Shown here: in pieces, positions 1-64,000 of the stretch
Layout: each line of letters opens with the position of its first letter
Numbering within the stretch: position 1 is the stretch's first letter
Assembly (NCBI RefSeq): GCF_003627815.1
Contig: NZ_CP032698.1
Span: 6,820,001-6,884,000, forward strand
Direction of reading: 5' to 3'
Source of the DNA: Streptomyces hundungensis
Lineage (GTDB): Bacteria; Actinomycetota; Actinomycetes; Streptomycetales; Streptomycetaceae
Length of the DNA stretch: 64,000 nt
Position numbers and translations under genes: made by a program
The notes under the pieces: generated by a model
Told to the model about the DNA's origin: nothing
Seen by the model: the letters and a program-made list of their open reading frames with translations, nothing else
Database searches by the model: none

Positions 1-1
1 C

Positions 2-709
2 GTGGCCGCCTTCAACCTGCTGCCCGGCCTGCCCCTGGACGGCGGCCGGATGCTCCGCGCCGTCGTCTGGAAGATCACCGGCAAGCCCATGACCGGCACC
101 ATCGCCGCCGCCTGGGTCGGCCGCGCCCTCGCCGTCACCGTCCTCATCGGCCTGCCGATGCTCACCCAGACCGGGGTGCTCGGCAACTCGCCCGACGAGG
201 TCAGCGGCATGGACACCGTCACCGACGCGCTGCTCGCCGCCATCCTCGCCGCGATCATCTGGACCGGCGCCGGCAACAGCCTGCGGATGGCCCGGCTGCG
301 CGAACACCTCCCCGAGCTGCGCGCCCGCACCCTCACCCGGCGTGCCGTCCCCGTCGAGTCCACCACCCCGCTCTCCGAGGCGCTGCGCCGCGCCAACGAG
401 GCGGGCGCCCGCGCCCTGGTCGTGGTCGACGGACACGGCGACCCGACCGCGCTGGTGCGCGAGGCCGCCATCGTGGGCGTCCCCGAACACCGCCGCCCCT
501 GGGTCGCCGTCAGCGGCCTCGCCCAGGACCTCACCGACGGCATGCGCGTCCCGGCCGAACTCGCCGGGGAGCCCCTGCTCGACCTCCTGCGGGCCACCCC
601 CGCCAGCGAGTACCTGGTCGTCGAGGAGACCGGCGAGATCTACGGGGTGCTCTCCGCGGCCGACGTCGAGAAGGCATTCGTCGCGGCCATGGCGCGGCCC
701 GGCTCCTAG
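2..709 (+). CDS. Site-2 protease family (M50) metalloprotease with CBS domains, 5'-truncated
   Basis: Partial gene: the coding frame is already open at the window edge and its start lies outside. The visible N-terminus carries the NLLPGLPLDGGRML signature (about residues 5-18), the second metal-ligand motif of membrane-embedded M50/S2P peptidases. Hydrophobic segments follow at about 35-55 and 75-92. The C-terminal half (about 110-230) looks like two CBS-type modules, as in Rv2625c/SpoIVFB-like actinobacterial homologues. The HExxH motif should be upstream, so catalytic competence cannot be judged here. Substrate unknown. It ends just before the trmI promoter. Confidence 0.85.
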   Translation: MAAFNLLPGLPLDGGRMLRAVVWKITGKPMTGTIAAAWVGRALAVTVLIGLPMLTQTGVLGNSPDEVSGMDTVTDALLAAILAAIIWTGAGNSLRMARLREHLPELRARTLTRRAVPVESTTPLSEALRRANEAGARALVVVDGHGDPTALVREAAIVGVPEHRRPWVAVSGLAQDLTDGMRVPAELAGEPLLDLLRATPASEYLVVEETGEIYGVLSAADVEKAFVAAMARPGS

Positions 710-732
710 TTCCGGCAGCCACCGCCGTGGCG

Positions 733-759
733 TTCGAGACCTGGAACGGCCGGTACTCT
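733..759 (+). promoter_or_regulatory. Putative leaderless promoter of trmI
   Basis: A TACTCT -10 hexamer at 754-759 lies six bases before the ATG at 766, so transcription should begin at or next to the start codon. A weak TTCGAG -35 candidate lies at 733-738. This supports ATG 766 over the upstream in-frame GTG at 727. Confidence 0.5.
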
Positions 760-765
760 GGTCGT

Positions 766-1653
766 ATGTCCGAACCGACCGGTGCCGCCCGCCGTCGCGG
801 GCCCTTCAAGGTCGGGGACCAGGTCCAGCTCACCGACCCCAAGGGACGCCACTACACCTTCACGCTCGAAGCCGGGAAGAATTTCCACACCCACAAGGGT
901 TCCTTCCCGCACGACGAGCTGATCGGTGCTCCCGAGGGCAGTGTTGTCCGTACCACGGGAAACGTCGCCTACCTCGCGCTGCGCCCCCTGCTCCCCGACT
1001 TCGTCCTGTCCATGCCCCGCGGCGCCGCCGTGGTCTACCCCAAGGACGCGGGGCAGATCCTGGCCTTCGCCGACATCTTCGCCGGCGCCCGCGTCGTCGA
1101 GGCAGGGGTCGGCTCGGGCTCGCTCAGCGCCTTCCTGCTGCGCGCCATCGGCGACCACGGAATGCTGCACTCCTACGAGCGCCGCGAGGACTTCGCCGAG
1201 ATCGCCACGCAGAACGTGGAGCGCTACTTCGGCGGTCCCCACCCGGCCTGGCAGCTCACCGTCGGCGACCTCCAGGACAACCTGTCGGACACCGACGTCG
1301 ACCGCGTCATCCTGGACATGCTCGCCCCCTGGGAGTGCCTGGACGCCGTCTCCAAGGCGCTCGTCCCCGGCGGCATCCTGTGCTGCTACGTGGCCACCAC
1401 CACCCAGCTCTCGCGCACCGTCGAGTCCATCCGCGAGATCGGCTGCTTCGCCGAGCCGCAGCCCTGGGAGTCGATAATCCGCAACTGGCACGTCGAGGGA
1501 CTGGCCGTGCGCCCCGACCACCGGATGATCGGCCACACCGGCTTCCTGGTCACCGCCCGCCGCCTCGCCGACGGCGTGGAACCCCCGATGCGCCGCCGCC
1601 GCCCCGCCAAGGGCGCGTACGGCGACGACTACGAAGGCCCCAACAAGGACTGA
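766..1653 (+). CDS. trmI: tRNA (adenine-58-N1)-methyltransferase TrmI
   Basis: A 295-residue class I SAM-dependent methyltransferase that makes m1A58 (m1A57/58 in actinobacteria) in the T-loop of tRNAs; bacterial TrmI is a homotetramer. A small N-terminal beta domain (GDQVQLTDPKGRHYTF) precedes the SAM-binding motif VVEAGVGSGSLSAFLL and the acidic DVDRVILDMLAPWE strand. The start is placed at ATG 766 because a -10 hexamer sits six bases upstream; GTG 727 is an alternative. trmI sits next to arc and pup in many actinobacteria, though a functional link to the proteasome is not established. A strong hairpin terminator follows. Confidence 0.93.
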   Translation: MSEPTGAARRRGPFKVGDQVQLTDPKGRHYTFTLEAGKNFHTHKGSFPHDELIGAPEGSVVRTTGNVAYLALRPLLPDFVLSMPRGAAVVYPKDAGQILAFADIFAGARVVEAGVGSGSLSAFLLRAIGDHGMLHSYERREDFAEIATQNVERYFGGPHPAWQLTVGDLQDNLSDTDVDRVILDMLAPWECLDAVSKALVPGGILCCYVATTTQLSRTVESIREIGCFAEPQPWESIIRNWHVEGLAVRPDHRMIGHTGFLVTARRLADGVEPPMRRRRPAKGAYGDDYEGPNKD

Positions 1654-1688
1654 CCCCAGTTCTGAGGCTGGGCCTCGTACAACGAACC

Positions 1689-1742
1689 GGCGCCGCCGCC
1701 GAGTTCCCGGACCGACACGGGAACTCGGCGGCGGCGCCTTTG
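1689..1742 (+). terminator. Strong hairpin terminator after trmI
   Basis: A perfect 21-bp inverted repeat (arms 1689-1709 and 1718-1738, 8-base loop) followed by a short T run. The arms begin GGCGCCGCCGCC and end GGCGGCGGCGCC. Confidence 0.85.
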
Positions 1743-1840
1743 CGTTGTGCCTCTTGCCCCGGTATTCCGCCCACCTGTGACGTGTGGCACGATGCTGGCC
1801 ACCCCACCACCCGCACCGCCCTTCACAGGAGACCTTCCGC

Positions 1841-2422
1841 GTGCAGAATGCCGCCGTCCCTGAGCTCGCGCACACCCACGCCCGCCCCCTGCACTGGATC
1901 GCCACCGCGACCGCGATGGCGGGCGTGGTCGCCCTCGCGGGCTTTCTGACGCCGGACGCGGCCACCGCCTCCCAGACGGCGGCCCCAGGCGCCGGCGCCC
2001 CCCTGACGACGGTGGCCGCCCCCGATCCGGGCACGGTCACCTACCCCCTGGACTGTGGAAACGTGGGCACGGTGGTGGAGAAACAGGCCACCGGAGACCT
2101 CGACGGCGACGGCGTGCCGGAAACCGTGGCGGTCGTGCACTGCAAAGCCGGCGGCGGCACCCCGCCGCACGGCGTCTACGTCCTGACGCGGCCCGCCCTC
2201 AAGGGAGCGCCGCCCCGCCTGGTGGCGACACTGCTCGATCCCGAGGACCGGCGGACCGTCACCGACTTCGCGGTGCACGACGGTGTGGTGGCGGCCACAC
2301 TGCTCGGCTACTCCTCCGACGACGTGCCGCGCTTCAGGCCCGACGTCCGCCAGGACGTCAAGTGGCGCTGGCGGGGCGGGAAGTTCGTCCGCTCGACCGG
2401 CGCCGCCGCGAGGGGCGTCTGA
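1841..2422 (+). CDS. Secreted or membrane-anchored hypothetical protein
   Basis: A 193-residue protein starting at GTG 1841, preceded by an AGGAGA ribosome site. The N-terminus has a hydrophobic stretch (WIATATAMAGVVALAGFL) and then an Ala/Ser/Thr segment consistent with a signal peptide or a single membrane anchor. The mature part contains GDLDGDGVPETVAVVHC, which resembles an FG-GAP/VCBS or EF-hand-like DxDGDG loop, so calcium binding is possible but unproven. No enzyme family was recognised. It converges on the ferredoxin gene. Confidence 0.7.
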   Translation: MQNAAVPELAHTHARPLHWIATATAMAGVVALAGFLTPDAATASQTAAPGAGAPLTTVAAPDPGTVTYPLDCGNVGTVVEKQATGDLDGDGVPETVAVVHCKAGGGTPPHGVYVLTRPALKGAPPRLVATLLDPEDRRTVTDFAVHDGVVAATLLGYSSDDVPRFRPDVRQDVKWRWRGGKFVRSTGAAARGV

Positions 2423-2445
2423 GCCCCGCGACACCGGCCCGGGAG

Positions 2446-2466
2446 GACCGGACACGGCGTCCGGTC
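2446..2466. terminator. Short hairpin between convergent genes
   Basis: A perfect 8-bp inverted repeat (GACCGGAC / GTCCGGTC, 5-base loop) lies in the 53-bp gap between the secreted protein and the ferredoxin. It could serve both directions; there is no T tract. Confidence 0.4.
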
Positions 2467-2475
2467 ACCCCAACA

Positions 2476-2754
2476 TCACTCCGCGTCGGGGCCGTACACC
2501 TCGACGCTGTCCGAAACCCGACGTACGTGAATGCAGTCGCCCGGGCACTCCTTGGCCGAGTCCACGACGTCCTGGAGCAGCGGCAGCGGGACGGGCGTCG
2601 TGGCCCGCGGCGACTGCAACAACTCGTCGTCGGAACTCTTCACATACGCAAGCCCGTCGATGTCCAGCTCGAAGACCTCGGGCGCGTACTGGACACAGAT
2701 GCCGTCGCCGGTGCACAGGTCCTGGTCGATCCAGACTTCGAGAGCCTCGTTCAT
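2476..2754 (-). CDS. Small ferredoxin (3Fe-4S/4Fe-4S type)
   Basis: A 92-residue soluble electron carrier. The start MNEALEVWIDQDLC is chosen because the frame upstream has no ferredoxin character. Cluster ligands are seen in CTGDGIC near the N-terminus and CPGDCIHV near the C-terminus. The spacing (C-x5-C and a single distal C-P pair) resembles the ferredoxins that serve actinobacterial P450s and other oxygenases. It is divergently transcribed from arc across a 240-bp gap, an arrangement common beside Streptomyces arc. Redox partner unknown. Confidence 0.9.
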   Translation of the reverse strand: MNEALEVWIDQDLCTGDGICVQYAPEVFELDIDGLAYVKSSDDELLQSPRATTPVPLPLLQDVVDSAKECPGDCIHVRRVSDSVEVYGPDAE

Positions 2755-2994
2755 GTGCCTGCCGTTCCTGCGCGAGTGAATCAATCGGTGCCAGCCCTGA
2801 AGGGTGTTGACTCCATCGACGATAACAACCGCCCGCTTTCCGATGTTGCTGGGTGGGTATTCCCCTGTGGTGAGGGAGAGCGCAAGGGTGAAGATCGGAC
2901 ACACCCCAGAGTCTTTGTGATCTAGGGGTTTCAATCACCACCAGCCCAGGTAGGGTCAGGAAGCGTCCAGCTCCCCTTGGAGGAGGTGAGGACC

Positions 2995-4761
2995 GTGGCA
3001 GCCCACGACGACGACATCAACCGCGGCATCCGGCCCGGGCGGGGGTCTGAGGACCCAGCCGGCCAGGTTGCCTATCTAGAGCAGGAAATCGCCGTCCTGC
3101 GACGCAAGCTCGCCGACTCTCCGCGTCATACGAGGATTCTCGAAGAGCGGATCGTCGAGTTGCAGACCAGCCTGGCGGGCGTGTCCGCACAGAACGAGCG
3201 GCTCGCCAACACCCTCCGTGAGGCCCGCGACCAGATCGTGGCCCTCAAGGAGGAGGTCGACCGGCTCGCACAGCCGCCGGCCGGCTTCGGTGTCTTCCTG
3301 CACGCCAACGAGGACGGCACCGCCGACATCTTCACCGGGGGCCGCAAGCTCCGGGTGAACGTCAGCCCCAGCGTCGAACTCGACGACCTGAGGCGCGGCC
3401 AGGAAGTCATGCTCAACGAAGCGCTCAACGTGGTCGAGGCCATGGAGTTCGAGCGCGCCGGGGACATCGTCACCCTCAAGGAGATCCTCGAGGACGGCGA
3501 GCGCGCCCTGGTGGTCGGGCACACCGACGAGGAACGGGTGGTGAGGCTCGCCGAGCCGCTCCTGGACATCACCATCCGCCCCGGCGATGCGCTCCTGCTG
3601 GAACCCAGGTCCGGCTACGTCTACGAAGTGGTTCCCAAGAGCGAGGTCGAGGAGCTCGTCCTCGAAGAGGTCCCGGACGTCGACTACGACAAGATCGGCG
3701 GTCTGGGCAACCAGATCGAGCTGATCCGCGACGCGGTCGAACTCCCCTACCTCTACCCCGACCTCTTCAAGGAGCACGAACTGCGGCCGCCGAAGGGCAT
3801 CCTGCTCTACGGCCCGCCGGGATGCGGCAAGACGCTGATCGCGAAGGCGGTCGCCAACTCCCTTGCCAAGAAGGTCGCCGAGGTGACCGGCCAGCCCGCG
3901 GGGAAGAGCTACTTCCTCAACATCAAGGGCCCCGAACTCCTCAACAAGTACGTCGGCGAGACCGAACGGCACATCCGTCTGGTCTTCCAGCGTGCCCGGG
4001 AGAAGGCGAGCGAGGGCACCCCCGTCATCGTCTTCTTCGACGAGATGGAATCGCTCTTCCGCACCCGCGGCTCCGGCGTCAGCTCGGACGTGGAGAACAC
4101 CATCGTCCCGCAGCTGCTCGCCGAGATCGACGGCGTGGAGGGCCTGGAGAACGTCATCGTCATCGGCGCCTCCAATCGCGAGGACATGATCGACCCCGCG
4201 ATCCTGCGGCCCGGCAGGCTCGATGTGAAGATCAAGATCGAGCGCCCGGACGCGGAGGCGGCGAAGGACATCTTCGCCAAGTACCTCAGGTCCTCCCTGC
4301 CGCTGCACGCCGACGACCTCGCCGAACACGGCGGGGACAAGGACGGCACCACCCACGCGATGATCCAGTCCGTGGTGGAGCAGATGTACGCGGAGTCCGA
4401 AGAGAACCGCTTCCTGGAAGTCACGTACGCCAACGGCGACAAGGAAGTCCTCTACTTCAAGGACTTCAACTCCGGCGCCATGATCCAGAACATCGTGGAC
4501 CGGGCCAAGAAGATGGCCATCAAGGCCTTCCTCGACCAGAACCAGAAGGGCCTTCGCATCTCCCACCTCCTCCAGGCCTGCGTGGACGAGTTCAAGGAGA
4601 ACGAGGACCTGCCGAACACCACCAACCCGGACGACTGGGCCAGGATTTCCGGAAAGAAGGGCGAGCGGATCGTATTCATCCGCACCCTCGTCACCGGAAA
4701 GCAGGGCGCGGACACCGGACGCTCCATCGACACGGTGGCCAACACCGGTCAGTACCTGTAA
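2995..4761 (+). CDS. arc: Proteasome-associated AAA ATPase ARC/Mpa
   Basis: A 588-residue hexameric unfoldase that captures pupylated proteins and feeds them to the 20S proteasome. Domains in order: N-terminal coiled coil (about 25-95) that binds Pup, tandem OB region (about 96-225), and an AAA domain with Walker A GPPGCGKT at 273-280, Walker [11 protein letters not shown] and the arginine-finger region around LRPGRLD. The C-terminus ends in QYL, the penultimate-tyrosine gate-opening tail typical of Mpa/ARC. The start is GTG 2995 after an AGGAGG ribosome site; TTG 2977 is in frame but lies over that site. A hairpin terminator follows, so arc is probably transcribed separately from dop. Confidence 0.97.
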
Positions 4762-4771
4762 AAAGGCAGGC

Positions 4772-4814
4772 CGGCTGCGGGTGCCCGGGCGGGCACCCGC
4801 AGCCGACTGCTTTT
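4772..4814 (+). terminator. Intrinsic terminator after arc
   Basis: A 16-bp inverted repeat (arms 4772-4787 and 4790-4805, beginning CGGCTGCGGGTG) followed shortly by TTTT at 4811-4814. Confidence 0.85.
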
Positions 4815-4996
4815 CAGGCCACGAACAGCGCAAGAGCAATGACGGAATTGATCTCCCCACGAGCGCAAAGGCGTTCTAGGCTTTTCGGTACCGCCTAGTC
4901 GCGCAGTGCGGGGACGGGCACCGCACACGCACCGGAGAACCAGCGGTACTTGAGCGCCGCTCCCGCGGGGGAGCGCCGCCGGGCAAGGAGGGCCGC

Positions 4997-6508
4997 ATGA
5001 CCGTACGGCGAGTAATGGGCATCGAGACGGAGTACGGGATCTCCGTCCCCGGCCATCCCAACGCCAATGCCATGCTCACCTCGTCCCAGATCGTCAACGC
5101 CTACGCGGCGGCGATGCACCGGGCGCGCCGCGCCCGCTGGGACTTCGAGGAGGAGAACCCGCTGCGGGACGCCCGCGGCTTCGACCTCGCCCGCGAGGCC
5201 GCCGACTCCAGCCAGCTCACCGACGAGGACATCGGCCTCGCCAACGTCATCCTCACCAACGGGGCACGCCTGTACGTCGACCACGCCCACCCCGAGTACA
5301 GCTCGCCCGAGGTCACCAACCCGCGTGACGCCGTCCTGTGGGACAAGGCCGGCGAGCGCATCATGGCCGAGGCCGCCGAGCGCGCGGCCCAGCTGCCCGG
5401 CGCCCAGCCGATCCACCTGTACAAGAACAACACCGACAACAAGGGCGCCTCGTACGGCACGCACGAGAACTACCTGATGAAGCGGGAGACCGCGTTCTCG
5501 GACATCGTGCGCCATCTGACCCCGTTCTTCGTCTCGCGCCAGGTCATCACCGGCGCCGGACGCGTCGGCATCGGCCAGGACGGCCACGAGCACGGCTTCC
5601 AGATCAGCCAGCGGGCCGACTACTTCGAGGTCGAGGTCGGCCTGGAGACGACGCTCAAGCGCCCCATCATCAACACCCGCGACGAACCGCACGCGGACGC
5701 CGAGAAGTACCGCCGCCTGCACGTGATCATCGGCGACGCCAACCTGTCGGAGATCTCCACCTACCTCAAGCTGGGCACGACCTCGCTGGTCCTCTCCATG
5801 ATCGAGGACGGGTTCATCAACGTCGACCTGGCCGTGGACCAGCCGGTCCGCACCCTGCACCAGGTCTCGCACGACCCCACCGTGCGACACCTGGTCACCC
5901 TCCGCAGCGGTCGCACCCTCACCGCGGTGCAGCTTCAGATGGAGTACTTCGAGCTGGCGCGCAAGTACGTCGACGAGCGCTTCGGCGCGGACGCAGACGA
6001 GCAGACCAAGGACGTCCTGGCCCGCTGGGAGGACGTCCTGAACCGGCTGGAGAACGACCCGATGAGCCTGTCGGGGGAGCTCGACTGGATCGCCAAGCGG
6101 GAGCTGATGGAGGGCTACCGGCGCCGTGACGGCCTCGACTGGGACGCGGCCCGCCTGCATCTGGTGGACCTCCAGTACGCCGACGTACGGCCCGACAAGG
6201 GCCTGTACAACCGCCTGGTGGCCCGCGGCAAGATGAAGCGCCTCCTGGACGATCCCGGCGTCCTGCGGGCCCAGACGAAGCCCCCGGAGGACACCAGGGC
6301 GTACTTCCGCGGCCGCTGCCTGGAGCAGTACGCGGACGACGTCGCGGCCGCCTCCTGGGACTCGGTCATCTTCGATCTGCCGGGCCGCGACTCGCTCCAG
6401 CGGGTGCCAACCCTGGAGCCCCTACGCGGAACGCGTAATCACGTGAAGGCGCTGCTGGACCGGTGCCGGACGGCCGAAGATCTGGTGCGGGTGCTCTCGG
6501 GGGGCTGA
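4997..6508 (+). CDS. dop: Depupylase/deamidase Dop
   Basis: A 503-residue member of the carboxylate-amine ligase fold shared with PafA and glutamine synthetase. In other actinobacteria Dop deamidates the C-terminal Gln of Pup to Glu and removes Pup from substrates. Seen here: the N-terminal GIETEYGIS nucleotide-site motif, the [13 protein letters not shown] segment with the catalytic Asp at about 95, and the extra Dop-loop (about residues 38-78) that PafA lacks. Because Pup here ends in Gln, Dop deamidation is required before ligation. A 235-bp gap separates it from arc. The ribosome site is AAGGAGGG just before ATG. Confidence 0.97.
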
Positions 6509-6569
6509 AAGCCCTGAGGTGTGGGAAACACAGAGGTAGGCCCCACACATTGCACCAACTGCGGGGCCG

Positions 6570-6592
6570 ATGTCGGACCCGGCTTGTAGGGT
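6570..6592 (+). promoter_or_regulatory. pup promoter with RecA-NDp/PafBC-type motif
   Basis: ATGTCGGAC (6570-6578), exactly eight bases, then TAGGGT (6587-6592). This reproduces the spacing of the actinobacterial RecA-independent DNA-damage promoter (TTGTCRGTG-N8-TAnnnT), with the TGTCGG core intact and the flanking positions off consensus. pup starts 49 bp downstream. Binding by PafBC is inferred. Confidence 0.55.
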
Positions 6593-6612
6593 CTGATCAA
6601 GGACTCTGATCA
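6593..6612 (+). repeat. Paired CTGATCA direct repeat at the pup transcription start
   Basis: Two identical CTGATCA heptamers (6593-6599 and 6606-6612) with a 13-bp period lie directly after the pup -10 box. Each contains the TGATCA palindrome, so a repressor or dimer-of-dimers site is possible. Confidence 0.5.
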
Positions 6613-6641
6613 CGTACATCGAACCGAGCGGGGTGAGGTAG

Positions 6642-6860
6642 ATGGCGACCAAGGACACCGGCGGCGGACAGCAGAAGGCGACGCGTTCCACCGAGGAGGT
6701 CGAGGAGCAGGCGCAGGACGCGCAGGCTTCGGAGGACCTCAAGGAGCGCCAGGAGAAGTTGTCGGACGACGTGGACTCGGTTCTGGACGAGATCGACGAC
6801 GTGCTTGAGGAGAACGCAGAGGACTTCGTGCGAAGCTTCGTTCAGAAGGGTGGACAGTAG
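6642..6860 (+). CDS. pup: Prokaryotic ubiquitin-like protein Pup
   Basis: A 72-residue intrinsically disordered tag that PafA attaches to substrate lysines. The Ser/Thr/Gln-rich N-terminus inserts into ARC. The acidic middle (about 30-62) forms the helix that binds the ARC coiled coil. The C-terminus is VQKGGQ, ending in Gln as in Streptomyces and Mycobacterium, so it needs Dop for activation. The ribosome site GGGGTGAGG precedes ATG 6642. An HNH nuclease gene starts nine bases after its stop, so the two are probably co-transcribed. Confidence 0.98.
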   Translation: MATKDTGGGQQKATRSTEEVEEQAQDAQASEDLKERQEKLSDDVDSVLDEIDDVLEENAEDFVRSFVQKGGQ

Positions 6861-6869
6861 TCCACGGAT

Positions 6870-7391
6870 GTGAACGCGTCGGGGGTGAAGCGGTGCTCAC
6901 GCTGTGAACGGATGCTGTCGTGGGAAGCCTTCGCAAAAAACAGGGCTTCCCGCGATGGGTACCAGGTCTACTGTCGCGAATGCTCGGCCTCATATCACCA
7001 GCAGCGCCAGGTGGCTCGCGGTAAAAACGTACGGCCTAGGGTGACGGCCCCGGAAGGCCACAAGTTCTGCCGCACTTGCGGAACAACCAAGCCGCACAGT
7101 GAGTGGTCCCGGAACCGCCGGTCGTCAGACGGCTTCGCAACGCTCTGCAAGTCGTGTAAGGCCGAGTCCCAGATGGGCCCTTGCGTAACCTGCCTCTCTG
7201 CTCCCGCCGTTCACGTGGATCACTGCCACCAGACGGGTAGGGTCCGAGGCGTACTCTGCTTCAACTGCAATTCGGCCATCGGCAAGTTGGGAGACGATCC
7301 CGACACCGTCCGTCGCGCTGCCGCCTACTTGGAAGGAACCTCGTGGAAGCCAACACTCGTGGCACCGGGCGTCTACCAGCTGCCTTCCTGA
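6870..7391 (+). CDS. HNH / recombination endonuclease VII family protein inside the proteasome locus
   Basis: A 173-residue protein with two similar zinc modules (C9-x2-C12...C35-x2-C38 and C67-x2-C70...C93-x2-C96), each with an RxxxDGxxxxC stretch, followed by an endonuclease VII-type domain: CVTC, the VDHCHQTG active-site motif (about 116-123), CFNC, and a [14 protein letters not shown] tail. T4 endo VII relatives resolve branched DNA, but many such proteins are phage-type HNH nucleases of unknown role. The start is probably GTG 6870. The base composition is visibly less GC-rich than the neighbours (38 of 60 G+C in 7081-7140 against 48 of 60 in 5341-5400), suggesting acquisition. The last 49 bases overlap prcB. 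Not part of the known proteasome machinery. Confidence 0.88.
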
Positions 7392-8188
7392 CGCCCGGCT
7401 CCTCCTCATTCATGGACTTCCTGTCCGACCACTCGCCGGAGATGCTCCCCGGCAAGCGCGTCCTGCCGCCCGTGCAGGGTCATGTCGAAGCCCCGCACGG
7501 CACGACGATCGTGGCCGCGACTTTCCCCGGCGGGGTCGTGCTGGCCGGTGACCGGCGGGCCACGATGGGCAACATGATCGCCCAGCGCGACATCGAGAAG
7601 GTGTTCCCGGCCGACGAGTACTCGGCCGTCGGCATCGCCGGCACCGCCGGTCTCGCGGTCGAGATGGTCAAGCTCTTCCAGCTGGAGCTGGAGCACTTCG
7701 AGAAGGTCGAAGGCACCACGCTCTCCCTGGAGGGCAAGGCCAACCGGCTCTCCACGATGATCCGCGGCAACCTGGGCATGGCCATGCAGGGCCTGGCCGT
7801 GGTCCCGCTCTTCGCGGGGTACGACGTGGACCGTGAGAAGGGCCGGATCTTCTCCTACGACGTCACCGGCGGCCGCTCCGAGGAGCACGGCTTCGCGGCC
7901 ACCGGCTCCGGCTCCATCTTCGCCCGGGGCTCCATGAAGAAGCTCTACCGCGAGGACCTGACGGAGCAGGAGACGACCACCCTGGTCATCCAGGCGCTCT
8001 ACGACGCCGCCGACGACGACTCGGCCACCGGCGGCCCGGACATGGCGCGCCGGATCTTCCCGATCGTCACCGTCATCACCGAGGACGGCTTCCGCCGGCT
8101 CACCGAGGCGGAGTCCTCCGCGCTGGCCCGCTCCATCCTGGAACGGCGGCTGGAGCAGCCCGACGGCCCCCGGGCCTCCCTCCTCTGA
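7343..8188 (+). CDS. prcB: 20S proteasome beta subunit PrcB
   Basis: A 281-residue N-terminal-nucleophile hydrolase precursor. The propeptide is 53 residues; autoprocessing before TTIVAATF exposes Thr54 as the catalytic nucleophile. Asp and Lys partners are visible in [10 protein letters not shown] and the following strand. The start is GTG 7343, preceded by GGAAGGA and encoding [12 protein letters not shown], the usual Streptomyces N-terminus. It therefore begins inside the HNH gene, which implies translational coupling to it. PrcB forms the inner heptameric rings of the cytoplasmic proteasome. Confidence 0.97.
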
Positions 8189-8242
8189 GGCCCGCGCAGG
8201 CCCGAGATGACCCAGCCACTGACAGAAAGGGACGGTTAGCCG

Positions 8243-9004
8243 GTGTCGACCCCGTTCTATGTCTCACCCCAGCAGGCCATGGCCGACCGTGCGGAGTACG
8301 CCCGCAAGGGCATCGCCCGCGGCCGCAGCCTGGTTGTGATCCAGTACGCCGACGGCATCGTGTTCGTCGGTGAGAACCCGTCCCGCGCGCTGCACAAGTT
8401 CAGCGAGATCTACGACCGGATCGGCTTCGCGGCCGCCGGCAAGTACAACGAGTACGAGAACCTCCGCATCGGCGGCGTCCGTTACGCGGATCTGCGCGGA
8501 TACACCTACGACCGTGACGATGTGACGGCCCGTGGGCTCGCCAACGTCTATGCGCAGACGCTGGGCACCATCTTCTCCAGTGTCGGTGAGAAGCCGTACG
8601 AGGTGGAGCTGGTCGTCGCCGAGGTCGGCAGCACGCCCGAAGAGGACCAGATCTACCGGCTGCCGCACGACGGCTCGATCGTGGACGAGCACGGCTCGGT
8701 CGCGGTCGGTGGCAATGCCGAGCAGATCAGCACCTTCCTGGACCAGCGCCATCAGGACGGCATGTCGCTCGCCGAGGCGCTGAGGCTGGCCGTGCAGGCG
8801 CTTTCCAGCCAGACCAATGGCGCCGACCGGGAGATCCCCGCGGAGCGTCTCGAGGTCGCGGTCCTGGACCGGACGCGGCCGCAGCAGCGGAAGTTCAAGC
8901 GGATCGTGGGGCGGCAGCTCTCCCGGCTGCTCCAGTCCGATGTCGCCAAGACCGAGCCCACCGAGGCCCCTTCGGACGATCTGGAGGAGACGGAGGACGA
9001 GTAG
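8243..9004 (+). CDS. prcA: 20S proteasome alpha subunit PrcA
   Basis: A 253-residue non-catalytic subunit that forms the outer gating rings. The N-terminal [23 protein letters not shown] matches the actinobacterial gate and H0 helix, and the fold retains [24 protein letters not shown]. The catalytic Thr is absent, as expected. The acidic C-terminal tail ([13 protein letters not shown]) is typical. GTG 8243 lies 54 bp after prcB, with GAAAGGGA upstream, so the two subunits are co-expressed. Confidence 0.97.
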
Positions 9005-9035
9005 TCCCCGCCCCTCAAGCAATCCCGGTCCCTCG

Positions 9036-9071
9036 CGCGCCCCGGTTCCGCCTCAGGCGGGCCGGGGCGCG
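9036..9071. terminator. Compound hairpin between convergent prcA and lacI-family gene
   Basis: CGCGCCCCGG (9036-9045) pairs with CCGGGGCGCG (9062-9071). A second inverted repeat (CCGCC/GGCGG) nests in the loop, giving about 15 pairs. The right arm lies in the last codons of the regulator gene, so it may terminate both transcripts. Confidence 0.65.
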
Positions 9072-10150
9072 GCCGTGGACCCCCGTACGGCCAGCGACAC
9101 CGGCAGGTCCCCGGTCTCCGCGGGCCGCCCCTCCAGGACGGCGAGCAGCGCCGCCATGCCGCGGGCGCCGACCTGTTCGGCGGGGAGGGTGAGCGTGGTC
9201 AGTTCCGGTTCGAGGGCGGTGGCGAGGGTGAGGCCGTCGAATCCGGTGACCGACACGTCGTCGGGGATGCGCAGCCCGAGCCGGTGGGCGGTCTTGCAGG
9301 CGCCCGCCGCCAGGAAGTCGTCGTCGCAGACCAGCGCGGTGGGGTGCGGGCCGGGGGAGTGCAGGGCGCGCTGTGCGGCCCGTCTGCCGCCGTCCACGCT
9401 GAGTCCGGCGCGCACGGTGCGCAGCTCGGCGTCGGGTACCGCGGCGAGCGTGTCGGCGAGGGCGCGGGCCCGTACGACGAAGGTCCAGGAGTCCACATCG
9501 GCGGCGATGTGGGTGAAGCGGCGGTGGCCGAGATCGAGCAGATGCTCCGTCAGGCGCCGTACGCCGTCGGCGATGTCGAGGTTGACGTGGGCCGCGGGCC
9601 CCGGCTCCTCGGGGTCGCTGTCGAGCATCACCAGCGGCAGGTCGCTGCCGCGGATGGAGGCGAGCGCGCCGGCGGCCATGGAGGAGGCGATGACGCCGTC
9701 GAGTGCGGTGCGCGCGGAGTCGAAGGGGTCGCGGGCGGGGCCGATGCCCTCGGGGGAGGGGTAGAGCACCACGCCGAAGCCGTGCTCGGCGGCGACCTTG
9801 GCCGCGCCCGCGTAGACCTGGGCGAAGAACTCGCTGGTCATGGCCGGCACCACGAGCAGCGCCGTCCTGGTGCGGCCGAGCCGCAGGCTGCGGGCGGCGA
9901 GATTGGGGCGGTAGCCGAGCTCGCGTGCGGCCTCCCGGACCAGCTCTGCGGTCCGCTCGGACACCCGGCCCCGCCATTTGTCGCCGAGGACCAGCGAGAC
10001 GGTGGCCTGGGAGACCCCGGCGGCGCTCGCCACGTCCCGGCTGGTGGGCGGACGGGCACCGGCGGCGCGGCCGGTGAGCGCGGCGCGCGCGGCGCGCACC
10101 CCCGCCCGTGCTGGGACCGGAACGGATTCCGGGGCGTCCGGGCTGGTCAC
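9053..10150 (-). CDS. LacI-family transcriptional regulator
   Basis: A 365-residue repressor-type protein. After a 30-residue Ala/Arg-rich lead, the helix-turn-helix is RPPTSRDVASAAGVSQATVS with the hinge region YRPNLAARSLRLG. A periplasmic-binding-like effector domain follows (TALLVVPAMTSEFFAQV through VSVTGFDG). The start GTG 10150 is chosen because a GGAGG site precedes it. It is divergent from an MFS gene, with a 27-bp palindrome between them, so it most likely represses that transporter and itself. The ligand is probably a small sugar-like or nucleoside-like molecule, but this is not identifiable. Confidence 0.9.
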   Translation of the reverse strand: MTSPDAPESVPVPARAGVRAARAALTGRAAGARPPTSRDVASAAGVSQATVSLVLGDKWRGRVSERTAELVREAARELGYRPNLAARSLRLGRTRTALLVVPAMTSEFFAQVYAGAAKVAAEHGFGVVLYPSPEGIGPARDPFDSARTALDGVIASSMAAGALASIRGSDLPLVMLDSDPEEPGPAAHVNLDIADGVRRLTEHLLDLGHRRFTHIAADVDSWTFVVRARALADTLAAVPDAELRTVRAGLSVDGGRRAAQRALHSPGPHPTALVCDDDFLAAGACKTAHRLGLRIPDDVSVTGFDGLTLATALEPELTTLTLPAEQVGARGMAALLAVLEGRPAETGDLPVSLAVRGSTAAPRPA

Positions 10151-10209
10151 GGGTCCTCCAGGGCGGGTGACGAAGGGGCGCGGGGTGGACCCGCGCGCTC
10201 GCCACATGG

Positions 10210-10236
10210 TACGTATGACGTCGGACGTTATACGTA
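10210..10236. promoter_or_regulatory. Operator palindrome between lacI-family and MFS genes
   Basis: TACGTATGACGT, three bases (CGG), then ACGTTATACGTA: 12-bp arms with a single mismatch. The position between divergent starts (10150 and 10254) and the length fit a LacI-family dimer site. Confidence 0.75.
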
Positions 10237-10253
10237 ACACTGAAGGAGTGGTC

Positions 10254-11513
10254 ATGGCGGCGGGGTACGCGGAGATCCTTCGGACCAGGCATGCCGCGCG
10301 GCTGCTCGCGGGCACGCTCACCGGACGCCTGCCGAACGCGACCGCCGCGATCGCGATCGTCTTCTTCGTCCGCGCCGAGGGCGGCAGCTACTCGCTCGCG
10401 GGCGCCCTGACCGCCGTCTACGGCGTGGCCACCGCCGTCGGCCAGCCGCTGCTCGGGCGGGCCGTCGACCTGTACGGCCAGCCGCGCGTCATGCTCCCCG
10501 CCTCCGTCCTGTCGGCCCTCGCCATGGTCGTGCCGGCCGCCGTCGGCATCCGGCCCGCCGGTGTGGCGTACGCGGCGGTCCTCGTCGCGGGGCTCGCCAC
10601 ACCGCCCCTGGAGGGCGGCCTGCGTGCCCTGTGGCCCAGCGTCCTGAAGCGCGAGGACCAGGTGCACACCGCGTACGCCATGGACGCGATAGCCCAGGAG
10701 GTGATGTTCACGGTCGGCCCGCTGCTCGTCACCGTCTCCATCGCGCTCTGGTCGCCCGCCGCCGCACTGGTCCTGATCAACGCGCTCGGGGTGGTCGGCG
10801 CGCTCAGCGTCGTCCTCTCGCGGCCGTCCAGGACCTGGCGTTCGGCGCCCCGCGAGGCGCACTGGCTCGGCGCGCTGCGCTCGCCCGGGCTGCTGGCGCT
10901 GCTCGGTTCGTTCTTCTTCGTCGGCCTGGCGCTCGGCGCCATCATCGTGGCCGCCTCCGCCTACGCCGACGACCACGGCAGCGACACGATCTACGGCTGG
11001 CTGATGGCGGGCAACGGACTCGGCGCCCTGCTGGGCGGCCTCGTCTACGGAGCCCGGCAGTGGAGCGGTGCCCCCGAGAAGCGGCTGCGGATCCTCGTGG
11101 CGCTGCTCGCCGTCGGCTATCTGCCGCTCACGCTCGTGCCCGGGCTGCCCGCGATGGCCGCGCTCACCGTCGTTTCCGGACTCTTCCTCGCGCCGTCCAT
11201 CGCCTGCGCGTTCATCGTCGTCGACCGGCACGCCCCGCGCGGCACGGTGACCGAGGCGTTCTCCTGGCTGGTGACGGCCTTCGGCGTGGGCACCGCGCTC
11301 GGCACGGCTGCGGCCGGTCCCGCGGTCGAACTCGGCGGAACGGGCGCGAGTTTCGCGGTCGCCGGCGGCGGTGGAATCGCGGCGCTGGTGGTCCTGCTCG
11401 CGACGCAAAGGGTGCTCGCGGCTCCCGCGGGTTCGCGCCAGGTGGTAGGAGTTGACGAAAATGATCGAAACCGTGCCGTCGAACCCGGTTTCAGCTCAGG
11501 CCATCAGGCGTAA
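10254..11513 (+). CDS. Major facilitator superfamily transporter
   Basis: A 419-residue, 12-helix membrane transporter. It starts at ATG 10254 after AAGGAG. The N-terminal half begins RHAARLLAGTLTGRLPNATAAIAIVFFVRA. Such proteins in streptomycetes are usually annotated as drug or sugar efflux carriers; the substrate is unknown. Regulation by the divergent LacI-type protein is strongly suggested by the intervening palindrome. The stop codon TAA overlaps the -10 box of pafA. Confidence 0.88.
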   Translation: MAAGYAEILRTRHAARLLAGTLTGRLPNATAAIAIVFFVRAEGGSYSLAGALTAVYGVATAVGQPLLGRAVDLYGQPRVMLPASVLSALAMVVPAAVGIRPAGVAYAAVLVAGLATPPLEGGLRALWPSVLKREDQVHTAYAMDAIAQEVMFTVGPLLVTVSIALWSPAAALVLINALGVVGALSVVLSRPSRTWRSAPREAHWLGALRSPGLLALLGSFFFVGLALGAIIVAASAYADDHGSDTIYGWLMAGNGLGALLGGLVYGARQWSGAPEKRLRILVALLAVGYLPLTLVPGLPAMAALTVVSGLFLAPSIACAFIVVDRHAPRGTVTEAFSWLVTAFGVGTALGTAAAGPAVELGGTGASFAVAGGGGIAALVVLLATQRVLAAPAGSRQVVGVDENDRNRAVEPGFSSGHQA

Positions 11514-11516
11514 TGT
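11489..11516 (+). promoter_or_regulatory. Putative leaderless promoter of pafA
   Basis: TTTCAG (11489-11494), 16 bases, TAATGT (11511-11516), then six bases to ATG 11523. No ribosome site lies upstream of pafA, consistent with a leaderless mRNA independent of the LacI/MFS insertion. Confidence 0.55.
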
Positions 11517-11522
11517 TCCCTC

Positions 11523-12884
11523 ATGGACCGCCGCATTTTCGGGCTGGAGAACGAGTACGGCGTCACGTGCACGTTCAGGGGACAGCGCCGACTGTCTCCT
11601 GACGAAGTGGCGCGCTACCTCTTCCGCCGTGTTGTGTCATGGGGCCGCAGTAGCAACGTCTTTCTGCGGAACGGCGCCCGCCTCTACCTTGACGTGGGAT
11701 CGCATCCGGAATACGCAACTCCCGAATGCGACAACGTGACCGAACTGGTCACGCACGACAAAGCCGGCGAGCGCATTCTCGAAGGCCTGCTCGTCGACGC
11801 CGAACGCCGCCTGCACGAGGAGGGAATCGCGGGCGACGTATACCTCTTCAAGAACAACACCGACTCGGCGGGAAACTCCTACGGCTGCCACGAGAACTAT
11901 CTGGTCGCCCGGCACGGGGAGTTCTCCCGGCTCGCGGACATCCTCATCCCGTTCCTCGTCACCCGGCAGCTGATCTGCGGCGCCGGAAAGGTGCTCCAGA
12001 CGCCGCGCGGCGCGGTCTACTGCGTCAGCCAGCGCGCGGAGCACATCTGGGAGGGCGTCAGTTCCGCCACCACCCGCTCGCGTCCGATCATCAACACCCG
12101 GGACGAGCCGCACGCGGACGCCGAGCGCTACCGGCGCCTGCACGTCATCGTCGGCGACTCCAACATGTCGGAGACGACGATGCTGCTCAAGGTCGGCGCG
12201 ACCGACCTCGTGCTGCGCATGATCGAGGCCGGTACGGTCATGCGCGACCTCACCCTGGAGAACCCGATCCGGGCCATCCGCGAGGTCTCCCACGACATCA
12301 CGGGCCAGCGCAAGGTGCGCCTGGCCAGCGGGCGCGAGGCCTCCGCCCTCGAAGTGCAGCGCGAGTACTACGAGAAGGCCGTCGACTTCGTGGAGCGGCG
12401 TGGCATCCGCACCGGCACCGTCGAGCAGGTCCTCGAACTGTGGGGCCGCACCCTGGACGCCATCGAGGCCGAGGACCTCGACCGGATCGGCACCGAGATC
12501 GACTGGGTCATGAAGTACAAGCTCATCGAGCGGTACCGGGCCAAGAACAACATGACCATGTCGCATCCGCGGGTGGCGCAGATAGACCTCGCCTACCACG
12601 ACATCCACCGTCGGCGGGGCCTGTACTACCTCCTGGAGCGCAAGGGGCAGGCCGCCAGGATCTGCAACGACCTGAAGATCTTCGAGGGCAAGTCGGTGCC
12701 CCCGCAGACCACCAGGGCCCGCCTTCGCGGCGACTTCATCCGCCGTGCCCAGGAGCAGCGCCGGGACTTCACGGTCGACTGGGTGCATCTGAAGCTCAAC
12801 GACCAGGCGCAGCGCACCGTGTTGTGCAAGGACCCGTTCCGGTCGGTGGACGACCGCGTGGAGAAGCTGATCGCCGGCATGTGA
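11523..12884 (+). CDS. pafA: Pup-protein ligase PafA
   Basis: A 453-residue ATP-dependent ligase that activates the C-terminal Glu of deamidated Pup as a gamma-glutamyl phosphate and joins it to substrate lysines. Diagnostic segments: [12 protein letters not shown] at the N-terminus, [14 protein letters not shown] with the catalytic Asp at about 57, [19 protein letters not shown] and [14 protein letters not shown]. It lacks the Dop-loop, which separates it from Dop upstream. It has its own probable leaderless promoter, and a hairpin terminator follows. Confidence 0.97.
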
Positions 12885-12905
12885 CCCGGCGTCAGCCGTG
12901 CTGTT

Positions 12906-12943
12906 CCGGGGGCCCCGTACGTGGTTGCGTACGGGGCCCCCGG
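12906..12943 (+). terminator. Hairpin terminator after pafA
   Basis: A perfect 16-bp inverted repeat (12906-12921 / 12928-12943) with a 6-base loop TGGTTG. No T tract, as is common in high-GC actinobacteria. Confidence 0.75.
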
Positions 12944-13021
12944 GCATGCCGGAGCCTTGTGGTACGGGAGTGGGGCCGTAGAGTGGCGGCTCCGACCGTT
13001 CCAGCTACCCCGAGGACCACT

Positions 13022-14035
13022 GTGCGACGCCGACTTGCTGCCGTGCTCATCGTGCCGGCCCTGATGCTCACCGCGGCCTGCGGAGGAGGTGACGACGACG
13101 CAGCGAAGAAGAAGGACGCGTCCGCTTCTCCCTCCGACTCGGCGTCGCAGCCCTCGGCCCCCAAGCCGGTGTCCGAGGCCTCGCCGATGCCCACCGTCGA
13201 GGGTGACGCGGGCAAGAAGCCCACGATCACCATCCCCAAGGGCGACCCGAGCGGGAAGTTCGTCATCAAGACGCTGACCGCGGGCACCGGCCCCGAGGTC
13301 AAGAAGGACGACCTGGCGGTCACCAAGTACACCGGGAAGGTCTGGAAGAGCGGCAAGGACCTCGCCGGCTCCTATGACAAGGACGGCGTGCCCCAGGTCA
13401 TTCCGGCCGGCTCGCAGACCTACATCCCGGCGTTCAGCCAGGCGGTGCTCGGCCAGAAGGTCGGCGCCCGCGTCCTGGTCGTCGCCCCGCCGGCCGCCGC
13501 GTTCGGCTCCGCGGGCAAGGAGCAGCTCGGGGTCGGCCCCGCCGACAACCTGGTCTTCGTCCTCGACATCGACAGCGTGATGCCGAAGAAGGTCGAGGGC
13601 ACCCAGGCCGCCATCCCGTCCGACCTGCCGCAGATCAAGGCGGACAAGGACGAGGCCGCCACGATCACCGTCCCGAAGAACGACCCGCCGAAGAAGCTCG
13701 TCGACCAGGTCCTCATCGAGGGCAAGGGCGCCGAGGTCAAGAACGGCCAGACGGTCTACATGCAGTACAGCGGCGCCACCTGGAAGCCCAACGAGGGTCA
13801 GCCCCAGGCGAAGCTGTTCGACACCTCCTGGAAGACCGGCGCCCCGTTCTCGACGGTGATCGGCCAGGGCCAGGTCATCGAGGGCTGGGACAAGGGCCTG
13901 GTCGGCAAGAAGGTCGGCAGCCGGGTGCTGCTCGTCATCCCGCCGGAGCAGGGCTACAAGGACAAGGCGCAGGGCGAGGACATCCCCGCGAACTCCACCC
14001 TGGTCTTCGTCGTGGACATCGTCGGAGCAATGTAA
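13022..14035 (+). CDS. Lipoprotein with two FKBP-type peptidyl-prolyl isomerase domains
   Basis: A 337-residue exported isomerase. The signal sequence VRRRLAAVLIVPALMLTAAC ends in a lipobox with Cys20 as the lipidation site, followed by a charged, Ser/Pro-rich linker. FKBP domain 1 (about 75-185) is divergent: it has IPAFSQAV where active FKBPs have IEGWDKG. Domain 2 (about 225-337) keeps VIEGWDKGLVGKKVGSRVLLVIPP and is probably the active one. GTG 13022 follows GAGGA. It is adjacent to a cytoplasmic FKBP, and the pair lies between pafA and pafB. Confidence 0.93.
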   Translation: MRRRLAAVLIVPALMLTAACGGGDDDAAKKKDASASPSDSASQPSAPKPVSEASPMPTVEGDAGKKPTITIPKGDPSGKFVIKTLTAGTGPEVKKDDLAVTKYTGKVWKSGKDLAGSYDKDGVPQVIPAGSQTYIPAFSQAVLGQKVGARVLVVAPPAAAFGSAGKEQLGVGPADNLVFVLDIDSVMPKKVEGTQAAIPSDLPQIKADKDEAATITVPKNDPPKKLVDQVLIEGKGAEVKNGQTVYMQYSGATWKPNEGQPQAKLFDTSWKTGAPFSTVIGQGQVIEGWDKGLVGKKVGSRVLLVIPPEQGYKDKAQGEDIPANSTLVFVVDIVGAM

Positions 14036-14075
14036 GACTGTTCCGGTTGCCCATAGCGATTAGTAGGAGCATTAC

Positions 14076-14447
14076 GTGAGCATCGACAAGCCCGAGATCG
14101 ACTTCCCCGAGGGTCAGCCGCCGGCGGACCTGGAGATCAAGGAGATCTGGGAGGGCGACGGCGCCGTCGCCAAGGCCGGAGACTTCGTCAAGGTCCACTA
14201 CGTGGGCGTGGCGTTCTCCACCGGCGAGGAGTTCGACGCCTCCTGGAACCGTGGCAACCCGCTGGAGTTCAAGCTGGGCGCCGGTCAGGTCATCGAGGGC
14301 TGGGACAAGGGCATCCAGGGCATGAAGGTCGGCGGCCGCCGCCGGCTGACCATCCCCGCCCACCTCGCCTACGGCGACCGCGGCGCCGGCAGCGCCATCG
14401 CCCCGGGCGAGACGCTGATCTTCGTCTGCGACCTGGTCGCCGTCTGA
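14076..14447 (+). CDS. Cytoplasmic FKBP-type peptidyl-prolyl isomerase
   Basis: A 123-residue single-domain FKBP without signal peptide. Active-site and FK506-binding features are intact: VHYVGVAFSTGEEFDASW, FKLGAGQVIEGWDKGIQGMKVGGRRRLTIP, LAYGDRGAG and LIFVCDLVAV. It starts at GTG 14076 after GTAGGAG, 40 bp downstream of the lipoprotein FKBP, so probably the same transcript. It catalyses prolyl cis-trans isomerisation in folding. Confidence 0.95.
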   Translation: MSIDKPEIDFPEGQPPADLEIKEIWEGDGAVAKAGDFVKVHYVGVAFSTGEEFDASWNRGNPLEFKLGAGQVIEGWDKGIQGMKVGGRRRLTIPAHLAYGDRGAGSAIAPGETLIFVCDLVAV

Positions 14448-14488
14448 GACGCGCCCCGGTCGGTTCCGGGTGACCGGAGCCGACCGCA

Positions 14489-14527
14489 CCGAGGGTCCAT
14501 GCCTGCCGGCATGGGCCCTCGGCTTTT
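14489..14527 (+). terminator. Intrinsic terminator after the FKBP pair
   Basis: A 15-bp stem with one G-T wobble (arms 14489-14503 and 14508-14522, starting CCGAGGGTCCATGCC) followed by TTTT at 14524-14527. It separates the FKBP genes from pafBC. Confidence 0.85.
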
Positions 14528-14594
14528 GCCCCGGCAGCCCGGAGCGGTACGGTCAACGGTCGTAGCGCACAACGAGAGAGGGCGTAGGGCATCG

Positions 14595-15545
14595 ATGGCG
14601 ATCGCCAAGGCCGAGCGGCTGATGAACCTGGCGTTGTGTCTGCTCGGGACACGGCGCGCACTCAGCAAGCGGGAGCTGCGCGAGTCCATCGAGGCCTATC
14701 TCGAAGCGGGATCCGACGACTCCTTCAACCGGATGTTCGAGCGGGACAAGGACGACCTGCGGGAACTCGGCCTGGTGATCGAGACCGTGGAGAACCTCGA
14801 CGGGGAGACCGGCTATCTCGCCCGCCGCGACAGCAACCGTCTGCCGCCGGTCCAGCTCGACGTCGAGGAGGCCGCGGCCCTCGGGCTCGCGGCCCGCGTG
14901 TGGCAGCAGGCCCGGCTCGCGGGAGCGGCCAGCGGCGCACTTCAGAAGCTGCGCGCCGCCGGGATGCCGGAAGCCGACAATCCGTATGAGCACAGTGCGA
15001 TCGAACCGCGCATCCCGGTCCACGAGGCGGCCTTCGAGCCCCTGATGCTGGCCTGTCGCGACCGCCGTCCGGTGATCTTCGACTACCGCAAGGTGACCGC
15101 CGTGCGCCCCGAGGCCCGGCACGTCGAGCCCTGGGGTCTGGAGTGCTGGCGCGGCCACTGGTATCTGGCCGGCTGGGACCGCGACCGGGGCGCCGAGCGG
15201 GTCTTCCGCCTCAGCCGCATCTCCGGCCGGGTGCGCTCGCGCGCGGGCGCCTTCACCGCGCCGGTGCCCGATGTCGTCACCGTGCGCGAGACCGTGGAGA
15301 CCTGGGCGGGCGAGACCGCGACCCGCTCGGCGCGGATCCGGCTGCGCGCGGGCGCCGGCTACCCGCTGCGCTCGCGGGCCACCTCGGCACGTGAACTCGG
15401 CGACGGCTGGGACGAGTTGGAGATTCCGTACGGGCACGGGCTCGATGCCCACCTGGTGGAGTTCGGCCCCGATGTGGTCGTGCTGGAACCCGCCGATCTG
15501 CGGGCCGATGTGATCGACCGGCTGCGTGCCGTGGCCAAGGGCTGA
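14595..15545 (+). CDS. pafB: WYL-domain transcriptional activator PafB
   Basis: A 316-residue protein with an N-terminal winged helix-turn-helix (AKAERLMNLALCLLGTRRALSKRELRE region), a central WYL fold (RRPVIFDYRKV ... HVEPWGLECWRGHWYLAGWDRDR) and the C-terminal WCX extension. In mycobacteria PafB and PafC act as a heterodimer that activates LexA-independent DNA-damage genes. ATG 14595 follows a GAGAGAGGG site. Its stop lies 16 bp before pafC, so the pair is co-expressed. Located beside the proteasome genes but not needed for pupylation in the species tested. Confidence 0.95.
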   Translation: MAIAKAERLMNLALCLLGTRRALSKRELRESIEAYLEAGSDDSFNRMFERDKDDLRELGLVIETVENLDGETGYLARRDSNRLPPVQLDVEEAAALGLAARVWQQARLAGAASGALQKLRAAGMPEADNPYEHSAIEPRIPVHEAAFEPLMLACRDRRPVIFDYRKVTAVRPEARHVEPWGLECWRGHWYLAGWDRDRGAERVFRLSRISGRVRSRAGAFTAPVPDVVTVRETVETWAGETATRSARIRLRAGAGYPLRSRATSARELGDGWDELEIPYGHGLDAHLVEFGPDVVVLEPADLRADVIDRLRAVAKG

Positions 15546-15561
15546 GGGGGACCGTACGACC

Positions 15562-16536
15562 ATGGCTGCCAACGCCATCGACCAGACGCGGCGGATGCTG
15601 TCGCTGGTGACCTATCTGCGGGAGCGCCCCGGCGCCCATGTCGCGGACGTCGCCCGCGCCTTCGGCATCACCGAGGACGAACTCATCTCCGACCTCGACG
15701 TGCTGCCCATGTGCGGCACGAGCTTCCGGGGCGGCGACCTCCTGGACATCGACACCGACGGCGACCGCATCTGGTGGCACAACCCCGACGACGTCGCGGC
15801 GCCGCTCCGGCTCGCCGCCGACGAGGCGACCGCGCTGCTCGTCGCCGCGCGGGCCGTCTCCACGCTGCCGGGCCTGCGCGAGGGCGACCGGCAGGCGCTG
15901 CTGCGCGCCACCGCCAAGCTGGAGGCGGCGGCCGGCGAGGCGGCCGGCGCCAGCTCCCGGCTCTCGGTCACCTTCGAGTCCGAGGGCGGGGTCTTCGCCG
16001 AGGTGGACCGGGCGATCTCCGAGCGCCGCCGGCTGTGGGTGAAGTACTACTCGCCCGCCCGGGACGAGCTCACCGAGCGCGAGGTCGACCCGATCCGCCT
16101 CTTCGCCGTCGGCCACACCTACATGGAGGCGTGGTGCCGGCTCTCCGAGGCCCGGCGCACCTTCCGCCTCGACCGGGTCGCCGAGATCCGGCTGCTCGAC
16201 GAGGCGTCCGCGCCGCCCGAGCTGGAGCTGCGCGACCTGTCCGAGGGACTGGTCCAGCCGTCCGCCGAGGACCCCGAGGTCGTCGTCGAGGTGAGCCCCG
16301 GCGGACGCTGGGTCGCCGAGTACTACCCGCACGACAGCGCCGAGGAGCTGGCCGACGGGGGCCTGCGGATCACGCTGCGCACCCCCGACCCCGCCTCGCT
16401 GCGGCGCCTGGCGCTGCGCCTCGGGCGGGACGGCCGGATCGTCACGCCGGACGACCTCGCCGAGAGCGCCCGGCGCGCGGCCCGTGAGGCGCTGGCCGGT
16501 TATGAGGAATCGCCCGCGCCCGACCACCACAGCTGA
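15562..16536 (+). CDS. pafC: WYL-domain transcriptional activator PafC
   Basis: A 324-residue paralogue of PafB: N-terminal helix-turn-helix (IDQTRRMLSLVTYLRERPGAHVADVARAFGITEDEL), WYL domain (RRLWVKYYSPARDELTEREVDPIRLF...TYMEAWCRLSEARR) and WCX tail. It is the partner of PafB in a heterodimeric activator that is thought to sense a DNA-damage-linked ligand. The start ATG 15562 is supported by homology; GAGGGGG lies upstream. Three candidate target promoters are found in this same window. Confidence 0.95.
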   Translation: MAANAIDQTRRMLSLVTYLRERPGAHVADVARAFGITEDELISDLDVLPMCGTSFRGGDLLDIDTDGDRIWWHNPDDVAAPLRLAADEATALLVAARAVSTLPGLREGDRQALLRATAKLEAAAGEAAGASSRLSVTFESEGGVFAEVDRAISERRRLWVKYYSPARDELTEREVDPIRLFAVGHTYMEAWCRLSEARRTFRLDRVAEIRLLDEASAPPELELRDLSEGLVQPSAEDPEVVVEVSPGGRWVAEYYPHDSAEELADGGLRITLRTPDPASLRRLALRLGRDGRIVTPDDLAESARRAAREALAGYEESPAPDHHS

Positions 16537-16551
16537 GGAGACGCACGGAAC

Positions 16552-16806
16552 ATGTCGGTATTCCCCGGTGTTTCCCGTCCGGTGATCCCGGTCCTCTTCA
16601 AGGCGGCCTGCCCGCAGTGCCGGGCCCGCTTCGAGCTCGGCCCCGCCGCGCTCCGGCTCGCGATCGGCGCCAGCCGCCGCACCACCTTCTACTCCTTCAC
16701 CTGCCCCGAGTGCGGCTCGGCCGTCCGCAAGCCGGCCGGGGAGCGCATCATCGAACTCCTCACCGGCGGCGGCGTCCGCACCCTCCGTCTCCACTCCACC
16801 GTCTAG
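16552..16806 (+). CDS. Small zinc-ribbon protein
   Basis: An 84-residue protein with two CxxC pairs (CPQC near residue 20, CPEC near 51) spaced like a zinc ribbon: ACPQCRARFELG ... FYSFTCPECGSAVRKPAG. Function unknown. Such small proteins sit directly after pafC in streptomycetes. ATG 16552 lies 15 bp after the pafC stop with GGAGACG upstream, so it probably belongs to the pafBC transcript and could be a regulator or adaptor, though nothing proves this. Confidence 0.75.
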   Translation: MSVFPGVSRPVIPVLFKAACPQCRARFELGPAALRLAIGASRRTTFYSFTCPECGSAVRKPAGERIIELLTGGGVRTLRLHSTV

Positions 16807-16817
16807 GGTCCGCATCC

Positions 16818-17015
16818 ATGTTCTGGCCGATGATCGCCATCGCCCTGGGTTTCCTCGGGATCGCCGTGCTCGGCGTCCTCGCCATCAAGGTCTTCGTCGA
16901 GGCGCAGCGGCTCGGCCGTCAAGTGGCCGACACCACCCGGAAGGTCAATCGCGCCGCCGAGGAGCTGGAGCGTGCCGCCGTCGACCTCGCGGGCGCCGGG
17001 GAAACACTGCGATGA
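16818..17015 (+). CDS. Small single-span membrane protein with coiled coil
   Basis: A 65-residue protein: an N-terminal transmembrane helix (FWPMIAIALGFLGIAVLGVLAIKVF) and then an amphipathic, probably coiled segment (EAQRLGRQVADTTRKVNRAAEELERAAVDL). It resembles DUF948-like actinobacterial proteins. It starts 11 bp after the zinc-ribbon gene and is likely the last gene of the pafBC operon. No specific function can be assigned. Confidence 0.7.
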   Translation: MFWPMIAIALGFLGIAVLGVLAIKVFVEAQRLGRQVADTTRKVNRAAEELERAAVDLAGAGETLR

Positions 17016-17111
17016 CCGGTGCGCTCTGATGTCGCCCGTTTCGGGGCGGTACGCTGCACAACGCGGCCCAGGAAGCGAGGCCCGGTCCGCAAACGGGAGT
17101 ACGCACGGGGA

Positions 17112-17142
17112 TTGCCCGGCGTTCACCCCCGCGCGTTACGAT
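17112..17142 (+). promoter_or_regulatory. Possible tatA promoter
   Basis: TTGCCC (17112-17117) and TACGAT (17137-17142) with a 19-base spacer, about 88 bp before tatA. The spacing is slightly long for the main sigma factor. Confidence 0.35.
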
Positions 17143-17229
17143 CGCTGCACGTAAGGCGGTCGGACATCCGTCCGGTCGCCACCCCGCAGCAGCCCCCACT
17201 CTGTAGCCTCGGTGAGAAGGTAAACGCTT

Positions 17230-17514
17230 ATGTTCGGAAGGCTCGGCGCCCCCGAGATCATTCTCATCCTCATCGTCGTCGTCCTGCTGTTCGGCGCGAA
17301 GAAGCTCCCGGACATGGCGCGGTCGCTCGGCAAGTCGGCCCGCATCCTCAAGAGCGAGGCCAAGGCCATGAAGTCCGACGGTCAGCAGACCGCTCCGGCC
17401 GACCCGCCGGTCCCCGGCGAGCAGCCGCCGGCCCAGCGCACGATCCAGTCGGCGCCCGGTGACGTGAGCAGCGCCCGCCCGGTGAACGAGCCGACGGACA
17501 CCACGCAGCGCTGA
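17230..17514 (+). CDS. tatA: Sec-independent translocase subunit TatA
   Basis: A 94-residue pore-forming subunit of the twin-arginine translocase. A short N-terminal membrane helix ([28 protein letters not shown]) contains the FG-x-KKLP hinge and leads into the amphipathic helix ([16 protein letters not shown]). The tail is Pro/Gln-rich and disordered. GAGAAGG lies before ATG 17230. It is followed by tatC at 70 bp. The start [10 protein letters not shown] has no Glu characteristic of TatB; tatB is not here, as in other streptomycetes where it lies elsewhere. Confidence 0.96.
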
Positions 17515-17584
17515 CACCGGGCCGAAGCAGGCGCTGTTCACCTCTGTGACCAAAGTGACCTGCCGCACGAGATGAGGACGTGGG

Positions 17585-18538
17585 TTGCTCAAGTCTGCCC
17601 GCAAACAACAGAGGGACCCCGAGGGGCGGATGCCGCTCTCGGACCACCTTCGCGAGCTGCGCAACCGGCTCGCCAAGGCGGTGTTCGCGATTCTGCTCTG
17701 CGCCATCGTGGCGGCGTTCTACTACAAGGACATCGCCGGGCTGATCACCAAGCCGATCACGCGCTCGGTCGGCTGCCCGGACAACTTCCACGAGCTCACC
17801 AGCAAGAACGCGGACACCTGCGGCCAGATCACGATGTCCGGCCTCATGGGGCCGTTCACGCTGATGATCAAGGTGTCGATGGTGGCGGGCGTCGTCGCGG
17901 CCAGCCCGGTCTGGCTCTACCAGCTGTGGGCCTTCGTCTCGCCGGGCCTGCACAAGCACGAGCGGCGCTACTCGCTGAGCTTCGTCGCGGCGGGCGTCCC
18001 GCTCTTCGTGGCCGGCGGCTGGTTCTCGTACCACGTGCTGCCCGCGGCGGCCGAGGTGCTGCTCGGCTTCACGCCCTCGGGCGTGACCAACCTGCTGCCG
18101 CTCAACGAGATCATCGACCTCGTCACGCGCATGATCATCGTATTCGGCCTCTCCTTCGAGCTGCCGCTCTTCCTCGTCATGCTCAACTTCAGCGGCATTC
18201 TCACCGGCCGCCGGATGCTGGGCTGGTGGCGCGGAATGATCATGGGTGTGACGGTCTTCGCGGCCTTCGCGACGCCGACCGTCGACCCGGTCTCGATGCT
18301 CTCGCTCGCCACCCCGATCGTCGGCCTGTACTTCATCGCCGTGATCATCTCGATCCTGAACGACAAGCGGCGCAGGGAGCGTGCCGAAGCCGGTCCGGCC
18401 GACGACGAGGCCTCCGAGCTGGATCTGACCCCCGAGGACGTCGGCGCGGTCGAACCCGTGAGTGCCGGGCCGGGGCTGCCCGAGCAGTCCGACGGGGGAC
18501 GCTCCGCCAAGCTCAACGGGTACGACGACATCACCTGA
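17585..18538 (+). CDS. tatC: Sec-independent translocase subunit TatC
   Basis: A 317-residue integral membrane protein with six predicted helices. It is the receptor for twin-arginine signal peptides. The conserved N-terminal MPLSDHLRELRNRL box is present, as are the loop around FVSPGLHKHERRY and the PTVDPVSMLSLATPIVGLYF motif. It starts at TTG 17585 with GAGGACG upstream; the encoded MLKSARKQQRDPEGR matches the Streptomyces family start. An acidic hydrophilic tail of about 60 residues follows the last helix. Works with TatA to export folded proteins. Confidence 0.95.
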   Translation: MLKSARKQQRDPEGRMPLSDHLRELRNRLAKAVFAILLCAIVAAFYYKDIAGLITKPITRSVGCPDNFHELTSKNADTCGQITMSGLMGPFTLMIKVSMVAGVVAASPVWLYQLWAFVSPGLHKHERRYSLSFVAAGVPLFVAGGWFSYHVLPAAAEVLLGFTPSGVTNLLPLNEIIDLVTRMIIVFGLSFELPLFLVMLNFSGILTGRRMLGWWRGMIMGVTVFAAFATPTVDPVSMLSLATPIVGLYFIAVIISILNDKRRRERAEAGPADDEASELDLTPEDVGAVEPVSAGPGLPEQSDGGRSAKLNGYDDIT

Positions 18539-18540
18539 CC

Positions 18541-18568
18541 TTGACGAGATCGCCGGAGCTTGTAGGGT
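18541..18568 (+). promoter_or_regulatory. Leaderless promoter of the lipid kinase gene
   Basis: TTGACG (18541-18546), 16 bases, TAGGGT (18563-18568), then seven bases to GTG 18576. This is one of the better sigma-HrdB-like promoters in the window and begins three bases after the tatC stop. Confidence 0.65.
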
Positions 18569-18575
18569 CCGGCGG

Positions 18576-19508
18576 GTGACCAGCGAGATCACCCTCTTCG
18601 TCAATCCCACCGCGGGACGCGGCCGGGGCGCGCACGCCGCGCAGCCGGCCGCTTCCGCGTTGCGGGCCGCAGGCTTCTCCGTACGCACCGTCCTCGGGCA
18701 GGACGCCGACGACGCCCTGCGCCGCGTGCGGGAGGCCGTCGAGGGGGGCACCGGGGCGCTCATCGCCGTCGGCGGTGACGGCATGGTCAACCTCGCGCTC
18801 CAGGCCGTCGCCGGCACCGCCACCCCGCTCGGCGTCGTCGCCGCGGGCACCGGCAACGACTTCGCCCGGGCGCTGGGCCTGCCGATACGCGACCCGGCCC
18901 GGGCCGGCGAACTCGCGGCCCGGGCCCTCAAGGGCGGCCACGGCACGGACGTCGATCTCGGCCGGATCGGCGAGCGCTGGTTCGCCACGGTCCTCGCCTC
19001 CGGCTTCGACTCCAAGGTCAACGACCGCGGCAACCGCATGCGATGGCCCGGCGGCCGCTTCAAGTACGACCTCGCGATGCTCGCCGAACTCGCCGCCTTC
19101 AAGCCCATCCCGTACAAGATCACCCTCGACGACGGCGAGACCCGTGAGGTCGAGGCGACTCTCGTCGCGGTCGGGAACGCCTCCTCCTACGGAGGAGGCA
19201 TGCGCATCTGCGCCGACGCCGATCTCACCGACGGGCTCTTCGACGTCACCGTCGTCGGCGACTGCTCGCGCGCCACCCTCATCAAGGTCTTCCCGCGGGT
19301 CTACCGGGGCACCCACCTCGGCCACCCCAAGGTCACCACCTACCGTGTCGCCTCGATCACGCTCGCCGCCGACGGCGTCACGGGGTACGCCGACGGGGAA
19401 CGGCTCGGTCCGCTCCCGCTCACCGCGGAGTGTGTGCGCGGCGCCGTACGGGTATTGGCACCCCTACCGGCACCCGGCCGGAAGGCCGTCCACAGCGGCC
19501 TCCCATAA
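18576..19508 (+). CDS. Diacylglycerol/lipid kinase family protein
   Basis: A 310-residue ATP-dependent kinase of the DagK/YegS/sphingosine-kinase fold. It has the phosphate-binding NPTAGRGRGAH loop at the N-terminus, VGGDGMVNLALQ as the catalytic GGDGT-like motif (Met in place of Thr), and GTGNDFARALGLP. Likely phosphorylates diacylglycerol or a related lipid in phospholipid recycling at the inner membrane. The start is GTG 18576, leaderless from a TTGACG/TAGGGT promoter. Substrate identity within the family is inferred. Confidence 0.9.
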   Translation: MTSEITLFVNPTAGRGRGAHAAQPAASALRAAGFSVRTVLGQDADDALRRVREAVEGGTGALIAVGGDGMVNLALQAVAGTATPLGVVAAGTGNDFARALGLPIRDPARAGELAARALKGGHGTDVDLGRIGERWFATVLASGFDSKVNDRGNRMRWPGGRFKYDLAMLAELAAFKPIPYKITLDDGETREVEATLVAVGNASSYGGGMRICADADLTDGLFDVTVVGDCSRATLIKVFPRVYRGTHLGHPKVTTYRVASITLAADGVTGYADGERLGPLPLTAECVRGAVRVLAPLPAPGRKAVHSGLP

Positions 19509-19520
19509 AGATCGCGACCT

Positions 19521-19543
19521 CTGTCAGAGGCGGCGGGTAGGCT
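19521..19543 (+). promoter_or_regulatory. helY promoter with RecA-NDp/PafBC-type motif
   Basis: CTGTCAGAG (19521-19529), exactly eight bases, then TAGGCT (19538-19543), ten bases before ATG 19554. It has the TGTCRG core, spacing and TAnnnT -10 of the LexA-independent DNA-damage promoter class. No ribosome site is visible, so the leader is nearly absent. Confidence 0.65.
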
Positions 19544-19553
19544 CGAAGACAAG

Positions 19554-22382
19554 ATGACAGAGGACCTCTCACCAGCCGAAGCGTACGCAGCTGCCCGGCT
19601 CCGCGCCGTCGAGCAAGCCACCGCGCTCGCACCCTTCCGTGACCTGTACGACTTCGATCTGGACCCGTTCCAGATCGAGGCCTGTCAGGCTCTCGAAGCC
19701 GGGAAGGGCGTGCTCGTCGCCGCCCCGACCGGCTCCGGCAAGACCATCGTCGGCGAGTTCGCCGTGCACCTGGCCCTGGGGCAGGGCCGCAAATGCTTCT
19801 ACACCACGCCCATCAAGGCGCTGTCCAACCAGAAGTACGCCGACCTCGCCCGCCGCTACGGCGCCGACAAGGTGGGCCTGCTGACCGGCGACAACAGCGT
19901 CAACGCGGACGCGCCGGTGGTCGTGATGACCACCGAGGTGCTCCGCAACATGCTGTACGCGGGCTCACAGGCCCTGAGCGGGCTCGGATATGTGGTCATG
20001 GACGAGGTTCACTACCTCTCCGACCGCTTCCGCGGCGCCGTGTGGGAAGAGGTGATCATCCACCTTCCGGACTCCGTCACGCTGGTCTCCCTTTCGGCGA
20101 CGGTCTCCAACGCGGAGGAGTTCGGCGACTGGCTGGACACCGTGCGCGGCGACACCCAGGTGATCGTCTCCGAGCACCGGCCGGTGCCGCTGTGGCAGCA
20201 CGTCATGGCCGGGCGCAAGATGTACGACCTCTTCGAGGAGGAGTCCGACCACGGCGGCCGCGGCGTCGCCCGGCGCGAGGTCAACCCCGACCTGCTGCGC
20301 ATGGCGCGGATGGAGAACCAGCGGACGTACAACCCGCGTGAGCGGCGCCGCGGCAAGATGGTGCGCGAGGCCGACCGCGAGCGGGAGCGCCGCTCGCGCT
20401 CCCGGATCTGGACGCCCGGCCGCCCCGAGGTCATCGAACGGCTCGACTCCGAAGGCCTGTTGCCGGCCATCACCTTCATCTTCAGCCGCGCCGCCTGCCA
20501 GGCCGCCGTCCAGCAGTGCATGTACGCGGGGCTGCGGCTCAACGACGAGGATGGGCGCCAGAAGGTCCGCGAGATCGTCGAGGAGCGCACCGCCTCCATC
20601 CCCGGCGAGGACCTGCACGTCCTCGGCTACTACGAATGGCTCGAAGGCCTGGAGCGGGGCATCGCCGCCCACCACGCCGGAATGCTGCCCACCTTCAAGG
20701 AGGTGGTGGAGGAGCTCTTCGTCCGCGGTCTGGTGAAGGCCGTGTTCGCCACCGAAACCCTCGCCCTGGGCATCAACATGCCCGCGCGCTCGGTGGTGTT
20801 GGAGAAGCTCGTCAAGTGGAACGGCGAGCAGCACGCCGACATCACCCCCGGCGAGTACACCCAGCTCACCGGGCGGGCCGGGCGGCGCGGCATCGACGTC
20901 GAGGGCCACGCGGTGGTCCTGTGGCAGCGCGGCATGGACCCGGCGGCCCTCGCCGGCCTGGCCGGCACGCGCACCTACCCGCTGCGCTCCAGCTTCAGGC
21001 CCTCGTACAACATGGCCGTCAACCTGGTCCAGCAGTTCGGCCGGCACCGCTCGCGCGAGCTGCTCGAAACCTCCTTCGCGCAGTTCCAGGCCGACAAGTC
21101 CGTCGTGGGCATCTCGCGCCAGGTCCAGCGCAACGAGGAGGGCCTCGAAGGCTATCGGGAGGGCATGCGCTGCCACCTCGGCGACTTCGAGGAGTACGCG
21201 CGGATGCGGCGCGACCTCAAGGACCGCGAGACCGAGATCGCCAAGCACGGCGCGGCCCAGCGCCGGGTGGCCGCCGCGGCCTCCCTGGAGAAGCTCAAGC
21301 CGGGCGACATCATCCATGTGCCGACCGGCAAGTTCGCCGGGCTCGCCCTGGTCCTGGACCCCGGGCTGCCCGCGGGGCGCACCAACGGCCACCGCGGCTT
21401 CGAGCAGCACGACGGGCCCCGCCCGCTGGTGTTGACCGCCGAACGGCAGGTCAAGCGGCTCGCCTCGATCGACTTCCCGGTGCCCGTAGAGGCCCTGGAG
21501 CGGATGCGCGTCCCGAAGTCCTTCAACGCGCGCTCCCCGCAGTCCCGCCGGGACCTGGCGTCGGCGCTGCGCACCAAGGCCGGACACATCGTCCCCGAGC
21601 GGCACCGCAAGGCCCGCTCGGAGGCGGTCGACGACCGCGAGATCACCCGGCTGCGCGCCGCCCTGCGCGCCCACCCCTGCCACGGGTGCGACGAGCGCGA
21701 GGACCACGCCCGCTGGGCCGAGCGCTACCACCGTCTCCAGCGCGACACTCAGCAGTTGGAGCGGCGCATCGAGGGGCGCACCAACACCATCGCGCGCACC
21801 TTCGACCGCATCGTGGCCCTGCTCACCGAGCTGGACTACCTGCGCGACGAGGAGGTCACCGAGCACGGCAGGCGGCTGGCCCGTCTCTACGGCGAGCTCG
21901 ACCTCCTGGCCAGTGAGTGCCTGCGCGCACGGATCTGGGAAGGCCTGAGCCCGCCCGAACTCGCCGCCTGCGTATCGGCGTTGGTGTACGAGGCGCGCCA
22001 GGCGGACGATGCCGTCGCGCCCAAGACCCCCTCCGGCAAGGCCAAGGCCGCGCTCGGGGAAATGGTGCGGATCTGGGGTCGGCTCGACGCCCTCGAAGAG
22101 CACCACAAGATCAACCAGACGGAGGGCGTGGGCCAGCGCGAGCCCGACCTCGGCTTCGCCTGGGCCGCCTACCAATGGGCCTCCGACAAGGGCCTGGACG
22201 AGGTGCTGCGCGAGGCCGACATGCCCGCGGGCGACTTCGTCCGCTGGTGCAAGCAGGTCATCGACGTCCTCGGCCAGATCGCTGCCGCGGCGCCGCGCGA
22301 GAACAGCACCGTCGCCAAGAACGCCCGCAAGGCGGTCGACTCGCTCCTGAGGGGAGTCGTCGCCTACAGCTCGGTCGGCTGA
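19554..22382 (+). CDS. helY: SKI2-like DEVH-box helicase HelY
   Basis: A 942-residue superfamily 2 helicase related to yeast Mtr4/Ski2 and mycobacterial HelY. Walker A APTGSGKT at 57-64, YTTPIKALSNQK (motif Ia), VVMDEVHYLSDRFRG (DEVH motif II), LSATVSN (motif III), then helicase C with QLTGRAGRRGID (motif VI) and a C-terminal DSHCT-type helical domain. The family unwinds RNA or DNA for processing or decay; the bacterial role is poorly defined. Its promoter resembles the DNA-damage class, hinting at a repair function. A strong terminator follows. Confidence 0.94.
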   Translation: MTEDLSPAEAYAAARLRAVEQATALAPFRDLYDFDLDPFQIEACQALEAGKGVLVAAPTGSGKTIVGEFAVHLALGQGRKCFYTTPIKALSNQKYADLARRYGADKVGLLTGDNSVNADAPVVVMTTEVLRNMLYAGSQALSGLGYVVMDEVHYLSDRFRGAVWEEVIIHLPDSVTLVSLSATVSNAEEFGDWLDTVRGDTQVIVSEHRPVPLWQHVMAGRKMYDLFEEESDHGGRGVARREVNPDLLRMARMENQRTYNPRERRRGKMVREADRERERRSRSRIWTPGRPEVIERLDSEGLLPAITFIFSRAACQAAVQQCMYAGLRLNDEDGRQKVREIVEERTASIPGEDLHVLGYYEWLEGLERGIAAHHAGMLPTFKEVVEELFVRGLVKAVFATETLALGINMPARSVVLEKLVKWNGEQHADITPGEYTQLTGRAGRRGIDVEGHAVVLWQRGMDPAALAGLAGTRTYPLRSSFRPSYNMAVNLVQQFGRHRSRELLETSFAQFQADKSVVGISRQVQRNEEGLEGYREGMRCHLGDFEEYARMRRDLKDRETEIAKHGAAQRRVAAAASLEKLKPGDIIHVPTGKFAGLALVLDPGLPAGRTNGHRGFEQHDGPRPLVLTAERQVKRLASIDFPVPVEALERMRVPKSFNARSPQSRRDLASALRTKAGHIVPERHRKARSEAVDDREITRLRAALRAHPCHGCDEREDHARWAERYHRLQRDTQQLERRIEGRTNTIARTFDRIVALLTELDYLRDEEVTEHGRRLARLYGELDLLASECLRARIWEGLSPPELAACVSALVYEARQADDAVAPKTPSGKAKAALGEMVRIWGRLDALEEHHKINQTEGVGQREPDLGFAWAAYQWASDKGLDEVLREADMPAGDFVRWCKQVIDVLGQIAAAAPRENSTVAKNARKAVDSLLRGVVAYSSVG

Positions 22383-22459
22383 GACGACCGAGACAGCTCA
22401 GTGGGCCGAGACACCTGTGACCTCGGCGTCGCGGACCTCCGTACGCCCGCGGCGCGAGC

Positions 22460-22488
22460 GGCCCCCGCCGGACCACCCGGCGGGGGCC
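22460..22488 (+). terminator. Hairpin terminator after helY
   Basis: A perfect 12-bp inverted repeat (GGCCCCCGCCGG / CCGGCGGGGGCC) with loop ACCAC at 22472-22476. It lies between convergent helY and the membrane-protein gene. Confidence 0.75.
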
Positions 22489-22573
22489 GTCCTCGTCTTC
22501 GCCCGTGTGCGGCACGGTTGGGGGGGGATCGAGGGGCCGGTCTTTGAGCGGGGTCAGGACCGGCACGACCGGA

Positions 22574-23455
22574 TCAGTGGGGATCCGGTGCGTCGTTCTC
22601 GGCCCGGCCGGGGGCTGCCCTGCGGTTGGCGGCCCTGGCCCGGCCCCTGGCGCGTGCCGCGCGGAGTTCTTCGGCGACCTCGTAGGCCCGCCCCGGGTCA
22701 TAGACGATGGCCGAAGTACCAGGGCTGTACAGCGCGTGTGCCCGGGGCGTGTACCCATAGGCTTCGACGCCGTGCTGGGCGGCTATGCCGGCGACCTCGT
22801 CGACGGGTACCTGCCACAGCTCGGCGGTGCGGGACGGGGTCCACCACTCGTCGGGGCGCACGAAGTCTCGCCTGACCTCCGTCCGGCGCTCCACCACCAC
22901 CTGCACCGGGCCGAGTTGCTCGGTCAGCCAGTCGGTCAGCGCCTGTGCGTCGACCCGGGAGAGCGGTGCGGACATGCCCGGTTCGCACTCCACCGTCTCG
23001 CCGCGTGTGTGCAACACCACCTTGATCGACTGTCGCTGCCCCAGGCTGAGTCGCTCGATGACGACGACGCGCCGCAGATCGGCCATGGCCAGGGGCGACG
23101 ATCGCAGGAAGCGGGCGATCACGACCTGGGCGGGAGTTCCCAGGGGCTGGAGCTCGACCCACCGCACCCTGGTGGAGAGCGTGACGAACACCATGGCCGC
23201 GGCGAGCAGGACGACCGTGACGACCGTGAGCACCAGCAGGACCCAGAAAAAGCCCCACATGAAGGCGCTCCCCGAGATCACGGCGACCACCAGAGCGACC
23301 AGCAGAAGAGGGGCGGCGATCGCCGACGGAACCATGATGCTCGAACCGAGCGCGACGGCCAGCTCCCGGGTCCGGCTGGGCACGACCAGCAGCCGCCATC
23401 CGGCTGACACGGGTGCCGCAACGTCCGCCGGCGGGCCGGGATGCGGAGTCTCCAT
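22574..23455 (-). CDS. Membrane protein of unknown function, two N-terminal helices
   Basis: A 293-residue protein. Two hydrophobic helices lie at about 38-62 and 65-92 (SIMVPSAIAAPLLLVALVVAVI and FWVLLVLTVVTVVLLAAAMVF). A soluble domain follows (ERLSLGQRQSIKVVLHTRGETVECEPG...) that has the feel of a PH-like or bPH domain, then an Arg/Ala-rich tail. A TACCTT -10 lies six bases before ATG 23455, so the mRNA is probably leaderless. No confident family was recognised. Confidence 0.75.
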   Translation of the reverse strand: METPHPGPPADVAAPVSAGWRLLVVPSRTRELAVALGSSIMVPSAIAAPLLLVALVVAVISGSAFMWGFFWVLLVLTVVTVVLLAAAMVFVTLSTRVRWVELQPLGTPAQVVIARFLRSSPLAMADLRRVVVIERLSLGQRQSIKVVLHTRGETVECEPGMSAPLSRVDAQALTDWLTEQLGPVQVVVERRTEVRRDFVRPDEWWTPSRTAELWQVPVDEVAGIAAQHGVEAYGYTPRAHALYSPGTSAIVYDPGRAYEVAEELRAARARGRARAANRRAAPGRAENDAPDPH

Positions 23456-23610
23456 GCCCCAAAGGTAGGGCGGGGCAAGGGAGTTGATAAGGCCCCGGTG
23501 AGTCGTACCTTTCTCGATGACGGGTATCGCGGGCGACAGCGCGTCAGTCGGCCAGGGACCGCGTCAATCGGACACCCAGGACGGTCGGGGAGGGGCCGGG
23601 GCCGGATCGG

Positions 23611-24318
23611 TCAGCGCGCTTCCCCACCCGCCGGGTCCCCGGCCGTGACGAGGCCGGATTCGTAGGCCGCGATGACCGCCTGGGCGCGGTCGCGTACGGC
23701 GAGTTTGTCGAAGATGCTGGTGATGTAGTTCTTGACCGTGGACACGCTGATGTCCAAGGCGAGGGAGATGCCCGCGTTGTCGAGGCCGCCGGCCATCAGG
23801 CGCCACACCTCGACCTCCCGGGGTGTGAGGTCGCCCGCGCCACCGAAGGCGGGCCGCGTCGCGCGCGGGGCGGTGACGTAAGTGGAGATCAGCCGGGTGA
23901 GCAGCCGCGGCGCGACCGCCGCATCGCCCGCGTGGACGGTACGGATCGCCGCAGCCAGATCCTCCGGTGAGCTGTCCTTGGGCAGGAACCCGCAGGCCCC
24001 GGCGCGCAGGGCGCCCACCACGTACTCGTCCATGTCGAAGGTGCTCAGCGCCAGGACTCGGCAGTCGGGTACGGCGGTGGCGAGCTCGCCGGTCGCGGCG
24101 ACCCCGTCCAGGACGGGCATCCGAATGTCCATCACCACGACGTCCGGGCGCAGTTGGCGGGCGAGGGCGACGGCCTGTGCGCCGTTCTCGGCCTCGCCGA
24201 CCACCTCGAACGACGGGTCGGGGGAGAGGATCAGCGACAGGCCGCGCCGCACCAGCGGCTGGTCGTCCGCGATCAGCACCCTGATCGGTGGCGGCGTACC
24301 GCGTCCGGAGTCGTTCAT
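23611..24318 (-). CDS. NarL/FixJ-type response regulator
   Basis: A 235-residue two-component regulator. The receiver domain has the acidic pair ADDQ (about 18-19), phospho-acceptor Asp64 in VVVMDIRMP, and the Lys in FLPKDSSPEDL. The C-terminal LuxR-type helix-turn-helix is LTPREVEVWRLMAGGLDNAGISLALDISVSTVKNYITSIFDKL. The start ATG 24318 overlaps the kinase stop by four bases, so the pair is translationally coupled. Target genes unknown; the divergent MMPL exporter is the obvious candidate. Confidence 0.94.
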   Translation of the reverse strand: MNDSGRGTPPPIRVLIADDQPLVRRGLSLILSPDPSFEVVGEAENGAQAVALARQLRPDVVVMDIRMPVLDGVAATGELATAVPDCRVLALSTFDMDEYVVGALRAGACGFLPKDSSPEDLAAAIRTVHAGDAAVAPRLLTRLISTYVTAPRATRPAFGGAGDLTPREVEVWRLMAGGLDNAGISLALDISVSTVKNYITSIFDKLAVRDRAQAVIAAYESGLVTAGDPAGGEAR

Positions 24319-25901
24319 CGCAGCGCCCCTTCGCGCTGGACGGCCGCCTCGGCCGTCTCGTCCTGGGTCACCGGAACTTCGGCGACCACCGCGAACCCCC
24401 CCTCGGGGAGCGGGCCCGCGCTGAGGGTGCCGCCGTGCAGGGCGACCCGCTCGCCCATGCCGATCAGGCCGTACCCACCCGGGCGTGGCGTGCCCGCCTC
24501 CATGGGCGGGGCGCCGCCACCGTCGTCGCGCACCTCGATGGTGACCCGGTCCTGACGGTAGGTCAGGCATACGGTGGCGCGGGCCGGGCCCGCGTACCTA
24601 CGGGCGTTGGTGAGCGCCTCCTGGGCGATCCTGAACACGGTGAGGCCGACGGTCGGCGGCAGCGGGCGACGCTCACCCCGCACGCTCAACTCGCTTTCCA
24701 GGCCTGCCTGTTGGGACTCGGACACCAGCCGTTCGAGGTCGTCGACGTCGGGCTGCGGTCGCGACGGCGCGTCCCGTGGTTCGTCGTCGGCCCGCAGGAC
24801 GTCGAGGAGTTGGCGCATCTCGCCGAGCGCGAGCCGCCCGGAGGCCTCCAGGGTGACGAGGGCGTCCCGGGCCACCTCGGGCCGTGCGAGGTTGGCCCGG
24901 GCCCCGCCGGCCATGAGCTGCATGGTGGTGATGTGATGGGCCACGATGTCGTGCAACTCCCGTGCGATGCGGCGGCGTTCGTCGGCGACCGCACGGTCGG
25001 CGAGGAGCCTGCGGTTGGCGTCCACCTCCCGTTGCCAGCGGCCGACCGCGAGGGCGGCGCCGACGACGATCACGGGGGACAGGACCGCGGACAGGGCGGC
25101 CTGCCACGGCGGAATCCCGCCCGTGCGCTGGCAGAGCAGGGTCAGCGCCACCGTGGCGACGGTCGCGAGCGCCGTCACCCGGCCGGGGCGGGCCCGGGCG
25201 ACCGAGTACAGGGCGACGATCAGAACGGCCCCGAAGTGGGTGGGCAGGTGCAGGGCCAGCGAGGCCGCCGAGTCGAGTGCCAGGGTCGTGGCGAGCACCG
25301 CCACCGGACAGGTGCGGCGGGCGAGCAGCGGCGCGCCCCCCAGCGCGATGAGCAGGAACCCCGCGACGCTCGCCCCGCCCCGACCGCCGGGATCGTCGAC
25401 GAAGACATAGCTGAGCAGATTGATCGCACAGGCCCCGGCGGCCACGAGCGCGTCGTTCCGCGTCCAGGGCGGCTCGGTCACGCCGGCACGTACGGCCTTG
25501 TCACGGCCCCCGAATCGGCCACCGCGGCCCCGGAGTTGCTCGCCGCGGCCCCCGAGCTGCTCGCTGTGGCCATCGAGTCGATCGCTGTGGTGCTCGGGCT
25601 GCTCGCCGTGGCCATCGAGCCGATCGCTGTGGTGCTCAAGCTGATCGCCGCGCCCCCCGAGCTGATTGCTGTGGTCCCCGAGCTGATGGCTGTGGTCCTC
25701 GGGCTGATCGCCGCGGCCCCCGAGCCGATCGTCTTGGCCCCCGAACTGATCGGCTCGCGGTTCGGGCGGTTCGGGGTGGTCGAGCGGGGGCGGGGTGTCC
25801 GTGCGGGTGGCCGCGAGGGCGTGAGTGCGTACACCCTCGGAGCGTGTCGGCTCACGGGCGCCGTCCGGCTCCGGACGCCCGGACTGCTGGCTCGTGCGCA
25901 T
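24315..25901 (-). CDS. HisKA_3 sensor histidine kinase with twelve N-terminal heptapeptide repeats
   Basis: A 528-residue membrane kinase. Residues 1-50 are polar. Residues 51-134 are twelve uninterrupted seven-residue repeats of the form [DE/H/N]-[QR]-[LFP]-x-x-x-x, rich in His, Gly, Arg and Asp (for example DRLDGHG, EQLGGRG). Four to six hydrophobic segments follow (about 150-290). The dimerisation domain ERRRIARELHDIVAHH has the phospho-acceptor His317. The ATPase has NARRY (N box), DDGGG and GYGLIGMGER. The repeat block is at the cytoplasmic N-terminus, before the first helix. Start ATG 25901 is the last reasonable one before the repeats; a later start inside them cannot be excluded. Confidence 0.9.
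   Translation of the reverse strand: MRTSQQSGRPEPDGAREPTRSEGVRTHALAATRTDTPPPLDHPEPPEPRADQFGGQDDRLGGRGDQPEDHSHQLGDHSNQLGGRGDQLEHHSDRLDGHGEQPEHHSDRLDGHSEQLGGRGEQLRGRGGRFGGRDKAVRAGVTEPPWTRNDALVAAGACAINLLSYVFVDDPGGRGGASVAGFLLIALGGAPLLARRTCPVAVLATTLALDSAASLALHLPTHFGAVLIVALYSVARARPGRVTALATVATVALTLLCQRTGGIPPWQAALSAVLSPVIVVGAALAVGRWQREVDANRRLLADRAVADERRRIARELHDIVAHHITTMQLMAGGARANLARPEVARDALVTLEASGRLALGEMRQLLDVLRADDEPRDAPSRPQPDVDDLERLVSESQQAGLESELSVRGERRPLPPTVGLTVFRIAQEALTNARRYAGPARATVCLTYRQDRVTIEVRDDGGGAPPMEAGTPRPGGYGLIGMGERVALHGGTLSAGPLPEGGFAVVAEVPVTQDETAEAAVQREGALR
25500..25751 (-). repeat. Twelve 21-bp in-frame repeats in the kinase gene
   Basis: A 252-bp tract encoding exactly 12 heptads with no frame slip. 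Copies are related but not identical, so the array is old or under coding selection. On the complementary strand the same tract reads as Leu/Ala/Val-rich repeats, a by-product of the 21-bp period. Confidence 0.85.
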
Positions 25902-25999
25902 CGCTGGTCTCCCTGTGTGTCCGTCCGTGTCCGCCCCTGTCCCGCCGCAACAGCCTCGCACAGCGGCTCCGGTGGGGCACCGGCCATGGGTCGGGGGCG

Positions 26000-26023
26000 G
26001 GACCAGGACCACGGTCCTGGTCC
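26000..26023. promoter_or_regulatory. 24-bp palindrome in the kinase/MMPL divergent region
   Basis: GGACCAGGACC, two bases (AC), GGTCCTGGTCC: 11-bp perfect arms. It sits in the 259-bp divergent gap between the kinase start (25901) and the MMPL start (26161). It could be an operator for the response regulator or an RNA hairpin. Confidence 0.5.
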
Positions 26024-26160
26024 GGGGCGGGGGCGGGACCCAGGGCCCCGGCGCGGATCCTCCCTGGCCAGGACGCCGTACGGCCCCTCGCGATGATGGT
26101 CTGGACGGAGGCCGGGAGCCCCCGGCAGACGTCACGAAAGCCCGTCCGCCGGAGGACCTC

Positions 26161-28380
26161 GTGATCCGCGCCCTGACCGGATACTCCACCCGACATCCCT
26201 GGAAGGTGATCGCCCTGTGGGCGGTCCTCGGGGTCGCCCTGAGCGCCCTGACCCCGACCCTGTTCGCCCGCGTCACCCAGAACCAGGCCGGGAACTTCCT
26301 GCCCCGCACCTACGACTCGGCCGCCGCGCTGGGCATCGCCGAGGAACGCTTCGGGATGAACCCCGACGCCATCACGGTGACGGTCCTGGTCGCCCGCTCC
26401 GACGGCAAGGTCCTCGGCGCCGACGACCGGCGGCGGATCGAGAGCGGGGCGGCGAAGCTGGGCAACCGCCGGGTGATCATGCCCCGGGAGAACGACATGC
26501 CGGCGTTCATGGTCCCCGACCGCTCCCAGACACCCCGGGTCGCCCCGGCCCTGACCGCGCCCGACGGCAGCTTCCAACTGCTCTCCGTCGAGCTCGCCGG
26601 AAATGCGTCGGACCCGGGGGTACAGGGCGTCTACCGGGCCTTCCGCGACACCGCCCGGACGGAGTTCGCCGAGGCGGGCATGCGTACGGGATTCACCGGC
26701 GCGCTCGCCGAAAGCGTCGACACCACCGACTCCCACGAGCTCGCCACCAAGATCGGCGGCGCGCTCGTCACGGTGCTGATCATCCTCCTCCATGTGCTGG
26801 TGTTCCGCAGCGTGCTCGCGGCCGTGCTGCCGCTGCTCGCCGTCGCCTTCATCGGCTTCGTGGCGGCGGGAGCCGTCGCGGGGGCCGCCGTGCTCACAGG
26901 CCTCAAGCTCGACGCGAGCACCCCGGCCCTCCTCAATGTGGTTCTGCTCGGCATAGGCATCGACTACCTGCTGTTCCTGCTGTTCCGCTTCCGCGAGCAA
27001 CTGCGCGACCGGCCCCAGCAGTTGGCGCGCGAGGCGGCCGGAGAGGTCTGCGCCCGGGTGGGCACCGCCATCACTTCGGCCGCGCTCACCATCGTCGCCG
27101 CGTTCGCCACGCTGGGCCTCGCGACCTTCGGCCAGTTCCGCTCCCTCGGCCCCGCGATCGCCGCCGCGGTCCTGGTGATGCTGCTCGGCAGTCTCACCCT
27201 GATGCCGGCGCTGCTCGCGGCCGCCGGACGCAGAATGTTCTGGCCCTCCAAGGCGGCCCTGCGCCAGGATGCGCGCGAGGGCCGAGCCGGCCGCCTGGGG
27301 GCGCTGATCGCACGCCGTCCCGCGGCGATGCTGCTCGCCTGCGTCGCGCTGCTGGGTGCGCTCACCGCCGGGCTGATCGGCATCCGCATGGACTACGGCC
27401 ACGGCCACTCCGGCACCCGGGCCGCGGCGGCGGACACGGCGGCCGAGATCGCGCGGACGCTGCCGGCCGGAGTCTCCGACCCGACCAGCGTCTTCGTCAC
27501 GGACAACGACGGCGGTACGCTCACCACCGGCCGACTCGACGGGCTCGTGCGGGCGCTCGGCGAGGTCAAGGGCGTGGGCAAGGTCGCGCCGACCGTCCTC
27601 AACGAGGACCGTCACGCCGCCCGGATCGACCTCTATCCCACCGCCGACCCGGGAAGCCGGGAAGCCCGCGACCTGGCCTCGGGTCCCCTCCGGGCCGCCG
27701 TCGCCCAGCACGCGCCCGCCGGGACCTCGGCCCATGTGGGCGGGACGGCCGCGATCCTCGCCGACATCTCGACCGCCGTCGACCACGACCTGAAGGTCGT
27801 GTTCCCGGTCGCCGCCGCGCTGATCGCGCTGATCCTCCTGCTGCTCCTGCGCAGCCTGCTCGCCCCGCTGGCCCTCATGCTCTCCGTCGGGCTCGGCTTC
27901 GCCGCCACCCTCGGCGCCGCGACCCTGCTCTTCCAGCACGGGCTCGGCGAACCGGGCGTCAACTTCACCCTGCCGCTGGTGCTGTTCCTGTTCGTGGTGG
28001 CGCTGGGGACCGACTACAACATCCTGATCACCGACCGCATCCGCGAGGAGACGCGGCGCCCGGGGTCCGCCCGCTTTGCCGTCGCCCGCGCGGTGCGGTT
28101 CACGGCGCCGGCCATCGCGACGGCGGGTGTGGTGCTGGCCGGCTCCTTCGCCGGGCTCGCCACCATGCCGGGCAGTGAGCAGATGGCCTTCGCGATGGCG
28201 CTGGGCATCCTGCTCTCCGCGCTGGTCCTGTCGCTGGTCCTCGTCCCGGCCCTGGCCGCGCTCCTGGGGCGGGGCCTGTGGTGGCCCGTCCGCCCCGGGG
28301 CCGCCCACGCCAGGGCGGGCCGCCCTCCGCACCGTACGCAGGAGGCGGCCTGGGAGCCGGAGCGGGTCACGTCGTACTGA
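26161..28380 (+). CDS. MMPL/RND-family transporter
   Basis: A 739-residue membrane exporter of the MmpL type, which in actinobacteria moves lipids, glycolipids or drugs out of the cell. It has the usual duplicated architecture: helix, extracytoplasmic porter domain (from about 45), block of five or six helices around residues 200-350 (LLNVVLLGIGIDYLLFLLF), second porter domain, and second helix block (LFLFVVALGTDYNILI). The Asp in GIGIDY and GTDYN corresponds to the proton-relay residues. GTG 26161 follows GGAGG. Divergent from the unusual sensor kinase, which may control it. Confidence 0.93.
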   Translation: MIRALTGYSTRHPWKVIALWAVLGVALSALTPTLFARVTQNQAGNFLPRTYDSAAALGIAEERFGMNPDAITVTVLVARSDGKVLGADDRRRIESGAAKLGNRRVIMPRENDMPAFMVPDRSQTPRVAPALTAPDGSFQLLSVELAGNASDPGVQGVYRAFRDTARTEFAEAGMRTGFTGALAESVDTTDSHELATKIGGALVTVLIILLHVLVFRSVLAAVLPLLAVAFIGFVAAGAVAGAAVLTGLKLDASTPALLNVVLLGIGIDYLLFLLFRFREQLRDRPQQLAREAAGEVCARVGTAITSAALTIVAAFATLGLATFGQFRSLGPAIAAAVLVMLLGSLTLMPALLAAAGRRMFWPSKAALRQDAREGRAGRLGALIARRPAAMLLACVALLGALTAGLIGIRMDYGHGHSGTRAAAADTAAEIARTLPAGVSDPTSVFVTDNDGGTLTTGRLDGLVRALGEVKGVGKVAPTVLNEDRHAARIDLYPTADPGSREARDLASGPLRAAVAQHAPAGTSAHVGGTAAILADISTAVDHDLKVVFPVAAALIALILLLLLRSLLAPLALMLSVGLGFAATLGAATLLFQHGLGEPGVNFTLPLVLFLFVVALGTDYNILITDRIREETRRPGSARFAVARAVRFTAPAIATAGVVLAGSFAGLATMPGSEQMAFAMALGILLSALVLSLVLVPALAALLGRGLWWPVRPGAAHARAGRPPHRTQEAAWEPERVTSY

Positions 28381-28393
28381 GGCCGACGCGCAA

Positions 28394-28431
28394 GACGCGC
28401 CGTCGGCGGGCATCCCCACCGACGGCGCGTC
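28394..28431 (+). terminator. Hairpin terminator after the MMPL gene
   Basis: A perfect 13-bp inverted repeat (GACGCGCCGTCGG / CCGACGGCGCGTC) with a 12-base loop. Confidence 0.7.
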
Positions 28432-28477
28432 CGCCGCTCGACGCCGGCGAGGCCGTGCATGCGGCCCGGGTGTGGCC

Positions 28478-28574
28478 TACGCGGCGTCGGCGAGGTCGTC
28501 TACGTGGCGCCAGGTCACTTACGCGGCCCCGGCGAGGTCTTCTTCGCGGTGCCAAGTCACTTACGCGGCGCCGG
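28478..28574 (-). repeat. 42-bp tandem duplication of the siderophore-protein gene 3' end
   Basis: Two 42-bp units (28478-28519 and 28520-28561) and a 13-bp start of a third (28562-28574), which is the real 3' end of the neighbouring minus-strand gene. Read on the minus strand, each copy runs TAA-GTG...GCCGCG-stop, encoding the short peptides VTWHREEDLAGAA and VTWRHVDDLADAA in tandem. Confidence 0.75.
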
Positions 28575-29406
28575 CCTCCTGCTCGCGCTCCACCTGCTCG
28601 TTCCACTGCCGCTTCACCGCGCGCCATGCGTCGTCGTCCTGGCCCAGGCGCCAGTAGCCCGAGATGGAGAGGCGCTCGCGCGGGATGTTCCGTTCGACTC
28701 GGAGCAGGGCGCGCAGCTCCTTCACGAAGCCGGCCTCGCCGTGGACGAAGGCGTGCACCTCGCCCGCCGGGAACTCCAAGTCCCTTACCGCGCCCACGAG
28801 TTGGGAGCCCACCGTGGCGTCGCCGCGGTGCAGCCAGGTCACCGTGGTGCCGTCGGGGGTGCTGATCTTCTGCTCCTCCTCGGGGCCGGCCACCTCGACG
28901 AAGGCGTGCACCACGGCGCCCGCCGGCATGCGCTCCATGGCCGCCGCGATCGCGGGCAGCGCGCTCTCGTCGCCGACGAGCAGATGCCAGTCGGCCGCCG
29001 GGTCCGGGGCGTACCCGCCGCCGGGGCCGAGGAAGCGGACCGTCTCCCCGGCCTTGACCCGGGTGGCCCAGGGCCCGGCGAGGCCCTCGTCGCCGTGCAC
29101 CACGAAGTCGACGGTCAGCTCGCCGAGTTCGGCGTCCCAGCCGCGCACCGTGTAGGCGCGGGTGCTCGGCCACTGCTCGCGCGGGAACTCGGCACGGATC
29201 CGCTCCATGTCGAAGGGCTCCGGGTAGCTCACGCCCTTCGCCGGGAACAGCAGCTTGATGTAGTGATCCGTGTACTCGCCGACGCCGAAGCCGGCCAGCG
29301 ACTCGCCACCGAGTACGACGCGCACCATGTGCGGCGTGAGGCGCTCGGTGCGCACCACCCGCGCCTCGTTGATCTTCGGTGCCTTGCGAGACGGGCGTTC
29401 TGCCAC
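28561..29406 (-). CDS. Siderophore-interacting protein (FAD-dependent ferric reductase family)
   Basis: A 281-residue cytoplasmic flavoprotein of the SIP/ViuB family, which releases iron from ferric siderophores by reduction with NAD(P)H. The FAD-binding barrel has STRAYTVRGWD (RxYTxR motif) and GEYTDHYIKLLFP; the SIP domain has LLVGDESALPAIAAAMERMP and the C-terminal ISGYWRLGQDDDAWR. A DmdR/IdeR-type iron box lies 26 bp upstream of the start, so iron repression is expected. No siderophore biosynthesis genes are nearby. Confidence 0.94.
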   Translation of the reverse strand: MAERPSRKAPKINEARVVRTERLTPHMVRVVLGGESLAGFGVGEYTDHYIKLLFPAKGVSYPEPFDMERIRAEFPREQWPSTRAYTVRGWDAELGELTVDFVVHGDEGLAGPWATRVKAGETVRFLGPGGGYAPDPAADWHLLVGDESALPAIAAAMERMPAGAVVHAFVEVAGPEEEQKISTPDGTTVTWLHRGDATVGSQLVGAVRDLEFPAGEVHAFVHGEAGFVKELRALLRVERNIPRERLSISGYWRLGQDDDAWRAVKRQWNEQVEREQEAGAA

Positions 29407-29431
29407 AGTGCGCTCCCCTGATCCACCATTG

Positions 29432-29447
29432 CTTAGGATTACCTAAG
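29432..29447 (-). promoter_or_regulatory. IdeR/DmdR-type iron box
   Basis: CTTAGG, four bases (ATTA), CCTAAG, flanked by further A/T, closely matching the TTAGG...CCTAA core of actinobacterial iron-regulator sites. It is placed 26-41 bp upstream of the siderophore-interacting protein start. Confidence 0.8.
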
Positions 29448-29522
29448 TTAACACCTCGAAGAGGAAGAATCCTCAGAGAAAAAGGACCTGCCCGAGGCAC
29501 GGCGCACCCAGGGTGGGGGCGC

Positions 29523-30446
29523 TCAGCGGTGCAGCGTCGCCAGCAGCCGCCCCGTCGCGCCCGCCAGGCCCCACCGGGCCACCAGCTCCTCCAGGGTCGC
29601 CGGGTCGAGCGGCTCCGAGGGCAGCGTCGGGTCGAACGCGGGCAGCGCCACGTCCATCGCGACCCGCACCACCTTCGGCGCGACGTCCAGATAGTCGGCC
29701 GCTTCCAGGATTCCCCTGCGCTTGGCTGGGGTCAGCCGGGAGAACCGGTCGGCCGCGGCCGCGCGGACGCCCGCCAGGTCGCCGTACTCGTTGATGAGCT
29801 GGGCCGCCGTCTTCTCGCCGATGCCCTTGACGCCGGGCAGCCCGTCGCTGGTGTCGCCGCGCAGGGCTGCGAAGTCCGCGTACTGATCGGGCCGTACGCC
29901 GTACTTCGTACGGATCAGCTCGTCGTCGACCAGGTCGCAGTCGCCCACGCCCTTGCGCGGGTACAGCACGCGCACCCCGCGCTTGTCGTCGACCAGCTGG
30001 AACAGGTCGCGGTCGCCCGTGACGATGTCGACCGGGCCCGACGCGAGGCCGGACAGGGTGCCGATGACGTCGTCCGCCTCGTAGCCCGCGACGCCGACCC
30101 GGGCGATGCCCAGCGCGTCCAGGACGGCGTCGATCACCGGGACCTGAGGAGCCAGGGTGTCCGGGGTCTCCTCCTCGTCGGGCTGCCCGGCCGGCGTCTC
30201 CTCGGCCACCCGGTGCGCCTTGTAGGAAGGGATCAGGTCGACCCGCCACTGCGGCCGCCAGTCCGCGTCCATACAGGCCACCAGGTCGTCCGGGCGGTGG
30301 TCGTGGACGAGCCGGGAGATGAAGTCGAGCAGGCCGCGCACGGCGTTGACCGGCGTGCCGTCCGGCGCCCTGACCGTGTCGGGAACCCCGAAATAGGCGC
30401 GGTAGTAGAGGGACGAGGTGTCGAGGAGCATCAGGCGTCGCGTCAC
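29523..30446 (-). CDS. Stand-alone 5'-3' exonuclease (FEN-like)
   Basis: A 307-residue homologue of the N-terminal exonuclease domain of DNA polymerase I, without a polymerase domain. Acidic metal ligands are seen in MLLDTSSLYYRAYFG, ACMDADW, YEADDVIGTLSG and VTGDRDLFQLV. The helix-hairpin-helix GLPGVKGIGEKTAAQLI is also present. It would remove RNA primers or flap DNA. The start GTG 30446 (VTRRLMLLD) is chosen because a DNA-damage-type promoter ends seven bases upstream; ATG 30431 is an alternative. Four 29-bp repeats lie in its upstream region. Confidence 0.92.
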   Translation of the reverse strand: MTRRLMLLDTSSLYYRAYFGVPDTVRAPDGTPVNAVRGLLDFISRLVHDHRPDDLVACMDADWRPQWRVDLIPSYKAHRVAEETPAGQPDEEETPDTLAPQVPVIDAVLDALGIARVGVAGYEADDVIGTLSGLASGPVDIVTGDRDLFQLVDDKRGVRVLYPRKGVGDCDLVDDELIRTKYGVRPDQYADFAALRGDTSDGLPGVKGIGEKTAAQLINEYGDLAGVRAAAADRFSRLTPAKRRGILEAADYLDVAPKVVRVAMDVALPAFDPTLPSEPLDPATLEELVARWGLAGATGRLLATLHR

Positions 30447-30453
30447 ACCCCCG

Positions 30454-30476
30454 ATGATGCCGCACCCCACTGACAC
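30454..30476 (-). promoter_or_regulatory. Exonuclease promoter with RecA-NDp/PafBC-type motif
   Basis: On the minus strand: GTGTCAGTG (30476-30468), exactly eight bases, CATCAT (30459-30454), then seven bases to GTG 30446. The 9-mer matches TTGTCRGTG at 8 of 9 positions, the best of the three such sites; the -10 has C in place of the first T. Confidence 0.6.
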
Positions 30477-30486
30477 CCACCGCGCC

Positions 30487-30602
30487 GCTCGCCGCCGCGC
30501 TCGGCCCGCCCCGCTGCTCGCCGCCGCGCTCGGCCCGCCCCGCTGCTCGCCGCCGCGCTCGGCCCGCCCCGCTGCTCGCCGCCGCGCTCGGCCCGCCCCG
30601 CT
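30487..30602. repeat. Four perfect 29-bp tandem repeats
   Basis: Four identical units (starts 30487, 30516, 30545, 30574) of G+C-rich sequence beginning GCTCGCCGCCGCGCTCGG, without spacers, in the 353-bp divergent gap between the exonuclease and the betaine transporter. A period of 29 is not a multiple of three, so it is not coding. The rest of the gap (30603-30799) holds an AT-richer patch near 30695-30715 that may contain the transporter promoter. Confidence 0.95.
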
Positions 30603-30799
30603 CGGGCGCACCCCCGCTCGTGAACACGTGAACTGGGTCACTGTTGTGTTTGCTCCCGGACCGAGGGGGCAGGCGCGTCGCCGGAGCGGACCCAAGTATG
30701 GATTTCAACAATTTCTCGGGCTGCGGACCGAATCCGCGCCGCTCCACGGCCCGCCCGTGGGGGATGCGGGCCGTTTTCAGTTCGACCCGTGAGGTGTAT

Positions 30800-31867
30800 G
30801 TGTCCAGGCTGCAAGCCGAGCAGCTCTACAAGGTGTTCGGCAGACGACCCGAGGAAGCCGTCCGCAAGCTCGAAGGCGGCGCGGACCGCGACGAGCTGCG
30901 TGCGGACGGGACGACCGCGGCGGTGATCGACGCCTCGTTCACGGTGGAACCCGGTCAGATCTTCGTGGTCATGGGTCTCTCCGGCTCCGGGAAATCGACC
31001 CTGCTGCGCATGCTCAACGGGCTGCTCGAACCCACCTCGGGCCGGGTCCTGTTCGACGGCCAGGACCTGACCAGCCTGCCCGCGCGCGAGCTGCGTACGG
31101 TGCGCTCCAGCAAGATCAGCATGGTGTTCCAGCACTTCGCGTTGTTCCCGCACCGCAGCGTCCTGGAGAACGCCGCGTACGGCCTCGAGGTACAGGGTGT
31201 GCCCCGTGCCGAGCGGGAGAAACGTGCCGCCGAGGCCCTGGAGCTGACCGGCCTTTCGGGCTGGGGCGACTCCTGGCCCGACGAGCTCTCCGGCGGTATG
31301 CAGCAGCGCGTGGGCCTGGCCCGCGCCCTGGCCACCGACGCGGACCTGCTCCTCATGGACGAGTCCTTCAGCGCGCTCGACCCGCTGATCCGGCGCGACA
31401 TGCAGGACCAGCTGCTCGAAATCCAAAAGCGCCTCAAGAAGACGATCGTCTTCATCACCCACGACCTCAACGAGGCCATGCGGCTCGGCGACCACATCGC
31501 CGTGATGCGCGACGGACGCATAGTCCAGCTCGGCACCGCCGAGGACATCCTGCTCACCCCGGCCAATGACTACGTGAGCTCGTTCATCCAGGACGTCGAC
31601 CGCTCCCGGGTGCTCACCGCCGTCTCCGTCATGACCGTCCCGCACCGCCCCGACGCGGGCGAGTGCGACTGCGAGAGCGTGCTGCCCGACGCCCCCGTCG
31701 CCGACGTCTGCGCCGTGGCCGCCCGGGTGCCGCACCCGGTCGCGGTGAAGGACCGCGAGGGCGCGCTGCTCGGCGTCGTGCCGCAGGAGCGGCTCATCGC
31801 CTTCCTGGGGGACGACACGCAAGGCCCGGCCGTCTGCTCGATGAAGGAGGTGGCCACGCATGCCTAG
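30800..31867 (+). CDS. Glycine betaine/proline ABC transporter ATP-binding protein
   Basis: A 355-residue OpuAA/ProV-type ATPase. Walker A GLSGSGKS, Q-loop MVFQHFALFPHRSVLEN (the FQ-F-L-PH form typical of this family), signature LSGGMQQRVGLARAL, Walker B LLLMDESFSALDP, H-loop ITHDLNEAM. The C-terminal 90 residues form a CBS-like regulatory domain seen in osmoregulated members. The start GTG 30800 follows GAGG; the frame is open further upstream but without a ribosome site. It overlaps the next gene by eight bases, so translation is coupled. Confidence 0.94.
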   Translation: MSRLQAEQLYKVFGRRPEEAVRKLEGGADRDELRADGTTAAVIDASFTVEPGQIFVVMGLSGSGKSTLLRMLNGLLEPTSGRVLFDGQDLTSLPARELRTVRSSKISMVFQHFALFPHRSVLENAAYGLEVQGVPRAEREKRAAEALELTGLSGWGDSWPDELSGGMQQRVGLARALATDADLLLMDESFSALDPLIRRDMQDQLLEIQKRLKKTIVFITHDLNEAMRLGDHIAVMRDGRIVQLGTAEDILLTPANDYVSSFIQDVDRSRVLTAVSVMTVPHRPDAGECDCESVLPDAPVADVCAVAARVPHPVAVKDREGALLGVVPQERLIAFLGDDTQGPAVCSMKEVATHA

Positions 31868-33662
31868 GCTCCACCTCGGCGACTGGGTCGACAGCGCCGT
31901 CACCTTCCTCCAGAGCCACTTCTCCTGGCTGTTCGACGCCATCACGCGGGTCGTCAACGGCATGTACGACGGCATCAACACGGTGCTCGACGCACCGCAG
32001 CCGCTGCTCTTCGCGGGCATCCTCGCGCTCGTCGCCTGGTGGCTGCGCGGCCTGTCCGCGGGTGTGCTCACCTTCGCCGGTTTCGCGCTGATCGACTCGA
32101 TCCAGCTCTGGGACGACACCATGTCGACGCTGTCGCTGGTGCTGGTCGCGGCGATCGTGACGCTGGTCGTGGCGGTCCCGCTGGGCATCTGGGCCGCGCG
32201 CTCCAAGACGGTCAGCGCCGTCCTGCGGCCCGTCCTCGACTTCATGCAGACCATGCCGGCGATGGTCTATCTGATCCCCGGCATCATCTTCTTCGGCGTC
32301 GGCGTGGTCCCCGGGATCATCGCCACCATCGTCTTCTCGCTGCCCCCGGGCGTGCGCATGACGGAGCTCGGCATCCGCCAGGTCGACGGTGAACTCGTCG
32401 AGGCGGCCGAGGCGTTCGGCACCACCCCGCGCAACACGCTGGTGCGGGTCCAGCTGCCGCTGGCGCTGCCCACCATCATGGCGGGCATCAACCAGGTGAT
32501 CATGCTCAGCCTCTCCATGGTCGTCATCGCCGGCATGGCGGGCGGCGGCGGCCTCGGCGGCGCCGTCTACCGGGCCATCGGCAACGTCGACATCGGTCTC
32601 GGCTTCGAGGCCGGCATCTCCATCGTCGTGCTCGCCATGTACCTGGACCGGATGACCGGCGCGCTCAGCCGCCAGGTCTCCCCGCTCGGCCGGCGCGCGC
32701 TGGCCAAGGCGAAGTCCGGCGCCGGCGGCCTCAGGATCTGGAACCACCGTCCGCAACCCGTCGTCGCGCTCGTCGGCGTGGTCGTCCTCGCCCTCGTCGC
32801 GGGCGGCATGAACATGTTCGGCTCCTCCGGCGAGGCCTCGGCCACCGGCGCCAAGGACGTGGGCAAGGGCAAGAAGATCTCGCTCGGCTACATCCCGTGG
32901 GACGAGGGCGTCGCCTCCACGTTCCTGTGGAAGGAGCTCCTGGAGCGCCGCGGCTTCACCGTGGACGCCCGCCAGTACGAGGCGGGCGCGCTCTACACCG
33001 GCATGGCCGGCGGCCAGATCGACTTCGAGACCGACTCCTGGCTGCCCACCACCCACGCCCAGTACTGGGCGAAGTACCAGGACAAGCTGGAGGACCTGGG
33101 CTCCTGGTACGGGCCCACCTCCCTGGAGCTCTCGGTGCCGTCCTACGTCAAGGACGTCAACACCCTCGCCGACCTGAAGGGCAAGGGCTCCCAGTTCCAG
33201 AACCGGATCGTCGGCATCGAGCCGAGCGCCGGTGAGACCGGCATCCTGAAGGACAAGATCCTCAAGGGGTACGGCCTGGACGGCGAGTACAAGGTCGTCG
33301 ACGGCTCGACGCCGGGCATGCTGGCCGAGCTGAAGCGGGCGTACGCCAAGAAGGAGCCCATCGTGGTTCCGCTCTGGTCGCCGCACTGGGCGTACAACAC
33401 CTACGACCTGAAGAAGCTCAAGGACCCCAAGGGCGTCTGGGGCAAGGGCGACGGCGTGCACACCCTTTCCCGCAAGGGCTTCGCCTCCGACAACGCCGAG
33501 GTCGGCGCGTGGCTGAAGAACTTCCACATGGACGAGAAGCAGCTCACCAGCCTCGAAGCGAAGATCCAGTCCACCGGCAAGGGCAAGGAGCAGGACGCGG
33601 TGCGCGACTGGCTGAAGGAGAACCCGGGTCTGGCCGACAAGTGGACCCCGGTGGCGTCCTAG
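31860..33662 (+). CDS. Glycine betaine ABC transporter, fused permease and substrate-binding protein
   Basis: A 600-residue fusion. Residues 1-290 are the permease (helices from about 45; the EAA loop appears as EAAEAFGTTPRNTLVRVQLPLALPTI). A further helix at about 298-318 (QPVVALVGVVVLALVAGG) anchors an extracytoplasmic OpuAC/ProX-type binding domain (330-600) starting KKISLGYIPWDEGVA, with aromatic residues such as WKELLE, DSWLPTTHAQYW and PLWSPHWAYNTYD that could form the betaine cage. Takes up compatible solutes for osmoprotection. Fusion keeps one binding domain per permease subunit. Confidence 0.94.
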   Translation: MPRLHLGDWVDSAVTFLQSHFSWLFDAITRVVNGMYDGINTVLDAPQPLLFAGILALVAWWLRGLSAGVLTFAGFALIDSIQLWDDTMSTLSLVLVAAIVTLVVAVPLGIWAARSKTVSAVLRPVLDFMQTMPAMVYLIPGIIFFGVGVVPGIIATIVFSLPPGVRMTELGIRQVDGELVEAAEAFGTTPRNTLVRVQLPLALPTIMAGINQVIMLSLSMVVIAGMAGGGGLGGAVYRAIGNVDIGLGFEAGISIVVLAMYLDRMTGALSRQVSPLGRRALAKAKSGAGGLRIWNHRPQPVVALVGVVVLALVAGGMNMFGSSGEASATGAKDVGKGKKISLGYIPWDEGVASTFLWKELLERRGFTVDARQYEAGALYTGMAGGQIDFETDSWLPTTHAQYWAKYQDKLEDLGSWYGPTSLELSVPSYVKDVNTLADLKGKGSQFQNRIVGIEPSAGETGILKDKILKGYGLDGEYKVVDGSTPGMLAELKRAYAKKEPIVVPLWSPHWAYNTYDLKKLKDPKGVWGKGDGVHTLSRKGFASDNAEVGAWLKNFHMDEKQLTSLEAKIQSTGKGKEQDAVRDWLKENPGLADKWTPVAS

Positions 33663-33687
33663 CCGATCCCGCTTCCACCTCCCCTTT

Positions 33688-33723
33688 CCGCGGTCGCGGC
33701 CGGACTTCCGGCCGCGACCGCGG
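33688..33723 (+). terminator. Hairpin terminator after the betaine transporter
   Basis: A perfect 16-bp inverted repeat (33688-33703 / 33708-33723) with loop ACTT. Confidence 0.8.
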
Positions 33724-33863
33724 ACGTGAGGATCCGGCCCGATCACCCGTCCGACCCTTGACGATCTCGGCGGGACGGTCCCCTCGGGGCCCGAAGCTGC
33801 GTAGGGTGACGTGCACGCAGCCGGTGCGAACGGGACCGGGTGAACGGGGAGGGAGCCCGGGAG

Positions 33864-34418
33864 ATGGACGACAAGGAAACTCTTCGGGTCGGAGTGGCGG
33901 TGCGGCGTCTGCGCCGCGGCCTCGGCCTCACCCTCGCCGTGGTCGCCGAGCGCAGCGGCCTCTCGGTGCCGTTCCTCAGCCAGGTCGAGAACGAGCGCGC
34001 CCGTCCCAGCGCCCGCTCCCTCCAGCGCGTGGCGGACGCCCTGAACACCACCGTCGGCGAGCTGTACGACGCCGCCGACTGCGCCCGCACCGTCGACGTC
34101 GTACGGGCCGAACCCGAGGGCGAGACCTCCGGTGTACGGCAGCTGCTGCGCGGCCACCACCAACTGCACGCCATGGAGTTCACCGGCGAGCAGGACACCG
34201 GTCGCGAGTTCCAGCACCGCAACGACGAGGTCATGTACGTGGCCGACGGGGCGGCCGAGGTCGAGGCCGAGGGCCGCGCCTACCGGCTGGAGCGCGGCGA
34301 CACCCTGTGTCTGTCCGGCGGGGTGCGCCACCGCTGGCGGGCGGCGCTGCCCGGCACCCGCATCCTGATCGTGGCCGTCGCCGACCACATCGAGGCCATC
34401 GAGGAGACCCGCCACTGA
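33864..34418 (+). CDS. XRE-family regulator with C-terminal cupin domain
   Basis: A 184-residue regulator. The helix-turn-helix (LGLTLAVVAERSGLSVPFLSQVENERARPS) is followed by a cupin barrel (EFQHRNDEVMYVADGAAEVEAEGRAYRLERGDTLCLSGGVRHRWR) that probably senses a small ligand. This XRE-cupin layout is that of PuuR-type regulators of amine and amino-acid metabolism. ATG 33864 follows GGGGAGGGA; an upstream in-frame GTG at 33840 is less likely. It lies downstream of the betaine transporter and may regulate nearby transport genes. Confidence 0.9.
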   Translation: MDDKETLRVGVAVRRLRRGLGLTLAVVAERSGLSVPFLSQVENERARPSARSLQRVADALNTTVGELYDAADCARTVDVVRAEPEGETSGVRQLLRGHHQLHAMEFTGEQDTGREFQHRNDEVMYVADGAAEVEAEGRAYRLERGDTLCLSGGVRHRWRAALPGTRILIVAVADHIEAIEETRH

Positions 34419-34449
34419 TGGGCGAGGCAGGCGAGAGGGCGCGCCACCG

Positions 34450-35163
34450 ATGAGGGTGGTCTCGCTCGTGCCGTCCTTGACGGAGGCGGTCGCGGTCACC
34501 GCCCCCGGGCTCCTGGTCGGCGTCACCGACTGGTGCACCCATCCGGCCGGGCTCGACGCCGTCCGGGTCAAGGGCACCAAGAACCCGGACGTGGAGCGGA
34601 TCGTCGCGCTCGACCCCGATCTCGTCCTCGCCAACGAGGAGGAGAACCGGCCCGCCGACCTGGCCGCCCTGAGCGCCGCCGGGCTCGACGTCCTGGTCAC
34701 CGAGGTCCGCACATTGCCGGGGGCCTTCGCCGAACTGGAGCGGGTCCTCGTGGACGGCTGCGGCCTCGCCCGGCCCCGCTGGCTGGACGACGCCGAGCGG
34801 GCGTGGGCGAGGGTGCGCCCGGGCCCTGGACGCCGGGCCGTCGTGCCGATCTGGCGGCGCCCCTGGATGGTCCTCGGCCGCGACACCTTCGCGGGCGACG
34901 TGCTGGCCCGGCTCGGCGTGCACAACGTCTACGCCGGACACGCCGAGCGCTATCCCCGCATCAGCATCGACGCGCTGAACGCGGCGGGCGCCGACCTCGT
35001 CGTGCTGCCCGACGAGCCCTACCGCTTCACCCCCGACGACGGCCCCGAGGCCTTCCCCGCGCTGCCCGCCGCCCTCGTGGACGGCCGCCAACTCACTTGG
35101 TACGGGCCGTCGTTGGTGACCGCGCCGGCCGTGCTCGGCGCGGCGCTCGGGACCGTCGCGTAA
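34450..35163 (+). CDS. Helical-backbone metal receptor (BtuF-like) protein
   Basis: A 237-residue protein of the cobalamin/siderophore-binding BtuF fold: VVSLVPSLTEAVAV, VGVTDWCTHP, the central helix, and IDALNAAGADLVVLPDEPYRF. Unlike true ABC binding proteins it has no signal peptide or lipobox, so it is probably cytoplasmic. Many actinobacterial members of this type have no dedicated transporter; function unknown. It follows the cupin regulator by 31 bp with GAGAGGG upstream of ATG. Confidence 0.87.
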   Translation: MRVVSLVPSLTEAVAVTAPGLLVGVTDWCTHPAGLDAVRVKGTKNPDVERIVALDPDLVLANEEENRPADLAALSAAGLDVLVTEVRTLPGAFAELERVLVDGCGLARPRWLDDAERAWARVRPGPGRRAVVPIWRRPWMVLGRDTFAGDVLARLGVHNVYAGHAERYPRISIDALNAAGADLVVLPDEPYRFTPDDGPEAFPALPAALVDGRQLTWYGPSLVTAPAVLGAALGTVA

Positions 35164-35177
35164 GGGCGCACGAGGGC

Positions 35178-36290
35178 TTACTTCGTCACGGGCGCCGCGA
35201 GCAGCTTTCCGTTCACCAGCCCCCGTACGGTGTGGAACCCGGCCACCAGCCAGGCCGTCACCAGCAGGACGTACAGGGCGACCGCCAGCCAGTCGAAGGC
35301 GTGCAGTTGGGTGTGGCGGGCGAGCCCCTCGGCGCCGGTGACACAGGTGCCGACGGGGAAGGTGAAGGCCCACCAGGTCATCGCGAAGCCCATGCCGCGC
35401 CGGGCCGCCCGGACGACCATGGCCACCGCGAGCGCCAGCCACATCAGGGCGAAGCCCATCACCGGCACGCCGTACAGGACGGCGAAGGCGCCCATGCCGT
35501 TGGCGTACGGGGCGCCGATCGCACCGCCGGCCACGTCGGCCAGCTTGTTCACGGCGGTGGTGGACTGGCCGAGCGGGCCGAGCACCAGGAACAGGGTCGG
35601 GGTGAGGAAGAGCGGCAGCGCGCCCCGGTGGATCAGACGCGAGAACACCACGGGCAGGATGACCAGGGTCGCCAGCAGGCTCATCCCGAACATCGCGTAC
35701 GAGCCGAGCAGCATCGCCTCGCGGGCCTGACCCGCGGGCAGGTGGGGGACGAGCAGGGGGCCGAGCGTCGCCGACACCATGGGGGCGACCACGGGCAGCA
35801 ACCAGACGGGGGAGGCGCTGCCCGGAGCGACGTCGTGCCGGGCGACCATCAGATACGGGACGGCCACGGCGGCCACCAGACCCGTCACGGTGCCCACGCC
35901 GTACAACACCCACGCGAGCGGCACCGCCGCGCTCTCGCCGATCAGGTCGGCGCCGACGGACAGCGAGCCGATGCCGACGGCCAGGTACGCCATCGACATA
36001 CAGCCGTAGAACGGCGCGACGGTGGGGTCGAGGAGGTGGGTGCGGGCCTGGTCGCGGTGGTGCAGCCAGTGCCCGGCGCGGGCCGCCAGCAGCACCACGA
36101 GCAGGGCCAGTGAGAGCGCCCAGACCACCGAAAGGCCCGGCACGTGGAACGGCAGGCCCGCGCCCGCGTTCGCGACGACGGCCGTCCCCATGACCGCGGC
36201 GTACCAGTTCGGCCCGAGGTGGCGCAGTGCGGGCCGGCGGACGGCGACGGGTGCTCGGGTGTGGGCGCGGGGTGGTGTGAGGGTGGCCAT
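35178..36290 (-). CDS. TDT/SLAC1-family transporter
   Basis: A 370-residue membrane protein with about ten hydrophobic helices, of the tellurite-resistance/dicarboxylate transporter (TehA, Mae1, SLAC1) family. It has the N-terminal LGPNWYAAVMGTAVVANAG that opens most members, and internal helices such as GFALMWLALAVAMVV and AMTWWAFTFPVGTCV. Members move anions, C4-dicarboxylates or sulfite. ATG 36290 is chosen from homology. It is divergent from a LysR regulator whose probable site lies between them. Confidence 0.9.
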   Translation of the reverse strand: MATLTPPRAHTRAPVAVRRPALRHLGPNWYAAVMGTAVVANAGAGLPFHVPGLSVVWALSLALLVVLLAARAGHWLHHRDQARTHLLDPTVAPFYGCMSMAYLAVGIGSLSVGADLIGESAAVPLAWVLYGVGTVTGLVAAVAVPYLMVARHDVAPGSASPVWLLPVVAPMVSATLGPLLVPHLPAGQAREAMLLGSYAMFGMSLLATLVILPVVFSRLIHRGALPLFLTPTLFLVLGPLGQSTTAVNKLADVAGGAIGAPYANGMGAFAVLYGVPVMGFALMWLALAVAMVVRAARRGMGFAMTWWAFTFPVGTCVTGAEGLARHTQLHAFDWLAVALYVLLVTAWLVAGFHTVRGLVNGKLLAAPVTK

Positions 36291-36337
36291 GCATCCAGCT
36301 TCGTCGCGGCCGTCGGCCCCCGCCACGCCTCTTGGAG

Positions 36338-36354
36338 CTATGAGCCCATAAGCT
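36338..36354. promoter_or_regulatory. Possible LysR operator overlapping its leaderless promoter
   Basis: CTATGAGCCCATAAG (36338-36352) is an interrupted dyad (CTAT...ATAAG). It overlaps TAAGCT (36349-36354), a -10 box exactly six bases before the LysR ATG, suggesting a leaderless mRNA and autoregulation. Confidence 0.45.
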
Positions 36355-36360
36355 GGGTTT

Positions 36361-37290
36361 ATGAGCGTGAGCGGCCCCGAGGACACAGCCCCCCTCGCCC
36401 ACCGGGTGCCGGACCTGGGGGCGATGGAGCTGCTGCTCGCGGTCGCCCGCTACGGCAGCCTCGGGCGGGCCGCCCGCGACCTCGGCATCACCCAGCCCGC
36501 CGCGAGCAGCCGGGTCCGCTCGATGGAGCGCCTTCTGGGGGTCACCCTCGTCGACCGCTCCCCGCGCGGCTCCCGGCTCACCGCCGAGGGGGTCCTCGTG
36601 ACGGACTGGGCGCGGCGCGTGGTGGAGGCGGCCGAGGCCTTCGACGCGGGCGCCCAGGCGCTGCGCGGGCGCCGGGACTCGCGGCTGCGGGTCGCCGCTA
36701 GCATGACGATCGCCGAGTATCTGCTGCCAGGCTGGCTGATCGCGCTGCGCGGGCGCTGGCCGGGCACCGCGGTGTCGCTGAGCGCGGGGAACTCGGCCGT
36801 GGTCGCGGAGCGGCTGCTCGGCGACGAGGCCGACCTGGGCTTCGTCGAAGGCCTGGGGGTGCCCGCAGGCCTGGACTCGGCGGTCATCGGCCACGACCGG
36901 CTCGTCGTGGTCGCGGCCCCCTCGCACCCCTGGGCCCGGCGACAGCACCCGCTCTCGCCGGCCGAACTGGCCGCCACCCCGCTCATCCAGCGCGAACAGG
37001 GCTCGGGCACCCGCCAGGTCCTGGACGCGGCGCTGGCCGCCCACGGCGGGCTCGCCGAACCCCTCATCGAGCTGTCCTCCACCACCGCGGTGAAGGCGTC
37101 CGTGGTCAGCGGGGCGGGGCCGTCGGTGCTCAGCGAACTCGCCCTCGGCGAGGAGCTGGCCGCCCGGCGCCTGGTGCGGATCCCGGTCGAGGGCGTACGG
37201 CTGCGGCGCGATCTGCGCGCGGTGTGGCGCCGGGGCCCGCTGCCCGCGGGCCCCGCCCGCGATCTGCTCTCGCTCGCCCGCCCGGCCTGA
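36361..37290 (+). CDS. LysR-family transcriptional regulator
   Basis: A 309-residue regulator. The helix-turn-helix is MELLLAVARYGSLGRAARDLGITQPAASSRVRSMERLLGVTLVDRS, followed by a substrate-binding co-inducer domain (LRVAASMTIAEYLLPGWL...). It belongs to the branch found next to TDT/SLAC1 transporters and is divergent from one here, so it most likely controls it. No ribosome site is present before ATG 36361, and a -10 hexamer ends six bases upstream. Confidence 0.93.
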   Translation: MSVSGPEDTAPLAHRVPDLGAMELLLAVARYGSLGRAARDLGITQPAASSRVRSMERLLGVTLVDRSPRGSRLTAEGVLVTDWARRVVEAAEAFDAGAQALRGRRDSRLRVAASMTIAEYLLPGWLIALRGRWPGTAVSLSAGNSAVVAERLLGDEADLGFVEGLGVPAGLDSAVIGHDRLVVVAAPSHPWARRQHPLSPAELAATPLIQREQGSGTRQVLDAALAAHGGLAEPLIELSSTTAVKASVVSGAGPSVLSELALGEELAARRLVRIPVEGVRLRRDLRAVWRRGPLPAGPARDLLSLARPA

Positions 37291-37323
37291 CCGATCGCCC
37301 GGCCCATCCTCGCTGACGGGCCG

Positions 37324-38007
37324 TCAGGCAGGCACCAGGCGGCGGCCGTTGACCTCACGACGGGCGCGGGCCAGGCGCTCCTCGATGGTGCGGCGCACCG
37401 TCGGCCACTCCTCGTCGAGTACGGAGTAGAACGCGGTGCCCCGCACCAGTCCGTCCAGGCCCCGGGTGTGGACCCGGCGCACCCCCTCGCAGACCGCGCC
37501 AAGACCTTCGATGGCGGCCCGCGAGCGGGTGTTGCGGGCGTCCGCGCGCAGCGAGATCCGGCGCACCCGCCAGGTGTCGAAGGCGTGCTGGAACATGAGC
37601 AGCTTGGCCTCGGTGTTGATGCCGGTGCCCTGGGCGTGCGCGGAGAGCCAGGTGCCGCCGATGTCGGCCGCGTCCGGAACCGCGTCGGCCGCGCCGGTCA
37701 GCGGGCCGCGCGGCGCGGGCGGCCACACCACGGGCCCGTCCCAGTAGTCGAGTTCACAGAACCGGGTCGAGCCCACGACCAGGCCGTCGGCGGCCCGTAC
37801 GGTCGCGAACGCCAGCGTCCGGCCGGCCTCCTGGTCGGCCAGCGCGCTGTGGATGTAGGCATACGCCGCGTCCAGGCCGTGCGGCACGGGCGTGAAGGCG
37901 TACGAGGTCCGATCGGCCGCCGCGGCGGCGGCCAGGGCCGGAGCGTGGCAGGGGGCGAGCGGTTCGAGCCGTACGGAACGGCCCGACAGGATGACGGGTG
38001 CGGGCAC
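37324..38007 (-). CDS. GNAT-family N-acetyltransferase (RimJ/RimL-like)
   Basis: A 227-residue acetyltransferase of the RimJ/RimL branch: VRLEPLAPCHAPALAAAA at the start, the acetyl-CoA region GTWLSAHAQGTGINTEAKLLM, and RISLRADARNTRSRAAIEGLGAVCEGVRRVH near the end. It is likely to acetylate a small-molecule amine or a ribosomal protein N-terminus; target unknown. The start GTG 38007 is chosen because GAAGG lies before it. The region 38008-38314 upstream holds a GGGCCCT/AGGGCCC hairpin (38285-38303) and no gene. Confidence 0.85.
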   Translation of the reverse strand: MPAPVILSGRSVRLEPLAPCHAPALAAAAAADRTSYAFTPVPHGLDAAYAYIHSALADQEAGRTLAFATVRAADGLVVGSTRFCELDYWDGPVVWPPAPRGPLTGAADAVPDAADIGGTWLSAHAQGTGINTEAKLLMFQHAFDTWRVRRISLRADARNTRSRAAIEGLGAVCEGVRRVHTRGLDGLVRGTAFYSVLDEEWPTVRRTIEERLARARREVNGRRLVPA

Positions 38008-38314
38008 GGGGCCTTCGGTCCTTCGGGGCGCGGCGGAGCTTTCCCACCGGTGGGCGGGGAGCGGGGACACGGAGGAACACACGGTCAGGATGTGTCCGTG
38101 AAATGGCCAGGGAAGGAACGAGTGCGGGAAGAGGAACGAGCGGCCAGGTGAAGGCGAGGAGTCTCGGAGAATCCGCCTGATAGGGGCGGCGAGAGGAAGA
38201 TACCCGGCCGATCCCTCAATCGTCACCCCCTCGCCGGGGCGCGGGTTTCCGGGCGTGTCGGTCCGCTCCTCCCGGCCGGGCCGAGGGCCCTCGCCCAGGG
38301 CCCCGAGCAGGGTC

Positions 38315-39001
38315 TCAGCGCCTGGCCGCGGCCCGGACCAGGCCCTCGGTGACGCGGGTGTCGCGGCCCATCTCGGGGTGCCACTGGACGCCCAGGACCC
38401 AGGCGGCGCCGGGCAATTCGGCCGCCTCCACGGTGCCGTCCTCCGCGTGGGCCGAGGCGATCAGAGGGCTCGCCAGGCGGTCCACGCACTGGTGGTGGTA
38501 GGTCGGAACCTCCGCCGCCTCGGGCACGAGCGAGGCGTAGAGCGTGCCCGGCACCGGTTTGACCGTGTGCTCGCCGAACACGCCCCGGCCGCCGGTGTGC
38601 CCGTCCAGGTGCTGCACCAGCGTGCCGCCGAGTGCCACGTTCAGGAGCTGGAGGCCCCGGCAGATGCCGAGCAGTGGGGTGCCCGAGGCCAGGGCCGCGT
38701 CGATCAGGGCGAGTTCCCAGGCGTCCCGCTCGCGGGCGGGGGGCCCGGTACGGGGCGACGGCTCAGCCCCGTACCGGACCGGCTCCACATCGGCGCCGCC
38801 CGCGATGATCAGCCCGTCCAGGCGCGCCACCACCTCGGCCGCCGCGGTCGGCCCCTCGTCGGGCGGCAGCATCGCGGCGAGTGCGCCACTGGCCCGGACG
38901 AGCCGGGGGTATCCGGCGGGCAGCAGGGCGGCGGGCAGGTCCCACACGCCCCAGCGGGCGGGCTCCAGATACGTACTGATGCCGATGAGCGGCTTGGGCA
39001 C
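38315..39001 (-). CDS. Class I glutamine amidotransferase / gamma-glutamyl hydrolase (PuuD-like)
   Basis: A 228-residue class I amidotransferase-fold hydrolase. Seen: LDGLIIAGGADVEP, the nucleophile elbow LLGICRGLQLLN (Cys114), and VQWHPEM with the catalytic His-Glu. The closest family is the gamma-glutamyl-GABA hydrolase group (PuuD). It lies 28 bp downstream of the amine permease and opposite glnA4, so it most likely removes the gamma-glutamyl group at the end of the pathway to release Glu and the oxidised amine product. Substrate is inferred from context. Confidence 0.9.
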   Translation of the reverse strand: MPKPLIGISTYLEPARWGVWDLPAALLPAGYPRLVRASGALAAMLPPDEGPTAAAEVVARLDGLIIAGGADVEPVRYGAEPSPRTGPPARERDAWELALIDAALASGTPLLGICRGLQLLNVALGGTLVQHLDGHTGGRGVFGEHTVKPVPGTLYASLVPEAAEVPTYHHQCVDRLASPLIASAHAEDGTVEAAELPGAAWVLGVQWHPEMGRDTRVTEGLVRAAARR

Positions 39002-39029
39002 GGCGGCGGTCTCCGTTCGGTGGGCGGTT

Positions 39030-40481
39030 TCAGTCCCGGGCGAGTTCGGCCTCGGCGGCGGCCAGGGCGGCGAACTCCTCCTCGGGCGCGTGGGCGACCA
39101 GACGGTGGCGACTGTAGAAGGCGAAGTAGGCCAGCGCGATCGCGTAGACACCCAGCGCGATGAAGGCCGCGTCCCGGTCCACCAGGAACGTGGCCACCAG
39201 CGCGAAGAGCGCGAGGACGAAGGCGACGGAGGAGGTCAGGACGCCGCCGGGGGTGCGGTAGGGCCGCTCCAGGTCCGGCTCGCGCCGGCGCAGCACCAGG
39301 TGCGAGAGGGCCATCAGGGCGTAGGAGATGGTGGCGCCGAACACCGCCACGTTCAGCATGCGGCCGCCGTTGCCGCTCCAGGCCGCGAGCGCGAAGCCGA
39401 TCGCGCCGGGGATCAGCAGGCCCAGATAGGGCGACTTGCGGCGGCTGGTCAGGGAGAGGAAGCGGGGCAGATAGCCCGCCCTGGACAGGGCGAAGAGCTG
39501 GCGCGAACCCGCGAAGATCAGTGAGAAGAACGAGGCCACCAGGCCCGCGAGCCCCGCGTAGTTGACGAAGCGGCTCAGGGCGGTCGGGCCGCCGTCGCCC
39601 TGGAGCGCCACGACCAGCGGGTTGCCCGCGTCCTTGAGGGCGGCCGAGCCGTGTGCCCCGGTCGCCGCGAAGAAGGTGACCACGGCCAGCAGCACCAGGA
39701 CCGAAAGCGAGATGGCGAGCGCGCGCGGCATGGAGCGCACCGGGTCCTTGGCCTCCTCGGCCGCCAGCGGCACCCCCTCGACGCCGAGGAAGAACCACAT
39801 GCCGAAGGGGAACGCGGCCCAGATGCCGAGCACCCCGAACGGCAGCCAGGTGCTGGAGCCGAGCGCGGAGGCGTCCACCGGGATGTCGTTGAGCCGGGAG
39901 GCGTCGAAGTCGGTGAAGGCGCCGACGGCGAAGACCAGCAGGGCGGCGACCGCGATCGCCGTGACCACGAGGCTGAAGCGCAGCGCCTCGCCCACGCCCC
40001 ACAAGTGGATCCCGATGAAGATCGCGAAGCAGGCGAGGTACACGGGCCAGCCGGAGGTGAGCCCGAACAGGCCGAGCGATTCGACGTAGTCGCCGATGAA
40101 GAGCGAGATCGCGGCGGGCGCCAGGATGTACTCGATGAGGATCGCGGTGCCGGTCAGAAAGCCGCCCCAGGTGCCGAGCGCCCGGCGCGCGAAGCCGTAA
40201 CCGCCGCCCGCGGTGGGCAGGATGGCGGAGAGCTCGGCCAGCGAGAACACCAGGCAGGCGTACATGACGCCCATCAGGGCGGTGGCCGTGGCGAGCCCGC
40301 CGAAGCCGCCCTTGGACAGTCCGATGTTCCAGCCGGAGAAGTCGCCCGAGACCACATAGGCGACGCCGAGCCCGGTGAGCAGCAGCCACCCGGCGCTGCC
40401 GCGCCGCAGGGTGCGCCGGTGCAGATAGTCGTCCTCGGCGGAGGTGGGCGGTGCGGTGCGGAGGTCGGTGCGCTCGGCCAT
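39030..40481 (-). CDS. APC-family amine/amino acid permease (ethanolamine permease type)
   Basis: A 483-residue, 12-helix APC transporter. The N-terminus LHRRTLRRGSAGWLLLTGLGVAYVVSGDFSGWNIGLSKGGFGG strongly resembles the ethanolamine permease (Eat) group, as do GVGEALRFS and FFLGVEGVPLAAEEAKDPVRSMPRAL. GGAG precedes ATG 40481. It is transcribed with the hydrolase downstream. A 21-bp motif upstream of it (40518-40538) recurs upstream of glnA4, indicating shared control. Confidence 0.92.
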   Translation of the reverse strand: MAERTDLRTAPPTSAEDDYLHRRTLRRGSAGWLLLTGLGVAYVVSGDFSGWNIGLSKGGFGGLATATALMGVMYACLVFSLAELSAILPTAGGGYGFARRALGTWGGFLTGTAILIEYILAPAAISLFIGDYVESLGLFGLTSGWPVYLACFAIFIGIHLWGVGEALRFSLVVTAIAVAALLVFAVGAFTDFDASRLNDIPVDASALGSSTWLPFGVLGIWAAFPFGMWFFLGVEGVPLAAEEAKDPVRSMPRALAISLSVLVLLAVVTFFAATGAHGSAALKDAGNPLVVALQGDGGPTALSRFVNYAGLAGLVASFFSLIFAGSRQLFALSRAGYLPRFLSLTSRRKSPYLGLLIPGAIGFALAAWSGNGGRMLNVAVFGATISYALMALSHLVLRRREPDLERPYRTPGGVLTSSVAFVLALFALVATFLVDRDAAFIALGVYAIALAYFAFYSRHRLVAHAPEEEFAALAAAEAELARD

Positions 40482-40517
40482 GAGCCGCTCCAGATGATCG
40501 TCGAGAGAGATCAGGTC

Positions 40518-40538
40518 AATGGTTCGGCTGCATACCTT
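40518..40538. promoter_or_regulatory. Cluster motif, permease copy
   Basis: AATGGTTC, five bases, CATACCTT. It is identical at 17 of 21 positions to the copy at 41467-41487. It lies 37-57 bp upstream of the permease start. Probably the operator of the FadR-type regulator. Confidence 0.65.
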
Positions 40539-40690
40539 TGCTGGAGGGCAGGGGGATGCGCAAGGGGTGGACGTAAAACCGCGGTTACGGAAAACGCCGG
40601 GGCGCGCGACCCGGCTCGGCGCGGCGGCCACGCGGGTGGCGATCTCGCCCGGGTGGGAGCGCGGCCCGGGCGGGAGTGCGGCCCGACCGC

Positions 40691-41443
40691 TCAGGTCAGG
40701 AAGCCGCGCAGCAGCGCCGCCGTGCCCCCGCAGTGCTCGCGCATCACCTCGCGCGCCCCATCCGCGTCGCCGTCGAGCACCGCCTCGACCAGCGCGGTGT
40801 GCTGGTGCTGGGAGTGCTCCAGATTGCGCACCAGGAGCGGAATGCAGTCCAGGAGGTCGTTGACGGTGGCCCGCACCGCCGCGTACTGGGCGGTGAGCGT
40901 CGGCGAACCCGAGAGCTCGGCCAGCGTGAGGTGGAGCAGGGTGTCCTGGCGGCGGTAGTCGGTGAGTTCGGCGTCGTGGGTGGCGGTGAGCGCGGAGCGC
41001 AGGCGCTCGGCGCCGGCCCCGTCGAGCCCGTGCGCCGCGCACAGCCCGGCCGCGCCGACCTCCAGGACCTCCCGGAACCGCAGGATGTCCTCGACGTCGA
41101 CCGAGGCGACGCGCCGGCGCAGCTCGTCCTCGCCGCCCCCGTCCGGCCGGGGCAGCACGAACGTGCCGCCGTACCGGCCGCGCCGGCTCTCCACCAGGCC
41201 CTGGTCCTGGAGCACCTTGAGCACCTCGCGCAGGGTGACCCGGCTGATCCCCATCCGCTCGGCCAACTCCCGCTCGGCGGGCAGCCGTTCACCGGCCGGG
41301 ACGAGACCCAGACGCAGCAGTTGGAGAATCTGCTCCAGCGCCTCCTCGAAGCCGTTCCCGGCCCGTACGGTGCGCAGCACGGGGACGAACGGGTCCGGTG
41401 CGCGGCCCTGCGGGCGCCCCGCCGAGTCGATCTTCTTCGCCAC
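40691..41443 (-). CDS. FadR/GntR-family transcriptional regulator
   Basis: A 250-residue regulator. The winged helix-turn-helix is EEALEQILQLLRLGLVPAGERLPAERELAERMGISRVTLREVLKVLQDQGLVES. The C-terminal FCD domain has helical metal-binding His positions (THDAELTDYRRQDTLLHLTLAELSG, ENLEHSQHQHTALVEAV equivalent). GTG 41443 has AAGGGGAA upstream; an in-frame TTG at 41464 is possible. Divergent from glnA4. It probably controls both this promoter region and the permease promoter through the shared 21-bp motif. Confidence 0.93.
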   Translation of the reverse strand: MAKKIDSAGRPQGRAPDPFVPVLRTVRAGNGFEEALEQILQLLRLGLVPAGERLPAERELAERMGISRVTLREVLKVLQDQGLVESRRGRYGGTFVLPRPDGGGEDELRRRVASVDVEDILRFREVLEVGAAGLCAAHGLDGAGAERLRSALTATHDAELTDYRRQDTLLHLTLAELSGSPTLTAQYAAVRATVNDLLDCIPLLVRNLEHSQHQHTALVEAVLDGDADGAREVMREHCGGTAALLRGFLT

Positions 41444-41466
41444 GTCGTGGATTCCCCTTCCCAATC

Positions 41467-41491
41467 AATGGTTCTACCCCATACCTTATGG
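41467..41491. promoter_or_regulatory. Cluster motif, glnA4/fadR copy, with embedded dyad
   Basis: AATGGTTC, five bases, CATACCTT (41467-41487) repeats the permease-side motif. The perfect dyad CCATA-CCT-TATGG (41479-41491) overlaps its right half. Located between the divergent regulator (41443) and glnA4 (41521). Confidence 0.65.
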
Positions 41492-41520
41492 CTCTCGGCT
41501 GACCCAAGGAGGAGCTTCCC

Positions 41521-42885
41521 GTGGCAGACCGCACACCCCCGCTCGCGCTCGATGAGCTGCGCGCCCTCGTCGCGAGCGGTGAGATCGACACTGTCGTCCT
41601 CGCCTTCCCCGATATGCAAGGGCGGTTGCAGGGCAAGCGCTTCGCCGCCGGATTCTTCCTCGACGAGGTCCTGGCCCACGGCACCGAAGGCTGCAACTAC
41701 CTGCTCGCCGTCGACACCGAGATGAACACGGTCGACGGCTACGCGATGTCGTCCTGGGAGCGCGGCTACGGCGACTTCGCCATGCGCGCCGACCCGGCCA
41801 CACTGCGCCGCGTGCCCTGGAACGAGGGCACCGCGATGCTCATCGCCGACCTCGGCTGGAACGACGGCACCCCGGTCGTCGCGGCCCCCCGCCAGATCCT
41901 CCGCCGCCAACTGGAGCGTCTGGCCGAGCTCGGCTACACCGCCCAGGTCGGCACCGAGCTGGAGTTCATCGTCTTCAAGGACAGCTACGAGCAGGCCTGG
42001 GACGCCGGCTACAAGGGCCTCACCCCGGCCAACCAGTACAACATCGACTACTCGGTGCTCGGCACCGGCCGCATCGAGCCGCTCCTCCGCCGCATCCGCA
42101 ACGAGATGCAGGCCGCGGGGCTCACCGTCGAGTCCGCCAAGGGCGAGTGCAACCCGGGCCAGCACGAGATCGTCTTCCGCTACGACGAGGCCCTGGTCAC
42201 CTGTGACCAGCACGCCATCTACAAGACGGGCGCCAAGGAGATCGCGGCCCAGGAGGGCGTGTCGCTCACCTTCATGGCCAAGTACGACCAGCGCGAGGGC
42301 AACTCCTGCCACATCCACCTCTCGCTCACCGATGAGGACGGCCGCAATGTGATGGCGGGCGACGGACCCGATCACATGTCGCCGGTGATGCGCCACTTCC
42401 TGGCCGGACAGCTCGCCGCGCTGCGCGACTTCTCCCTGCTGTACGCGCCGAACATCAACTCCTACAAGCGCTTCCAGCCGGGCTCCTTCGCCCCCACCGC
42501 CGTCGCCTGGGGGCACGACAACCGCACCTGCGCCCTACGCGTCGTCGGCCACGGCGCCGCGACCCGCTTCGAGAACCGCCTCCCTGGCGGCGACGTCAAC
42601 CCGCACCTCGCCGTCGCCGGACTCGTCGCGGCCGGCCTGTACGGCATCGAGAACAAGCTGGAGCTGCCCGAGGCCTGCACCGGCAACGCCTACACCGGCG
42701 ACTACGCCCACGTCCCCACCACCCTGCGCGAGGCCGCCGAGCTGTGGGAGAACAGCCCCATCGCCCGGGCCGCCTTCGGGGACGAGGTCGTGGCGCACTA
42801 CCGCAACATGGCGCGGGTCGAGCTCGACGCGTTCGACGCCGCGGTGACCGACTGGGAGCTGCGCCGCTCCTTCGAACGCCTGTGA
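41521..42885 (+). CDS. glnA4: Gamma-glutamylethanolamide synthetase-type glutamine synthetase GlnA4
   Basis: A 454-residue glutamine-synthetase-like ligase. Active-site blocks are present: FPDMQGRLQGKRF, GTELEFIVF, AKGECNPGQHEI, CHIHLSL, APNINSYKRFQPGSFAP, DNRTCALRVVG and RFENRLPGGDVNPHLAVAG. It is not a housekeeping GlnA (no adenylylation Tyr context). In S. coelicolor the GlnA4 enzyme at the equivalent locus was reported to glutamylate ethanolamine using ATP. GTG 41521 follows AAGGAGGAG. It is followed by an aldehyde dehydrogenase and an SDR in one operon with almost no gaps. Confidence 0.93.
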   Translation: MADRTPPLALDELRALVASGEIDTVVLAFPDMQGRLQGKRFAAGFFLDEVLAHGTEGCNYLLAVDTEMNTVDGYAMSSWERGYGDFAMRADPATLRRVPWNEGTAMLIADLGWNDGTPVVAAPRQILRRQLERLAELGYTAQVGTELEFIVFKDSYEQAWDAGYKGLTPANQYNIDYSVLGTGRIEPLLRRIRNEMQAAGLTVESAKGECNPGQHEIVFRYDEALVTCDQHAIYKTGAKEIAAQEGVSLTFMAKYDQREGNSCHIHLSLTDEDGRNVMAGDGPDHMSPVMRHFLAGQLAALRDFSLLYAPNINSYKRFQPGSFAPTAVAWGHDNRTCALRVVGHGAATRFENRLPGGDVNPHLAVAGLVAAGLYGIENKLELPEACTGNAYTGDYAHVPTTLREAAELWENSPIARAAFGDEVVAHYRNMARVELDAFDAAVTDWELRRSFERL

Positions 42886-42893
42886 GGAACGAC

Positions 42894-44264
42894 GTGTCCA
42901 CCGCATACGAACTTCAGGTGCTCAACCCGGCCACCGAGGAAGTGATCGCTACCGTCCCGGGAGCCACCCCGGCCGACGTCGACGCCGCGGTCGTACGGGC
43001 CCGCGCCGCCCAGCACCGCTGGGCCGCCGCGGCCCCCGCCGACCGGGCCCGGCTGCTGCGCCGCTTCGCGGCCCTCGTCGACGAACACGTCGAGGAACTG
43101 GCCCGGTTGGAGGTGCGCGAGGCCGGCCACACCATCGGCAACGCCCGCTGGGAGGCCGGCAACGTCCGCGATCTGCTCGACTTCTCGGCCGGGGGAGTGG
43201 AGCGCCTGAGTGGCCGTCAGATCCCGGTCGCGGGAGGCCTCGACATCACCCTCCTCGAACCGCTCGGCGTGATCGGCGTCATCGCCCCCTGGAACTTCCC
43301 GATGCCGATCGCCGCCTGGGGAACCGCCCCCGCGCTCGCGGCCGGCAACGCGGTGATCCTCAAGCCCGCCGAGACCACCCCGCTCACCGCCCTTCGCCTG
43401 GCCGAACTCGCCCTGGAAGCCGGGCTTCCCGAAGGCCTCTTCCAGGTGCTGCCGGGAGCGGGCGCCATCGCGGGGAACGCCCTGGTGGAACACCCCGGCG
43501 TCGCGAAGATCGTCTTCACCGGCTCGACCCGGGTCGGCAAGCAGATCATGGCCACGTGCGCCGAGCGCGTGAAGCGGGTGACCCTCGAACTCGGAGGCAA
43601 GAGCCCCAACATCGTCTTCGCGGACGCCGACATCGAGGCGGCCGCGGCCGCCACCCCCATGTCCTTCCTCGACAACTCCGGCCAGGACTGCTGCGCCCGC
43701 ACCCGCATCCTGGTCCAGCGCACCGCGTACGACCGCTTCATGGACCTGCTCGGCCCCGGGATCGAGCAGATCGTGGTCGGCGACCCGTCGGACGAGAAGA
43801 CGCAGATGGGCCCGTTGATCTCACGCGTCCAACTGGAGCGGGTCCGCTCCTATGTCGCCGACGACGCGCCGGGCCTGCGCGGCAGCGCGCCCGAGGGGCC
43901 CGGGTTCTGGTTCCCGCCGACCGTCCTGACCGGGCTCGACCCGGACGCGCCCGCCGCCGTCGAGGAGGTCTTCGGGCCGGTCGCGGTCGTCCTGCCCTTC
44001 GAGGACGAGGAGGACGCGGTGCGGCTCGCCAACGCCACCGAGTACGGGCTCTCCGGGTCGATCTGGACCCGGGACGTGGGCCGCGCGCTGCGCGTCTCGC
44101 GGGCCGTCGCGGCCGGCAACCTCTCCGTCAACTCCCATTCCAGCGTGCGCTATTCGACCCCCTTCGGCGGCTACAAGCAGTCCGGCCTCGGCCGCGAGCT
44201 CGGCCCCGACGCCCTCACCGCATTCACCGAGACCAAGAACGTCTTCATCAGCACGGAGGCCTGA
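42894..44264 (+). CDS. NAD(P)-dependent aldehyde dehydrogenase
   Basis: A 456-residue ALDH-superfamily enzyme. APWNFPM (cofactor/active-site Asn), FTGSTRVGKQI, LELGGKSPN with the general base Glu232, and NSGQDCCARTRI with the catalytic Cys266 (GQxC) are all present. In the gamma-glutamylation route it would oxidise a gamma-glutamyl aminoaldehyde to the acid. Start GTG 42894 (GAGGA upstream) is preferred to GTG 42882, which overlaps glnA4. It lies 8 bp after glnA4, so co-translation is likely. Confidence 0.95.
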   Translation: MSTAYELQVLNPATEEVIATVPGATPADVDAAVVRARAAQHRWAAAAPADRARLLRRFAALVDEHVEELARLEVREAGHTIGNARWEAGNVRDLLDFSAGGVERLSGRQIPVAGGLDITLLEPLGVIGVIAPWNFPMPIAAWGTAPALAAGNAVILKPAETTPLTALRLAELALEAGLPEGLFQVLPGAGAIAGNALVEHPGVAKIVFTGSTRVGKQIMATCAERVKRVTLELGGKSPNIVFADADIEAAAAATPMSFLDNSGQDCCARTRILVQRTAYDRFMDLLGPGIEQIVVGDPSDEKTQMGPLISRVQLERVRSYVADDAPGLRGSAPEGPGFWFPPTVLTGLDPDAPAAVEEVFGPVAVVLPFEDEEDAVRLANATEYGLSGSIWTRDVGRALRVSRAVAAGNLSVNSHSSVRYSTPFGGYKQSGLGRELGPDALTAFTETKNVFISTEA

Positions 44265-44270
44265 GCACCC

Positions 44271-45086
44271 ATGACCGACGACACCGCAACGACCTCGGGG
44301 GGCTCCCCCCGGACCCCCGTCTGCCGCCGCCTGGTCGGCCGCACCGCCGTCATCACCGGAGCCGGCAGCGGCATCGGCCTCGCCACCGCCCGGCGCCTGG
44401 CCGCCGAGGGCGCCCACGTGGTGTGCGGCGACATCGACGAGCGCGCCGGAAAGGCCGCGGCCGAAGCCGTCGGCGGCACCTTCGTCCGGGTCGACGTCAC
44501 CGACCAGGAGCAGGTCGAGGCCCTCTTCAAGACGGCCTTCGACACCTACGGCAGCGTCGACATCGCGTTCAACAACGCGGGCATCTCGCCGCCCGACGAC
44601 GACTCCATCCTCACCACCGGGCTCGACGCCTGGCGCCGCGTCCAGGAGGTCAACCTCACCTCCGTCTATCTGTGCTGCAAGGCCGCGCTGCCGTACATGC
44701 AGCGCCAGGGCCGGGGCTCCATCATCAACACCGCCTCGTTCGTGGCCGTCATGGGCGCGGCCACCTCGCAGATCTCCTACACCGCCTCCAAGGGCGGCGT
44801 GCTCGCCATGTCCCGCGAGCTCGGTGTGCAGTTCGCCCGCGAGGGCATTCGCGTCAACGCGCTGTGCCCGGGCCCGGTCAACACCCCGCTGCTCCAGGAG
44901 CTGTTCGCCAAGGACCCGGAGCGCGCGGCGCGCCGTCTGGTGCACATTCCGGCGGGCCGGTTCGCCGAGGCCGACGAGATCGCCGCCGCCGTCGCCTTCC
45001 TCGCCAGCGACGACTCCTCGTTCATCAACGCCACCGACTTCCTGGTGGACGGCGGCATCTCCGGGGCGTACGTCACCCCCCTCTAG
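44271..45086 (+). CDS. Short-chain dehydrogenase/reductase
   Basis: A 271-residue classical SDR. The Rossmann glycine motif TGAGSGIG is at about 30-37, with CGDIDERAG (an acidic residue after beta2, favouring NAD over NADP), NNAGIS, a catalytic Ser region (TASFVAVMGA) and YTASKGG (Tyr and Lys). Ends INATDFLVDGGISGAYV. It lies six bases after the aldehyde dehydrogenase. Proposed to oxidise the hydroxyl of the glutamylated amino alcohol to the aldehyde before the dehydrogenase step; this is an inference from position. Confidence 0.94.
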   Translation: MTDDTATTSGGSPRTPVCRRLVGRTAVITGAGSGIGLATARRLAAEGAHVVCGDIDERAGKAAAEAVGGTFVRVDVTDQEQVEALFKTAFDTYGSVDIAFNNAGISPPDDDSILTTGLDAWRRVQEVNLTSVYLCCKAALPYMQRQGRGSIINTASFVAVMGAATSQISYTASKGGVLAMSRELGVQFAREGIRVNALCPGPVNTPLLQELFAKDPERAARRLVHIPAGRFAEADEIAAAVAFLASDDSSFINATDFLVDGGISGAYVTPL

Positions 45087-45128
45087 GACCGTCCACCCCG
45101 GTTGTTCACCCCGGGGTCACCCACCCGG

Positions 45129-45156
45129 CAGCCGGGCGTCGCACGACGCCCGGCTG
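45129..45156 (+). terminator. Hairpin terminator after the amine-catabolism operon
   Basis: A perfect 13-bp inverted repeat, CAGCCGGGCGTCG / CGACGCCCGGCTG (45129-45141 / 45144-45156), with a very short loop. Confidence 0.65.
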
Positions 45157-45205
45157 TGCTGTCTACCGTCCGCGATGATCCACCCGACGACAGGAGTCCG
45201 CCAGC

Positions 45206-46489
45206 GTGTCCACGTCCAGCACCGCCCGGCGCCTGCCGGTCCTCGCCGCGGCCCTCTCCCTGGCCGCCGCCGGCCTTGCCGCCGCCCAGCCCGCCGAGGC
45301 GCGGACGCCCCACTGTCCCCAACTGACCGTCTCCGACGGGTGGTACGGGGACAACCAGGCCCGCATCCAGGACCTGATCGACACCTACGGGACGTGCGGT
45401 GCGGGCGCGGGCCACGGCAAGAAGCCGGTCGCAGTCTTCGACTGGGACAACACCGTCGTCAAGAACGACGTCGGCGACGCCACGATGTACTGGCTGCTGC
45501 GCAACTCCAAGATCCAGCGCCCGGTGCGCGGGGACTGGCACACCACCAGCCGCTATCTGACCGACGACGCGGCGACGTCCCTCGCCGCCGCCTGCCCGGC
45601 CGGCCGCTCCACCACCCTGCCGACCGCCACCGACACCCGGTGCGCCGATGAGATGCTCGCGGTCTACGGCGAGGGCAGGACCGGCAAGGGCGCCCCCGCC
45701 TTCGCCGGCTACGACCGCCGCACCATCGAGCCCTCCTACGCCTGGCTCGCCCAGCTCCTGCACGGCTGGACCCCGGCCCAGGTCAGGGCCTTCGCGAGCG
45801 CGGCCCGCACCCAGAACCTCAACGCGCCGGCCGACGCCGTCCAGACCGTGGGCAGCAACACCAGGGCGACGGCGTGGGTGCGCTACTACGACCAGCAGCG
45901 CGACCTGATCCGCACGCTGAAGAAGGCGGGCTTCGACGTCTGGATCACCTCCGCCTCGCCCGAGCCCGTCGTCGACGCCTGGGCGCGCGGCGCGGGCGTC
46001 GAGCCGGACCACGCCATCGGCATCCGCTCCACCACCGAGCACGGCCGCATCACCTCCCACCTCAAGGGCTGCGGCGCCGCCAAGGACGGCGACGACTCGA
46101 TGATCACCTACATCGACGGCAAGCGCTGCTGGATCAACCAGGAGATCTTCGGCGTGCGGGGCGCCGCCGCCGAGAAGGTCCAACCCGCCACCAGGCGCCA
46201 GGTGTTCGCGGCCGGCGACTCCGACACCGACGTCTCCTTCCTGCGCGACGCCACCGGGCTGCGGCTCGTCCTGAACCGCAACAAGAACGAGCTGATGTGC
46301 CGGGCGTACGACGACAGCGACGGCCGTTGGATCGTGAACCCGATGTTCATCGAGCCCAAGGGCCAAAAAGCGGCGCCCTACCCCTGCGCGACCACCGGCT
46401 ACACCGACCACGACGGCACCGCGGCCCCCGTGCGCCGCGCCGACGGCTCGGTCGTCCCGAACCAGCGGGACACGGTGTACGGCGGCTGA
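45206..46489 (+). CDS. Secreted HAD-superfamily phosphatase (phosphorylcholine phosphatase-like)
   Basis: A 427-residue exported protein. The signal peptide RRLPVLAAALSLAAAGLAAAQPAEA is followed by a HAD core: PVAVFDWDNTVVKND gives the nucleophile Asp79 and acid/base Asp81, ITSASPEPV is motif II, and FAAGDSDTDVSFL is motif IV. The overall layout resembles bacterial phosphorylcholine phosphatase (PchP), which would release choline from phosphocholine outside the cell. AGGAG precedes GTG 45206. It follows the ethanolamine-type cluster, so a role in amino-alcohol scavenging is attractive but unproven. Confidence 0.87.
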   Translation: MSTSSTARRLPVLAAALSLAAAGLAAAQPAEARTPHCPQLTVSDGWYGDNQARIQDLIDTYGTCGAGAGHGKKPVAVFDWDNTVVKNDVGDATMYWLLRNSKIQRPVRGDWHTTSRYLTDDAATSLAAACPAGRSTTLPTATDTRCADEMLAVYGEGRTGKGAPAFAGYDRRTIEPSYAWLAQLLHGWTPAQVRAFASAARTQNLNAPADAVQTVGSNTRATAWVRYYDQQRDLIRTLKKAGFDVWITSASPEPVVDAWARGAGVEPDHAIGIRSTTEHGRITSHLKGCGAAKDGDDSMITYIDGKRCWINQEIFGVRGAAAEKVQPATRRQVFAAGDSDTDVSFLRDATGLRLVLNRNKNELMCRAYDDSDGRWIVNPMFIEPKGQKAAPYPCATTGYTDHDGTAAPVRRADGSVVPNQRDTVYGG

Positions 46490-46498
46490 GCACGGTCC

Positions 46499-46504
46499 TA
46501 GGGT
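46499..46504 (+). promoter_or_regulatory. -10 box for leaderless DUF2510 gene
   Basis: TAGGGT seven bases before ATG 46512. It decides the start against GTG 46503, which would overlap the box. Confidence 0.5.
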
Positions 46505-46511
46505 GTGGGCC

Positions 46512-47438
46512 ATGAGCATGACGACCCCGCCCGGCTGGTACCCGGACCCGGGCGCGCCCGGCACCGAACGCTGGTGGGACGGCGCCACCTGGAGCGCCCA
46601 CACCCGGCCGGTGGCGGGCCGGTCCTTCGGGCCGCCGCAGCCGGTCACGCCGGTGACCGCGGTGACCGCGCCCGCCGTACGGCGACGCCGGCCGCTGGTG
46701 GTCGCCGGGTTCGCCGCCGTGGTCCTGGCGGCCGCGGTCGCCGGCGGGTTCGCCGTCCTCGGCGGCCCGGACGACGAACCGCGCACCACCGGCGCGAGCA
46801 GGAGCGCCACCGCCCCGCAGGTCGTCAACTCCCCGTCCGCGCGCCCTGGTTCGGGGCCTTCGGACGATCCCCACACCTTGGTCGACCAGCTCAACGGCAT
46901 CACCCTGCCCATCCCGGACGGCTGGGAGAAGAGCGACGACATGGTGGGCGAACTCCTCACCATGGTGACGAAGGACACCTATGACTGCCCCGGCGGCTCG
47001 GGGTTCTGCCACCACGGCAAGGTCACCACGTCGACGGCGACCGCGAGCGACCTCAAGACCGCCGAAGCCGTCGCCCGGCACGACATCGCGGACGCCGCGA
47101 ACGACGCCTACGACCACGACGCGGTGGGCACCCGCCTCTACAACGGCATCACCGCGCACCACGAGGTGAAGTCCGGCCCCGTGGTGGTCGACGGCCGCAC
47201 CGGATACCTGGTGCGCTGGCAGGTCACGACCGGCTCGGGACCCGGCGGTTACGTCGAGTCGCTCGCCTTCCCCTCCACGGTGGGCAGCGAGGCGATGGTC
47301 ATCGCGCGATTCGCCTTCGACGCGGGTCCCGACGGACCGCCGCTCGCGCTCATGGACACCATCACGCGCGGCATCGTGCCCCTCGGCGGCGGCGGGAACG
47401 GCGGAGTCGGCACCAGCCTGCCCCCTCCGTCCCCGTGA
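46512..47438 (+). CDS. DUF2510 domain membrane-anchored protein
   Basis: A 308-residue protein. The N-terminal DUF2510 module (TPPGWYPDPGAPGTERWWDGATWSAH) is a short tryptophan-rich motif common in actinobacterial envelope proteins. A transmembrane helix (PLVVAGFAAVVLAAAVAGGFAVL, about 62-84) and an extracytoplasmic domain follow, with one Cys pair (DCPGGSGFCHHG). Function unknown. The last codons lie in the first copy of a 30-bp tandem repeat. Confidence 0.85.
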   Translation: MSMTTPPGWYPDPGAPGTERWWDGATWSAHTRPVAGRSFGPPQPVTPVTAVTAPAVRRRRPLVVAGFAAVVLAAAVAGGFAVLGGPDDEPRTTGASRSATAPQVVNSPSARPGSGPSDDPHTLVDQLNGITLPIPDGWEKSDDMVGELLTMVTKDTYDCPGGSGFCHHGKVTTSTATASDLKTAEAVARHDIADAANDAYDHDAVGTRLYNGITAHHEVKSGPVVVDGRTGYLVRWQVTTGSGPGGYVESLAFPSTVGSEAMVIARFAFDAGPDGPPLALMDTITRGIVPLGGGGNGGVGTSLPPPSP

Positions 47439-47514
47439 CCGGCGGGCCTACAGGCTCCGTCCCCGTGACCGGCGGGCCTACAGGCTCCGTCCCCGTGACC
47501 GGCGGGCCTACAGG
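47425..47514. repeat. Three perfect 30-bp tandem repeats at a convergent gene junction
   Basis: Identical units at 47425, 47455 and 47485 beginning CTCCGTCCCCGTGACCGGCG. The stop codon of the DUF2510 gene (TGA 47436-47438) lies in copy 1, and that of the deaminase (minus-strand TAG at 47508-47510) in copy 3. Every copy carries both stop triplets. Confidence 0.95.
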
Positions 47515-48710
47515 AAGGTCTGCCCCTCACCCCGGTACGTCGGCACGGTCGCCGTCACCCGGTCGCCCTCGACGAGGCTCAACTGCGCGAAGCGCTCGCA
47601 CAGTTCACCCGCCTTGGCGTGCCGGAACCACACCTTGTCGCCGATCAGGAGATCGTCCGCCGCGGACCCCAGCAGCGGCGTCTGCACCTCACCGGCGCCC
47701 TCCTGCCCGTCATAGCGCAGCCCTTCCGGCAGATACGGCACCGGCAGCCGGTCCGCGCCGGGCGCACCCGACGCGGGATAGCCCCCGCCGAGCACGGTGA
47801 CGACACCGACACCCGGCCGGCGCACCACCGGCTGGGCGAACAGCGCGGCCGGACGCCCGCTGAACGACGTGTAGTTGTCGAAGAGGCGCGGCACGTAGAG
47901 CCCCGAACCCGCGGCGATCTCGGTCACCGCCGCCTCGGCCGCGGTGTGCTGCACACTGCCGGTGCCGCCGCCGTTGACGAACTCCAGGTCCGGTGCGACC
48001 GCCCGCACCGCACGCACCACCTCGGCGCGACGCGCCGCCAGCTCCTTGCGTGCCGCGCTCTGCATCAGACGGATCGCGCGCGAGCGCAGCGGACTGCCCG
48101 CCACCGCGTCCCCGACCCCGGCGACATGACCCTCGTACGCCATCAGACCCACCAGCCGGAACCCGGGTCGGCGCGCCACCGCGCGGGCCAGCTCGGCGAG
48201 TTGGGCGGGGGTGCGCAGGGGGGAGCGGCGGGCACCGACGCGCACCCGGCCGCCGAACAGCTGGAGCGAGGTGTCCAGTTCCAGACAGACCCGCACCTCC
48301 AGGCCCCCGCCCTCGCGCGCCCCGTCCACGAGGTCGAGCTGGGCCGGATCGTCCACCATCACCGTGACGGCTTCGGCCAGCTTGGGGTCCGAGGTCAGTT
48401 CGGCGAAGCGGGCCCGGTCGGCGGACGGATAGGCGAGCAGCACGTCCTCGAACCCGGCCCGCGCCAGCCACAGCGACTCGGCGAGCGTGAACGACATGAT
48501 CCCGGCGAACCCGGGCCGCGTCAGCACCCGCTCGAGGAGCGCACGACACCGTACCGACTTGCTGGCCACCCGGATCGGCTTGCCGGCCGCCCGGCGGACC
48601 AGGTCGTCCGCGTTGGCGTCGAACGCCTCCAGATCGACGATGGCCAGGGGCGCATCGAGATGAGCGGTCGTCCGGTCGTACCGGGCGCGGTCAGCGGCGC
48701 GGGGTGTCAT
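47508..48710 (-). CDS. PLP-dependent amino acid deaminase/aldolase (alanine racemase N-terminal family)
   Basis: A 400-residue fold-type III PLP enzyme. The Schiff-base Lys51 lies in PIRVASKSVRCR. FAGIMSFTLAESLWLARAGFEDVLLAYP follows, and the C-terminal domain resembles D-threonine aldolase/D-serine dehydratase (VVTVLGGGYPASG, WFRHAKAGELCERF). It probably acts on D-amino acids or a hydroxy amino acid; the exact reaction is uncertain. ATG 48710 was chosen. The 193-bp region 48711-48903 to the next, divergent gene shows nothing notable. Confidence 0.88.
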   Translation of the reverse strand: MTPRAADRARYDRTTAHLDAPLAIVDLEAFDANADDLVRRAAGKPIRVASKSVRCRALLERVLTRPGFAGIMSFTLAESLWLARAGFEDVLLAYPSADRARFAELTSDPKLAEAVTVMVDDPAQLDLVDGAREGGGLEVRVCLELDTSLQLFGGRVRVGARRSPLRTPAQLAELARAVARRPGFRLVGLMAYEGHVAGVGDAVAGSPLRSRAIRLMQSAARKELAARRAEVVRAVRAVAPDLEFVNGGGTGSVQHTAAEAAVTEIAAGSGLYVPRLFDNYTSFSGRPAALFAQPVVRRPGVGVVTVLGGGYPASGAPGADRLPVPYLPEGLRYDGQEGAGEVQTPLLGSAADDLLIGDKVWFRHAKAGELCERFAQLSLVEGDRVTATVPTYRGEGQTFL

Positions 48711-48903
48711 GGCGGAAGCCTGCCAGAACGGGTTACCACAAGGTAGGGGAGGACGGGGCGGATGTGCCCGGCGGTGGCGGGCGGCCGGGGTCGATGCGGA
48801 CGCGGATCCCGGCCGGTCTGCGTTCGCACGGGATCAGCCCGTAGAGTGACGCCCTGGCGGTAACGGGCTGAGCTGGACGGCAAGAGGGGCACAAGGGGGG
48901 CGG

Positions 48904-49959
48904 ATGACCACCGACGCACGACCCCCGAGCTCCCCTCAACCACCGCCGCCCGCACCACAAGCGCAGCCCTTCGACGCCCCCGCCGCGGGTGCCCCGGCAC
49001 CGACGTCCGAAGAGGCGGCGGACCGCCTCCGCTCCGCCCTCGACCTGATCGATCCGGGACCGGTCCTGCCCAACACCCCCATATCGCCCGCGCCTTCGGC
49101 CCCGCGCCCTCCCGCGATACCCCCGCCGCCCGCCGCCCCGCCCAGGCCGTTGCTCCCCCCGGAGCCGCTCTCCGACGAGCCGGGCCCGCTGCGGCCGGTG
49201 CCCGCGCGCCGGCCCGGGCGCGTGGCGGCCGCGATGATCTGCGCGGTGCTCGGCACCGGCCTCATCGGCGGGGCCGCCGCCGGCACCTGGCTCGACCACG
49301 ACTCCGACGGGCCCACCGCCACCAACACCTACACGGCCGCCCGCGAGCTGTGGCACAGCGTGCCCGTCGACACCCTCTTCCCGCGCACCATCCGCGGCAC
49401 AGGCGCGGGCCCCGGGGGCGCCGACCGCGAGTGGACCCGCGTCGGGGTCGCGCCGGACAGCGGATGCGCGGACGCCCTCGACCCGCTGCTGCTCACGGTC
49501 CTCCAACCGGTCGGCTGCGCCCGCATGGTGCGCGCCACCTACACCGATGCCACCCACAGCGGGGTGACCACCGTCGGCCTGGTCTTCACCGAGGGCGAAC
49601 CCGCCGCGATGGCCGCCCTGGCGAACCGGTTCAGCACCGAGAAGCTGGGCGCCCGCTCCGATCTGATGCCGCGCGCCTACCCCGTCAAGGGCACCGCCGC
49701 CGCCGCGTTCGGCGACAAGCAGCGGGCGAGCTGGACGATCCGGGTCCTCACCGACGCGCCCGTGGTGGTGACCGCCACCTCCGGCTTCGCCGACGGCCGC
49801 CGCTTCGCCGCCCCCCAGTCCGCCGAGCAGGCCACGGCCGGCGGCGCGAGCGGACCCGTCGCCGAATCGGGTCTCGGCCATGACGCCAAGGGCATCGCCG
49901 ACACCGTCGAACGCGGCTTGCGCAAGAAGGCCGCCGCCAGCCCGGAGCCCGCCCCATGA
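48904..49959 (+). CDS. Proline-rich single-pass membrane protein, partner of a mycosin-like protease
   Basis: A 351-residue protein: a disordered Pro/Ala-rich cytoplasmic N-terminus (1-108), one transmembrane helix (RVAAAMICAVLGTGLIGGAAAG, about 112-134) and an extracytoplasmic domain with two Cys (DSGCADAL, PVGCARM) that could form a disulphide. Function unknown. ATG 48904 is preceded by AAGGGGG. Its stop codon overlaps the start of the protease gene by four bases (ATGA), so the two are translated together. Confidence 0.82.
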   Translation: MTTDARPPSSPQPPPPAPQAQPFDAPAAGAPAPTSEEAADRLRSALDLIDPGPVLPNTPISPAPSAPRPPAIPPPPAAPPRPLLPPEPLSDEPGPLRPVPARRPGRVAAAMICAVLGTGLIGGAAAGTWLDHDSDGPTATNTYTAARELWHSVPVDTLFPRTIRGTGAGPGGADREWTRVGVAPDSGCADALDPLLLTVLQPVGCARMVRATYTDATHSGVTTVGLVFTEGEPAAMAALANRFSTEKLGARSDLMPRAYPVKGTAAAAFGDKQRASWTIRVLTDAPVVVTATSGFADGRRFAAPQSAEQATAGGASGPVAESGLGHDAKGIADTVERGLRKKAAASPEPAP

Positions 49960-51338
49960 ACCGAACCTCCGCGACCGGGACCTCTGCGCCCGGAACGTCC
50001 GGGACCCGAACCTCCAGGACCCGAACCTCCAGGGCCCGAACCTCTGCGACCGGGGCCTCCGCGGCCCGAACCACCGGGGCCCGAACCTCCGCGACCGGGG
50101 CCTCCGTTGGCGTGACCGCGCCCTCCTGGCCCGCGTCCGTTCCGGCCGGCTCCGCCCCCCGGCTGCCGCGCCGCGTCGCCGCCCTCGCCTCGGTGGCCGT
50201 GCTCACCCTGCTGCTCTCCGCCGCGCCGGCCCACGCCGACGGCATCCGGGACCGGCAGTGGGAGCTGGCGGCCATGCACACCGAGCAGGCGTGGCGTACG
50301 ACCAAGGGCGCGGGCGTCACCGTCGCCGTTCTGGACACCGGGGTCGACGGCAGCCATCCCGACCTCGCCGGGCAGGTGCTGCCCGGCAACGACCTCATCG
50401 GGTTCGGGGCCGGGCAGGGCAGCCGCGACTGGGCCCGGCACGGCACCGCCATGGCCGGCATCGTGGCGGGCCACGGCCACGGCACGGGGAACCGAGCGGG
50501 GGTCCTCGGCATCGCCCCCGAGGCCAAGATCCTGCCGGTCCGGGTCATCCTGGAGTCCACCGACCCGGCCCGCAAACAGGCCCGCGAGACCAAGGGCGGC
50601 GCCCTGGCCGCGGGCATCCGCTGGGCCGCAGACAACGGCGCCGACGTCATCAACCTCTCGCTCGGCGACGACAGCGCGTCCGCACACCCCGAACCCGGCG
50701 AGGACGCCGCGATCCAGTACGCGCTTCTCAAGGGCGCCGTCGTCGTGGCCTCCGCGGGCAACGGCGGCGACCAGGGCGACCACATCTCCTACCCGGCCGC
50801 CTACCCGGGCGTCATCGCGGTGGCCGCCGTCGACAAGAACGGCACCCACGCCTCCTTCTCCACCCGGCGCTGGTACGCCACCGTCAGCGCCCCCGGCGTG
50901 GACGTCGTCATAGCCGACCCGGACCGCAAGTACTACGAGGGCTGGGGCACCAGCGCCGCCTCCGCGTTCGTCTCCGGCGCCGTCGCCCTGGTCCGTGCCG
51001 CGCACCCCGGACTCACCCCGGCACAGATCAAGCAGCTCCTTGAGGACACCGCCCGCAACGCCCCCGAGGGCGGCCGCGACGACGCCCGCGGCTACGGCAT
51101 GATCGACCCGGCCGCCGCCCTCGCCGCCGCGGCCGAGCTGAAGCCCGCGGGGCTGCGCCCGGAGTCCGCGGCGTACGGCACGACGTACCTCGGGGGCGGC
51201 CCGGACGCGGCCGTCGCCTCCGACGACCCGGCGAACTGGCTGGCCCCCCTCTCGGCGGGCGGCGGCGTCCTGCTGCTCGGCGCCGGGGTGGCGCTCTGGC
51301 GCTCCACCCGGGTCAGGACCCCGCGCGAGTGGCTCTGA
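49956..51338 (+). CDS. Mycosin-like subtilase (type VII secretion-associated serine protease)
   Basis: A 460-residue S8 protease. Catalytic triad: Asp127 (AVLDTGVDG), His162 (RHGTAMAGIVAG), Ser333 (GTSAASAFVSG); oxyanion Asn269 (ASAGNGG). A signal segment at about 72-94 (RVAALASVAVLTLLLSAAPAHA) and a C-terminal membrane helix (GGGVLLLGAGVALW) give the MycP layout. Residues 1-50 are an odd Ser/Thr/Arg/Gly repeat before the signal peptide; a start at GTG 50112 would remove it. No EccB/C/D/E or WXG100 gene is in the window. Confidence 0.92.
   Translation: MNRTSATGTSAPGTSGTRTSRTRTSRARTSATGASAARTTGARTSATGASVGVTAPSWPASVPAGSAPRLPRRVAALASVAVLTLLLSAAPAHADGIRDRQWELAAMHTEQAWRTTKGAGVTVAVLDTGVDGSHPDLAGQVLPGNDLIGFGAGQGSRDWARHGTAMAGIVAGHGHGTGNRAGVLGIAPEAKILPVRVILESTDPARKQARETKGGALAAGIRWAADNGADVINLSLGDDSASAHPEPGEDAAIQYALLKGAVVVASAGNGGDQGDHISYPAAYPGVIAVAAVDKNGTHASFSTRRWYATVSAPGVDVVIADPDRKYYEGWGTSAASAFVSGAVALVRAAHPGLTPAQIKQLLEDTARNAPEGGRDDARGYGMIDPAAALAAAAELKPAGLRPESAAYGTTYLGGGPDAAVASDDPANWLAPLSAGGGVLLLGAGVALWRSTRVRTPREWL
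49960..50106 (+). repeat. 15-bp-period degenerate repeats at the protease 5' end
   Basis: Repeated CGAACCTCC / GACCGGGGCCTCCG-like units with a period of mostly 15 bases, encoding the Ser/Thr/Arg/Gly-rich first 50 residues. In the +1 frame the same tract reads as five-residue repeats (DPNLQ, GPNLC, DRGLR). Confidence 0.75.
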
Positions 51339-51375
51339 GCCGACGGGCCGCGGGAGCACGGCGAAAGGGCCCGGC

Positions 51376-51381
51376 TAGGCT
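51376..51381 (+). promoter_or_regulatory. -10 box for leaderless SseB-family gene
   Basis: TAGGCT six bases before GTG 51388. No ribosome site is visible. Confidence 0.45.
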
Positions 51382-51387
51382 CGTGAC

Positions 51388-52116
51388 GTGGCGCTCAAGA
51401 ACATTCCGGATTCCGGCTTCTCCGACGACGACGGCACTGCCGCCCCCGAACTGACCGAGGCGCTGGCCGCCTGGACGAAGGACCGATCGGCCGAGCCGCG
51501 GGTCCTCGCCGCCCTGCGCACGGCCAGACTGCTCGTGCCCGTGGTGGCGATGCTCGGCGAGAGCGAGATCGACGAGAACGGCCTGAAGCGCGAAAAAACC
51601 AGCGACATGGCGGTCCCCACGCTGAAGGCGGGCGACCGCACGGCGCTGCCCGCGTTCACCTCGATCGAGGCGCTGGCGCTGTGGGACCCCGCGGCCCGGC
51701 CGGTCGCCGTGCCGCTGCACCAGGCCCTCGCGGCGGCCGTGCACGAGAAGGCGGACACCGTGGTCATCGACCTCGCGGGCCCGGTGGCGTACGAACTGAA
51801 GGGCGCGGCCCTGCTCGCCCTCGCGGAGGGACGTGACAGCGCGGACCCGCTCCAGGACCCCTCGGTGATCGAGGCGGTGCGCTCGGCGGTGGCCGCCGTA
51901 CCCGCCGTGGTCCGCGCCCACCTCGGCCCCGGCAGCGCGGACGGCACGCTCGCCCTGGTGCTCGCCGAGGGCGCGGTGCCCGCCGAGGCGGGGCGCCGGG
52001 TGGCCGAGCTGATCGCCGCCGACGAGACCCTGCGCGCCCGCCTCGTCGAGGGCCTCGACCTCGCTCTGCTGCCGCCCGGCGCCCCACAGCCGAACGAGCC
52101 GCTCTTCACCCGGTGA
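51388..52116 (+). CDS. SseB-family protein
   Basis: A 242-residue protein with an SseB N-terminal-like domain (ALRTARLLVPVVAMLGE ... DMAVPTLKAGDRTALPAFTSIEALALWDPAARPVAV). SseB relatives are linked in E. coli to serine/cysteine metabolism but are functionally uncharacterised in actinobacteria. No signal peptide. It starts at GTG 51388, apparently leaderless, and converges on the DUF1844 gene. Confidence 0.88.
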   Translation: MALKNIPDSGFSDDDGTAAPELTEALAAWTKDRSAEPRVLAALRTARLLVPVVAMLGESEIDENGLKREKTSDMAVPTLKAGDRTALPAFTSIEALALWDPAARPVAVPLHQALAAAVHEKADTVVIDLAGPVAYELKGAALLALAEGRDSADPLQDPSVIEAVRSAVAAVPAVVRAHLGPGSADGTLALVLAEGAVPAEAGRRVAELIAADETLRARLVEGLDLALLPPGAPQPNEPLFTR

Positions 52117-52162
52117 GGTGAGGAGCGGCCCGTTCGGCAGGCAGGCAGGCGGGTGGGCGGGC

Positions 52163-52522
52163 TCAGCCGAAGACGGCGCCCGTGTACTTCTCGCCCGGGC
52201 CCTGGCCCGGCGCGTCCGGCACGATGGACGCCTCGCGGAACGCCAGCTGAAGCGACTTGAGGCCGTCCCGCAGCGGGGCGGCGTGGAACGACGAGATCTC
52301 GGTCGCCCCGGCGTCGAGCAGCCCGGCCAGGGCGTGCACCAGCTTGCGGGCCTCGTCGAGGTCCTTGTACTGGTCGCCCTCCTCGGTCAGACCGAGCTTC
52401 ACGGCGGCGGCGCTCATCAGGTTGACGGCGACCGTCACGATCACCTCGACCGCGGGAACCTCCGCGATGTCGCGGGCCATGGTGTCGAAGTCTGCGGTTT
52501 CATTGGGGGGCGTCTCACTCAT
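52163..52522 (-). CDS. DUF1844 family protein
   Basis: A 119-residue protein with the DUF1844 pattern VEVIVTVAVNLMSAAAVKLGL ... YKDLDEARKLVHALAGLLDAG. These are small cytoplasmic helical proteins found near infC in streptomycetes; function unknown. TATCGT lies six bases upstream of ATG 52522 on the minus strand, so the mRNA is probably leaderless. It is divergent from the infC operon. Confidence 0.88.
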   Translation of the reverse strand: MSETPPNETADFDTMARDIAEVPAVEVIVTVAVNLMSAAAVKLGLTEEGDQYKDLDEARKLVHALAGLLDAGATEISSFHAAPLRDGLKSLQLAFREASIVPDAPGQGPGEKYTGAVFG

Positions 52523-52611
52523 GCCCACACGATATGCGGTGCGCGCGCCCCCTCCTCCCGCGCACTCGATTAGCCCGCCCGTCCCGTTGCTGCTAGCCTT
52601 GTGTAACGACC

Positions 52612-52811
52612 GGCCAGGCACGTGTGCCCGGCCCACAAGTGGAGGCTCCGATCTCCCACCCGACCACCCTCACGGGAGGCGGGTCTTCCGGTCAGGTGGC
52701 CCCCATCGTTCCGTACGGACGATGGAGCCGCCCGATGTGCGCCCCGCGGTGGACCGCGGCGGTGTTCCGGTTTTCTTGGAGCCCCGCCTGTGTCCGTCCG
52801 GGGCATTTTTT
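52612..52811 (+). promoter_or_regulatory. infC leader with attenuator-like hairpin
   Basis: The leader opens with a stem (GGCC-A-GGCAC / GTGCC-C-GGCC, 52612-52633) and ends in GCCCCG, 12 bases, CGGGGC, then ATTTTTT (52781-52811), which looks like an intrinsic terminator 84 bp before infC. T runs are rare in this genome, so a premature-termination switch controlling the infC-rpmI-rplT operon is likely. Confidence 0.6.
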
Positions 52812-52894
52812 GTGCCTTCCGGCGGTTGGTCACGTCACTAGAGACATACGCGGCTGTCCCCCAGACAGTCGTGTGGTGCTACTGAGGAGGATCC

Positions 52895-53563
52895 ATCAGC
52901 GCCGAGCCCCGCATCAACGACCGGATTCGCGTCCCCGAGGTCCGACTTGTCGGCCCCAGCGGCGAGCAGGTCGGAATTGTTCCGCTTGCCAAGGCCCTGG
53001 AGCTCGCCCAGGAGTATGACCTCGACCTGGTCGAGGTCGCGGCGACCGCCCGTCCGCCCGTGTGCAAGCTCATGGACTACGGGAAGTTCAAGTACGAGTC
53101 GGCCATGAAGGCCCGTGAGGCGCGCAAGAACCAGGCGCACACGGTCATCAAGGAGATGAAGCTCCGGCCGAAGATCGACCCGCACGACTACGACACCAAA
53201 AAGGGTCACGTCGTCCGGTTCCTCAAGCAGGGCGACAAGGTCAAGATCACGATCATGTTCCGTGGTCGTGAGCAGTCCCGGCCGGAGCTCGGCTACCGAC
53301 TGCTCCAGCGCCTCGCTTCGGACGTGGAGGACCTCGGCTTCGTCGAGTCCAGCCCGAAGCAGGACGGCCGAAACATGATCATGGTCCTCGGTCCGCACAA
53401 GAAGAAGACCGAGGCGATGGCCGAAGCCCGCGAGGCCCAGGCGGCCCGCAAGGCGGAGCGCCAGGGTCAGGCGGCCACGTCGGACGAGTCCGTCGAGGAC
53501 GAGTCCGTGGCCGAGGCGCCCGCCGCCGAAGCCGTGGCCGAGGAACACCCCGCCGAGGCCTGA
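52895..53563 (+). CDS. infC: Translation initiation factor IF-3, non-ATG (ATC) start
   Basis: A 222-residue IF-3 that binds the 30S subunit and proofreads start-codon selection. The conserved N-terminus ([20 protein letters not shown]) begins at ATC 52895, four bases after GAGGAGG at 52884-52890. No ATG, GTG or TTG occurs in frame before 53045, well inside the N-terminal domain. A rare start is the classical basis of infC autoregulation. The core ([21 protein letters not shown] ... [20 protein letters not shown]) is standard, and the tail is acidic and Ala-rich. First gene of infC-rpmI-rplT. Confidence 0.93.
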
Positions 53564-53666
53564 TTCCGGGACAGCCCGTTCCGGATATCAACCGATACAT
53601 ATGACGCTCCCGAGCGCCGGTCCCCGGACCGGCTGGGAGCGCCACTGACGAGGAGATAACGGCGCT

Positions 53667-53861
53667 ATGCCGAAGAACAAGTCGCACAGCGGTGCCAGCA
53701 AGCGCTTCAAGATCACGGGCTCCGGCAAGGTGCTCCGTGAGCGTGCCGGCAAGCGCCACCTGCTCGAGCACAAGTCGTCCAAGAAGACCCGCTCGCTGAC
53801 GGGCACGGTCGTCCTGGCTCCGGCCGACGCCAAGAAGGTCAAGAAGCTTCTCGGCAAGTGA
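53667..53861 (+). CDS. rpmI: 50S ribosomal protein L35
   Basis: A 64-residue basic protein, [20 protein letters not shown] at the N-terminus and [15 protein letters not shown] at the C-terminus; full family length. GAGGAG precedes ATG 53667. Second gene of the infC operon. Confidence 0.98.
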
Positions 53862-53965
53862 CGTTCCTCCGCCTCCGCTCGCCGGAGGCGGAACGTCGAG
53901 ACCGGGACCTATTCGATTTCGGGTCGTGTGAGTCCAACCACGGCCCCGCTACAAGGAGTTAACAA

Positions 53966-54349
53966 GTGGCACGCGTCAAGCGGGCAGTCAACGCCCACAA
54001 GAAGCGCCGGGCAATTCTCGAGGCGGCCTCCGGCTACCGTGGTCAGCGTTCGCGCCTGTACCGCAAGGCCAAGGAGCAGGTCACCCACTCGCTGGTCTAC
54101 AACTACAACGACCGCAAGAAGCGCAAGGGCGACTTCCGTCAGCTGTGGATCCAGCGCATCAACGCCGCTGCCCGCCAGAACGGCATGACCTACAACCGCC
54201 TCATCCAGGGTCTGAAGGCCGCCAACATCGAGGTGGACCGCAAGATCCTCGCGGAGCTGGCCGTCAACGACGCCAACGCGTTCGCGGCGCTCGTCGAGGT
54301 GGCCCAGAAGGCGCTTCCGAGCGATGTCAACGCTCCGAAGGCCGCGTAA
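53966..54349 (+). CDS. rplT: 50S ribosomal protein L20
   Basis: A 127-residue protein that nucleates 50S assembly on 23S rRNA. It has the typical basic N-terminal extension ([26 protein letters not shown]) and globular end ([26 protein letters not shown]). GTG 53966 follows AAGGAG. L20 represses its own operon in some bacteria; whether that holds here is not visible. A perfect 15-bp hairpin terminates the operon. Confidence 0.98.
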
Positions 54350-54374
54350 GCGCCTGACGGCTGGTTGAGCCGGA

Positions 54375-54407
54375 CCGGACCCGCAGGCCGTTGGCCTGCG
54401 GGTCCGG
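54375..54407 (+). terminator. Terminator of the infC operon
   Basis: A perfect 15-bp inverted repeat, CCGGACCCGCAGGCC / GGCCTGCGGGTCCGG, with loop GTT. Confidence 0.8.
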
Positions 54408-54482
54408 GTGCGTTCCGGGCATCTCCGGGTGCCTGGCCCCCGGACCCCCTCCGTGGACTGCGTCCCCTGCGCCCCCGTTTTC

Positions 54483-54690
54483 GCCTGCGGGTTGTGGGTG
54501 GCTTGTTGCGCAGTTCCCCGCGCCCCTAGCGTCGTTTTCGGCTGCGGGCCGGCTTGTGGCTGGTCGCGCAGTTCCTCGCGCCCCTAACCCCGTTTTTGGC
54601 TGCGGGTCGCTTGTGGCTGGTCGCGCAGTTCCTCGCGCCCCTAACCCCGTTTTTGGCTGTCGCGCGGTTCCTCGTGGCCCTTGGAAAGCT
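54483..54690. repeat. 57-58-bp imperfect tandem repeats of a dispersed Streptomyces element
   Basis: Three full copies (starting about 54483, 54541 and 54599) and a partial fourth. Each contains CGCAGTTCC[CT]CGCGCCCCTA and ends in a T run. The CAGTTCCCCGCGCCCCT core is familiar from many Streptomyces intergenic regions. It occupies most of the 408-bp gap between rplT and the methyltransferase. Confidence 0.8.
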
Positions 54691-54757
54691 CGCGTTGCTC
54701 GGTGCCCCACGCCCAGGGGCCGTCCCTTCCGACCCACCTCGTAGAGAGACCGCTTAC

Positions 54758-55612
54758 ATGTCCAGCCCCGAGCTGATCTCCCCGCGCTCCCCCCGCGTCG
54801 CCGCCGCACGGCGGCTCGCGCGGCGTAATTTTCGGGGGAAGGAGCGGCGGTTCATCGCCGAGGGGCCGCAGGCCGTTCGGGAGGCCGTGGGGCATCGCAG
54901 TGGTGGTGAGGCCACGCTCGTCGAGCTGTTCGCCACCGTGGAGGCCGCCGAGCGGTACGCCGACATCGTGGCCGCCGCGTTGGAGGCGGGGGCCCGCGTC
55001 CACTACGCCGACGACGAGGTGCTCGCCGAGGTCTCGCAGACCGTCACCCCGCAGGGCCTGGTCGGCGTGTGCCGCTTCCTGGACTCGCCGTTCGAGGAGA
55101 TCCTCCGCGCCGAGCCCCGGCTCGTCGCCGTGCTCGCGCACGTCCGCGACCCCGGGAACGCCGGCACCGTACTGCGCTGCGCGGACGCCGCAGGCGCCGA
55201 CGCGGTCGTTCTGACCGATGCCTCCGTCGACCTCTACAACCCCAAGTCCGTGCGCGCCTCGGTCGGTTCGCTCTTCCATCTGCCGGTCGCCGTGGGCGTC
55301 CCCGTGGAGCAGGCCGTCCAGGGGCTGCGGGACGCGGGCGTCCGCATCCTGGCGGCCGACGGCGCGGGCGAGGACGACCTCGACGCCGAGCTGGACGCGG
55401 GAACGATGGGCGGCCCCACCGCCTGGATCTTCGGCAACGAGGCCTGGGGCCTGCCCGAGGAGACCCGCGCACTCGCGGACGCCGTGGTACGCGTGCCCAT
55501 CCACGGCAAGGCCGAAAGCCTCAACCTCGCCACCGCCGCGGCCGTGTGCCTCTACGCCTCCGCTCGTGCGCAGCGTGCTGCCGGAGGGTGCCGCTCCGTG
55601 ACCTCGTACTAG
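54758..55612 (+). CDS. TrmH/SpoU-family RNA 2'-O-methyltransferase
   Basis: A 284-residue SPOUT methyltransferase. The N-terminal substrate-binding domain (RRLARRNFRGKERRFIAEGPQAVRE) precedes the trefoil-knot SAM site: LAHVRDPGNAGTVLRCADAAGADAVVL, AWIFGNEAWGLPEETR, and VRVPIHGKAESLNLATAAAVCLY (motifs 1-3). It probably modifies a ribose in 23S rRNA or tRNA. Its location after rplT is conserved. ATG 54758 has only a weak GAGAG site upstream. Confidence 0.93.
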   Translation: MSSPELISPRSPRVAAARRLARRNFRGKERRFIAEGPQAVREAVGHRSGGEATLVELFATVEAAERYADIVAAALEAGARVHYADDEVLAEVSQTVTPQGLVGVCRFLDSPFEEILRAEPRLVAVLAHVRDPGNAGTVLRCADAAGADAVVLTDASVDLYNPKSVRASVGSLFHLPVAVGVPVEQAVQGLRDAGVRILAADGAGEDDLDAELDAGTMGGPTAWIFGNEAWGLPEETRALADAVVRVPIHGKAESLNLATAAAVCLYASARAQRAAGGCRSVTSY

Positions 55613-55665
55613 TAGTGTTGCGGGCCCGGGGGCCCACTCAGCGCTTCGGGAGGTGGGATAGGGGG

Positions 55666-56790
55666 ATGGCTGTCGGCATGAGCAGCAACGGCAACAGCAT
55701 CGCGCTGTGTCCGTCCGGCGGTCCCGACGTCCTCGGCTTCGACCCCGACGACCTGCCCGACGGCATCGTGGTCGCCGACGACACGGGCCGGGTCATCTGC
55801 TTCAACGCCGCCGCCGTGCGGATCACGGCCATCGCGAAGCACGAGGCGGTCGGCTTCCCGCTGGAGCGGGCGCTGCCCCTGGAGGACCTCAAGGGCCGGC
55901 GCTGGTGGCAGCTCACCGACCCCTACGGCGGCCTCGCCATCCGGGTCGGCCAGCCCGAACGCAATCTGCTGCTGCCCGGCGGCCGCGAAGTGCTGGTCTC
56001 CGCGCGCTACGTACGCGAACGTCCGAGGGGACCCGTGCGCCGGGTCGTGGTGAGCCTGCGCTCCACCGAGGCCCGGCGGCGTACGGAACGGTCGCACGCC
56101 GAGCTGATCGCCACCGTCGCCCACGAGCTGCGCTCTCCCCTGACCTCCGTCAAGGGGTTCACCGCGACGCTGCTCGCCAAGTGGGAGCGGTTCACGGACG
56201 ACCAGAAGCGGCTCATGCTGGAGACGGTCGACGCCGACGCCAACCGCGTCACCCGGCTCATCGCCGAGCTCCTGGACATCTCGCGCATCGACTCGGGCCG
56301 CCTCGAAGTGCGCCGTCAGCCGGTCGACATCCCGGCCGCCGTCGGCCGCCACCTCCAGGCCCACGTCGCCTCCGGCCAGACCCCGGACCGCTTCCTGGTG
56401 CGCGTACAGCGGCCGCTGCCCGATCTGTGGGCCGACCCCGACAAGATCGACCAGATCCTCGGCAACCTGCTGGAAAACGCGGTGCGCCACGGCGAGGGAA
56501 CCGTCACCATTGAGGTGGCGCCCGCGCCGGTCCGTATCGACGAGCACGACGAGAAGGGAACGGCCGTCACCGTGAGCGACGAAGGTCCCGGCATCCCCGA
56601 GGAGTCGATGGGCCGTGTCTTCACCCGCTTCTGGCGGGGGAGCAAGCGCGGCGGGACCGGGCTCGGCCTGTACATCGTGAAGGGCATCGTCGAGGCGCAC
56701 GGCGGCACCATCGCGGTCGGGCGGGGGCCCGGCGGCGGCGCCCAGTTCCGATTTATCCTGCCCGTCGGCGCTCCGGCGTATCTCCAGTAG
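55666..56790 (+). CDS. PAS-domain sensor histidine kinase, cytoplasmic
   Basis: A 374-residue kinase without membrane helices. The PAS domain (about 28-130) reads LPDGIVVADDTGRVICFNAAAVRITAI. The HisKA domain has ELIATVAHELRSPLTSVKGF with phospho-acceptor His153. The ATPase has LGNLLENAVRHGEG (N), VSDEGPGIPEE (G1) and GGTGLGLYIVKGIVEAHGG (G2). No response regulator is adjacent, so it is an orphan kinase in this window. Start ATG 55666 follows GGGAGG; ATG 55678 is possible. Confidence 0.92.
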   Translation: MAVGMSSNGNSIALCPSGGPDVLGFDPDDLPDGIVVADDTGRVICFNAAAVRITAIAKHEAVGFPLERALPLEDLKGRRWWQLTDPYGGLAIRVGQPERNLLLPGGREVLVSARYVRERPRGPVRRVVVSLRSTEARRRTERSHAELIATVAHELRSPLTSVKGFTATLLAKWERFTDDQKRLMLETVDADANRVTRLIAELLDISRIDSGRLEVRRQPVDIPAAVGRHLQAHVASGQTPDRFLVRVQRPLPDLWADPDKIDQILGNLLENAVRHGEGTVTIEVAPAPVRIDEHDEKGTAVTVSDEGPGIPEESMGRVFTRFWRGSKRGGTGLGLYIVKGIVEAHGGTIAVGRGPGGGAQFRFILPVGAPAYLQ

Positions 56791-56838
56791 ATCGCCCTTC
56801 GAGCCGCCCACGGGCGCAACCGCATGCACGCACCCCGT

Positions 56839-56844
56839 TAGACT
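56839..56844 (+). promoter_or_regulatory. Possible pheS -10 box
   Basis: TAGACT about 120 bp before pheS. No clear -35 at standard spacing. It would give a leader carrying the two hairpins at 56905-56943. Confidence 0.35.
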
Positions 56845-56904
56845 CGACTTTTGGCGCGTTTGTGTCCGCGCGCCATCGCGGAATCGCAGTCACGGTCGCG
56901 GGGA

Positions 56905-56943
56905 CCCCCGGCCTGGGGGCACCTCCCAGCGTCAGCTGGGGGA
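56905..56943 (+). repeat. Double-hairpin repeat in the pheS leader
   Basis: CCCCC(56905-56909)/GGGGG(56915-56919) and CCCAGC/GCTGGG (56925-56940) form two adjacent hairpins ending 21 bp before the pheS start. The element resembles an interspersed GC-rich repeat common in Streptomyces intergenic DNA; it may also affect pheST expression. Confidence 0.6.
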
Positions 56944-56964
56944 CAATCGGAAGCACGGGAAGAG

Positions 56965-58095
56965 ATGTCGGCACCTAACAAGTCGTACGACCCTGTTGAG
57001 GTCGAGGCGCTGAAACCGGAAGAGATCGAGCGCATGCGGGACGAGGCGCTCGCCGCCTTCGCGGCCGCCGGCGACCTCGACGCACTCGCCCAGGCGAAGA
57101 CCGCGCACACCGGTGGCACCTCGCCCCTCTCGCTCGCCAACCGCGAGATCGGCGCGCTGCCGCCGCAGGCCAAGGCCGCCGCCGGCAAGCTCGTGGGCAT
57201 GGCCCGCGGCGCCGTGAACAAGGCCCTGGCCGCCCGCCAGGCCGAGCTTGAGGACGAGCGGGACGCCCGGGTCCTGGTCGAGGAGGCGGTGGACGTCACC
57301 CTGCCCCACGACCGTGTGCCGGCCGGCGCCCGCCACCCGCTGACCACGCTCTCCGAGCGCATCGAGGACGTCTTCGTGGCCATGGGCTACGAGGTCGCCG
57401 AGGGCCCCGAGGCCGAGGCCGAGTGGTTCACCTTCGACGCGCTCAACATCGGCCCGGACCACCCGGCCCGCACCGAGCACGACACGTTCTTCGTGCAGGG
57501 CCGGGAGGGCACCGAGGGCGCCGCCAACTCCGGCGTCGTGCTGCGCACCCACACCTCGCCCGTGCAGATCCGCTCGCTGCTCCACCGCGAGCCGCCGGTG
57601 TACGTGATCTGCCCCGGCCGGGTCTACCGCACCGACGAGCTGGACGCCACGCACAGCCCGGTCTTCCGCCAGGTCGAGCTGCTCGCCGTGGACGAGGGCC
57701 TGACCATGGCCGACCTCAAGGGCACCCTCGACCACATGGTCAAGGCGCTCTTCGGCGAGGGCATCGAGACGCGGCTGCGGCCGAACTTCTTCCCCTTCAC
57801 CGAGCCGTCCGCCGAGATGGACATGGTCTGTTACGTCTGCCGCGGCGCGTCCGTCGGCAACCCGGACCGTCCCTGCCGCACCTGCTCCAGCGAGGGCTGG
57901 ATCGAGCTCGGCGGCTGCGGCATGGTCAACCCGAAGGTGCTCACCGCCTGCGGTGTGGACCCCGAGAAGTACAGCGGATTCGCCTTCGGCTTCGGCATCG
58001 AGCGCATGCTGATGTTCCGCCACAACGTAGAAGACATGCGAGACATGGTCGAGGGTGACGTTCGGTTCACCCGGCCGTTCGGGATGGAGATCTGA
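56965..58095 (+). CDS. pheS: Phenylalanyl-tRNA synthetase alpha subunit
   Basis: A 376-residue class II synthetase subunit. The N-terminal coiled coil that binds tRNA-Phe precedes the catalytic core: [25 protein letters not shown] motif 2, [12 protein letters not shown], and [13 protein letters not shown] (motif 3). A CYVC...CRTC cluster near 300 suggests a bound zinc, as in actinobacterial and Thermus-like enzymes. ATG 56965 follows GGGAAGAG. Its stop overlaps the pheT start (TGATG), so subunits are made in balance. Confidence 0.96.
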
Positions 58096-60623
58096 TGCGG
58101 GTCCCGCTTTCCTGGCTGCGGGAGTACGTCGACCTCCCCGCCACCGAGACCGGCCGCGATGTGCAGGCCAAGCTCGTCGACGCAGGCCTTGAGGTCGAGA
58201 CCGTCGAGCAGCTCGGCGCCGGGCTCAAGGGCCCGCTCGTCGTCGGCAAGGTCCTCACCATCGAGGAGCTGGAGGGCTTCAAGAAGCCCATCCGTTTCTG
58301 CACCGTGGACGTCGGCATGGCCAACGGCACCGGTGAGCCGCAGGAGATCGTCTGCGGCGCCCGCAACTTCGCGGTCGGCGACAAGGTGGTCGTGGTGCTG
58401 CCCGGCGCCGTGCTGCCCGGCGACTTCGCGATCGCCGCGCGCAAGACGTACGGCCGGACCTCGCACGGCATGATCTGCTCCAGCGACGAGCTCGGCATGG
58501 GCCCGGACCCCTCGGGCGGCATCATCGTGCTGCCGCCCGAGCACGAGGCCGGCACCGACGCCATCGCGCTGCTCGAACTCGTCGACGAGGTCCTGGACAT
58601 CGCGGTCACCGCCAACCGCGGCGACTGCCTGTCGGTGCGCGGCGTGGCCCGCGAGACCGCCATCGCCTACGGTCTGCCGCTGCGCGACCCGGCGCTGCTC
58701 GACGTGCCCGCGCCCAACTCCTACGGCTACCCGGTCAAGGTCGCCGACCCGATCGGCTGCGACCGCTTCACGGCGCGCACCGTGACCGGTCTCGACCCCG
58801 AGGCCCGCTCCCCGATCTGGCTCCAGCGCCGGCTCCAGAAGGCCGGGATGCGCCCGATCTCGCTCGCCGTCGACATCACCAACTACGTGATGATCGAGCT
58901 CGGCCAGCCGCTGCACGCCTACGACCGCACCCAGGTCGAAGGCCCCATCGGCGTGCGCCGCGCCGAGGCGGGCGAGCTGCTGACCACGCTGGACGGCACG
59001 AAGCGCAAGCTGGACGCCGCCGACCTCGTCATCACCGACAGCCGGGGTCCCATCGGCCTCGCCGGGGTGATGGGCGGAGCCAACACCGAGATCGCCGACT
59101 CGGTCACGGACCCCGAGACCGGTGAGGTCAGGGGCACCACCGAGGTCGTCATCGAGGCCGCCCACTTCGACGCGGTCGCCATCGCCCGCACCGCGCGCCG
59201 CCACAAGCTGAGCTCCGAGGCGTCCAAGCGCTTCGAGCGCGGCGTCGACCCGCAGGCTGCGGCCGCCGCCGCCCAGCGGACCGTCGACCTGCTCGTGCTG
59301 CTCGCGGGCGGCACGGCCGAGGCCGGCGTCACCGAGATCGTCTCGCCGTCCGCACCGCGCACCATCGCGATGCACGCCGACCACCCGGACCGCGTCGCGG
59401 GCATCGAGTACGGCCGCGAGACCGTCGTACGCCGCCTCCAGGAGGTCGGCTGCGACGCGTACGGGCAGGACGAGCTCGTCGTGACGGTGCCGTCCTGGCG
59501 CCCCGACCTCACCGAGCCGAACGACCTGGCCGAAGAGGTCATCCGCCTGGAGGGCTACGCCAACCTGCCCTCCACGCTGCCCAAGCCGCCCGCCGGACGG
59601 GGTCTGACGGAGCGTCAGCGCCTGCACCGCAGGGTCGGCCGGGCGCTCGCCGGGGCCGGGTTCACCGAGGCGCCGAGCTACCCGTTCGTCGCCGAGTCGG
59701 TCTTCGACCAGCTCCAGCTGGACGCCGAGGACCCCAACCGCGACGTCGTGAAGCTGGTCAACCCGCTCAGCGACGAGGAGCCGGCGCTGCGCACCACGCT
59801 CCTTCCGGGGCTCCTTGCCACGCTGCGCCGCAACGTCGGCCGCGGCAGCCACGACCTGGCGCTCTTCGAGACGGGCCTGGTCTTCCACCCGTCGCCGAAC
59901 CCGGGCGTCGCGGCCCGGCTGCCCGTCGACCGCCGCCCCACCGACGAGGAGATCGCCGCGCTGGACGCCGTGCTGCCCGTGCAGCCGCGCCACGTGGGCG
60001 CCGTCCTGGCCGGTGCGCGCGAGCAGGCCGGCTGGTGGGGCAAGGGCCGCCCGGCCGACTGGGCCGACGCCGTCGAGGCGGCGCGTACCGTGGCCGCCGA
60101 GGCGGGGCTCGAACTCGTTGTGGAGCAGGGCCAGTACGGTCCCTGGCACCCGGGTCGCTGCGCCGAGCTGTATGTGTTCCCCGGTGGGGTGAAGACCCTG
60201 GTCGGGCACGCCGGTGAGCTGCACCCGCGTGTCGTCAAGGCGTTCGCTCTGCCTGCCCGCAGCTGTGCGATGGAGCTCGACCTCGACGCCCTGGAGCGCG
60301 CCGTCGAGGGTGTGGTCCAGGCGCCGCGCATCTCCTCCTTCCCGGTGGCCACCCAGGATGTGGCGCTCGTCGTCGACGCCTCCGTGCCGGCCGCCTCGGT
60401 GGAGAACGCGCTGCGCTCCGGCGCCGGTGAACTCCTTGAGTCCATCCGCCTGTTCGACGTCTTCAGCGGCGAGCAGGTCGGCGAGGGAAGGAAGTCGCTC
60501 GCCTATGCGCTGCGGTTCCGCGCGGCCGACCGCACCCTGACCGTCGAGGAGGCCTCGGCCGCCCGCGACGCCGCGGTCGCCCGGGCCGGCGAGCTGACGG
60601 GCGCGGTGCTGCGCGGGGCGTGA
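58095..60623 (+). CDS. pheT: Phenylalanyl-tRNA synthetase beta subunit
   Basis: An 842-residue non-catalytic partner. Domains in order: N-terminal [21 protein letters not shown] tRNA-binding domain (about 40-150, with [24 protein letters not shown]), B3/B4 editing domain (about 210-380, hydrolyses Tyr-tRNA-Phe), B5 DNA-binding-like domain (about 420-495), a catalytic-like domain ([13 protein letters not shown]) and the C-terminal FDX-ACB anticodon-binding domain ([17 protein letters not shown] ... [22 protein letters not shown]). Full family length; overlaps pheS by one base. Confidence 0.96.
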
Positions 60624-60633
60624 TCCCCGCGAG

Positions 60634-60687
60634 ACCACGACGTGAGGGGCACACCGGGAGTTCTCGGTGTGCCCCTCACGTCGTGGT
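60634..60687 (+). terminator. Very strong terminator after pheT
   Basis: A perfect 23-bp inverted repeat (arms 60634-60656 and 60665-60687, beginning ACCACGACGTGAGGGGCACA) with an 8-base loop. The rest of 60688-60931 shows no gene. Confidence 0.85.
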
Positions 60688-60931
60688 GAACGGGCCCTGC
60701 CGCCAAGCCCGTTGGGGCCGGGTCGCGCAGGGGGCCGCCCGGGTGGTGAGGCGCCGTCGCCCTGCCGGGAGTGCCGGGCAGCGCGGACAGGGCGGACGGC
60801 GCCGGGAGCGGGCCGCCGCACTGTTCGAGGGGGAGCCGGCGGCCCGTTCGCCTCAACGGGAGGCGGTTCAGAGTCAACCGACCGGGGGCGCTCACGGGCA
60901 GAGAGCGCGGCGCATAAATGCGGGTACTCGC

Positions 60932-60965
60932 TTCACACCCCGTGTGAACCGCCCTCGATTAGGCT
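60932..60965 (+). promoter_or_regulatory. Regulator promoter with TTCACAC/GTGTGAA palindrome
   Basis: TTCACAC-CCC-GTGTGAA (60932-60948) covers the expected -35 region of a TAGGCT -10 box (60960-60965). A related palindrome occurs at 63301-63317. Likely operator, possibly for autoregulation. Confidence 0.5.
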
Positions 60966-60992
60966 GGCCCCACCGAGCCGACGGAGGGCCCC

Positions 60993-62333
60993 ATGCAGCC
61001 CAATACCCTGCTCGACTCCCTGGTGGACGAGGCGGGGATCTCCCACGCCGGGCTCGCGGCCCGGGTGAACCAGGCGGGACGCGCCAGAGGTCTCGCACTC
61101 AGATACGAACACACCGCGGTCGCCCGGTGGCTGAAGGGCCAACGGCCGCGCGGCCAGGTGCCCGATCTGCTCTGCGAGGTGCTGGCGGGACGGCTGCGCC
61201 GACGGGTCACCCTCGACGACATCGGCCTCGGAGTGCCGGGTGGGCCGGCCCCCGTACACGGTTCGCCGCTCGCCGGATTCGTCGAGCGGGCCACCGCCCT
61301 GTGGCGCTCCGACGAACAGCAGCGCACCCACATACTGGACGCCCCGGCCGTCACCGGAACCCCCGCCGTCATGCCCGTGTGGGAGTGGGAGAACCCGCCG
61401 GAGGACACCGATGTCTCCCGCGACGGGCAGACCGCGGTGAGCGAGTCCGACATCGAGATGCTGCGCTCGGCGCGCGAGCACTACGAGTTGATGTACCGCA
61501 AGGCGGGCGGCATCGCGACCCGCTCCCGCATCGTCGGCTTCCTCAACGCCGAGACCGCCCCCCTGCTGCGCGGTGGCTACACGGACGCCACCGGGCGCCA
61601 ACTCCACCGCGCCACCGGGGGGTTGGTGGCCATCGCCGGGATTTGCGCGTACGACTCCAACGCCCAGGGCCTGGCGCAGCGTTACTTCCATCAGGCGCTG
61701 CGGCTCGCAAAGGCCAGTGGGGACACGGCACTTGGGGCCTATGTGATCGCGCTGCTCGTCAACCAGTCCCTGTTCATGCGGGACTACCGCCAGTCGGTCG
61801 CCTTCGCGGAGGCGGCCCTGCGGGCGGCCGGCGGCCGGCTGAGCCCCGCGCTCGCCGCCGATCTGCACGCCATGCAGGGCAAGGCGTACGCGCATCTGGG
61901 AGACGGGCACAGCGCGCTGTCCTCGATCAGGAGCGCGGAGTCGGCCGCCGGGCGGATCAGGCCGGGCCAGGAGCCGGCCGAGACCGGCTACGTCCAGCCC
62001 GGCCTGGTGAACGTCCAGGTGGCCGAGGCCCTGCTCAGCCTCGGCGATCTCACGGCCGCGCGCGAACAGGCCGCCCTCGCGGCCGACGCACCCTGCCACG
62101 ACAGGGGCAGGGTGCACCGCCTTGCGATGCTCGCGCAGATCGAGCTGCGGCAGGGCGACGCCGACCGGGCCGTGGCCACCGCGGTCGAGATGGCGGAGCG
62201 GGCCCGGGGGATGGAGTCGCAGCGATTGCGTGACCGGCTGCGGCTGGTGCGCGAGCACCTGATCGCGAGCGGTTGCGCGGGCGCCGACGAGGCCGCCGAG
62301 CTGATCGACGGGGCACTTCGCGTTCCCCTGTAA
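60993..62333 (+). CDS. HTH/TPR-type regulator (NsdA-like family)
   Basis: A 446-residue protein. The N-terminal region (LLDSLVDEAGISHAGLAARVNQAGRARGLALRYEHTAVARWLKGQRPRG) looks like an XRE-type helix-turn-helix. The remainder is helical with TPR-like repeats (GLAQRYFHQALRLAKASGDTALGAYVIALLVNQ, LAADLHAMQGKAYAHLGDGHSALSSIRSAE, ALLSLGDLTAAREQAALA). The layout is that of NsdA-type regulators that affect development and antibiotics in streptomycetes; exact role unknown. ATG 60993 follows GGAGGG. Confidence 0.85.
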   Translation: MQPNTLLDSLVDEAGISHAGLAARVNQAGRARGLALRYEHTAVARWLKGQRPRGQVPDLLCEVLAGRLRRRVTLDDIGLGVPGGPAPVHGSPLAGFVERATALWRSDEQQRTHILDAPAVTGTPAVMPVWEWENPPEDTDVSRDGQTAVSESDIEMLRSAREHYELMYRKAGGIATRSRIVGFLNAETAPLLRGGYTDATGRQLHRATGGLVAIAGICAYDSNAQGLAQRYFHQALRLAKASGDTALGAYVIALLVNQSLFMRDYRQSVAFAEAALRAAGGRLSPALAADLHAMQGKAYAHLGDGHSALSSIRSAESAAGRIRPGQEPAETGYVQPGLVNVQVAEALLSLGDLTAAREQAALAADAPCHDRGRVHRLAMLAQIELRQGDADRAVATAVEMAERARGMESQRLRDRLRLVREHLIASGCAGADEAAELIDGALRVPL

Positions 62334-62384
62334 CCGTCAGCCTGCTGCGATATTGCCATCGACTTGTCGGAAGGTGGCAGAAAC

Positions 62385-62921
62385 GTGCAGTGGACGAATC
62401 TGAACGAACAAACTGTGTATGAGAATCGCTGGTTTCGGGTCAACCTCGCGGACGTGGCGCTTCCGGACGGGCGACACCTGGACCACTTCCTGATCAGGCT
62501 GCGGCCGGTCGCCGTCGCGACCGTCGTCAACGCCGCCAACGAGGTGCTGCTGCTGTGGCGGCACCGCTTCATCACCGACAGCTGGGGCTGGGAACTGGCC
62601 GCCGGAGTCGTCGAGGACGGCGAGGACATCGAGGCCGCCGCCGCCCGGGAAATGGAGGAGGAGACCGGCTGGCGGCCGGGACCGCTCAAACCCCTGCTCA
62701 CCGTCGAGCCCGCCAACGGGCTCATCGACGCCCGGCACCATCTGTTCTGGTCCGAGTCGGCCGAGTACATCGGCCACCCCCAGGACGACTTCGAGTCGTC
62801 CCGCCGTGAGTGGATACCCCTCAAGCTGGTGCCCGACATGGTCGCCCGGGGGGAGGTCCCGGCCGCCAACATGGCGGCCGGACTCCTCCTCCTGCACCAT
62901 CTGCGACTGGCCGACGGCTAG
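62385..62921 (+). CDS. NUDIX hydrolase (ADP-ribose pyrophosphatase-like)
   Basis: A 178-residue nucleotide-diphosphate hydrolase. The Nudix box (residues 74-96) reads GVVEDGEDIEAAAAREMEEETGW and fits G-x5-E-x7-R-E-x-x-E-E-x-G with all metal ligands. Upstream strands (VYENRWFRVNLADVALPDGRHLDHFLIR) are like ADP-ribose/sugar-nucleotide pyrophosphatases. The start GTG 62385 follows GAAGGTGG; TTG 62364 is less likely. It lies 51 bp after the TPR regulator. Confidence 0.9.
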   Translation: MQWTNLNEQTVYENRWFRVNLADVALPDGRHLDHFLIRLRPVAVATVVNAANEVLLLWRHRFITDSWGWELAAGVVEDGEDIEAAAAREMEEETGWRPGPLKPLLTVEPANGLIDARHHLFWSESAEYIGHPQDDFESSRREWIPLKLVPDMVARGEVPAANMAAGLLLLHHLRLADG

Positions 62922-62931
62922 CCGCGCGACC

Positions 62932-63189
62932 CTAGCGACCCAGGGCCTGCCAGACGGCGAGCGAGAGCGCGCCCATGGCGGTCAGCACGGTGAGGGCGGG
63001 GAGCGGCCACCTCAGATGTTCGAGGGCCGCCACCCGTCCCGCCGTCTCGGTCAGTTCACGCTCCGTCTGCTCGCCCCGCTGGGCGAGCAGCGCGAGCTGA
63101 CCGTCCATGTGGGCCATGCCGACTTCCAGGCGGCGGCGTAACTCCGCCAGTTCGTCGACGCTGGTCGAATGTCCCGAGTGGGTGGACAC
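62932..63189 (-). CDS. Small coiled-coil protein with C-terminal membrane helix
   Basis: An 85-residue protein. A helical, coiled-coil-like segment (VDELAELRRRLEVGMAHMDGQLALLAQRGEQTERELTETAGRVAALE) is followed by a C-terminal membrane anchor (LPALTVLTAMGALSLAVWQAL). The start GTG 63189 is preceded by AAGGAG. Function unknown. A CACACC-G-GGTGTG palindrome lies about 112 bp upstream and resembles the one before the TPR regulator. Confidence 0.75.
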   Translation of the reverse strand: MSTHSGHSTSVDELAELRRRLEVGMAHMDGQLALLAQRGEQTERELTETAGRVAALEHLRWPLPALTVLTAMGALSLAVWQALGR

Positions 63190-63300
63190 GGTGTGGCTCC
63201 TTAGTCCTGTTCCGGACGTGCCAGGAATGTGCTGGCTCAGAGTCAACTCGCCGTGTACCAGGGGCGGGAGCGTGTGCGATGGGCATATGCGGGCTCGTGT

Positions 63301-63317
63301 CGCACACCGGGTGTGCG
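63301..63317. promoter_or_regulatory. CGCACACC-G-GGTGTGCG palindrome
   Basis: A perfect 8-1-8 palindrome in the 193-bp gap between the coiled-coil gene and the dehydrogenase. It shares the CACACC...GTGTG core with 60932-60948. It could be an operator or a terminator-like hairpin for the dehydrogenase gene. Confidence 0.5.
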
Positions 63318-63382
63318 CGGCGCGAGCCCCGGCCCACGCCTCTCAGGCGTACACCCGCGTATACCGGCGTACGCCACCCTGC

Positions 63383-64000
63383 TCAGGCGTACGAGTAGAA
63401 ACCGGACCCGGTCTTGCGGCCGAGGCGTCCGGCGTCCACCATCCGCTGGAGCAACGGGGGAGCGGCGTACAGGGGCTCCTTGTACTCGTCGTACATCGAG
63501 TCCGCGACGGAGGCGACGGTGTCCAGGCCGATGAGGTCGGACAGCTTCAGCGGACCCATCGGGTGGGCGCAGCCCAGCTCCATGCCGTTGTCGATGTCCT
63601 CACGGCTCGCGATGCCCGACTCGAACATCCGGATCGCCGAGAGCAGATACGGGATGAGCAGCGCGTTGACCACGAAGCCCGAACGGTCCTGGGCGCGGAT
63701 GGCGTGCTTGCCGAGCACCTTCTCCACCAGCACCTGCGCCCGGCTGATGGTGCCCTCGGAGGTGGTGAGCGCGGGGATCAGCTCGACCAGCTTCTGCACC
63801 GGGGCCGGGTTGAAGAAGTGGATGCCGATGACCTGGTCGGGACGCGAGGTGGCGACGGCGAGCTTCACCAGCGGGATGGAGGAGGTGTTGGACGCCAAGA
63901 TCGCGTCCGGGCGGGTCACCACCTGGTCGAGGATCTGGAAGATCTCGGTCTTGACCTGCTCGTTCTCCACGACGGCCTCGATCACGAGATCGCGATCGGC
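63383..64000 (-). CDS. 3-hydroxyacyl-CoA (3-hydroxybutyryl-CoA) dehydrogenase, N-terminus cut by window
   Basis: The C-terminal 205 residues of a 3-hydroxyacyl-CoA dehydrogenase. Seen: ASNTSSIPLVKLAVATSRPDQVIGIHFFNPAPVQKLVELIP (catalytic His in HFFNP), SGFVVNALLIPYLLSAI, and the C-terminal domain ending GRKTGSGFYSYA. The Rossmann NAD-binding part lies beyond the window edge; the frame is open to base 64000. It oxidises 3-hydroxybutyryl-CoA or longer substrates in fatty-acid or butyrate metabolism. Confidence 0.93.
   Translation of the reverse strand, partial: ADRDLVIEAVVENEQVKTEIFQILDQVVTRPDAILASNTSSIPLVKLAVATSRPDQVIGIHFFNPAPVQKLVELIPALTTSEGTISRAQVLVEKVLGKHAIRAQDRSGFVVNALLIPYLLSAIRMFESGIASREDIDNGMELGCAHPMGPLKLSDLIGLDTVASVADSMYDEYKEPLYAAPPLLQRMVDAGRLGRKTGSGFYSYA

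Follow-up and report, generated by a model that had tools for sequence, protein, structure and literature searches.

Do the intergenic regions upstream of pup, helY and a 5'-3' exonuclease gene, which share a stretch of DNA with both subunits of the activator PafBC, carry damage-responsive promoters of the kind that PafBC activates in mycobacteria? The initial annotation of the window, by which we mean the whole analyzed stretch of 64 kb (positions 6820001-6884000 of a single-contig genome of 8.39 Mb), had proposed this for three sites. The RecA-NDp consensus is given as tTGTCRgtg-N8-TannnT (PMC5656591), and the PafBC motif of Mycobacterium tuberculosis as TGTC[AG]G-N10-TAnnnT, with TGTCAC also reported (PMC8151990). 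The genes concerned are as follows; start positions and assignments of sites to gene interiors are approximate because the gene caller was home-made.

6642-6860, plus strand: pup (Pfam Pup, E 4.8e-30)
14595-15545, plus strand: pafB, WYL activator subunit (Pfam WYL/WCX; PDB chain 7p5x_AY, E 2.6e-57)
15562-16536, plus strand: pafC (Pfam HTH_PafC, WYL and WCX; PDB chain 7p5x_AX, named PafC, E 3e-50)
19554-22382, plus strand: helY, DEAD/DSHCT helicase (Pfam DEAD and DSHCT)
29523-30446, minus strand: 5'-3' exonuclease (Pfam 5_3_exonuc_N and 5_3_exonuc)

Two Pup-ligase-type genes (dop and pafA), a proteasome subunit and tatA were also recognized in the window by Pfam. PafB and PafC align with the 7p5x chains across nearly their whole length, the helix-turn-helix of PafB included, and we take 7p5x to be the PafBC initiation complex of Mycobacterium smegmatis. 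Both PafBC subunits are encoded in this genome, inside the window. The named relatives of pafC were Streptomyces (80 loci, one of them titled [Kitasatospora] papulosa).

The three predicted promoters were found in the sequence where they had been proposed.

6571-6592, plus strand: RecA-NDp-type promoter of pup, TGTCGG-N10-TAGGGT (exact match to TGTCRG-N10-TAnnnT; matrix rank 2)
19522-19543, plus strand: RecA-NDp-type promoter of helY, TGTCAG-N10-TAGGCT (exact motif match; matrix rank 1)
30454-30475, minus strand: RecA-NDp-like promoter of the exonuclease gene, TGTCAGTGG...CATCAT (by sequence; matrix rank 3)

In full, the sites read ATGTCGGAC-N8-TAGGGT at pup, CTGTCAGAG-N8-TAGGCT at helY and, on the minus strand, GTGTCAGTG-N8-CATCAT at the exonuclease gene. 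All three lie upstream of a gene start and are directed toward the gene, all three contain TGTC[AG]G, and in each the spacing to the −10 element is N8 after the 9-mer (N10 after TGTCRG), as originally described. The −10 hexamers of pup (TAGGGT) and helY (TAGGCT) conform to TAnnnT; the CATCAT of the exonuclease site departs from it and was filed as a variant working like TAnnnT rather than as a strict member. At the less strict gtg part of the consensus, TGTCR is followed by GTG at the exonuclease site, by GAG at helY (GTG in 23 of 79 relatives) and by GAC at pup. From the end of the −10, there are 49 nt to the ATG of pup at 6642, 10 nt to the ATG of helY at 19554 and 7 nt to the GTG of the exonuclease gene at 30446, in agreement with the earlier statement that two of the −10 elements lie 7 to 10 bases from a start codon.

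The strict motif TGTC[AG]G-N10-TAnnnT has exactly two matches in the window, those of pup and helY, against a mean of 0.08 in 100 shuffles, one of which reached two. When the first base of the −10 was freed, 7 matches were found against 1.78 expected, and the looser motif by itself is therefore weak evidence for the exonuclease site. We then scored all window positions on both strands with a weight matrix trained on 66 sites of this genome outside the window, 7 of 73 sites having been dropped as lying inside called genes. The matrix placed helY (19.8 bits), pup (18.7 bits) and the exonuclease site (16.1 bits) first to third; the level of helY or pup was reached in 0 of 200 shuffled windows and that of the exonuclease site in 14 of 200. 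The fourth-ranked position (15.7 bits, 45614-45635, minus strand) is antisense within a predicted gene, and so the earlier reading that the window holds no other correctly placed match stands.

The sites of pup, helY and the exonuclease gene are not special to the window but a few among the many members of a set as large as a regulon. The genome contains 44 sites of the form TGTCRGTG-N8-TAnnnT and none of the reversed pattern, and 75 of the form TGTCRG-N10-TAnnnT against 6 reversed, the reversed pattern being an imperfect control for word frequency. With the first base of the −10 left free, TGTCAGTGG-N8-AnnnT occurs at 61 sites (reversed, 0), of which 27 begin the hexamer with T and 34 with another base; the CATCAT form of the exonuclease site is therefore not isolated. 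An in-frame start codon was found 4 to 12 nt past the −10 at 40 of the 69 sites with a called gene (at 6 to 7 nt in 34), compared with 1 to 17 of 69 for shifted-site controls, and helY (10 nt) and the exonuclease gene (7 nt) share this arrangement.

Family scans took in 40 of the 42 TGTCRGTG-class targets with a called gene (44 sites) and 10 of the 27 second-class targets. For sixteen of the 40, the best match or a clear one was to families concerned with DNA replication, DNA repair or the nucleotide pool, 12 above the curated cut-off (recA, xseA, radA, dnaX, nth, recD2, dgt, ogt, uvrC, ruvC, ung and a DEDDh exonuclease) and 4 below it (uvrB, at a cut locus, a YoaA/DinG-type helicase, a RarA-type ATPase and an AddB-like nuclease). 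One further target is rpsF, followed by a gene with an ssb-like start, ssb being our reading. The remaining 23 are not repair genes by family scan and include dapF, a sigma factor, a carotenoid-type desaturase and genes with no family. The second class yielded xthA, dnaE, sbcD and two PcrA/UvrD-type helicases (cut frames, below the cut-off), together with ispH, folC, a histidine kinase and two unnamed genes, which do not fit repair. The many non-repair genes among the targets count against the class assignment. Just left of the window, a strong site (6819279-6819300, minus strand) is directed into a RecB/AddB-like nuclease gene, which from its position we take to be the equivalent of M. tuberculosis rv2119. 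A recA mutant of M. tuberculosis treated with mitomycin C over-expresses the recB-like rv2119 (PMC8151990).

Conservation was examined site by site. We located helY in 79 of the 80 Streptomyces loci, with one giving no match; TAnnnT precedes the start in 79/79 and TGTC lies sixteen bases upstream of that hexamer in 78/79. The bases past TGTC drift, and the complete TGTCRGTG is present in 23 of the 79. Outside Streptomyces, the site was found at 0 of 26 loci, where the start was extrapolated if the protein match began late, which marks the predicted helY promoter as a Streptomyces trait in these samples. At helY, an A-rich element that begins 13 to 15 nt ahead of TGTC is conserved in 72 of 77 testable loci; no A/T peak appeared at its position across 73 sites of this genome. 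The exonuclease comparison used 30 loci from the best 30 of 61 genomes, our own included. TGTC is kept in 23 of these, all with CAT[GC]AT (CATGAT in 13, CATCAT in 10), and is absent from 7, two of which carry a different, TA-containing −10. Most of the 30 relatives have GTGAC near the position of GTG 30446, the expected start if the transcript is leaderless. In M. smegmatis lacking pafBC, the 5'-3' exonuclease MSMEG_3883 was 1.6-fold down at the protein level under standard growth, with RecA at −2.5 (PMC5656591).

The weakest of the three cases is pup, which likely belongs to the same class and may be under a second control via an inverted repeat.

6573-6596, no strand assigned: inverted repeat TCGGACCC-N8-GGGTCTGA overlapping the pup −10 (by sequence)

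Among the 80 loci, 4 gave no pup match and 76 did, one of which (L048) was dropped to leave 75. TA[GA]GGTC[TG]GA precedes pup in 75 of the 76, and because this string also served as the anchor, the invariance of those columns is partly circular. TGTC is kept in 62 of 75 loci and lost in 13, and the TCRGACC arm of the repeat remains in 8 of those 13. It is possible, if somewhat doubtful, that the promoter match is secondary here and that the conserved feature is the −10 together with the inverted repeat (TCRGACCC-N8-GGGTCTGA), serving another regulator or a hairpin behind dop. The loci that lose TGTC and retain the arm fit this explanation, as do the near-invariant anchor string, the ability of R (A or G) to pair with U in RNA and the fact that nowhere in the genome but at pup does the degenerate repeat occur without a mismatch. 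It would also agree with M. smegmatis, where Dop, Mpa, PrcA, PrcB and pupylation are unchanged without pafBC (PMC5656591). Against it, sbcD in this genome is preceded by a TGTCAGACC site that lacks such a repeat, two relatives have TGTCGGACC at helY, and the RNA fold behind dop is not unusual (z −1.55), so that we did not find the hairpin convincing. A regulon for the repeat was considered and rejected, with 15 places at up to 2 mismatches (30 hits on both strands) compared with 8 control hits.

Further evidence against a secondary match came from outside Streptomyces, where TGTC-N12-TAnnnT stands on the coding strand at four of 26 pup genes (three families; shuffle mean, 0.046); the other strand and the reversed pattern gave 0 at the same 26 genes. 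Two of the four are TGTCGGTGG, a consensus-type site, in two genomes of one other family. These matches suggest that, in these samples, several lineages have either gained or retained the link to pup. We tentatively propose that pup itself may have been captured by the PafBC damage switch in Streptomyces and, independently, in one or more other lineages. If this is true, the repair enzymes would rise upon damage together with the tag by which they are later removed, so that the response would contain its own shut-off, a loop that was not seen in M. smegmatis, and the inverted repeat on the −10 would be a second input.

The repair-gene promoter class could also be real and yet depend in Streptomyces on a different activator, such as ClgR, acting by itself or together with PafBC. 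ClgR is reported to recognize the same motif in mycobacteria, its loss impairs the induction of repair genes, and in M. tuberculosis prcB and prcA are induced when it is expressed (all as described in PMC5656591). Genomes of the genus hold up to 11 PafC-HTH matches each, which leaves room for paralogues. We nevertheless consider this explanation improbable, as PafBC binds RecA-NDp in vivo and a structure of PafBC with promoter and polymerase exists (PMC6789036, PMC11804915), the homology of PafB and PafC is near full-length in this genome, and the motif is not enriched in the 26 genomes of the phylum sample without a PafC match.

The last point comes from a broader survey. All 28 genomes of the genus in the class sample have 23 to 73 sites each, with 0 to 3 for the controls. 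Six named Streptomyces species gave the following counts (sites/control): S. griseus, 38/0; S. canus, 72/2; S. exfoliatus, 43/0; S. narbonensis, 43/0; S. albus, 31/0; S. albipurpureus, 45/1. In the class sample as a whole, the motif is present in 276 of 296 genomes. Co-occurrence of PafC and the motif is uninformative at this level because 287 of the 296 have a PafC-HTH match. Two incomplete genomes (G118, 78%; G302, 81%) among the 9 without a PafC match hold 13 and 10 sites and speak against a simple link between PafC and the motif, unless pafC lies in the missing part of these genomes. In the phylum sample (n = 128), 69 genomes with a strong PafC match (E ≤ 1e-20) have 440 sites against 20 control, made up of 352/10 in 13 genomes of our own class and 88/10 in 56 of other classes, only 9 of which reach 4 sites. 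The counts are 10/4 in 33 genomes with a weak PafC match and 26/29 in the 26 without a match. This phylum-wide link is confounded by kinship.

Chance matches in a GC-rich window, a reading that could draw on the shuffles reaching the exonuclease score, are scarcely credible for sites conserved near start codons in dozens of species, two of them with scores that no shuffle attained, and are already largely refuted for helY.

We therefore regard it as quite likely that pup and helY are members, and the exonuclease site a near-member, of the actinobacterial RecA-NDp (PafBC-type) promoter class and part of a regulon-sized set. Genome-wide enrichment, coupling to start codons, DNA-repair targets and conservation all argue that this class is correct; helY and the exonuclease gene are firm cases, and pup probably belongs with them. 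The original proposal of PafBC-type damage promoters is partly supported: the class is right, and the pup site, with TGTC lost from 13 of 75 loci, is the weaker part. From motif identity, the adjacent pafBC genes and the enrichment with PafC in the phylum sample, we infer PafBC control of the predicted Streptomyces sites; PafBC binding, damage induction and the transcription starts are likewise predicted from sequence.

PafBC is activated by single-stranded DNA on its WYL domains, with PafB engaging the −26 motif and PafC domain 4 of sigma (PMC11804915). At the sites described here, DNA damage would produce single-stranded DNA, which would bind the WYL domains of PafBC; PafB would read TGTC[AG]G at about −26, PafC would hold domain 4 of the housekeeping sigma factor, and polymerase could then start from the −10 without a −35. 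The helY and exonuclease transcripts would begin at the start codon or a few bases ahead of it.

The sites are a known kind of switch, little charted in Streptomyces. They share the TGTC[AG]G-N10-TAnnnT motif with the PafBC regulon of M. smegmatis and M. tuberculosis, which includes recA, uvrA and uvrC (PMC8223512), and the tTGTCRgtg-N8-TannnT consensus class with the RecA-NDp promoters of M. tuberculosis and those in print at Streptomyces recA and SCO6735 (PMC5087735, PMC9411070), the latter gene being UV-inducible in S. coelicolor (PMC5087735). Compared with that consensus, pup (TGTCGGACC) and helY (TGTCAGAGG) diverge past TGTCRG, and the exonuclease site diverges in the −10. The text on the recA and SCO6735 promoters names none of pup, helY and the exonuclease gene as RecA-NDp targets (PMC5087735), and the main text of two papers on mycobacterial PafBC makes no mention of helY (PMC8151990, PMC5656591). 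The lowered MSMEG_3883 of M. smegmatis without pafBC resembles the case of the exonuclease gene here, whereas the Pup-proteasome proteins are unchanged in that strain and pup has a site here (PMC5656591). Among the open-licence literature, to which the search was confined, no paper title dealing with a PafBC regulon of Streptomyces was found. In an initial search in S. venezuelae, the M. smegmatis PafBC motif seemed not to be conserved (PMC9380542, 2022), a remark that does not fit the members of the genus searched here, S. venezuelae not being among them. The LexA/SOS system of S. venezuelae is likewise a DNA damage response of this genus but follows repressor logic and uses another box. The same 2022 study left open a RecA/LexA-independent damage response in Streptomyces (PMC9380542), and with 23 to 73 sites in each of 28 Streptomyces genomes, the question can be put to a direct test on a list of targets already at hand.

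An additional damage-type promoter flanks the proteasome locus, since a TGTCAGTGGCGGGTCGTAGGGT site lies 7 nt before a gene encoding a RecB/AddB-like nuclease. The site is 700 bases to the left of the window, out of view of the initial annotation.

L036 (a locus of the same genome), 9280-9301, genome 6819279-6819300, minus strand: TGTCAGTGGCGGGTCGTAGGGT site, 7 nt before the RecB/AddB-like nuclease gene.

Besides the pup site, the S. hundungensis genome contains 8 more sites of the form TGTCRGAC-N8-TAnnnT, including those at the loci L149 and L132. The frame at L132 looks, by our own reading, like an NAD-dependent DNA ligase. At pup itself, the -10 element is overlapped by an inverted repeat, which was found in most of the Streptomyces loci examined.

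L149: TGTCRGAC-N8-TAnnnT site, 8 nt before sbcD.
L132: TGTCRGAC-N8-TAnnnT site, 197 nt before the ligase-like frame.
Window 6573-6596: TCGGACCC-N8-GGGTCTGA, the inverted repeat that overlaps the -10 of pup.

In the class sample, genomes G232 and G212 carried 198 and 118 sites, respectively, against 29 to 83 in the 10 other sampled genomes of the same genus; repeats or mobile elements may have spread the site in these two genomes. Within each of three genomes of the phylum sample (G124, G140, and G107), identical 22-base sites occurred 2 to 4 times, which suggests that repeats or mobile elements carry the promoter there.

For the exonuclease (window 30431-30446, minus strand), the GTG at 30446 is preferable to the ATG at 30431 as the start codon if the transcript is leaderless. 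Two further sites were located elsewhere in the genome.

Genome 6419779-6419800, plus strand: TGTCAGTGG-N8-CAnnAT site, directly upstream of an exonuclease match (6419850) within a long frame, probably polA.
Genome 2393422-2393443, plus strand: TGTCAGTGG-N8-CAnnAT site, directly upstream of a large helicase frame (2393538) that matches HelY weakly.

Both share with the exonuclease site a C at the first base of the -10 element.
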